Of a DNA stretch of 35,983 nt, positions 1 through 35,983 are shown in pieces. The DNA is from Deltaproteobacteria bacterium (GTDB lineage Bacteria; Myxococcota_A; Polyangia; Polyangiales; JADJMO01). The stretch covers positions 1 through 35,983 of the forward strand of contig JALHOE010000081.1 in NCBI GenBank assembly GCA_022843175.1, written 5' to 3'. The position numbers and the translations under genes were made by a program. Each line of letters opens with the position of its first letter. The stretch's first letter is position 1. The notes beneath the pieces were generated by a model, which was not told the origin of the DNA, searched no databases, and worked only from the letters and a program-made list of their open reading frames with translations.

Positions 1-594
1 GCGCTCGTCGCCCGGCAGCGCGCGCCGCTCGACGATGTCGTGGCGACGATTCGTGCGGAGGGCTTCGAGGCGCACGCGCTCGCGCACGACGTGGCCGACA
101 AGGAGGCGATCCATCGGATCGCGGGCGAGGCCGCCGCGCGCGTCGGCGCGATCGACCTGCTGATCAACAACGTGAGCACGCTCGGGCCCCTCCCGATGCC
201 GCTGCTCCTCGACACGGCGTGCGAGGATCTCGAGCGGGTGCTCCTCACCAACGTGATCGGGCCCTTCCGTCTGACCAAAGCCGTCGCGGGCTCGATGCGC
301 GCGCGCAACACCGGCACGGTGGTGTCGATCAGCAGCGACGCCGCGGTGGAGGCGTACGAGCGGTGGGGGGCGTACGGCGCGTCGAAGGCTGCCTTCGACC
401 ACCTCACGCGCACCTTCGCGGCGGAGAACCCGACGGTGCGCTTCTTCTCCGTCGATCCGGGCGAGATGGACACCCGCATGCACGCGGACGCGCTCGGGCC
501 GCCGCAGCCCGGGCTCGCCCGGCCGGAGGACGTCGCGGAGCGGATCGTGTCGCTGCTCTCGACCGCGCGCTCCGGAGAGCGGGTGCGCCCATGA
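1..594 (+). CDS. SDR-family NAD(P)-dependent oxidoreductase, 5'-truncated by the window edge
   Basis: The reading frame is open from base 1, so the gene begins upstream and the nucleotide-binding TGxxxGxG segment is missing. The visible part has classical short-chain dehydrogenase features: a DVAD motif, LLINNVS where most members have NNAG, the VVSISS strand supplying the catalytic Ser, and YGASKAA with the catalytic YxxxK pair. A GTG at 40 is internal to the conserved fold and is not taken as the start. The TGA stop overlaps the next start as ATGA (591-594), so the gene is translationally coupled to the QueA-like gene. The substrate cannot be told from sequence; the Val-Ser after NN is a modest departure from the usual Ala-Gly. 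Confidence 0.88.
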   Translation, partial: ALVARQRAPLDDVVATIRAEGFEAHALAHDVADKEAIHRIAGEAAARVGAIDLLINNVSTLGPLPMPLLLDTACEDLERVLLTNVIGPFRLTKAVAGSMRARNTGTVVSISSDAAVEAYERWGAYGASKAAFDHLTRTFAAENPTVRFFSVDPGEMDTRMHADALGPPQPGLARPEDVAERIVSLLSTARSGERVRP

Positions 595-1577
595 GACCCG
601 CGACCTCACCCCGCGACGACGCGCGACTGCTCGTGATCGATCCCGAGGGCGACGCGTTCGCCGACGCGACCTTCGACGCGCTCCCGCGGTTCGTGCGCCC
701 CGGCGACGTCGTCGTCCTCAACGACGCCGCCACGTTGCCCGCGTCGATCTTCGCAACGCTGCGCGGCGCGCCCGTGGAGCTGCGGTTCCTCGCCCTCGAG
801 CCGCCGCGCGCCGTGCTCTTCGGCGCGGGCGATTATCGTACGCGCACCGAGCACCGCGCGGAGCCCCCGCCCGTGGCGGTCGGCGATCGCATCGACGACT
901 TCGTGGTGACGGGCGTGCAGGGGCGTCTGCTCGACCTCGCGGGCGACGCGGTGTCGGTGCTCTATGCGCGGGGGCGGCCGATCCAATACGCGCACGTCCC
1001 CGCGGCGCTCCCGCTCTATGCCGTGCAGACGCTCTACGCGTCGAGGCCGTGGGCGGCCGAGATGCCGAGCGCGGGTCGGCCGATCCGCGCGGCGACGTTG
1101 CGCGCGCTCGAGGAAGCGGGCGCGACGATCGCGACGCTGACCGAGGCGGCGGGCGTCTCGGCGACCGGCGATCCCGCGATCGACGCTGCGCTGCCGCTGC
1201 CGGAGCGCTACGCGATCCCCGAGGCGACCGCGCGCGCGGTGCGCGACGCCGAACGGGTCATCGCGGTCGGGACCAGCGTCACCCGCGCGCTCGAGGGCTG
1301 CTTCGCTGCCTTTGGCGAGGTTCGCGCGGTCGACGCCGTGACGAGCCTCCGCATCCGAGTGGATACGCCGATGCAGGTCGTCGACGCGTTGCTCACCGGC
1401 ATGCACGAGCCGGGCACCAGCCACTACGATCTCATGCAGGCGTTCGCCGGCAGCGCGCTGCTCGGGCGCAGCGACGCGCACGCGAGCCGGGCGGGCTACC
1501 TGGCGCACGAATTCGGCGACGCCACGCTGATCATGCGGGGCGCGCTCGCGGGCGCGCTCCTACAATCGGTCGCATGA
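591..1577 (+). CDS. QueA-like protein (S-adenosylmethionine:tRNA ribosyltransferase-isomerase family), divergent
   Basis: The 328-residue protein aligns by eye with QueA along most of its length. It has PGDVVVLNDAATLPA near residues 37-51, an RPIQYAHVP/YAVQTLYA region near 129-150, RVIAVGTSVTRALE near 222-235 (QueA: VIAVGTTSVRTLE) and HEPGTSHYDLMQAFAG near 272-287 (QueA: HLPKSTLLMLVSAFAG). QueA adds the epoxycyclopentanediol moiety to preQ1-tRNA during queuosine synthesis. The QueA signature PTAGLHFT reads PSAGRPIR here (159-166), so activity on tRNA is uncertain. No tgt, queG or other queuosine gene is nearby. ATG overlaps the SDR stop (ATGA), and the stop overlaps the next gene's ATG in the same way. 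Family membership is firm; function is an inference. Confidence 0.8.
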   Translation: MRPATSPRDDARLLVIDPEGDAFADATFDALPRFVRPGDVVVLNDAATLPASIFATLRGAPVELRFLALEPPRAVLFGAGDYRTRTEHRAEPPPVAVGDRIDDFVVTGVQGRLLDLAGDAVSVLYARGRPIQYAHVPAALPLYAVQTLYASRPWAAEMPSAGRPIRAATLRALEEAGATIATLTEAAGVSATGDPAIDAALPLPERYAIPEATARAVRDAERVIAVGTSVTRALEGCFAAFGEVRAVDAVTSLRIRVDTPMQVVDALLTGMHEPGTSHYDLMQAFAGSALLGRSDAHASRAGYLAHEFGDATLIMRGALAGALLQSVA

Positions 1578-2470
1578 GCGAAGCAGGCATGGTGTGGATC
1601 GACGGCCAGCGCGCCGTCGATCCTCGGGTGTCGATCTACGACCGCGGGTTCCTCTATGGCGACTCGGTGTTCGAGGTGATCCGCACCTACGGCGGCAAAC
1701 CGTTCGGTCTCGGGGAGCACGTCGCTCGGCTCCATCGGTCGGCGGCGAAGATCTCGATCGAGCTGTCGTGGACCGAGGCCGAGCTCGAGGCAGAGATTCG
1801 CAGCGCGCTCCGCGACGCCGGGTTCGCGGAGTCGTACATCCGCGTGATCGTCACCCGCGGCGTCGGAGCGTTGGGCCTCGACCCCGACCTCGCCGACGAG
1901 CCGACCCGGGTGCTGATGATCCACCCGCTCACCCTGCCGCCGCTGCCGGTGTACCGCGACGGCGTCGGGGTCTACGTCGTCGACTCCATCCGGGCGACCG
2001 ACGGCACGAGCGCCGAGGGGGCGAAGGCGTCGAACTACCTCGCCAACCTCCTCGCGCTCCGCGACGCCAAGCGGCACGGCGCCTACGAGCCGGTCTTCAT
2101 CGATCACACCAACGGCGAGGTGCTCGAGGGCGGGACGTCGAACGTCTTCGCTGTCTTCGGCGACACCCTGGTCACGCCGCCCGAGCGCCGGATCCTCGGC
2201 GGGATCACCCGCAAGCACGTGCTCGCCGCCGCCTCCGGCCTGCAGGTGCGGGTCGAGCCGATCACGCTCGAGCGCTTCCGTTCGGCCGACGAGCTCTTTT
2301 TGACCTCCACGATCCGCGAGGTCGTCCCGATCGTCCGCGTCGTCGAGCCCTCTGGAGAGCACACCGTCGGAAAGGGGGTTCCCGGGCCGCATACCAGGGC
2401 AATTCACCGGGCATTTCGCGCACACGTCGGCGCGCCCACACATCCGATGCCCTGGGAACAGCCGAGCTAG
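1574..2470 (+). CDS. PLP-dependent aminotransferase, class IV (branched-chain / 4-amino-4-deoxychorismate lyase fold)
   Basis: This 298-residue protein has the class-IV fold-type IV pattern: the YDRGFLYGD segment (22-30), Arg52 in the usual phosphate-binding region, catalytic Lys151 in GAKASNYLANL, Glu185 in VLEGGTSN which contacts the pyridine nitrogen, and STIREVVPI (245-253). Members include branched-chain aminotransferases, D-amino acid aminotransferases and aminodeoxychorismate lyase; the sequence does not decide between them. ATG overlaps the upstream stop (ATGA). A TACAAT hexamer (1561-1566) lies 7 bases before the ATG, inside the upstream gene, so a second leaderless transcript is possible. 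The last 20 or so residues (HVGAPTHPMPWEQPS) are an extra tail. Confidence 0.9.
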   Translation: MSEAGMVWIDGQRAVDPRVSIYDRGFLYGDSVFEVIRTYGGKPFGLGEHVARLHRSAAKISIELSWTEAELEAEIRSALRDAGFAESYIRVIVTRGVGALGLDPDLADEPTRVLMIHPLTLPPLPVYRDGVGVYVVDSIRATDGTSAEGAKASNYLANLLALRDAKRHGAYEPVFIDHTNGEVLEGGTSNVFAVFGDTLVTPPERRILGGITRKHVLAAASGLQVRVEPITLERFRSADELFLTSTIREVVPIVRVVEPSGEHTVGKGVPGPHTRAIHRAFRAHVGAPTHPMPWEQPS

Positions 2471-2504
2471 ACGGGGCCGGTCGCGAAACGTTATGGTGTG
2501 CGCC

Positions 2505-2524
2505 CCCTCCAAGGTCTTGGGGGG
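2505..2524 (+). terminator. Hairpin after the SDR/QueA-like/aminotransferase operon
   Basis: An 8-bp stem (2505-2512 with 2517-2524, one T-G pair) closes on a GGTC loop, 34 bases after the aminotransferase stop. There is no clear T-tract, only TCTTC, so it is at best a weak intrinsic terminator. The rest of 2471-2594 shows no gene. Confidence 0.4.
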
Positions 2525-2594
2525 TCTTCGGTGAGACTGAGGGGGGACTTGAACGGTATTTGCGCGCGTGCCGCGCGCGAGGGTGCTCCTTCGG

Positions 2595-3206
2595 ATGGAT
2601 AGCGATTTGCGGGATGCCGTCGGCGCCCTACGCGCCGTGTTCGAGCGCCGGAAGATCGAGTCGAAGTGGGGCACGGCCCCTGCCGAGCTCCTCACCGAGC
2701 TCAAGACCAAATACCGAGTGCCGCAGCGGTATCGCTCGTTCCTGGCCGAGGCGAACCCGGTCGAGGTCGAGACGGTCACGCCGGTCGAGAAGGTCCGCCT
2801 GATCGCCGCCGAGAAGCTCGGCGAGGGCCAGGTCGGCTACGCCGTCGGAGAAGACGGCGCCTCGCTCGTGACCGGCAAAGAGGGCGACTGGAAGAAGTCC
2901 TGGGTGGTCGTCGCCGTGAGCACGCTCTTCGGCGACCCCTATTTCCTCGACGTCTCCAAGCTCGACGCCGAGGGCGACTGCCCGGTCTACGCCGGCCAGA
3001 AGACCGAGCGCGGCACCTGGAAGACCACGCTGGCGGCCTCGTCCTTTGCGAGCTTCGTCAACATTCTCGCGCTCGGAATGGACCTGGCGAGCGGCTTCGG
3101 CGAGGCCGTGTTCGACCAACACGACGACGACAACTTCCGCGAATCGCTCGAGCCCAAGATCAAGGCGTTCGATCCGGCGGCGGCGCGCGCGAAGCACTGG
3201 AGCTGA
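2595..3206 (+). CDS. SMI1/KNR4 (SUKH) family protein
   Basis: The 203-residue protein looks like a SUKH-superfamily domain. It has a helical N-terminus with VPQRYRSFLAEANP, a central strand region, WVVVAVSTLFGDPYFLD, a PVYAG strand, and a C-terminal ASSFASFVNIL helix corresponding to the family's usual SFxxFL end. SUKH proteins are best known as immunity proteins to contact-dependent toxins, but many are orphans with unknown binding roles. No toxin gene is adjacent, so an immunity function is not claimed. ATG 2595 was chosen over the upstream GTG 2568 because GAGGG lies about 11 bases before it and the GTG has no well-spaced ribosome site. The Ser/Thr kinase gene follows after 101 bases with its own promoter. 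Confidence 0.75.
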   Translation: MDSDLRDAVGALRAVFERRKIESKWGTAPAELLTELKTKYRVPQRYRSFLAEANPVEVETVTPVEKVRLIAAEKLGEGQVGYAVGEDGASLVTGKEGDWKKSWVVVAVSTLFGDPYFLDVSKLDAEGDCPVYAGQKTERGTWKTTLAASSFASFVNILALGMDLASGFGEAVFDQHDDDNFRESLEPKIKAFDPAAARAKHWS

Positions 3207-3258
3207 GCCCTACGGAATATCGGGCGCTTGGACCTTTCGCGGGGGTCACCCGTCCAAC

Positions 3259-3287
3259 ATGACGTACGGTCGCGGGTCTTCTAGACT
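3259..3287 (+). promoter_or_regulatory. Sigma-70-like promoter of the zinc-ribbon kinase gene
   Basis: ATGACG (3259-3264) and TAGACT (3282-3287) are 17 bases apart. The expected start of transcription, near 3294, gives a leader of about 14 bases that contains GGGGAA before the ATG at 3308. An inverted repeat TTGGAC (3228-3233) / GTCCAA (3252-3257) ends just upstream of the -35 and could be an operator. Confidence 0.5.
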
Positions 3288-3307
3288 CGCCTCCCTCGGG
3301 GAATTCC

Positions 3308-5179
3308 ATGTACGTCGCGTGTCCGCGCTGCCATCAGAACAACTACTCCACCGCTACGCAGTGCGCGTATTGCGGTTCCCCGCTCGCGCCGACCGGGCAA
3401 ACCCCCGGCTTCGCGCAGACGAACGCGCCGGGGTTCTCGGCCGGGTCCACCGGCGGGGGGCCGGGTGACGCGTCGGGAGTCTCGAGCGGCCAGCCGCAGG
3501 TCGGCCAGCTGATCGACCGCAAATACCGCGTCGAGCGCATCCTCGGCGAGGGCGGCATGGGCGTCGTCTACGTCGCCCAGGACATCAACGCGGACCAGAA
3601 GGTCGTCATCAAGTCGATCCGCCCCGAGTTCGCCAACCGCGGCGACTTCCGCGAGCGCACGCTCGCCGAGGGCAAGGCCCTCGCGAAGATCGACCACCAG
3701 AACGTCGTCCGCTTCAACTCGATCGTCAACTCGCCCGAGACGAACGAGCTGTACATCGTCATGCAGTTCATCGACGGCGAGTCGCTCGACCGCACGCTCG
3801 AGAAGGCCAACGCGTCCGGCCAGAAGCTGCCTCTCCCCGAGGTCATCCGCATCTTCAAGATGGCCCTCGATGGCGTCGGTGCCGCCCACAAAGAGGGCCT
3901 GATGCACCGCGACCTGAAGCCCGCGAACATCCTCGTGCGCGCCAAGGACGGCGTCGCCAAGGTGATGGACTTCGGCATCGCCAAGGCCGAGGGCGCCACC
4001 AAGGGGCCGACGCAGGCCGGCGGCATCGTCGGCTCGCTCTGGTACATGGCGCCCGAGCAGATCAAGGGCGCCAAGGACCTCGACAAGCGCCTCGACGTGT
4101 ACGCGATGGGCATCGTGCTCTACGAGCTCGTCACCGGCGTCGTGCCGTTCGACGGCGAGACCGAATACGACATCATGACGAAGCACATGAGCGAGCCGGT
4201 GCCGTCGGTTCGCGGGCTTCGTCCCGACGCGCCGCCGTGGATCGACGAGCTCATCGCCAAGGCCACGCAGAAGGACCGCGCGTTGCGGTTCCAGTCCTGC
4301 GAGGAGTTCCGCGCCGCGATCGACCAGTTCGACGGCGGCATCGCCGTCCCGCGTTCGATGACGGCGTTCGAGAACTCGATCATCCCCGAGACGGCCCCGA
4401 TGGGCCCCGTCGGCGCCCGCACCTCCGGCATGCAGCAGCAGGGCCCGGGCGGCATCAGCAGCGGCGGCATCAGCGCGCCGACGATGTCCGCGCCGCCCAA
4501 GAAGTCCAGCTCCGGAGTCTTCATCGCGATCGCCGCGGTGGTCCTCATCGGCGGCGGCGTCGGCGGCTACTTCGCGTTCGCCCACGGCGACGAGCCGGCC
4601 AAGAAGCCCGACACCACCGCCAAGAACGACGAGAAGCACGACGACGAGAAGCACGACGACAAGAAGCCCGACGACAAGAAGCCCGACGACAAGCAGCCGG
4701 ACGACAAGAAACCCGACGACAAAAAGCCGGCGAAGGGCGATCCGCTCGAGGCGCTGGTCGGCGACTGGGAGACCGACACCACCAACCGCGCGCTCAAGGC
4801 CGAGAAGGTCGGCGACGAGGTCGTCTTTCGCGTCGTGAAGCCCGCCGAGTGGGACAACGCGTTCGCCGCGGACGAGGTGCGCTTCAAGCTCAAGAAGGGC
4901 ATCGACGCCACCACCTTCGAGGTGGTCGACCGCTATCGGCCCAAGCCCCCCGCCGGCAAGAAGTACTCGAAGACGGCCTTCGGCAGCTGCATCGTCGAGA
5001 CGAGCGGCACCGTGAACGGCAAACCCCTCGAGGCTGCGCTCAAGGGCAAGACCATCGAGGTCACCCTGGCCACGGCCACCGTGCAGCTCACGTACGACCC
5101 GGGCGACCAGAGCAGTATCGACAGCTGCAAGGACGCGAAGACGACGGGGACCGTGAAATCCTTGCTAAAGAAGAAATAA
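3308..5179 (+). CDS. Membrane Ser/Thr protein kinase with N-terminal zinc ribbon
   Basis: 623 residues. A four-Cys zinc ribbon (C5, C8, C19, C22) opens the protein, followed by a Gly/Pro-rich linker and a complete Hanks-type kinase domain (about 73-340). Visible motifs are the glycine loop GEGGMGVVY, Lys102 in VVIK, HRDLKPAN (His200, Asp202), DFG (Asp221) and APE (248-250). All catalytic residues are present, so activity is expected. A transmembrane helix (about 403-424) is followed by a highly charged Asp/Lys/Pro repeat (about 440-475) and a predicted extracytoplasmic domain (480-623) not recognised here. The layout suggests a sensor whose outer domain controls the cytoplasmic kinase. The start is supported by GGGGAA just upstream and by the promoter at 3259-3287. 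Confidence 0.93.
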   Translation: MYVACPRCHQNNYSTATQCAYCGSPLAPTGQTPGFAQTNAPGFSAGSTGGGPGDASGVSSGQPQVGQLIDRKYRVERILGEGGMGVVYVAQDINADQKVVIKSIRPEFANRGDFRERTLAEGKALAKIDHQNVVRFNSIVNSPETNELYIVMQFIDGESLDRTLEKANASGQKLPLPEVIRIFKMALDGVGAAHKEGLMHRDLKPANILVRAKDGVAKVMDFGIAKAEGATKGPTQAGGIVGSLWYMAPEQIKGAKDLDKRLDVYAMGIVLYELVTGVVPFDGETEYDIMTKHMSEPVPSVRGLRPDAPPWIDELIAKATQKDRALRFQSCEEFRAAIDQFDGGIAVPRSMTAFENSIIPETAPMGPVGARTSGMQQQGPGGISSGGISAPTMSAPPKKSSSGVFIAIAAVVLIGGGVGGYFAFAHGDEPAKKPDTTAKNDEKHDDEKHDDKKPDDKKPDDKQPDDKKPDDKKPAKGDPLEALVGDWETDTTNRALKAEKVGDEVVFRVVKPAEWDNAFAADEVRFKLKKGIDATTFEVVDRYRPKPPAGKKYSKTAFGSCIVETSGTVNGKPLEAALKGKTIEVTLATATVQLTYDPGDQSSIDSCKDAKTTGTVKSLLKKK

Positions 5180-5226
5180 CCGGCCGTCGCATCGATGTGA
5201 CTGCGGCGCATCGCCGTCGCTTTGAC

Positions 5227-5232
5227 TAGACT
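5227..5232 (+). promoter_or_regulatory. -10-like TAGACT before the second kinase
   Basis: TAGACT is the same hexamer as before the kinase at 3308 and ends 10 bases before the GTG at 5243, which suggests a very short or absent leader. No good -35 is seen 16-18 bases upstream. The 63-base gap after 5179 otherwise holds nothing recognisable. Confidence 0.35.
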
Positions 5233-5242
5233 TGCCGGGCCC

Positions 5243-6718
5243 GTGGCCGCGTCGTCACCAGATTCGACTCACCCACCGAGAATGGTGGGCAGGTATGCCC
5301 TCTATGGCGAGATCGCCAGGGGGGGCATGGCGACGGTGTACTTCGGCCGTCTCCTCGGGCCGGTGGGCTTCTCGCGCACCGTCGCGATCAAGCGGCTCCA
5401 CCCCCACTACGCGAGCGACGCCGAGTTCGTCGCCATGTTCCTCGACGAGGCGCGGCTCGCGGCGCGCGTGCAGCACCCCAACGTGGTGAGCACGCTCGAC
5501 GTCGTCGCCCTCGACGGCGAGCTCATGCTCGTCATGGAGTACGTGCAGGGCGAGTCGCTCTCGCGCCTGATGTCCGCGTGCCGCGCGGCCAACGTCCGCA
5601 TCCCGTATCGAATCGTCGGCGCGCTGATCAACAGCGTGCTCACCGGCCTCCACGCCGCGCACGAGGCGAAGAACGAGCGCAGCGAGCCGCTCGGCATCGT
5701 CCATCGCGACATGTCTCCGCAGAACGTCCTCGTCGGCGCCGACGGCAACGTGCGGGTGTTCGACTTCGGCATCGCCAAGGCGGCCGGCCGCGCGCAGGAC
5801 ACGCGCGAGGGACAGTTCAAGGGCAAGCTCGCCTACGCGTCGCCCGAGCAGCTCGGCGGCGCTGCGGTCGATCGCCGCGTCGACATCTATGCGGCGAGCG
5901 TCATCCTGTGGGAGCTCGTCACCAACCGCCGCATGTTCAAGGCGGACGACGAGATGAGCCTCCTGGCGATGGTCCGCGAAGGGCGCATCGAGCCGCCGTC
6001 GCAGCACTGCGGCGATCTCCCGGCCGGCCTCGAGGCGATCATCATGCGCGGGCTCGCCACCGAACCGACGTTCCGCTTCAACACCGCGCGCGAGATGGCG
6101 ATCGCGCTCGAAGAGGTGCTCCCCCAGGGCAGCGTGCGCGAGGTCGCCGAGTGGGTCGGCCGCGTCGCCAAGACGAAGCTCGACGAGCGCGCGCGACGCA
6201 TCGAGGAGATCGAGACCAACACGCCGGTGATCATGAGCGACTCCGGCGTCCGCGATCTGCCGACGCTGGTGCGCAACTCGCTGCCGCCCTCGTCGATCTC
6301 GTCGTCGCGGCCGATGGCGGCGGTCGAAGCCAACCCGCCGCCGAAGCAGCGCCGCGGCCTCCTGCTCCTCGCGCTGCTGCTCATCGGCGGAGCGGTGGTC
6401 TCCGGCGTGGTCCTCGCCACCCGCACCACCGCCGAGCCCACGGTGGTCCAGGAGCCGCAGACGGGGGGCGCGCCCAAGGCGTCGAAGGCCAAAGAGAAAC
6501 AGCCCGAGGTCGCGCAGCCGGCGGAGCCCGAGCCCACCCAGGTCGCGGCCGTGCCCGCGCCGCCCAAGCACGCGGCTGGGGCGACCAAGACTGCCGCGCC
6601 CAAGGCGAGCGCTTCGCCGGCCCCGCCTCCGTCGGCGGTCGCGCCGGCTACCAACTGCAGTCCGCCGTTCACCATCGATCAAGATGGCATCCGCCATCCC
6701 AAGCCGGAGTGCATGTAA
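5243..6718 (+). CDS. Membrane Ser/Thr protein kinase, coupled to a PEGA-domain protein
   Basis: 491 residues from GTG 5243. Alternatives are TTG 5222 and ATG 5282; GTG is preferred because of its distance from the TAGACT hexamer, but this is not certain. The kinase domain starts about 20 residues in: GEIARGGMATVY, Lys50 in VAIK, HRDMSPQN (Asp156), DFG (Asp174), SPEQ. The Lys of the usual HRDLKPxN is Ser here, a substitution common in myxobacterial kinases and not by itself a sign of inactivity. One transmembrane helix (about 372-392) leads to an Ala/Pro/Lys-rich tail ending near NCSPPFTIDQDGIRHPKPECM, probably outside the inner membrane. The stop overlaps the next start as TAATG, implying co-translation with the PEGA protein. 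Confidence 0.9.
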   Translation: MAASSPDSTHPPRMVGRYALYGEIARGGMATVYFGRLLGPVGFSRTVAIKRLHPHYASDAEFVAMFLDEARLAARVQHPNVVSTLDVVALDGELMLVMEYVQGESLSRLMSACRAANVRIPYRIVGALINSVLTGLHAAHEAKNERSEPLGIVHRDMSPQNVLVGADGNVRVFDFGIAKAAGRAQDTREGQFKGKLAYASPEQLGGAAVDRRVDIYAASVILWELVTNRRMFKADDEMSLLAMVREGRIEPPSQHCGDLPAGLEAIIMRGLATEPTFRFNTAREMAIALEEVLPQGSVREVAEWVGRVAKTKLDERARRIEEIETNTPVIMSDSGVRDLPTLVRNSLPPSSISSSRPMAAVEANPPPKQRRGLLLLALLLIGGAVVSGVVLATRTTAEPTVVQEPQTGGAPKASKAKEKQPEVAQPAEPEPTQVAAVPAPPKHAAGATKTAAPKASASPAPPPSAVAPATNCSPPFTIDQDGIRHPKPECM

Positions 6719-7554
6719 TGCGACGCGCGCTCGCAGTCGTCACGCTCCTCTCGTTCGCGCCCACCGCGGCGTGGGCCGGTCCCGACAAAGCCACCTGTGT
6801 CGCGGAGTACGAAGAGACGCAGAAGCTCAAGAAGTCCGGCAAGCTCCTCGAGGCCAAGTCGCACGCGCTGCTCTGCGCGCAGGCCGGCTGCCCCGCGGTC
6901 GTGCGCGACGACTGCACGTCGTGGAGCGCCGAGCTCGAGAAGACGATCCCCACCATCGTGCTCGTGGTCACCGACGCCGAGGGACACGACGTCACCGACG
7001 CGGTCGCCTACGTCGACGGCGAGAAGGTGAGCTCGCACGTCGAGGGCAAGGCGATCGCGCTCAACCCCGGCACGCACAAGCTCCGCGTCGAGCGCGAGGG
7101 CTACGACACGATCGAGCAGGACCTGGTGGCGCACGAGGGCGACAAGAACCGCTCCATCGCGGTGAAGTTCCCCAAGAAGGGCGGCGAGGACAAGCCCCCT
7201 CCGCCCGTCGCCGACCCGACTCCGGTCGCGCGCCCCGTGCCGACGACCGCGTGGGTGCTCGGCGGCATTGGCGTCGCAGGCATCGCCGGGTTCGCCGCGT
7301 TCGGCCTGATGGGCTCGAGCAAGAAGAACGATCTCGACTCCCGCGGCTGCAAGCCCGCGTGCCCTTCCTCCGACGTCGACGCGGCGAAGCGCGACTTCCT
7401 CATCGCCGACATCGCGCTCGGCGTCGGGATCGTCTCGCTCGGCATCGCCACGGTCATGATCCTCACCCGCGGCGAGGAGCCGCGCAGCGCTCCCGCGGTC
7501 GGCGTCGCGGTCACTCCGCGCGGCGCGTCGGGATCGCTGACCTGGAGCTTCTAG
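6718..7554 (+). CDS. Exported PEGA-domain membrane protein, partner of the upstream kinase
   Basis: 278 residues with a signal peptide (MRRALAVVTLLSFAPTAAWA, cleavage near 20). Next come a helical segment with paired Cys residues (CAQAGC, DDC), a PEGA domain (about 80-140: YVDGEKV, IALNPGTHKLRVEREGY), a Pro-rich linker, and two hydrophobic helices (about 177-200 and 223-248). PEGA domains are beta-rich extracytoplasmic modules often found on or beside bacterial Ser/Thr kinases, and ligands are mostly unknown. The TAATG overlap with the kinase stop suggests a fixed-ratio pair. A role as sensor or anchor for the kinase is inferred. The gene ends just before a convergent stem-loop cluster. Confidence 0.85.
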   Translation: MRRALAVVTLLSFAPTAAWAGPDKATCVAEYEETQKLKKSGKLLEAKSHALLCAQAGCPAVVRDDCTSWSAELEKTIPTIVLVVTDAEGHDVTDAVAYVDGEKVSSHVEGKAIALNPGTHKLRVEREGYDTIEQDLVAHEGDKNRSIAVKFPKKGGEDKPPPPVADPTPVARPVPTTAWVLGGIGVAGIAGFAAFGLMGSSKKNDLDSRGCKPACPSSDVDAAKRDFLIADIALGVGIVSLGIATVMILTRGEEPRSAPAVGVAVTPRGASGSLTWSF

Positions 7555-7562
7555 AGCAGAAT

Positions 7563-7686
7563 AGGCGCGCGCGTAAGCGAGCGCCTACCGGTGCGAATTT
7601 CCGAGGCGCTCGCTGACGCGCGCGCCTATGGATCGTGCCGATCCATAGGCGCTCGCTGACGCGCGCGCCTATGGATCGGCACGATC
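7563..7686. repeat. GCGTNAGC stem-loop cluster, three copies, between convergent genes
   Basis: Three 24-base stem-loops occupy 7563-7586 (loop GTAA), 7604-7627 and 7647-7670 (loop TGAC). The shared design is outer arms AGGCGC/GCGCCT, one mismatch, an inner CGC/GCG stem and a four-base loop. The third copy lies inside a longer inverted repeat whose arms GATCGTGCCGATCCAT and its complement extend the palindrome to 7631-7686. The genes on both sides end here (7554 on plus, 7747 on minus), so a bidirectional terminator or insulator role is likely. The interval 7555-7746 contains no supported gene. Confidence 0.85.
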
Positions 7687-7746
7687 GACGGCGGCGAAAG
7701 GGCAGCGCCCGCGTCGATCATCGAAAGTGGAAAGTGCTCTGGAGCT

Positions 7747-8673
7747 TCACGGGCAGGCGACGTTGTTCGGCTTCGTGGGCGTGCCGTAGAGCGCCTGGGT
7801 GCCGGCGTCGCCGGTGTACGAGCCGTACGACGTGGTGGTGACCGGGACCTCTTTCCACGCGGTGCCGAGCGTGCCGCCGGCCATCAGTCGCGCGGAAGCC
7901 GGACACGCCGCGGTCGGCGCGGGGTAGGCCCAGGACTGACCGATGCTGTACATCTTCGAGGGGATGACCGCCGTCTCGGAGGCGCTCGCGCAGCCGGGGG
8001 CGAAGATGCGCACCTCGGAGGAGGAGCTGTTGACGAGGTAGTCGTTCTTGGCGAACTCGAACACCGCGCCGAGCGTGATCGCCGTCACATCGGCGCTGAA
8101 CACCGCTTTGTCGCCGACGATCACGACCGCGGCGCCCGCCGCGACCGTGGTGCCCGCGGGGAACGTCAGCGAGGCCTTCTCGGTGCCGCTGAAGATCTTC
8201 ACCGTCACGCCGCTCACGTCGAGCAGCGACGTGCCGTAGTTGGTCAGCTCGATCCACTCGCGCTTGTCGCCGCTGCCGAAGGTGCCGCGCACCTGGAACT
8301 CCGAGAGGCCGAAGTCGGCGAGGACGCACGCGCCGCCATCGGTCGCGTCGGCGCTGGTGTCCATCGCGCTGTCGACCGTCATCGTCTCAGTCGCGACGCT
8401 GTCGGCGGAGGCGGTGTCGGCTGCCCCGCTGTCCGCCGTCGCGGTGTCCGGCGCGGAGGTGTCCTCGACCGGCTTGGCGGTGTCGGGCACCGCGGTGTCA
8501 ACGGCGCCGGTGTCGACGATCACGCCCGTGTCGCGCTTGCCGCCGCTGTAGCCGTCGAGGTCGTTGAGCACGGTGCACGCCGTGGCCGGAGCCACGAGCG
8601 CGACGAGCGTCAACCAGCGAAACTGCACCACTCGTTTTGTCGCACAGCGGGCCGGCACGTCAAGCGCGGTCAT
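7747..8673 (-). CDS. Lamin-tail-domain surface lipoprotein with DT-rich tether
   Basis: 308 residues from ATG 8673, whose ATGA overlaps the stop of the upstream deacetylase gene. A GTG at 8631 or 8628 would give a more usual signal peptide (MVQFRWLTLVALVAPATAC) and has TTGACG, 16 bases, GACAAA just upstream, so the start is open. Lipidation at the Cys of PATAC is probable. A tether of about 80 residues rich in Asp, Thr, Ala and Ser (repeats of DTG, DTA, DTS) leads to a lamin-tail domain: LSEFQVRGTFG, REWIELTNYGTSLLDVSGVTV, FPAGTTVAAGAAVVIV. In bacteria this immunoglobulin-like domain occurs in secreted and surface proteins as a binding module. No catalytic domain is seen. Confidence 0.82.
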   Translation of the reverse strand: MTALDVPARCATKRVVQFRWLTLVALVAPATACTVLNDLDGYSGGKRDTGVIVDTGAVDTAVPDTAKPVEDTSAPDTATADSGAADTASADSVATETMTVDSAMDTSADATDGGACVLADFGLSEFQVRGTFGSGDKREWIELTNYGTSLLDVSGVTVKIFSGTEKASLTFPAGTTVAAGAAVVIVGDKAVFSADVTAITLGAVFEFAKNDYLVNSSSSEVRIFAPGCASASETAVIPSKMYSIGQSWAYPAPTAACPASARLMAGGTLGTAWKEVPVTTTSYGSYTGDAGTQALYGTPTKPNNVACP

Positions 8674-9602
8674 GCTTCGACCCGCGTCGCGGCCTCTTCC
8701 AGCGTGACGAACGCGTAACCAGCGCTGCGCAGCCTCTCGACCGTCGCGGCAAGGGTGTCCTCCTTGGTGGCGACCGGCACTCGTAGATCGCGCTGCGAGC
8801 GGGCGAGCTCGGAGAGCCCGTCGTTCTGGTCGAGCACGTCGATCCCGTGCAGCTCGAGGTTGACCAGCGGCTCGCCGATCACGCCGCGGGTGAGCCACTT
8901 GGAGCGATCGGGGCCGGCGAGCATGAGGGTGGTGCCGATATAGGGGAGGCGCAGGCCGCGCGTGACCTGGATGGGCAGCTCGAGGAGGCCGCTGCCGCGG
9001 CGCCAGTACGGCTCGCCGATCCGATAGGGACGGGTTGGCGCGGTGAGGACCGCGGGGTTGTCGATGACCGAGCGGCTCGGGCGACCGAGGAGCGAATAGG
9101 CGGTGATCGCCGCGTCCTTGAGCGCCATGTAGCCGGGGCAGGGGAACACCGAGCTGTCGTAGCGGTAGCCGAGGCCCGGCAGGATGCGGAAGACCTCATC
9201 CGTGATCGTGTAGCCCGGCGCGCGGAAGCCGCGGGGACGGACGCCCGCGGCGCGCTCGATGGCGGTGGTGCCCTCGTCGATCTCCCTCGCGATCTCCTCG
9301 CGTGGCCGGCGGGTGAGGTCGTAGAGGTGCGATTGCGTGTGGTTGGCGAGCTCGTGGCCGTCCCTGTGGGCCTCGGTCAGGGCGCGCGCCGACTCGGTGC
9401 GTTCCAGATCCTTGCCGATCGCGAACAGGGTGAGCGGGACCTCGAGCGCCCGCGCGAGCGAGCGCAGCCGCGGGACGGCGATGTCGTACACCGCCGTCGC
9501 GCCGGTCGTGTCCTGCGAATCTGTGCCGGAACGCCCGTGAATGGCGTAGTAATTGGGGATCTCGTCGAGATCGACGCTGATGGCGCACAGGCGCGGGGGC
9601 AT
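8670..9602 (-). CDS. Polysaccharide deacetylase (NodB homology domain)
   Basis: 310 residues. The carbohydrate esterase family 4 motifs are visible in order: SVDLDE (Asp11/Asp13, the first motif), HELANHTQSH with the metal-binding pair His88 and His92, RAPGYTITDE (about 128-136), and LELHGIDVLDQNDG near the C-terminus. The enzyme should remove N-acetyl groups from peptidoglycan, chitin or a capsule sugar with a divalent metal; the substrate is unknown. No signal peptide is seen, so it may act in the cytoplasm or leave by an unusual route. ATG 9602 was chosen over an in-frame start at 9647 because the fold begins directly after it and TAAGAA lies 8 bases upstream. The stop overlaps the lamin-tail gene. 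Confidence 0.88.
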   Translation of the reverse strand: MPPRLCAISVDLDEIPNYYAIHGRSGTDSQDTTGATAVYDIAVPRLRSLARALEVPLTLFAIGKDLERTESARALTEAHRDGHELANHTQSHLYDLTRRPREEIAREIDEGTTAIERAAGVRPRGFRAPGYTITDEVFRILPGLGYRYDSSVFPCPGYMALKDAAITAYSLLGRPSRSVIDNPAVLTAPTRPYRIGEPYWRRGSGLLELPIQVTRGLRLPYIGTTLMLAGPDRSKWLTRGVIGEPLVNLELHGIDVLDQNDGLSELARSQRDLRVPVATKEDTLAATVERLRSAGYAFVTLEEAATRVEA

Positions 9603-9664
9603 GCGCCGCCTTCTTAGCGCAAACTGGAGCGCGGGGGGCACCCGCAACGTTCGGAGGAATTCTT

Positions 9665-11149
9665 ATGCGTCACGCTTTTGTCGCTGCGTTGTTGTTGATC
9701 GGGTGTGGGAGCTCCGAGGATCCTCCGGCGTCGCAGGGCGACACCGGAGTCGCGGACACCGGCGATGTCGGCGGCGACACGTTCGTCCCCGATCCGGCGC
9801 TCGCGGTGCCGTGCACAGACACCGAGGCCGCGGTCTTCGGCGATCCGGGAGCGCTGCCCGCCGAGAAGGGCGCGATCATCAAGTGCTTCCAGGGCCGCAA
9901 GATCAGCAAGGAAGACCTGCAGGCGCAGGCCAACAAGAACGGCTACACGGGCAAGCCGTTCACCAGCGGCGCGAAGATCTTCAAGATCACCTACCGCACC
10001 GAGCGCGGCGACACCGCGAACACACCGGGCTACTCGAGCGCGATCGTCTACCTGCCCGACGCGCCGCGCGCGGCGAAGTCTCCGTTGATGCTCGTGGCGC
10101 ACGGCAGCCGTGGGCAGATGGGCAAGTGCGCGCCCGCCGCCGAGACGCCCGAGGGCGAGTACGTGCGCAGCGACTTCGAGAGCATGACGTTGCCGCTGGT
10201 CGGCGCCGGCCTCCCGGTGATCGCGCCGGACAACGCGGGCTACGCGAACTACGGAGCGCCGGGCAACCCGCCGCCGGCCTACGCGGCCGCGGTCGACGTC
10301 GGCAAGAGCATGCTCGACGGCACGCGCGCGTTCAAGAAGCTCGCGCCGTCGGTCATCGACGACAACGTCGTGGTGATCGGCCACTCGCAGGGCGGCCACA
10401 CCGCGCTCGCGACGCTCGCCGTGTCGGAGACCTACGGCCTCGCCGGCAAGATCTCGGCGGCGGTCACCTTCGCTCCGCTCTGGCTCCCGCAGCGTAGCTG
10501 GGGCGCGCTCCTGCTCTTGCCGAGCATGTTCAACTTCACCGACTACCGCGCGGCCAACGCGGTGTCGATTTGGTACCACTACACGCACGGCGAGCTGCTC
10601 GACGGCCAGGGCAAGGGCGGAGACGTCTTCAAGCCGGAGAAGCGCGCGCAGATCAAGCAGTTCGTCGACACCATGTGCTGGGCCGAGACGTACCCGCTGC
10701 TCGACGCGATGGGTAAGGACCCGAGCGACATCTTCGAGACGAACTTCGCCGACGCGATCGGCGGTCCGTCCGGCGCCGGCTCGGCTTGCCCCACCGACGA
10801 GCCGAAGAAGTCGCTCTGCGAGAAGTGGATGAAGCGGTATCTCGACGATCGCCCCCACCTCACCGGCAACGCAGCGAAGATCCCGATCCTGTTCCTCTAC
10901 GGCAACAAGGACACGACCATCCCGCCCGAGCGCGTCAACTGCGCGCGCGATCGGCTCAAGACCGACATGGCCGCCGTCACCTGGTGCGTCGAACCCGAGA
11001 CCGATCACTCCGGCATCGTGAAGCTCCGTCAGAGCTACGCGATCGACTGGCTGCTCTCCAAGACCGCCGGCACGCCTGCGCCTGCGCCGTGTGCGAAGGG
11101 GGAGATGGACATCCCCGGCACCTGCAACACCGTGCCGCCCAACGACTGA
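9665..11149 (+). CDS. Lipase-like alpha/beta-hydrolase lipoprotein
   Basis: 494 residues. The signal peptide ends in a lipobox LLIGC (Cys14), then a DTG-rich tether (SQGDTGVADTGDVGGDT). The hydrolase has an LMLVAHGSRG oxyanion-hole strand (141-150), nucleophile elbow GHSQGG (Ser241), FLYGNKDTTIPP with Asp416 and ETDHSG with His448, forming a complete triad. The layout resembles secreted lipases/esterases of the LIP family. Several Cys pairs in the lid region suggest disulfides and an extracytoplasmic location. A clear GGAGGA ribosome site (9653-9658) sits 6 bases before the ATG. The gene is divergent from the deacetylase, with a 62-base gap. Confidence 0.88.
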   Translation: MRHAFVAALLLIGCGSSEDPPASQGDTGVADTGDVGGDTFVPDPALAVPCTDTEAAVFGDPGALPAEKGAIIKCFQGRKISKEDLQAQANKNGYTGKPFTSGAKIFKITYRTERGDTANTPGYSSAIVYLPDAPRAAKSPLMLVAHGSRGQMGKCAPAAETPEGEYVRSDFESMTLPLVGAGLPVIAPDNAGYANYGAPGNPPPAYAAAVDVGKSMLDGTRAFKKLAPSVIDDNVVVIGHSQGGHTALATLAVSETYGLAGKISAAVTFAPLWLPQRSWGALLLLPSMFNFTDYRAANAVSIWYHYTHGELLDGQGKGGDVFKPEKRAQIKQFVDTMCWAETYPLLDAMGKDPSDIFETNFADAIGGPSGAGSACPTDEPKKSLCEKWMKRYLDDRPHLTGNAAKIPILFLYGNKDTTIPPERVNCARDRLKTDMAAVTWCVEPETDHSGIVKLRQSYAIDWLLSKTAGTPAPAPCAKGEMDIPGTCNTVPPND

Positions 11150-11209
11150 CCCGCGTTCTGGGTGATGGAGCCGGGGGGCTGCCGCCAAGCATGGTTTGCG
11201 GCCCCCCAC

Positions 11210-11233
11210 GTCCGGGGCGGACCGTTCTTTTCT
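11210..11233 (+). terminator. Intrinsic terminator-like hairpin with T-tract between the lipase and cytochrome genes
   Basis: The stem GTCCG/CGGAC (11210-11214 with 11218-11222) has a GGG loop and is followed by CG and TTCTTTTCT (11225-11233). A GC-rich foldback (11173-11206, arms of six G and six C) precedes it. The gap 11150-11264 also holds a hairpin CCGTT..AACGG (11222-11249) and an AT-rich stretch with TAAAAA (11250-11255) 9 bases before the next ATG. Confidence 0.55.
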
Positions 11234-11264
11234 CTGAGTGAAAAAACGGTAAAAAGGTTAAACC

Positions 11265-13139
11265 ATGCGCGCGCGCCTCCCGCTGCTCGGTCTTGCGCTC
11301 CTCGTCTCGTGCAACGCGCAGTTCGGCGAACGCAGCGACAACGCTGTGCCGAACGATTGGACGCCGGGCAGCACCGATGCCTCGGCTCCCCCGGGGTTCG
11401 ACGTCGGGCCCGAGCAGGACTTCGACACGTCGCCGCCGCCGCCGCCGACGGCGAAGCCGAACAAGCACGCGCCGGAGTTCGGCGAGACCACGAGCGCCCC
11501 CGTGCCGCCGCCGGCGATCTCCGGCGGCACGCTCGCGTTCTCGCGCGATGGGCTGCTGGCGATCGCGTCCGATCCCGATCGCGATCTCATCCACGTCGCC
11601 GACCTCACCAAGCTCGAGCGCGTCTCGCTCGCGCTCAACGCGAACGACGAGCCCGGACGCGTGGTGGTCGACAACGGAAACCTCGCGCACGTGGTGCTCC
11701 GTCGCGGCGGCGCCGTCGTGACGATCGACCTGGCCAGCCGCACGCAGGTCTCGCGGCGCGCGGTCTGCCCGGCTCCGCGCGGCATCGCGTTCGACGACAG
11801 CAAGGGCTTGCTCCACGTCGCGTGCGCGGGCGGCGAGCTCGTCACGTTGCCGGCGCTCGGCCCGGCCACGCGCACGGTCCGGCTCGAGCGCGATCTGCGC
11901 GACGTGATCGTGCGCGGCTCCAAGCTGTTCGTCAGCACCTTCCGCAGCGCGCGCCTGCTCGAGATCGGCGCCGACGGCGCCGTCGTCAACCGCCGCGGCC
12001 TCGACCGGTCGTTCTCCTTCAAGCAGGAGGTGCAGGCGCACGTCGCCTGGCGCACGGTGCCCGATCCGCTCGGCGGCGTGCTGATGATGCACCAGCGCTC
12101 GGTGCTCACGCCGATCAGCACCGGCAGCGGCGGGTACGGCGCGGGCGGCCCGTGCGACTCGGGCATCGTGCAGAGCACGGTCACACCCTACGACGACGCC
12201 AACACCCCGCCGCAGCCCCGCTTCGCGATCCCGCACTCGGTGCTGCCGGTCGACCTCGCGGTCTCGGCCGACGGCAAGCTGCTCGCGGTCGTCGCGGCCG
12301 GCAACGCCAAGAACAAGCTCCTCCCGAAGGTGCAGATCTACGCCCGCGACGCCGTGTTGATGCCGCCCGAGGCCTGCAGCCCGCCCACCGAGCTCGTCAC
12401 CGTCGAGGGCGAGCCGATCGCCGCGGCGTTCCAGCCGAAGACCGGGATGCTGGTCGTCCAGTCGCGCGAGCCGTCGATGCTGATGATCGGCGCCGTGAAG
12501 CTCCCGCTGAGCGCCCTCAGCCGCGCCGACACGGGACACGCCGTGTTCCACGCCAACTCCGGCGTCGGCGTCGCGTGCGCGTCGTGTCACCCCGAGGGGG
12601 GCGACGACGGCCACGTGTGGAACTTCACCGGCATCGGCCCGCGCCGCACGCAGACCTTCCGTGGCGGGCTGCTCGGCACCGAGCCGCTCCACTGGGACGG
12701 CGACATGAAGGACATGCCGACGCTCGTCGACAAGGTCTTCGTCGGCCGCATGTCGGGGCTCCCGCTCGACGCGGCCAAGGTCGCCGCGCTCGCGAACTGG
12801 ATGAACGCGGTGCCGAACATTCCGAGCGTTCCGGCAGACGCGGCGGCAGCGGCGCGCGGCGAGGCGCTGTTCAAGGACAGCACCGTCGCCTGCTCGAGCT
12901 GCCACTTCGGCAAGGCGCTCACCAACAACGCGTCCGTGAACGTGGGCACCGGCAAGGCGTTCCAGGTGCCCTCGCTCCGCGGCATCGCCTGGCGCGCGCC
13001 CTTCATGCACGACGGCTGTGCTCCCACGCTCGCCGACCGCTTCGCCCTCGCCTGCGGCGGGGCCGACAACCACGGCAAGACCTCGCACCTGAGCGCGGCG
13101 CAGCTCAAAGACCTCATCGCCTACCTCGAGACGCTGTGA
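11265..13139 (+). CDS. Beta-propeller di-heme cytochrome c lipoprotein
   Basis: 624 residues. A lipobox LLVSC (Cys16) and a Pro-rich tether are followed by a YVTN-like beta-propeller (about 85-410; repeats such as GTLAFSRDGLLAIASDPDRDLIHVAD). A C-terminal region carries two c-type heme sites: C438-A-S-C-H442 and C543-S-S-C-H547. MHDG (Met581) in an RAPFMHDG context is typical of the axial-ligand region of bacterial di-heme peroxidase relatives. Heme attachment and the lipobox place it outside the cytoplasm. It may be a peroxidase-like enzyme or an electron-transfer protein; which one is not decided by sequence. There is no strong ribosome site, and the AT-rich leader could fold over the start codon. 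Confidence 0.85.
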   Translation: MRARLPLLGLALLVSCNAQFGERSDNAVPNDWTPGSTDASAPPGFDVGPEQDFDTSPPPPPTAKPNKHAPEFGETTSAPVPPPAISGGTLAFSRDGLLAIASDPDRDLIHVADLTKLERVSLALNANDEPGRVVVDNGNLAHVVLRRGGAVVTIDLASRTQVSRRAVCPAPRGIAFDDSKGLLHVACAGGELVTLPALGPATRTVRLERDLRDVIVRGSKLFVSTFRSARLLEIGADGAVVNRRGLDRSFSFKQEVQAHVAWRTVPDPLGGVLMMHQRSVLTPISTGSGGYGAGGPCDSGIVQSTVTPYDDANTPPQPRFAIPHSVLPVDLAVSADGKLLAVVAAGNAKNKLLPKVQIYARDAVLMPPEACSPPTELVTVEGEPIAAAFQPKTGMLVVQSREPSMLMIGAVKLPLSALSRADTGHAVFHANSGVGVACASCHPEGGDDGHVWNFTGIGPRRTQTFRGGLLGTEPLHWDGDMKDMPTLVDKVFVGRMSGLPLDAAKVAALANWMNAVPNIPSVPADAAAAARGEALFKDSTVACSSCHFGKALTNNASVNVGTGKAFQVPSLRGIAWRAPFMHDGCAPTLADRFALACGGADNHGKTSHLSAAQLKDLIAYLETL

Positions 13140-13228
13140 CCCGCGCCCCGCGCGACCGTCGATCGGAGCGCCGAGAGGGCCACCGCTGACCTCGTTTTCG
13201 CGTGTTCGGCTTGACCGGGGGGGGAGCT

Positions 13229-13234
13229 TATGCT
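13229..13234 (+). promoter_or_regulatory. Possible -10 of the rpmH operon
   Basis: TATGCT at 13229-13234 is the same hexamer as before the PilZ gene and would give a leader of about 34 bases. TTGACC (13211-13216) is only 12 bases upstream, too close to act as its -35, so the call is weak. Nothing else is recognised in 13140-13273, and no DnaA-box-like TTATCCACA is present. Confidence 0.3.
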
Positions 13235-13273
13235 TCCCTGCGCGGCCCCCGAAGACGGGACGGAGCCCCAGTC

Positions 13274-13426
13274 ATGTCGAAGCGTACTTATCAGCCGCAC
13301 AACACCAGCCGCAAACGCACCCACGGCTTCCGCGCCCGCAATGAGTCGGTCGGCGGCCGCAAGGTCCTCAAGAACCGCCGCCTCAAGGGCCGCTGGCGCC
13401 TGACGGTCTCTACCTACAAGAAGTAG
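13274..13426 (+). CDS. rpmH: Ribosomal protein bL34
   Basis: 50 residues, highly basic, with the bL34 signature from the start: [20 protein letters not shown], then [15 protein letters not shown]. It is a structural protein of the 50S subunit. It is the first gene of the widely conserved rpmH-rnpA-yidD-yidC-khpB cluster. The gene upstream is not dnaA, which is the usual neighbour in many bacteria. Confidence 0.98.
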
Positions 13427-13428
13427 CC

Positions 13429-13836
13429 CTGCCGGGCCTCTCCTTCCCGAAGGAGCGCCGTCTGAGCGCACGCCGCGAGTTCGTGGCCGTGCAGAACTCC
13501 GGGCGGCGCGTGCATACCGCGCATTTCGTGCTGATCGTGGGTCGCGGGCTGTCGAGTGACAGCCCTTCGCGTCTCGGCGTCACGGTCACGCGCAAGGTTG
13601 GCTCGGCTGTCCGGCGCAACCGCGTGAAGCGACTCGTGCGTGAGGCGTTCCGCCTCGATCCCGCGTTGCTCCCGGCGGGCGTGGATCTCGTGGTGATCGC
13701 CAAGGATGGCGCACCCTTGCTCGGCTTGGCCGACGTTCAGGGCGAGTGGGCCGCCGTGCGCAAGCTGCTGCAGCGCCGCGCGCACGAGGTCTTGACCAAG
13801 CCCGTGGCGGTGCCGAAACAAGATACGCCGCAATGA
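13429..13836 (+). CDS. rnpA: Ribonuclease P protein component, start codon non-standard or uncertain
   Basis: RnpA binds RNase P RNA and helps it remove 5' leaders from pre-tRNA. The family core is plain: SRLGVTVTRKVGSAVRRNRVKR, then LVREAFR and DLVVIAKDG. The conserved N-terminus FPKERRLSARREF is encoded upstream of the first ATG/GTG/TTG in frame (GTG 13483), and no such codon exists between the preceding stop and that GTG. Candidate starts are CTG 13429 (2 bases after the rpmH stop), CTG 13462 (AAGGAG 6 bases upstream), or GTG 13483, which would delete the N-terminal conserved segment. The feature is drawn from CTG 13429 to include the whole homologous region (135 residues). The stop overlaps the yidD start (ATGA). 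Confidence 0.85.
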   Translation: MPGLSFPKERRLSARREFVAVQNSGRRVHTAHFVLIVGRGLSSDSPSRLGVTVTRKVGSAVRRNRVKRLVREAFRLDPALLPAGVDLVVIAKDGAPLLGLADVQGEWAAVRKLLQRRAHEVLTKPVAVPKQDTPQ

Positions 13837-14075
13837 GCCCGACCCTCCCGGCGCGCGTGCTCATCCTGCTGGTGCGCCTCTACCAGCTCACGTTGTCGTG
13901 GCTGCTGGGCGGCCACTGCCGCTTCCATCCGTCTTGCTCCAACTACGCCCTCGAGGTGCTCAAGACCCACGGCGCGTGGCCCGGGGCCTTGCACGCGGCC
14001 CGTCGGGTGAGTAGATGCCACCCCTTCCATCCCGGCGGTTACGACCCGCCCCCCGCGCCGCCCCAAAAGAAATAG
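13833..14075 (+). CDS. yidD: Membrane protein insertion efficiency factor YidD
   Basis: 80 residues. The family signature is clear: a hydrophobic N-terminus, CRFHPSCSNYALEVLKTHGAWPG, RRVSRCHP and GGYDPPP. YidD is a small, membrane-associated protein that assists YidC-dependent insertion. ATG overlaps the rnpA stop as ATGA; yidC follows after 12 bases. Confidence 0.95.
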   Translation: MSPTLPARVLILLVRLYQLTLSWLLGGHCRFHPSCSNYALEVLKTHGAWPGALHAARRVSRCHPFHPGGYDPPPAPPQKK

Positions 14076-14087
14076 AGACCGAGGAAC

Positions 14088-15797
14088 ATGGATCGCAGTG
14101 GCCTGTCGCGGATCCTGCTCGCCGTCGCGGTCTTCCTCGGCGTCTACCTCATTTTCAACAAGGGGGGATGCGGCAAGGAGAAGGGGCCCAACACCCTGCT
14201 GGTGCACGACGGCACCGAGGTGCTCCGGCTCCCGGCCGGTGCCGAGCCCGGCGCCGCGTGCGTGATCGAGACCAACGCCTACAAGGCCACGGTCGGTTCG
14301 GTCGCGGGCGGTCTCCTCGGCTACGAGCTCAAGGGCAACAAGTACATCGAAGACGGCCGCCCGATCGACATCGCGCGCCGCACCACCGTCGACACGAGCG
14401 GCAAGCCGATCTTCGACTACGCGCCGCTCCGCACCATCTTCCGCGACAAGCCCGAGCACAATCAGGTCCCCGGCGATCTGGTCGCGTTCAACGTCCAGAA
14501 GAACGGCAACGAGTGCGTGCTCACGCACGAGACGCCCGGCGTCGTGGAGATCCGCCGCGTCGTGCGCCCCGGCCCGCGCGAATACGAGATCGAGGCCGAG
14601 ACGACGATCAAGAACCTGAGCAAGGAGCCGAAGAAGCACGCCTTCTCCACGTCGCTCTACGCGCTCCAGTTCAAGAGCCAAGAGGGCGGGATGTTCTCCC
14701 GTCCGTCGCCCAACGACATCTTCAAGGGCGGCTGCCGCGCCAACGGCAAGACCGAGCTGGTCGATAAGGGCGGCGCCAAGGAGTGGCTGATCCGCAGCGG
14801 CACCGTCGACTACGCCACGATCGCGAGCAGCTACATCGGCCAGGCGGTCGTCCCCATGGACGCGGGCGCCCACTGCGCGCTCCTCGCGCAGGACCGCGGC
14901 CAGGCCGGCACCGCGTCGGAGCAGTCGCTGTTCCGCGCGCTCATCGCCTACGACACCCGCGAGCTCGGCGAGGGCCAGAGCGCCACCTACAAGCAGCTCG
15001 CGTTCATTGGCCCCAAGGAGCGCGGCCTCCTCGGCGCCGCGGCCGGCGGCAACCGCAACGTCGACGACCTGATCGAGCTCGGCATGTTCGCGATCATCGC
15101 GAAGCAGCTGGTGCGGTTCCTCGCCTTCGTCCACGGCCTCATCGGCTCGTGGGGCATCGCGATCATCCTGCTCACCGTCACCGTGCGCACGGCGCTGCTC
15201 CCGCTGACGATCCCGCAGATCCGCTCGTCGCTCGCGATGCGGCGCCTCAAGCCCGAGCTCGACACGCTCAACGCGAAGTACTCCGACGACCCGCAGGCGA
15301 AGATGCTGGCCACGAGCCAGCTCTACAAGAAGGCCGGCATCAACCCGCTCGCCGGCTGCTTGCCCGCCGTTGCGCAGATGCCCGTGTGGTTCGCGCTCTA
15401 CACCGCCCTGCAAACGGCGATGGAGCTCTACCACGAGAAGTTCTTCCTCTGGCACGACCTCTCGGCGCCCGATCCGCGGTTCATCCTCCCGCTGGTCCTC
15501 GGCGCCACGATGTTCGCCCAGCAGAAGATCACGCCGATGCAGATGGACCCGGCGCAGCAGAAGATCTTCCTCTACTTCATGCCGGCGATGTTCACGGTCT
15601 TCATGCTGTTTCTGCCGGCTGGCCTCGGCGTCTACATGCTGACCAACTCGATCCTCGGCATCGTCCAGACGCTCGCGGTCGAGAGCTACTACAAGAAGCA
15701 GCAGCCGCCCGAGGTGAAGGTCACCCAGGTCCCGAGCGACAAGCCCAAGGGCAAAGAGGCCCGGCCCGCGCGCGAGCTCGCGCGCAAGGGCGAATAG
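14088..15797 (+). CDS. yidC: Membrane protein insertase YidC
   Basis: 569 residues. It has the Gram-negative YidC layout: a transmembrane helix at 9-23, a large periplasmic P1 domain (about 40-320) and the conserved insertase core (about 340-550). The core includes Arg367 in TVTVRTALLPLTIPQ (the positive charge of the hydrophilic groove), QLYKKAGINPLAGCLPAVAQMPVWFALY, and FLYFMPAMFTVFM. It inserts inner-membrane proteins alone or with SecYEG. The start is supported by GAGGA (14081-14085). The C-terminal tail is Lys/Arg-rich and probably contacts ribosomes. It shares an operon with yidD and khpB. Confidence 0.97.
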   Translation: MDRSGLSRILLAVAVFLGVYLIFNKGGCGKEKGPNTLLVHDGTEVLRLPAGAEPGAACVIETNAYKATVGSVAGGLLGYELKGNKYIEDGRPIDIARRTTVDTSGKPIFDYAPLRTIFRDKPEHNQVPGDLVAFNVQKNGNECVLTHETPGVVEIRRVVRPGPREYEIEAETTIKNLSKEPKKHAFSTSLYALQFKSQEGGMFSRPSPNDIFKGGCRANGKTELVDKGGAKEWLIRSGTVDYATIASSYIGQAVVPMDAGAHCALLAQDRGQAGTASEQSLFRALIAYDTRELGEGQSATYKQLAFIGPKERGLLGAAAGGNRNVDDLIELGMFAIIAKQLVRFLAFVHGLIGSWGIAIILLTVTVRTALLPLTIPQIRSSLAMRRLKPELDTLNAKYSDDPQAKMLATSQLYKKAGINPLAGCLPAVAQMPVWFALYTALQTAMELYHEKFFLWHDLSAPDPRFILPLVLGATMFAQQKITPMQMDPAQQKIFLYFMPAMFTVFMLFLPAGLGVYMLTNSILGIVQTLAVESYYKKQQPPEVKVTQVPSDKPKGKEARPARELARKGE

Positions 15798-15814
15798 AGA
15801 TTCCCCAAGGAGAC

Positions 15815-21640: not shown

Positions 21641-23569
21641 TCAGCTCGCGCGGAACTTGAGGAGGCCGCCGGCGAGGATGATCTTCGCGGCGCGGGTGCT
21701 CACCTGCGGGACGACCTCGAACGAGACGTTGCGCGTCTTGTTGACGACCGTGACGTTCTTGCCGCTCTCGAGCGCGCTGCGCATGCCCTCGATGTGCAGC
21801 TCGTCGCCCATGGAGACCTTCTCGTAGTCCGCCGGGTCGGCGAAGACGCTCGGGAGGATGCCGAAGTTGATCAGGTTGGCGAGGTGGATGCGGGCGAAGC
21901 TGCGCACCGTGACGAGGCGGATGCCGAGGTAGAGCGGGGCGAGCGCCGCGTGCTCGCGGGAGCTGCCCTGGCCGTAGTTGTCTCCGCCGATGATGACGCC
22001 GCCGCTCCACTCCTTGGCGCGCTTGAAGAACTCCGGATCGACGCGCGAGAACACGAACTCGCTGATCTTCGGGATGTTCGAGCGATACCGGAGGATCGAG
22101 GCGCCGGCCGGCATGATGTGGTCGGTGCTGATGTTGTCGCCGACCTTGATGAGCACGCGCTTGTCGAGCGTGTCGGGCATGGGCGTGAACTCGGGCAGCG
22201 GCGCGATGTTCGGCCCGCGGGTGACCTCGAGCGACTTGGCCTCGGCCTCGGCGGCCGGCGGGACGAGCAGCGTGTCGTTGACCAGGTACTTCGAGGGCGC
22301 GTCGATGCGCTGGAAGGGGATGCCGAGGTCGCGCGGGTCGGTGATCTCGCCCTTGAGCGCGGTGGCGACGCACGTCTCGACCGACGCGAGGTAGACCTGC
22401 GCGTCCTTGGTGCCCGAGCGGCCCTCGAAGTTGCGGTTGAAGGAGCGGACCGACACCGAGCCCGACGGCGGCGACTGGCCGTTGCCGATGCACGGACCGC
22501 ACGACGCCTCGAGGATGCGCGCGCCCGACGCGATGAGGTCGTAGAGCGTCTCCTCGCGGGCGATCATCTCGAAGACCTGCTTGCTGCCCGGCGTGACCGT
22601 GAAGGAGAGGCCGGGGTGCACCTGGCGGCCCTTGAGCATGTGGGCGGCGCCGGTGAGGTCCTCGTACGAGCTGTTGGTGCAGGAGCCGATCGAAGACTGC
22701 GCCGCCTTCTTGCCGGCGACCTCGCGGACCGTCTTCACGTTGTCCGGCGAGTGCGGCGCCGCGACGAGCGGCTCGAGCTTGTCGAGGTCGATCTCGACGT
22801 TCTCGTCGAACGTCGCGTCGGGGTCGGGGCCCATGGCCTTGAACGCGTCGCCGCGGCCCTGCGCCTCGAGGTACTTCTTGGTCTCGTTGTCGCTCGGGAA
22901 CACCGAGGTGGTGGCTCCGAGCTCGGCGCCCATGTTGGTGATCGTGAAGCGATGGGTCATCGGCATCGATTCGACGCCGGGGCCGTAGTACTCGAAGATG
23001 CGGCCGACGCCGCCCTTCACGGTGAGGCGGCGGAGCATCTCGAGGATGACGTCCTTGCCGCCGACCCACGGCTGCAGCTTGCCGGTGAGCTTCACGCCGA
23101 CGACCTTGGGGCAGGGGAGCGTGAAGGGCTGGCCGGCCATGCCCATCGCCACGTCGAGCCCGCCGACGCCGATCGCGATCATGCCGATCGCGCCGCAGGT
23201 GGGGGTGTGCGAGTCGGAGCCGAGCAGCGTGTCTCCCGGAACGCTGAAACGCTCGCGGTGGACCTGGTGGCAGATGCCGTTGCCCGGACGCGAGAACCAG
23301 ACGCCGATCTTCGCGGCGACCGACTGCAGGTAGCGGTGGTCGTCGGCGTTCTCGAAGCCGTCCTGCAGCATGTTGTGGTCGACGTAGCTGACCGAGCACT
23401 TCGTCCGCACGCGGGGGACGCTCATCGCCTCGAACTGGAGGTAGGCCATCGTCCCCGTGGCGTCCTGGGTCAGCGTCTGGTCGACGCGGATCGAGATCTC
23501 GGTGCCGGGCGTGAGCTCACCGGAAACGAGGTGCGCGGCGAGGATCTTGTGCGTAAGGCTCTGGCCCAT
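21641..23569 (-). CDS. acn: Aconitate hydratase (about 640-residue, Aquifex/mitochondrial-like type)
   Basis: 642 residues. It converts citrate to isocitrate in the TCA cycle using a [4Fe-4S] cluster. Cluster ligands are Cys297 in SSIGSCTNSS and Cys357 and Cys360 in EASCGPCIGNG. Other conserved segments are LLGSDSHTPTCGAIGM, SFNRNFEGRSG, and the swivelling-domain GDNYGQGSSREHAALAP. It is shorter than AcnA (about 890) and lacks the N-terminal HEAT-like domain of AcnB. ATG 23569 was chosen because homologues begin MGQSLTHKIL; an ORF extension to 23638 overlaps the regulatory region. The gene is divergent from an A-type Fe-S carrier that may supply its cluster. Confidence 0.96.
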   Translation of the reverse strand: MGQSLTHKILAAHLVSGELTPGTEISIRVDQTLTQDATGTMAYLQFEAMSVPRVRTKCSVSYVDHNMLQDGFENADDHRYLQSVAAKIGVWFSRPGNGICHQVHRERFSVPGDTLLGSDSHTPTCGAIGMIAIGVGGLDVAMGMAGQPFTLPCPKVVGVKLTGKLQPWVGGKDVILEMLRRLTVKGGVGRIFEYYGPGVESMPMTHRFTITNMGAELGATTSVFPSDNETKKYLEAQGRGDAFKAMGPDPDATFDENVEIDLDKLEPLVAAPHSPDNVKTVREVAGKKAAQSSIGSCTNSSYEDLTGAAHMLKGRQVHPGLSFTVTPGSKQVFEMIAREETLYDLIASGARILEASCGPCIGNGQSPPSGSVSVRSFNRNFEGRSGTKDAQVYLASVETCVATALKGEITDPRDLGIPFQRIDAPSKYLVNDTLLVPPAAEAEAKSLEVTRGPNIAPLPEFTPMPDTLDKRVLIKVGDNISTDHIMPAGASILRYRSNIPKISEFVFSRVDPEFFKRAKEWSGGVIIGGDNYGQGSSREHAALAPLYLGIRLVTVRSFARIHLANLINFGILPSVFADPADYEKVSMGDELHIEGMRSALESGKNVTVVNKTRNVSFEVVPQVSTRAAKIILAGGLLKFRAS

Positions 23570-23582
23570 CTCTGAGGACTCC

Positions 23583-23620
23583 CGACGATTAAGGGGGCGC
23601 CGACGATTGGAGGGGGGCGC
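23583..23620. repeat. Tandem direct repeat in the aconitase leader
   Basis: CGACGATT followed by a G-rich tract and GCGC occurs twice head-to-tail (23583-23600 and 23601-23620; the second has two extra bases). It lies 14-51 bases upstream of the aconitase ATG, in the untranslated leader if transcription starts near the TATAGC at 23660-23655. It may be an operator or RNA-binding site. The rest of 23621-23804 contains promoter-like elements only. Confidence 0.5.
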
Positions 23621-23788
23621 CCGGGTGTGTTCGGACACTGGGGTCCGGGTGGCCGCTATAGCAGGGGAGCCGTCGATCCGCAGCAGCGCCCGCTCAGCTC
23701 ACGGCAGCCCTTGAAACCAGGGCCCGGTGGGGCGGCATCCCTGCTTCTGCAAGGCTCTCGACCCCTGGTCGAACCCTCTCCCTTGCGT

Positions 23789-23794
23789 TAGGGT
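23789..23794 (+). promoter_or_regulatory. -10-like TAGGGT of the Fe-S carrier gene
   Basis: TAGGGT ends 10 bases before the ATG at 23805. CTGGTC (23765-23770) is a weak -35 with an 18-base spacer. A very short leader is implied and no Shine-Dalgarno sequence is present. Confidence 0.4.
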
Positions 23795-23804
23795 ATGTGT
23801 CGCC

Positions 23805-24128
23805 ATGATTTCGATGACGGACAAGGCCGCTTCCAAGGTTCACGAGATCGCCGACGCCGAGGGGCTGAAGGGCCAGGGGCTCCGCCTGCGCGTCGTCGGC
23901 GGTGGCTGCTCGGGCTTCACCTACGACCTCTACTTCGAGGACCAGCCGACCGACATGGACGAGCTGTTCGAGTCGCAGGGCGTGAAGCTCTACATCGACC
24001 CGCTGAGCTACCAGTACCTCGACGAGACCGAGATTGATTACGTCGAGGGGCTCCACGGTTCCGGGTTCAAGTTCAACAACCCGAACGTGAAGGGCACCTG
24101 CGGCTGCGGGAGCTCGTTCTCGGCGTAA
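23805..24128 (+). CDS. A-type iron-sulfur carrier protein (IscA/ErpA/HesB family)
   Basis: 107 residues with the three invariant cysteines: Cys35 in GGGCSGFTY, and Cys99 and Cys101 in GTCGCGSSF. These proteins receive Fe-S clusters from a scaffold and pass them to apo-enzymes. The LYIDPLSYQYLDETEIDYVEGLHGSGFKFNNPN block is typical of the ErpA branch. No isc or suf genes are adjacent; the divergent neighbour is the [4Fe-4S] enzyme aconitase, a likely client. ATG 23805 fits homologue length; an in-frame start at 23727 would add an unconserved extension. Confidence 0.95.
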   Translation: MISMTDKAASKVHEIADAEGLKGQGLRLRVVGGGCSGFTYDLYFEDQPTDMDELFESQGVKLYIDPLSYQYLDETEIDYVEGLHGSGFKFNNPNVKGTCGCGSSFSA

Positions 24129-24137
24129 TCGTCGAGT

Positions 24138-24225
24138 AGCCGCTCGCTGACGCGCGCGGCTATTGGGCAACCCGCTCGCTGACGCGCGCGGCTATTGGGC
24201 AACCCGCTCGCTGACGCGCGCGGCT
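24138..24225. repeat. GCGTNAGC stem-loop array, three tandem copies of 32 bp
   Basis: Stem-loops at 24138-24161, 24170-24193 and 24202-24225 repeat with an exact 32-bp period. The loop is TGAC and the inner stem CGC/GCG matches the other arrays. The outer arms are AGCCGC/GCGGCT in copy one, so a G-C pair of the AGGCGC arms is replaced by C-G with pairing kept. The array sits between the convergent Fe-S carrier (ends 24128) and hypothetical gene (ends 24229). Confidence 0.9.
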
Positions 24226-24228
24226 CTG

Positions 24229-25239
24229 CTAGTCGCCGCGTAGGCGGGCGAGGGCGCCGAGGTGCCAGTTGCGGGCGCGGGCGTCGTGCAGGTGCGTCGC
24301 CGCGTAGGCGCCGAGGTTCTCGGCGGCGAGGTCGTAGCGACCGAGTCGGTAGAGGAGCGCGCCGCGCCCGAGCTGCATCGGGTAGTCGCCGAGATAGGGC
24401 CGCGTGCGCCCCGATGGGTCGGCGAAGCGGTCTATCGCGTCGAGGCGCTCGAGGTAGAGGAGCCGCCGGCGATCGATCGCGCGCTCGGCGGTGCCCGCTT
24501 GCAGCGCGTCTTCTTCGCGGACGACCGGGTGCACGACGAGGTATGTGAGGAGCGCGCGCAGCTCGGCGACCTCGAGCGGCAGCGACGTGAGCGCGTAGCA
24601 GCTCGGCGCTGGAGCGTGCTCGCAGTCCTCGAGGGCGTAGACGATGCCCGTCCAGTGCAGCTTGTAGCGCGCGCGGAGGATCGCCTCGGGCGCCTCGAGG
24701 CTGCCGTCGGCGCCGAGCCATCCGTTGCGGGTGAGCACGTCGAGCAGGCCGCCGCCGAGTCGCCTGAGCTCGTCGCTCACCGTTCGGGTGCGGACCCGCC
24801 GGTGGAGCTCGTCGATGAAGAGGTCGGCGTGATAGGCGCGGAGCTCGCGCATCGGCGCCTCGAGCGCCTTCTCGCTGCCGAGCGTGTTGCGCGCGAGGCC
24901 GAGCGCGGTGCGGATCTCGTGAGCGAGCGCTTCGCGCTTCGGATTCTTTGGATCGAGGCCGCTCGACGCTGCGGCGTTCCAATCGAGGTACGCCGAGCCG
25001 ACGGCGCGGACCACCGCGGGCAGCGGCTGTTTGTCAATGCGCATCCTCGTGGCCCGATCGCTCTCGGCGATCTTCGCGAGCGGCGCCGGATCGAGCTGCG
25101 GCAGCGGCGCGTCGAGCGGCTCGACGGGGTGGTCGAGCACGATGATCGCGCTGCAAATCCCGAGGAGCACGCCGACGGCTGCTCCGGGGAGCAGCGTGCG
25201 CAGCTCGCGTCGCAGCCCCGTCGTGACAACGAACCCCAC
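24229..25239 (-). CDS. Hypothetical membrane-anchored protein
   Basis: 336 residues from GTG 25239; not recognised. The N-terminus (about residues 15-35, LLPGAAVGVLLGICSAIIVL) is one hydrophobic anchor, and the remainder looks soluble, mostly helical and probably periplasmic. The C-terminus has a TPR-like segment (GALLYRLGRYDLAAENLGAYAATHLHDARARNWHLGALARL). The single CEHAPAPSC pair could form a disulfide. CATACT (minus 25251-25246) lies 6 bases before GTG, pointing to a leaderless start; an upstream ORF extension overlaps the PilZ gene and is rejected. The gene is divergent from PilZ, with only 24 bases between the start codons. Confidence 0.65.
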   Translation of the reverse strand: MGFVVTTGLRRELRTLLPGAAVGVLLGICSAIIVLDHPVEPLDAPLPQLDPAPLAKIAESDRATRMRIDKQPLPAVVRAVGSAYLDWNAAASSGLDPKNPKREALAHEIRTALGLARNTLGSEKALEAPMRELRAYHADLFIDELHRRVRTRTVSDELRRLGGGLLDVLTRNGWLGADGSLEAPEAILRARYKLHWTGIVYALEDCEHAPAPSCYALTSLPLEVAELRALLTYLVVHPVVREEDALQAGTAERAIDRRRLLYLERLDAIDRFADPSGRTRPYLGDYPMQLGRGALLYRLGRYDLAAENLGAYAATHLHDARARNWHLGALARLRGD

Positions 25240-25274
25240 GGCGGGAGTATGCTCGGTTTCGCCATGACCGAGAA
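25223..25274. promoter_or_regulatory. Overlapping divergent promoters, PilZ gene and hypothetical gene
   Basis: On plus, GTGACA (25223-25228) and TATGCT (25248-25253) are 19 bases apart, 10 bases before ATG 25264. On minus, CATACT (25251-25246) is 6 bases before GTG 25239. The two -10 elements share bases 25248-25251, so the two polymerases cannot bind at the same time. Confidence 0.45.
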
Positions 25275-25590
25275 GCGACAGTTCGAGCGCGCATTCTTCG
25301 ACGACACCGTGTCGGTCCAACACGGCAACGACACGTTCGAGGCCCGTGCCCGCGACCTCTCCGTCGGCGGCGTCTACCTGCTCAGCGATCGCAAGCTCGC
25401 GCACAACGCGGCGGTCGTGGTCACCCTCAAGCTCCCGGCGCTCGTCGAACGCGGCAAGCCTCCCGCGGTCCTCGAGGGCGTGGTGCGCTGGATCAGGGAC
25501 GACGGCTTCGGCGTCCAGTTCGGTCCCACCGGCGCGCTCGCGACCTACGCGCTGGCCGACTACGTCGCGCGTCGAAACCACCAGCTGTGA
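25264..25590 (+). CDS. PilZ-domain protein, putative cyclic-di-GMP receptor
   Basis: 108 residues forming a single PilZ domain. The two c-di-GMP-binding motifs are intact: RxxxR (Arg5-Arg9 in KRQFERA) and (D/N)xSxxG (DLSVGG, about 31-36), followed by GVYLLSD and a VVRWIRDDGFGVQFG strand. Stand-alone PilZ proteins are c-di-GMP effectors in motility, exopolysaccharide or development; the partner is unknown. It is divergent from a membrane protein of unknown function. Confidence 0.92.
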   Translation: MTEKRQFERAFFDDTVSVQHGNDTFEARARDLSVGGVYLLSDRKLAHNAAVVVTLKLPALVERGKPPAVLEGVVRWIRDDGFGVQFGPTGALATYALADYVARRNHQL

Positions 25591-25695
25591 AGATCCCCCC
25601 GGACTGAGGCTGACGCGTGGCGTCGCAAAAAAACCTCGTTCACGACCAAACATTCTCTGCAAAAGCGAGCACGGCTCCGATAAAACTCTCGCGCT

Positions 25696-25715
25696 CGCTC
25701 ACCCCGGCGTGAGCG
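25696..25715 (+). promoter_or_regulatory. Leader hairpin of the porin-like gene
   Basis: CGCTCAC (25696-25702) pairs with GTGAGCG (25709-25715) around CCCGGC, ending 6 bases before AAAGGG of the ribosome site. A possible promoter CTGCAA (25657-25662), 18 bases, TAAAAC (25681-25686) lies just upstream. The 147-base gap also has a GACGC/GCGTC hairpin (25612-25624) followed by a run of A. Confidence 0.4.
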
Positions 25716-25737
25716 GCGTTCGAAAGGGACTGCCGTG

Positions 25738-27585
25738 ATGGCTCGTTCTCCCTCGCTTCGGATCGCGATCGGTGTGTCCGCACCCTTGATCGTGGCGTTG
25801 TTGAGCGCCCGGTCGTCGGCGCAGGGCACGGCCGCTCCGGCCGCAGAGGCCTCCGCATCGACTTCTGCCGCGCCCTCCGCGTCGCCCCCCGCTGCGCCCT
25901 CCGCGTCCACCGAGCCGTCGTCGCTCCCTCCTCCTCCGCCGGTTCCCCCGCCGATGACGGCCGCGGAGCCCAGCGCGCCGCCCCCCGCGGCGACGCCCGC
26001 GCCCACACCCGACGTGTCGGCGTCGGCGCAGGAGAAGCCAGCCGATCCGGTTCCCGAGGACTTCGGCCGCCTCATCCTCGACGACGGGCGCGTCCCGTTC
26101 GTCGCGCCCAAGGCGGGCACGCTCCGCTTCGACGCGCACGGCGAGCTGCAGCTTCGCTACGAGAACCTCAGCGATCTCAAGGTCAGCCCGCCCATCGGCG
26201 ATCGCACCAAGGAGTTCATCGGCCAGCGCAACTACGGCCTCGCGTGGCTGCGCGTCGGCGGTCAGCTGCTCGTCTCCGACAAGGTGAAGATCGTCCTCCA
26301 GGCCGACTTCCTCCCGCGGTGGATCGTCGGCGATCTCGCGCAGGGGGTGTCGGCCGCGGGCGACTTCGCGCGCGACGAGCACGTGCCCGCGCTGATGCGC
26401 CTTCGCTACGCGTACCTCGACTGGACGACCCCGATCGGCCTGCTCCGCGTCGGCCAGGTGGGCAACAACTGGGGCATGGGCATCCTCGCGAACAACGGCG
26501 ACCGCCCGCTCATCTTCGGCGACTACCGCATGGGCTCGATCGTCGAGCGCATCGCGTTCGCCACGCGCCCCGGCGGCAAGGAGTCGCCGTTCGTCGTCGC
26601 CATCGCCGGCGACGCGGTGCTGTCGGACGCCACCTCCAAGTGGGCGCTCGGGGACCGCACCTATCAGGCGGTGCTCTCGGCGTACTACGAGAAGGGCCAG
26701 AGCCAGCTCGGCTTCTTCGGCGTGCGCCGCTGGCACAACGTGAGACAACAGATCGGCGACGACGGCCGTCGCAAGCTCTACGTGTGGGTCGCCGACGTCG
26801 CCGGCAAGCACGCCGTCAAGGTCGCCGAGGACGTCTTCGCGTACGGCGCGTTCGAGGTCGCGCACGTCCGCGGCAAGACCGACGCGATCCGCTCGAGCGT
26901 CGAGTACAACGAGCAGGACGTCCGCACCTGGGGCGCCGCGGCGCTCGTCGGCGTGGTCAAGCGCGGCAAGTACGCACCGAAGGACGGCGCGCCCGAGACC
27001 TACGGGCAGCTCGTCGCGCAGCTCGAGGGCGGCTACGCGAGCGGCGACGCCAACCCGTACGACGGCGTGGTCAAGCGCTTCACGTTCGATCCGAACCATC
27101 AGGTCGGGCTCCTGATGTTCCCCTACGCGCTGCACTTCCACACCGCGCGCGGCGCGACGAACGCGCAGGATCCGGCGCTCACCGCGCGTCCGCTCGCCGG
27201 CTCGCGCTTCCTCACCTCCAACGGCGGCGTGTTCGGCGCGACCTACCTCAACCCGGTCGTCGTGTTCCGGCCGGTCGCCAGCGTCGACCTCAAGGCGGGC
27301 GCGCTCGTCGCGGTGTCGTCGAGCGACGTCGTCGATCCCTATCGCACCACCGTGTCTGCCACCGGCGGCGATCAGAGCTACACCGGCGGCTCGCCGAAGA
27401 ACCGCGATCTCGGCCTCGAACTCGATGGCGGCTTCGAGTGGCGCTACCGCATCCCCGGCGCGATCACGCTCCAGATCGGCGCGCAGGCCGGCGTGTTCTT
27501 CCCCGGTCGCGCGTTCGACGACGCCAAGGGAAATCGCGCCAAGACGCAATCGATCGTGCAGGGCCGCTTCGGCGTGCAATTCTAG
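25738..27585 (+). CDS. Outer-membrane beta-barrel protein with Ala/Pro/Ser-rich N-terminal linker
   Basis: 615 residues. The signal peptide ends near SARSSAQG, followed by a low-complexity Ala/Pro/Ser stretch to about residue 95. The rest has alternating amphipathic strands (GTLRFDAHGELQLRYEN, YGLAWLRVGGQLLVSDKVKIVLQADF, LRVGQVGNNWGMGILANNGD) and ends in RFGVQF, with a terminal Phe typical of beta-barrel proteins assembled by BAM. It may be a porin-like channel, but the substrate is unknown. ATG 25738 and GTG 25735 are adjacent; AAAGGGA lies 9 bases before ATG. A lipoprotein hydrolase gene follows after 18 bases, so the two are probably an operon. Confidence 0.8.
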   Translation: MARSPSLRIAIGVSAPLIVALLSARSSAQGTAAPAAEASASTSAAPSASPPAAPSASTEPSSLPPPPPVPPPMTAAEPSAPPPAATPAPTPDVSASAQEKPADPVPEDFGRLILDDGRVPFVAPKAGTLRFDAHGELQLRYENLSDLKVSPPIGDRTKEFIGQRNYGLAWLRVGGQLLVSDKVKIVLQADFLPRWIVGDLAQGVSAAGDFARDEHVPALMRLRYAYLDWTTPIGLLRVGQVGNNWGMGILANNGDRPLIFGDYRMGSIVERIAFATRPGGKESPFVVAIAGDAVLSDATSKWALGDRTYQAVLSAYYEKGQSQLGFFGVRRWHNVRQQIGDDGRRKLYVWVADVAGKHAVKVAEDVFAYGAFEVAHVRGKTDAIRSSVEYNEQDVRTWGAAALVGVVKRGKYAPKDGAPETYGQLVAQLEGGYASGDANPYDGVVKRFTFDPNHQVGLLMFPYALHFHTARGATNAQDPALTARPLAGSRFLTSNGGVFGATYLNPVVVFRPVASVDLKAGALVAVSSSDVVDPYRTTVSATGGDQSYTGGSPKNRDLGLELDGGFEWRYRIPGAITLQIGAQAGVFFPGRAFDDAKGNRAKTQSIVQGRFGVQF

Positions 27586-27603
27586 TTTTCTTCGGAGGCA
27601 GTT

Positions 27604-30600
27604 ATGTCGTTCAGCGCTTGGATTCGCGCGGCGGTGATCGGGAGCGTGCTCGTGTCGGTCGCGGTGGCGCCCGGCTGCGCAGTCGACGAGGCGCCCGGTG
27701 GCGTGAAGAAGGCGACCCGCACGGGCGGCCCGCGGGTGGTGTTCGACCTCGGACACCGACCGCTGCCCGAGATCCCGCTCCCCAACGACATCGCGACCTG
27801 GCCCGACCCCACGTCGCGCACCGGCCGTCGCATCAACGCGAGCCTCGTCGCGCCGACGACGATCGAGCGGAACGCGCGCAACCAGTTCTCGCGGCTCGAG
27901 GGCTGGGGCACGTTCAGCCCGATCTCGATCCCGTTCACCAAGCCGCTCGACGCCGAGGACATCAAGGCGCGCCACGCCGCAGACGACTTCAAGTTCGACG
28001 ACGACGTCATCTACGTCGTCAACCTCAAGACCGGCGTCCCCATCCCGCTCGACGTCGGCGGCGGGAACTACCCGCTCACGCTGCGCGAGCTCCAGCGCTA
28101 CTGGCCCAACGACCCGCGCAAGGGCGAGGCCAACCTCCTCTTCGAGACCGTCGAGGAGGACAAGAACGGCAACGGCATCCTCGACGACGGCGAGGACACC
28201 GACTTCGACGGCGTGCTCGACCACCCCAACTTCCCCGGACGTGCGCGTCCGCAGAACGGCGTCGACGGGCTGTACACCTTCTACGACGCCGAGACCCGCG
28301 CGTTCATCGTGCGCCCGATGCTCCCGCTCGACGAGATGACCGAGTACGCGGTCATCGTCACCGACCGCCTGCACGGTCTCGAGAAGGACCAGAACGGCCA
28401 GATGAAGGCCGTCGAGTCGCCGTTCGAGTACATCCACCATCCGGCGCAGCGCGCCGCGGTGGCGCGCGCCGCGGAGTGGATGAGCAAGAAGCCCGAGTAC
28501 TACGGCTTCCAGGGCAACGTCCTCGATCACGTGCAGTTCGCGTTCACCTTCACGACGCAGCCGACGGTGAGCGACATGTTCGCGCTCCGCGACGGCGCGT
28601 ACGGCAAGGGCAAGTTCGGCTGGATCGGCAACGACTTCAAGCCGGAGATGAAGCTGATCAAGGCGGTCGGCATGGTCGGCTCGGCGGACTCCGATCCGGC
28701 CGGCTGGGAGTCGAAGACCGAGGCGTGCAGCGAACAGGGCGGAAAGACCCGCAACGTCGCGAAGCTCACCCCCGCGCTCAAGAGCACGCTCAAGGACCTC
28801 GCCTCGCAGGTGTTCGGTCTCGACGGCCCCGCGGCCAACCGCCTCGTGCAGGGCTACGACAACGTCGCCTACCTCGCCGCGGGCACGGTCGAGGTGCCCT
28901 GGCTCCTCGGCGACATCGACGACGTGTCGCCCGAGGCCACGATCAAGATGAACCACGAGACGGGCGAGATCCCGCACTCGCGCACCAAGGTGTCGTTCTT
29001 CCTGATCGTCCCGAAGACCACCGAGAAGTTCAAGCCGCCGTTCCCGGTCGCGTTCTACGGTCATGGCTACACCGGCGCGATGGCCGAGGGGCTCGGGTTC
29101 GCCGCGGAGCTCGCGCGCCACGGCGTCGCCACCCTCGCGCTCAACGCGCCCGGACACGGGGTCGAGCTCGACAAGGGCCTCAAGTCGCTCGCCACCGCGT
29201 TCTTCGGCGGCGCGTGCCTGCACCCGTTCAGCGAGGCGTTCGGCAACCTCAAGGACGACGTCCCCGGCCTCGATCGCGTCCGCGATCTCAACGGCGACGG
29301 CGAGTTCAAGAACGAGTCCGGCCGCGACTACTGGACGGCGTACCTCTTCCACACCCGTGACGTCGTCCGCCAGGCGGCGCTCGAAGAGGTGATGGTCACG
29401 CGCGTGATGCGCATGTTCGACGGCAAGACCACGTACGACTTCGGCGGCGGCACGCCGCAGCTCGCCGGCGACTTCGACGGCGACGGCACGATCGACATCG
29501 GCGGACCGAACGGCAAGTACTACGCGTGGGGTGGCTCGCTCGGCGGCATCCTCTCGTCGCTCGCCGGCGCCGTCGATCCCTACATCACCGCCACGGCGCC
29601 GATGGCCGGCGGCGGCGCGCTCACCGACGTCGGCGTCCGCTCGTTCCAGGGCGGCGTCGTCGAGGCGGTCGACCTCCGCGTCATGGGCCCGCTCATCGTC
29701 AGCGTCCCGGCCGAGAGCCGCTTCGACTGCGCGAAGAACGCCGAGGGCAAGTGCAAGACCGATCCGATGACCGGTCAGAACATCATCGCCCCGAAGAACG
29801 AGCAGACGCGCACCGCGTGCGACGCCGGCCAGATGTCGATCCGCTGGGTCGCCGTCGACCTCAACGACGACAAGGAGTTCGAGATCGCCTGCGTCTCGCG
29901 CGACGACTTCGCCGACGGCAACGACGTCATCGTCGGCAACCTCACCAACGGCGAGGTCCGCTGCGCGCAGATCGGCGTCGGCCGCACCGTCGCCGGCACC
30001 CCGGTGTCCGACTCCGGTAAGCCCGAGTTCCGGGTGGCGATCCCCGCCACGGTCGGCGACCAGATCACGATCACCGCCTACAAGCCGCCGCAGGGGCGCA
30101 AGCAAGCGGTGAAGCAGTACGGCAAGTCGTGCGAGCTGCTCCCCGGCGCGCAGCTCGTAAAGACGGTCGACAAATGGGCCGGCATCGGCGTCGACTGCCA
30201 GAAGGCGGCCGGCGACAAGTGCGTGCCGTTTCAGACCCAGGAGTACCCGATCGGCTCGCGCCTCGTCGCGATCAGCGAGGGCTTCGGTCTCAAGCGGCAG
30301 ACGCCGGACTTCCGCCGGTTCATGCAGCTCGCGCAGATCGCGCTCGACCCGGCCGACCCGGTGACGTTCGCGCCGTACTACTACACGCGGCCGCGCGTCG
30401 ACGAGAACGGCAAGCCGGTCGCGCCCGCTGGCATCTACACGATCAACACCATCGGCGACATGAACGTGCCGGTGAACACGGGCATCGCGGCCGCGCGCAT
30501 CCACGGCGCGATCCCGTTCCTTCGGGCCGACAACGTCGCCGCCAAGGACTACCCGGACTACGTCGCGCCCGACAAGCTCGTCGAGCTGTTCGGCGCCACG

Positions 30601-31146
30601 CCCAACCGCGTGCTCCTCGACAACCACGTCATCGAGGGAATCCGCTGGCTCAAGCGCCACCCCGCTCCCAACGACTGCAAGCAGAACGTCATCACCACGA
30701 TTGACGGCTGCCCGAAGAGCGACGTGTACGATCCGCGCGTGTGCCAGGAGGCGCTGTTCGATCCGGACAACCTCTCCGATGGCGCGATGCCCACCAAGCC
30801 GCAGGTCCCCGCCAAGCCGCTTCGTCTCATCCGTCTGGCCAAGCCGGCCACCGCCGGCGGCGAGGCCGCGATCTGGGCGCCGCGTCTGCAGGCCGAGATG
30901 GGCGGCTGGACGCCAAACGGCGTGCTCGGCGGCATGGTGCTCGCGTTCATCGTCCCCGAGGGCATCCACGGCTTCGACCCGCCGGACCCGTGCAAGAAGT
31001 TCGACACGGGTATGTACCTGGTGAACATGGTCGGTCGCTTCTTCGGCACCAACGCGAGCGACCTCCCCACCGTCACCAACCCGACGGGGCACGTGTGCGC
31101 CGCGGTGACGGACTGGAAGGCGCCCGAGGCCTGCGTCTGGAAGTAG
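27604..31146 (+). CDS. Very large lipoprotein with alpha/beta-hydrolase domain
   Basis: 1180 residues. The lipobox VAPGC gives lipidated Cys25. A broad N-terminal region includes an EF-hand-like acidic loop (EEDKNGNGILDDGEDTDFDGVLD) that may bind calcium. A hydrolase core in the middle has FYGHGYTG (His487), APGHG, and the nucleophile elbow WGGSLGG (Ser645); another calcium-like DFDGDGTID precedes it. Many Cys residues later in the protein suggest disulfides and a surface location. GGAGG (27594-27598) is 5 bases before the ATG. It shares an operon with the beta-barrel protein, which could help its display or export; that is inferred. Confidence 0.8.
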   Translation: MSFSAWIRAAVIGSVLVSVAVAPGCAVDEAPGGVKKATRTGGPRVVFDLGHRPLPEIPLPNDIATWPDPTSRTGRRINASLVAPTTIERNARNQFSRLEGWGTFSPISIPFTKPLDAEDIKARHAADDFKFDDDVIYVVNLKTGVPIPLDVGGGNYPLTLRELQRYWPNDPRKGEANLLFETVEEDKNGNGILDDGEDTDFDGVLDHPNFPGRARPQNGVDGLYTFYDAETRAFIVRPMLPLDEMTEYAVIVTDRLHGLEKDQNGQMKAVESPFEYIHHPAQRAAVARAAEWMSKKPEYYGFQGNVLDHVQFAFTFTTQPTVSDMFALRDGAYGKGKFGWIGNDFKPEMKLIKAVGMVGSADSDPAGWESKTEACSEQGGKTRNVAKLTPALKSTLKDLASQVFGLDGPAANRLVQGYDNVAYLAAGTVEVPWLLGDIDDVSPEATIKMNHETGEIPHSRTKVSFFLIVPKTTEKFKPPFPVAFYGHGYTGAMAEGLGFAAELARHGVATLALNAPGHGVELDKGLKSLATAFFGGACLHPFSEAFGNLKDDVPGLDRVRDLNGDGEFKNESGRDYWTAYLFHTRDVVRQAALEEVMVTRVMRMFDGKTTYDFGGGTPQLAGDFDGDGTIDIGGPNGKYYAWGGSLGGILSSLAGAVDPYITATAPMAGGGALTDVGVRSFQGGVVEAVDLRVMGPLIVSVPAESRFDCAKNAEGKCKTDPMTGQNIIAPKNEQTRTACDAGQMSIRWVAVDLNDDKEFEIACVSRDDFADGNDVIVGNLTNGEVRCAQIGVGRTVAGTPVSDSGKPEFRVAIPATVGDQITITAYKPPQGRKQAVKQYGKSCELLPGAQLVKTVDKWAGIGVDCQKAAGDKCVPFQTQEYPIGSRLVAISEGFGLKRQTPDFRRFMQLAQIALDPADPVTFAPYYYTRPRVDENGKPVAPAGIYTINTIGDMNVPVNTGIAAARIHGAIPFLRADNVAAKDYPDYVAPDKLVELFGATPNRVLLDNHVIEGIRWLKRHPAPNDCKQNVITTIDGCPKSDVYDPRVCQEALFDPDNLSDGAMPTKPQVPAKPLRLIRLAKPATAGGEAAIWAPRLQAEMGGWTPNGVLGGMVLAFIVPEGIHGFDPPDPCKKFDTGMYLVNMVGRFFGTNASDLPTVTNPTGHVCAAVTDWKAPEACVWK

Positions 31147-31150
31147 CGCG

Positions 31151-31711
31151 CTACTCCTCGCAGAAGTGCTTGCCGCCGGCGCAGTAGTTGGTGGTCTGCC
31201 CGGAGCGGCAGCCACCGACGAGGCAGCGGCCGATCGCCGTCTTCGCCTTGTGCGGCACGTCGCACGCCGGCGTGGCCGGGGTGTGGCTCGGCACGTTGGG
31301 GATGCAGGCGATCTTCCACTGATACTTGGTGCGCTGGCCGATGTAGAACGCGCGCTCGAGCTCGAGCCACACCTCGGGTGCGCCCACGTCGTCCTGGAAC
31401 TCGGTGCACGTCGCGTTCCTGCAGAACCGGGCCTTGAGGCGCACCGGCTTCGTCTCGGAGTCGCTGTCGGCCTCGACGCTCACCCGGATCGTCGTCGGTC
31501 CGGTCTCGAGCACCTTCACCGCGGGGATCGGGTTGTCGCCCTGCCATTCCTGCTCGAAGGGCGTGTCGATGGTGGCGACGCGGAGGACGGCGAAGCGGTC
31601 GCCGATCGCGGCCTTCCACTCGTTCTTCGGGAGCTCGATCTCGAGCTCGAGGAACGCATTGCGCGCGCAGCTGAGCGACGCGAGCGCAGCAAGCGCGACG
31701 ACCCACCTCAC
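31151..31711 (-). CDS. Hypothetical lipoprotein of the TPR-PEGA / kinase operon
   Basis: 186 residues from GTG 31711, which overlaps the upstream stop as GTGA. A short signal peptide ends in a lipobox-like LASLSC. The mature protein has strand-rich segments (FLELEIELPKN, TTIRVSVEADSD) and eight or more Cys in the C-terminal part (FCRNATC, CLVGGC, CAGGKHFC), suggesting disulfides. No known domain is recognised. Its end is only 4 bases from the end of the convergent hydrolase gene, with no stem-loop between them. Confidence 0.72.
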   Translation of the reverse strand: MRWVVALAALASLSCARNAFLELEIELPKNEWKAAIGDRFAVLRVATIDTPFEQEWQGDNPIPAVKVLETGPTTIRVSVEADSDSETKPVRLKARFCRNATCTEFQDDVGAPEVWLELERAFYIGQRTKYQWKIACIPNVPSHTPATPACDVPHKAKTAIGRCLVGGCRSGQTTNYCAGGKHFCEE

Positions 31712-32460
31712 AGCTTCACCGTCACGCCCGACTCGGGCCCGAGCTGCTTGCTGCGATCGTAGAAGTAGGCGCCCGCCGCGCCGCCGATGACGACGACGCC
31801 GATCGCGCCCCAGAACCACGGCGACGAGAGCACGCCGCCCGACTGCTCGGGCGCCGCGGGCTTCGGCACATCGGCCGGTGCGAGCTTCACGCCGACGGTC
31901 TTCTTCTCGCCGTCGGCGAACGTGCCGTCCCACGTGAAGGGCTTCGACTTGGGGTCCTCGACGCGGATCGAGTGCTTGCCCGGATCGACCTCGAGGAGCA
32001 GCGGTCGCGCGCCGTCGTCGGCGACCTCGTGGCCGTCGACGTAGATGCGCGCCTTGCTCGGGACGCCGTCGAGCGATGCCGTCGCGACCTTGCCCTTCTC
32101 CTCGGCGAGGAGCTTCTGGGCCTGCGCTCTGATGTCCGGATCGAGCCCGGGGTGCTTGGCGAGCAGCTGGGTGAACGCGTCGCGCGACTCGACGTGACGC
32201 CCGATCGCGCGGAGCGTGGTGGCGACGTTGTAGAGCGCGGCCGGCACGCCGGAGAGCGCGTAGGACTTCTCGAAGTTGGTGAGCGCGTCCGACCAGCGGC
32301 CCTGCTCGACGGCGCGGTTGCCGGCGATGTAGAGCGCCTTGGCCTCTTGCACGGCCGCCGATGAGGGCTCGGCGATCGGCGCCTTCCAGGTGTGTGGTTC
32401 GGCGGCGGCGGTCACCGAGAGCGTGCACACGAACAGCAGGACGACCGCGCGGCGGATCAT
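31708..32460 (-). CDS. Exported TPR and PEGA-domain protein, partner of the kinase
   Basis: 250 residues with signal peptide (cleavage near TAAAEP). A TPR region (about 36-105: AKALYIAGNRAVEQGRWSDALTNFEKSYALSG, ALYNVATTLRAIGRHVESRDAFTQLLAKHP) is followed by a PEGA domain (about 122-190: ARIYVDGHEV, LLLEVDPGKHSIRVED). A transmembrane helix (about 205-228) is close to the C-terminus. The protein probably projects into the periplasm and is anchored at the C-terminus. ATG overlaps the kinase stop (ATGA) and the stop overlaps the next gene (GTGA), so the three genes are tightly coupled. A role in sensing for the kinase is inferred. Confidence 0.87.
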   Translation of the reverse strand: MIRRAVVLLFVCTLSVTAAAEPHTWKAPIAEPSSAAVQEAKALYIAGNRAVEQGRWSDALTNFEKSYALSGVPAALYNVATTLRAIGRHVESRDAFTQLLAKHPGLDPDIRAQAQKLLAEEKGKVATASLDGVPSKARIYVDGHEVADDGARPLLLEVDPGKHSIRVEDPKSKPFTWDGTFADGEKKTVGVKLAPADVPKPAAPEQSGGVLSSPWFWGAIGVVVIGGAAGAYFYDRSKQLGPESGVTVKL

Positions 32461-33941
32461 TTCTTGTCGAAGGCCTCGTCTCCGAGAATAGGGCCGGTCG
32501 GCTGCTTCGGGGGCGCTGCGGTGGTCGTCGCGGGTGGGGGTGCGGTGACCACCGGCTCGACAACCTTCGCCGTCGCCGTGGGCGCGGGCGGGTGCTTCAC
32601 CTTGAGCTTCGACGGCGTCTTGCCGTTCGGGTGCGCCGTCTCGACGACGGGGGGTGCCGCGTCGACGACGGCCGTGGCGCTCTGGCTCGCGCTCGGGACG
32701 ACGAGGGGTGCGGGCTCGCTCGTCGTCGCGGGCGCCGGGGCAGGCGTGCGCGTCGCGTAATAGATTCCACCGCCGAGGCCCGCGAGGAGCACCGCGCCGA
32801 GGACGAGCGGCGCGCGGCTTCGACGACGGAGCTCGACCTCCGACGTCGTCGTCATCGTGGCGTTGACCGTGCCGGTCTGCTCGGGGAGCACGGTGATATT
32901 GCTCGTGACGAGCTCGCGCGGCTGCGGCGGAGGAGCGACCTGCGGGGTGGGCGCGCGCGCGAGGGTGATCGCGTTGTCGTCGCCGCCGAGCGCTCGGTCC
33001 ATCAGGCCACGGACGCGGCTCAGCGTCTCGCCGCCCGCGTCGTTGACCCAGCGGCTGATGTCGCGGGCGCTCGGCGCCGGGCGGTTGGCCTCGCGGAGCG
33101 CGTGCGCCATCTCGGCGGCGGTGGCGTAGCGATCGTCGACGCGACGCTCGAGCGCGCGCGCGATCGCCGCCGACACCGCGTGGGGTACCTCTTCGTCGAT
33201 GGTGTGGAGCGGCGGGATCGGCTGCGATTTGACCCTGCTGAGGATCTCCATCGAGTCGTCGCCCGCGAACAGGCGCCGACCCATGATCGCCTCCCACGCG
33301 ACGATGCCGAGCGCGAAGATGTCCGCGCGGCGGTCGAGCGGCTTGCCCTCGGCTTGCTCGGGCGAGAAGTAGGCGAACTTCCCCTTGAGCTCGCCGACCG
33401 CGGTCGCGGTGCGGCGCATCATCGCGCGCGCGATGCCGAAGTCGGTCACGCGCGCGCGGCCGTCGGCGCCGACGAGGATGTTGTGCGGCGAGACGTCGCG
33501 ATGAACGATGCCGAGGTGCACGCCGGTGGGGGTGCGCGCCTCGTGCGCGTCGTCGAGGCCCTGCGCGGCCTGCGCGATGAGCTCGACCGCGATCGGAATC
33601 GGGACGCGACCGTTGTTGCGACGGACGTCGCGCACCAGCGTGGACAGCGCGGAGCCGACCACCAGCTCCATGACGATGTACAGCGCGCCGTCCTCGGCGC
33701 GGCCGAGGTCGAGCGTCTGCACGACGTGCGGGCTCGACACGTGGACCGCGACGCGGGCCTCGTCGAGGAACATGTCGACGAACTGCGCGTCTTCCGCGAG
33801 GTGAGGCAACATGCGCTTCACCGCGACGAGCTTCTCGAAGCCCGCTTCGCCGCGAATGCGCGCCGCGAACACCTCGGCCATGCCGCCCGCGGCGATCTTG
33901 AAGAGGGCCTCGTAGCGGCCGAATCGCGGGAGCGGGTCCAT
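32457..33941 (-). CDS. Membrane Ser/Thr protein kinase
   Basis: 494 residues. The kinase domain begins at once: FGRYEALFKIAAGGMAEVFAAR, Lys in LVAVKRM, HRDVSPHN (with Ser in place of the usual Lys), DFGIARAM, SPEQ. A linker rich in Pro/Thr, a transmembrane helix (about 385-405) and a Thr/Pro/Ala tail follow. The HRDxSP form matches the kinase at 5243. The order kinase, PEGA protein is the same in both modules, and both have start-stop overlaps. The kinase is divergent from the Cys-rich lipoprotein at 34013. A promoter-like TTGACC, 17 bases, CAAAGT lies upstream. Confidence 0.92.
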   Translation of the reverse strand: MDPLPRFGRYEALFKIAAGGMAEVFAARIRGEAGFEKLVAVKRMLPHLAEDAQFVDMFLDEARVAVHVSSPHVVQTLDLGRAEDGALYIVMELVVGSALSTLVRDVRRNNGRVPIPIAVELIAQAAQGLDDAHEARTPTGVHLGIVHRDVSPHNILVGADGRARVTDFGIARAMMRRTATAVGELKGKFAYFSPEQAEGKPLDRRADIFALGIVAWEAIMGRRLFAGDDSMEILSRVKSQPIPPLHTIDEEVPHAVSAAIARALERRVDDRYATAAEMAHALREANRPAPSARDISRWVNDAGGETLSRVRGLMDRALGGDDNAITLARAPTPQVAPPPQPRELVTSNITVLPEQTGTVNATMTTTSEVELRRRSRAPLVLGAVLLAGLGGGIYYATRTPAPAPATTSEPAPLVVPSASQSATAVVDAAPPVVETAHPNGKTPSKLKVKHPPAPTATAKVVEPVVTAPPPATTTAAPPKQPTGPILGDEAFDKK

Positions 33942-33955
33942 GCCGTGCCTGCGGA

Positions 33956-33984
33956 ACTTTGCGGCGGCAGCTTCGCGCGGTCAA
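33956..33984 (-). promoter_or_regulatory. Promoter of the kinase/TPR-PEGA operon
   Basis: On the minus strand TTGACC (33984-33979) and CAAAGT (33961-33956) are 17 bases apart; the -10 is weak. The ATG (33941) is 14 bases downstream. The 71-base divergent gap also holds TAGGCT for the plus gene. Confidence 0.45.
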
Positions 33985-33995
33985 TGAAACGGGGC

Positions 33996-34001
33996 TAGGC
34001 T
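33996..34001 (+). promoter_or_regulatory. -10-like TAGGCT of the Cys-rich lipoprotein gene
   Basis: TAGGCT ends 11 bases before ATG 34013, like the other short-leader starts in this window. No convincing -35 is seen at 17 bases. Confidence 0.35.
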
Positions 34002-34012
34002 GAGGGCGCGGA

Positions 34013-35854
34013 ATGACTCGTTGGTCGCGCTTTCTTTTTGCCGGTTTGTCGGTGTTCGGGGCGATCGCCTCATGCAAGAGCTCCGGCGTATCGCTGAGCG
34101 TCGACCTCCGCACCGACTACGTGCCGGGCCGTGAAATCGGCAGCGTCGTCACCGAGGTCGTGCCCGACGGCTCCGGCGCACTCAACGCCGAGCACCCGAT
34201 CTCGGCAGCCGAGAAGCAGTTCGTCGAGGGGGCGCGGATCGCCGACTTCGGCGACGTTCCCAAGGGGCAGGTCTCGGTGCGGGTGAGGGTGCTGTCGCCC
34301 ACGGGCGAGCCCCTCGTCGAGCGCCTCGCGCGGCTGAGCATCGACGGCGACTACGCCCTGACGATGGTCATCACCCGCAACTGCGAGGGCATCGTGTGTC
34401 CCGAACCGGGCGGAGACACGGCCGCGTCCACCTGCGACCGCGGCAAGTGCGTGCGCCCGGAGTGCACCGTGGTCACCACCAAGTTCTGCGCGCCGCCGGA
34501 GTGCAGCAAGAACGACGACTGTCACACCGATGCAACCTGCGTCGACGCGCACTGCGCCGCCGGCACGTGTCTGTTCCTCCCCAACGACGGCAAGTGCAAA
34601 GCGGGCCAGACGTGCGACGTGGCGCGCGGGTGTCAGCCGCCGGACGGACCGGCGTGCACCGCGACGTCGAGCACCGAGCTCAAGTGCGACGACGGCATCG
34701 ACGACGACTGCGACGGCAAGCCGGACTGCCTCGACCCGGACTGCGAGGGCAAGGCCTGCGAAGACGGCGACAAGTGCACCGAGGGCGAGACGTGCGGCGC
34801 GCTCGCGTGCAACGGGGGCACCGCCAAGAGCTGCGACGACAGCAACCCGTGCACCACCGACGCCTGCGATCCGAAGACGGGCTGCACGTCGACCAAGAGC
34901 TCGGGCGGGGCCTGCAGCTCGGGCAACCCGTGCACCGAGAACGACACCTGCGTCGACGGCGTCTGCACGCCCGGCATGCCCAAGACCTGCGACGACAAGA
35001 ACCCGTGCACGACCGACACCTGCGATCCGACGACGGGCTGCAAGAGCGTCAACAACACCGAGCCGTGCGACGACGGCACCTTCTGCAACGGCGGCGACAC
35101 CTGCAAGGACGGCACGTGCCAGCTGCACGCGGGCAACCCGTGCGGCAAGGCGTGCGACGAGGTGATCGACCGCTGCGTCGGCTGTTTGATCGACGCCGAC
35201 TGCGGGCCGGTCACCACCACGGCGTGGAGCGCGTGCGGCGGCTTCGCCTCCACCTGCGACGAGAGCGGCACCCAGTCGCGCACCGTCACCACGCCGAAGT
35301 GCATGTCGAACACGTGCACCAACGTCGTCACCACCGAGAATCAAGCCTGCAGTCGGAGCACCACCGGCGTCACGTGCGGCTCCACCACCACCGGCGCATG
35401 GAGCGGCTGCGGCGGCTTCGCCACCGCGTGCGACACCACCGGCTCACGTAGCCGCACCATCACAACGTTCAAGTGCGCGGCCGGCGCGTGCGCGTCGAGC
35501 GCCACCACGGAGACCGGTAGCTGCACGCGCACCGTGGCCAACGGCACCGGCTGCGGCACGGGCAAATACTGCTGCAGCGGCGCCGGGTGCGTCGCCCGGA
35601 ACGCGAACGCGCACTGCAGCTCGTGCGGCATCAACTGCGGCAGCGGCTCGAGCTGCGTCGGCGTCGGCGGCGGCAACTACTCGTGCACCTGCAGCTCGAA
35701 CGCGCAGTGTCAGTCGTGGGGCTTCGGCTCCGGCGCCACGTGCTGGGCGCCGAGCGGCCAGATGGTGTGCAACTGCCAGTGCACCACCGCCAACTGCTGC
35801 GCCGGCGGCGCGGACTGCTTCAAGCCGAGCGGTATCAATTATTGCAGCTACTGA
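34013..35854 (+). CDS. Large Cys-rich surface lipoprotein with PCTTDxCDPxTGC and thrombospondin-like repeats
   Basis: 613 residues. The lipobox AIASC gives lipidated Cys21. A beta-rich domain (about 25-125) is followed by a long Cys-rich region. Within it are a DCDG-type acidic metal-binding-like motif (KCDDGIDDDCDGKPDC), two PCTTDxCDPxTGC repeats (from Pro279 and Pro331, 52 residues apart), two thrombospondin-type-1-like repeats (AWSxCGGFAxxCD, from Ala404 and Ala462, 58 residues apart), and a terminal CxxC-rich segment. Such modules usually form disulfide-bonded adhesive stalks at the cell surface. Adhesion is inferred. The gene is divergent from the kinase operon and ends before a stem-loop cluster. 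Confidence 0.85.
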   Translation: MTRWSRFLFAGLSVFGAIASCKSSGVSLSVDLRTDYVPGREIGSVVTEVVPDGSGALNAEHPISAAEKQFVEGARIADFGDVPKGQVSVRVRVLSPTGEPLVERLARLSIDGDYALTMVITRNCEGIVCPEPGGDTAASTCDRGKCVRPECTVVTTKFCAPPECSKNDDCHTDATCVDAHCAAGTCLFLPNDGKCKAGQTCDVARGCQPPDGPACTATSSTELKCDDGIDDDCDGKPDCLDPDCEGKACEDGDKCTEGETCGALACNGGTAKSCDDSNPCTTDACDPKTGCTSTKSSGGACSSGNPCTENDTCVDGVCTPGMPKTCDDKNPCTTDTCDPTTGCKSVNNTEPCDDGTFCNGGDTCKDGTCQLHAGNPCGKACDEVIDRCVGCLIDADCGPVTTTAWSACGGFASTCDESGTQSRTVTTPKCMSNTCTNVVTTENQACSRSTTGVTCGSTTTGAWSGCGGFATACDTTGSRSRTITTFKCAAGACASSATTETGSCTRTVANGTGCGTGKYCCSGAGCVARNANAHCSSCGINCGSGSSCVGVGGGNYSCTCSSNAQCQSWGFGSGATCWAPSGQMVCNCQCTTANCCAGGADCFKPSGINYCSY

Positions 35855-35871
35855 CCTCGTTCGGCGGGTTT

Positions 35872-35947
35872 AGGCGCTCGCTGACGCGCGCGCCTGTTTG
35901 ACGCGCGCCTGTTGGGGGCTGGCAGGCGCGCGCGTCAGCGAGCGCCT
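35872..35947. repeat. GCGTNAGC stem-loop cluster, two inverted copies and a fragment
   Basis: Full copies at 35872-35895 (loop TGAC) and 35924-35947 (loop GTCA) face in opposite directions, with a partial copy (35899-35910) between. Arms are AGGCGC/GCGCCT as at 7563 and 17426. The cluster begins 18 bases after the Cys-rich lipoprotein stop; the next gene lies outside the window. Bases 35948-35983 show nothing recognisable. Confidence 0.85.
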
Positions 35948-35983
35948 ACGACTCAGCGGCCACAATTCCCCGCCGCCCCCCAC

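What the first reader, a model, noticed from the sequence alone, without database searches (positions are those of the whole stretch)
7563..35947. A stem-loop family with core GCGTNAGC marks convergent gene ends
At least 15 full copies occur at five sites (7563-7670, 17426-17563, 21486-21620, 24138-24225, 35872-35947). Four sites are gaps between convergent units, and the fifth follows the last plus gene. Promoter-bearing gaps have none, and the only other convergent junction (31146/31151) has just 4 bases. All copies keep an inner CGC/GCG-type stem and a GTNA (or complement TNAC) loop. The family could be a bidirectional terminator, a transcription-collision or supercoiling insulator, or a REP-like element tolerated only at gene ends. 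It predicts that the next gene beyond 35983 is on the minus strand.
Basis: partly seen in the sequence, partly recalled or inferred. Interest (0 to 1): 0.75.

Follow-up and report, generated by a model that had tools for sequence, protein, structure and literature searches.

The report
REP-like hairpin repeats at gene ends
The stem-loops are copies of a short palindromic repeat that has multiplied hundreds of times in this one bacterial genome and sits mainly just after the ends of genes, much as the REP repeats known from other bacteria do.

Summary
The window is a whole contig of an unnamed 9.75-Mb genome with 695 copies of the 16-base core against 7 of the backward control. A 20-base form occurs 577 times there and twice in the other 376 phylum genomes searched. 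The unit is AGGCGCgCGCGTNAGCGaGCGCCT: nine pairs, a kept G·A mismatch, compensatory changes, GTNA loop. In an 18% sample, window left out, elements lie in 34 of 305 convergent, 25 of 958 tandem and 1 of 301 divergent gaps. Per gene 3' end, convergent gaps (34 of 610 ends) and tandem gaps of 60 bp or more (21 of 381) are occupied equally: they mark 3' ends rather than convergence. In 15 of 93 such ends the element's own TAG is the stop codon. There is no T-tract. The same placement and TAG habit are published for GTAG REPs (PMC3733652). None of six Y1 transposase genes is flanked by the element. Heptamer arrays in a same-genus relative show a like gap bias, but 7 of its 10 such convergent gaps can also form stems, so a hairpin role is not excluded. 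Verdict: new REP-like family; termination not shown.

The parts
7563..7586 (+). element, GTAA loop
7604..7627 (-). element, GTCA loop on minus strand
7647..7670 (-). element, GTCA loop on minus strand; shares flanks with the previous copy
17426..17449 (+). element, unit 1 of a 38-bp tandem array of 4
17464..17487 (+). element, array unit 2
17502..17525 (+). element, array unit 3
17540..17563 (+). element, array unit 4 (ends in CCC)
21488..21508 (+). variant-stem copy with a bulge, GTGA loop
   Evidence: by eye; repeat D8
21549..21572 (+). variant stem GGCCGCGGGC-GTGA-GCCCGCGGTT
21599..21622 (-). variant stem GGCCGCGCGC-GTAA-GCGCGCGGTT on the minus strand, fully paired inner stem
24138..24161 (-). 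variant stem AGCCGC..GCGGCT, unit 1 of a 32-bp array of 3
24170..24193 (-). array unit 2
24202..24225 (-). array unit 3; its edge lies 3 bases from the stop codon of the minus gene 24229-25239
35872..35895 (-). element, left arm of an inverted pair
35924..35947 (+). element, right arm of the inverted pair; a partial copy lies between the two

Best explanation
This is a family of REP-like repeats found in quantity in this genome only: a 24-bp imperfect palindrome with a GTNA loop and a kept G·A mismatch. Shown: about 700 core copies in the genome, local amplification (tandem arrays with identical spacers, inverted pairs), near-absence from the relatives searched, and near-absence from coding DNA and divergent (promoter) gaps. 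Inferred: copies spread as non-autonomous DNA, perhaps through a single-stranded hairpin recognised by a Y1/HUH nuclease acting in trans, and persist where they do least harm, directly after stop codons. A convergent gap has two 3' ends and no promoter, so it collects the most per gap. The 5' TAG of the GTNA strand can itself serve as a stop codon, so a copy landing at the very end of a gene is tolerated.
For: Copy number and control. Restriction: 577 against 2 in the 376 other genomes; 3 loose copies with 5 control hits in same-genus G001; GTNA or complement loops in at least 110 of 189 intergenic 4-nt-loop hairpins here, 1 GTGA in 33 in G001. Structure: pairs -3, -5 and -8 show compensatory changes, and the G·A at -4/+4 is kept in 123 of 141 copies. 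Gap counts and equal occupancy per 3' end; likewise in contigs of normal coding density, 29 of 170 convergent gaps (340 ends) and 15 of 177 tandem gaps of 60 bp or more. Own TAG as stop in 15 of 93 ends; TAG at 29 of 53 ends within 30 bases without overlap against 28-39% in element-free convergent gaps. Gaps without the element at the same gene pairs: 26 bp in G001 against 135 bp here, overlapping genes in G001 against 186 bp here, 20 bp in G003 against 100 bp at window 24129-24228. The published REP pattern is the same (PMC3733652, passages).
Against: No mobilising enzyme is tied to the family: 0 of 6 Y1 genes examined have the hairpin element on both sides; the C15 gene has a copy 213 bases off on one side, and the C139 gene has bare 8-mers without a stem at -77, +181 and +261. 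G001 has 28 matches to the same transposase, some of them pieces of one gene, and no element family. In tandem gaps the copy nearest the stop has its GTNA strand in the sense direction in 19 of 25 cases (p = 0.015), which could hint at an RNA role; over all 93 ends it is 53, p = 0.21. Convergent gaps longer than 100 bp hold 1 in 73 against 29 in 158 for 1-100 bp, unexpected for free insertion; in contigs of normal coding density alone 1/20 against 25/100, p = 0.07. Seven of ten heptamer-bearing convergent gaps of G001 also carry an inverted partner, so stem-forming repeats at convergent ends recur in the genus.
Confidence: 0.75

Rival explanations
1. Bidirectional transcription terminator or collision insulator: the hairpin stops RNA polymerase arriving from either side.
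For: Placement at 3' ends and in convergent gaps; stable hairpin on both strands (RNA energies); folding energy after stops is lower at element-bearing ends only; sense bias in tandem gaps 19/25; stem-forming heptamer arrays in 7 of 10 array-bearing convergent gaps of G001.
Against: No T-tract on either side: mean 1.9 and 2.3 T in 12 bases, 6 or more T in 2 and 5 of 141. Only about 6% of 3' ends carry one, and other sampled ends, up to 80 per class, show no comparable hairpin. Near-absent from the same-genus relative; both orthologous convergent gaps that could be lined up with G001 do without.
Confidence: 0.15
2. Protein-binding DNA site, for example for gyrase or a nucleoid protein, that relieves supercoiling between converging polymerases.
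For: Kept G·A mismatch and loop; convergent placement. Gyrase targeting of E. coli REPs is mentioned in PMC3733652 (discussion passage).
Against: Equal occupancy per 3' end in tandem gaps leaves no extra signal for convergence. Found in quantity in one genome only.
Confidence: 0.05
3. Chance GC-rich hairpins in a 70% GC genome.
For: Bare GCGTNAGC occurs 11 times outside the five sites in the window; 6 of the 141 hairpins of the sample lie in called genes and look like chance stems.
Against: 695 against 7 backward controls; near-identical arrays.
Confidence: 0.01

Closest known systems
GTAG-tagged REPs (Di Nocera et al. 2013, PMC3733652; parts 1-2 of 8 of the text and passages read)
   Same: 20-40 bp palindrome, high copy, extragenic, mostly in convergent and unidirectional gaps, close to stop codons, TAG end often serving as the stop codon, some families species-specific; a G·A mismatch is noted in P. 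aeruginosa GTAG-24.
   Different: The tag here is mostly ATAG or ACAG (41 and 31 of 141), GTAG in only 6 of 141, and its AG is mostly paired in the stem.
RAYT-flanked REPs and BIMEs (Nunvar et al. 2010, PMC2817692; passages)
   Same: Inverted pairs and arrays; a RAYT-like gene family is present in the genome.
   Different: That paper describes RAYT genes as always flanked by two inverted REPs; none of the six Y1 genes here is.
REPINs (PMC3116915; search listing only)
   Same: Dispersed short palindromes multiplied within one genome, often in inverted pairs (the pair definition is recalled).
   Different: Neighbouring copies are nearly as often same-strand as inverted (30 against 37), with variable spacing.
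CGTC-tagged REPs (PMC3733652)
   Same: Palindrome with short loop; the paper says they apparently lack a dedicated transposase.
   Different: CGTC is a terminal unpaired tag there; here CGTC, when N is C, spans the stem-loop junction.

Membership tests
REP (general sense) | short palindrome of 20-40 bp, more than 100 copies | tested here: met
   24-bp unit, 695 core copies
REP (general sense) | extragenic, near gene 3' ends | tested here: met
   131 of 141 hairpins of the sample lie in counted gaps, 6 in called genes
GTAG superfamily | unpaired GTAG at one end | tested here: not met
   GTAG in 6 of 141 copies; ATAG 41, ACAG 31, CTAG 14; the AG is mostly paired
CGTC superfamily | terminal unpaired CGTC | tested here: not met
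   no CGTC at the element edges in the consensus
RAYT-REP system | rayt gene flanked by two inverted copies of the REP | tested here: not met
   0 of 6 Y1 genes examined; the assembly is rated 95% complete, so a missing gene is possible
RAYT-REP system | RAYT protein present in the genome | tested here: inconclusive
   5 proteins match NF047646 best but below its cut-off of 80 bits
REPIN | inverted pair as the mobile unit (recalled) | tested here: inconclusive
   37 opposite and 30 same-strand neighbours; 36 of 74 clusters are single
Intrinsic terminator | hairpin followed by a T-tract | tested here: not met
Intrinsic terminator | RNA 3' ends at the hairpin | not testable with these tools
   no RNA data

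The most novel reading that the evidence does not exclude
Convergent gene ends in this genus need, or strongly favour, a stem-forming spacer, and each species fills that role with its own unrelated, fast-multiplying repeat: the GTNA palindrome here, inverted heptamer arrays in G001. On this reading the repeats are recruited, quickly replaced, bidirectional stem-loops, and the palindrome spreads without a linked RAYT gene.
Probability: 0.12. Interest if true: 0.6.

Novelty: new member of a known kind. Interest (0 to 1): 0.3.

Why it matters
It adds a large, apparently young REP-like family in a group for which my searches listed no description (two of the three lists were capped), and shows with counts that the apparent preference for convergent gaps follows from a preference for gene 3' ends. 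A same-genus relative that fills such gaps with a different repeat makes it possible to ask whether stems at convergent ends are recruited or merely tolerated. If a mobilising enzyme were found for a REP without a flanking RAYT, it would bear on a question that PMC3733652 leaves open for the CGTC REPs.

Tried and rejected
Terminator reading: not adopted, for lack of a T-tract and of any general hairpin signal at other sampled gene ends, but kept as a rival. RAYT flanking: looked for around six Y1 genes, not found. Integron attC and CRISPR readings were considered from memory and dropped, with no call. Phage or plasmid origin: no match in viral contigs for the exact 22-base pattern, none in plasmids for the 17416-17567 array. 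The excess in short over long convergent gaps is confounded by element-poor contigs. Next gene beyond 35983: the protein of the G002 neighbour has only a 35% match at 23486-24400 of contig C104, which is 29390 long, so undecided. A paper listed with 'rayt' held it only inside an author's name (PMC11705834, passage). Gene calls come from a home-made codon-statistics finder; it misses some atypical genes, and tRNAs are not in the gap types, so the window's tRNA site counts as tandem. Rows dropped: gaps over 1500 bp, and the window itself in the gap counts. Of the 141 core hairpins, 131 lie in counted gaps (80 convergent, 50 tandem, 1 divergent); the other ten are 6 in called genes with stems unlike the family, 2 in a gap over 1500 bp on C16, and 2 after the last gene of the window. 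The 1.76-Mb sample is not random: the longest contigs C1-C18 (some in part), the window, stretches of C128, C139 and C367 taken for transposase genes, and the first 20 kb of C19-C25. The G001 sample (614 kb) is not random either: some stretches were taken for transposase genes or orthologues.
Full report
Observation. The five sites and their copies are present as described. Fourteen copies pass a hairpin test and a fifteenth, near 21488, has a bulge (by eye). The eight-base core alone is not diagnostic: 11 of its 26 occurrences in the window lie outside the five sites. The window is the whole of contig C81, 35983 bases, of genome G000, 9.75 Mb in 470 contigs. The nearest named relative seen is a metagenome-assembled 'Deltaproteobacteria bacterium' whose contig has the same length, 156367, as G003:C123; records very near G000 may be left out of that search.

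Genome-wide. CGCGCGTNAGCGNGCG occurs 695 times in G000 and 7 times read backwards. GCGCGCGCGTNAGCGAGCGC occurs 577 times in G000 and twice in the other 376 genomes drawn from the phylum, once each in G030 and G272. Among the 55 relatives searched with the looser core, forward-plus-reverse counts are 23 at most, against backward controls: G048 23 against 6, G015 16 against 21, G002 15 against 6, G040 7 against 0; the same-genus G001 has 3 against 5. In 1.6 Mb of G000 at least 110 of 189 intergenic hairpins with 4-base loops have GTNA or its complement; in 356 kb of G001 one of 33 has GTGA.

Anatomy. The consensus over 130 copies is (A)(T/C)AGGCGCgCGCGTNAGCGaGCGCCT. Over 141 copies the pair at -8/+8 is G-C in 107 and C-G in 31, -3/+3 is C-G in 134 and G-C in 7, -5/+5 is C-G in 139 and G-C in 2, while -4/+4 is G·A in 123 and G-C in 16. 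So the stem is kept by compensatory change while one mismatch is kept as it is. Sub-families differ in stem but keep the loop: AGGCGCGCGC/GCGAGCGCCT in 91, AGCCGCGCGC/GCGAGCGGGT in 12, GGCCGCGCGC/GCGCGCGGTT in 7, GGCCGCGGGC/GCCCGCGGTT in 3, the rest in smaller numbers. The loop was part of the search rule, so its constancy in this set is by construction; the excess of GTNA loops among all 4-base loops is not. In the pair folded in both directions, the GTNA strand is the more stable, -12.2 against -10.8 kcal/mol as DNA. Copies form 74 clusters, 36 of them single; neighbours are 37 opposite and 30 same-strand, and several arrays repeat the spacer exactly or nearly so, a sign of local duplication.

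Placement. With genes called by a script trained on this genome, the sample without the window has elements in 34 of 305 convergent, 25 of 958 tandem and 1 of 301 divergent gaps; by element-free gap length 7.8, 30.5 and 21.7 would be expected. Counted per gene 3' end, convergent gaps (34 of 610 ends) equal tandem gaps of at least 60 bp (21 of 381). In contigs of normal coding density the figures are 29 of 340 ends and 15 of 177; in the others 5 of 270 and 6 of 204. The elements therefore follow gene 3' ends, and convergence as such adds nothing measurable. The median distance from stop codon to element is about 14 bases in both settings, the window included. In 15 of 93 ends the stop codon is the TAG at the element's edge, and TAG is over-represented at ends within 30 bases too, 29 of 53, against 28-39% TAG in element-free convergent gaps (binomial p = 0.0005 against 31%).

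Relatives at the same gene pairs. Nine element-bearing gaps on three contig pieces were compared with stretches of G001; in two of them both neighbours are adjacent there. C13:60961-61095 holds two copies; the gap in G001 is 26 bp with none. C13:66622-66807 holds four; in G001 the two genes overlap. In the others a neighbour had no match or lay elsewhere. The window gap 24129-24228 is 20 bp in G003 and 232 bp in G004, both without a copy. Gain here rather than loss there is inferred from the near-absence of the family elsewhere.

Function. There is no T-tract. Gene ends without the element, up to 80 per class, show no comparable hairpin signal in G000 or G001, so the family does not look like part of a general hairpin-terminator system. 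G001 has heptamer arrays (ACGACTG, AAGGTCG, ACTCTAG classes) in 10 of 92 convergent, 7 of 341 tandem and 1 of 91 divergent gaps (Fisher p 0.0006 and 0.009): an unrelated repeat with the same gap bias. The unit is not a hairpin, but 7 of the 10 convergent gaps, 2 of the 7 tandem and not the divergent one also hold the reverse-complement unit at least twice in a row, so stems can form there. This fits tolerance of any repeat at gene ends, and does not exclude recruitment of stems. Two further results are unexplained: the sense bias in tandem gaps, 19 of 25 (p = 0.015; 53 of 93 over all ends, p = 0.21), and the scarcity in long convergent gaps, 1 of 73 against 29 of 158, which weakens to p = 0.07 in contigs of normal coding density.

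Mobility. Six Y1-type transposase genes were examined in G000. Five match the NCBI RAYT model better than the IS200 model, below its cut-off. None has the hairpin element on both sides; the C15 gene has one shortened copy 213 bases away on one side, and the C139 gene has only bare 8-mers nearby. Several are flanked instead by another repeat, of the CCTGCCGGCGGC type (read by eye). G001 gives 28 matches to the C15 protein, some of them pieces of one gene, and has no element family. So the mobilising enzyme is unknown.

Literature. Di Nocera et al. 2013 (PMC3733652; parts 1 and 2 of 8 and passages) report that REPs lie mostly between unidirectional and convergent genes, close to 3' ends, and that GTAG REP ends often provide the TAG stop. 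Nunvar et al. 2010 (PMC2817692; passages) describe RAYT genes flanked by inverted REPs. Searches for REPs or RAYTs with myxobacterial or deltaproteobacterial terms listed no paper on such a family in this group (20 of 116 listed, 3 of 3, 15 of 34; listings only, with one passage checked).

Verdict. A confirmed observation; a new member of the REP kind, found in quantity in one genome, outside the strict GTAG and CGTC definitions; terminator or insulator function is not shown by present evidence and not excluded.

Noticed in passing
G001 stretches, e.g. L156:7658-8102 and L250:6136-6634: Heptanucleotide tandem arrays (ACGACTG, AAGGTCG, ACTCTAG classes) dispersed over many gaps of the same-genus relative, biased to convergent gaps and there often in both orientations; only 5 heptamer arrays, of other motifs, in 1.76 Mb of G000.
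   Followed up: partly
G001 whole genome: 28 matches to one RAYT-like transposase in G001, some of them pieces of one gene, against 5 in G000; what they mobilise is unknown.
   Followed up: no
L102 near 10111-10716, L182 near 4013-4609, L166 near 339-791: RAYT-like genes are flanked on one or both sides by a CCTGCCGGCGGC / GCCGCCGGCAGG repeat, possibly their own terminal repeats (by eye).
   Followed up: no
G000:C2 near 24850, C13 near 15400, C17 near 12000: A second related hairpin, AGCCGCGACC-GTNA-GGGAGCGGGTTGT, beside the main element in several clusters.
   Followed up: no
G000:C1, C3, C21, C22: Contig stretches of lower GC3 and coding density with almost no elements (1 in about 275 kb): islands, another replicon or contamination.
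   Followed up: no
20940-21038: Small bacterial SRP RNA on the minus strand near two tRNA-Ser genes (21216-21305, 21355-21440).
   Followed up: no
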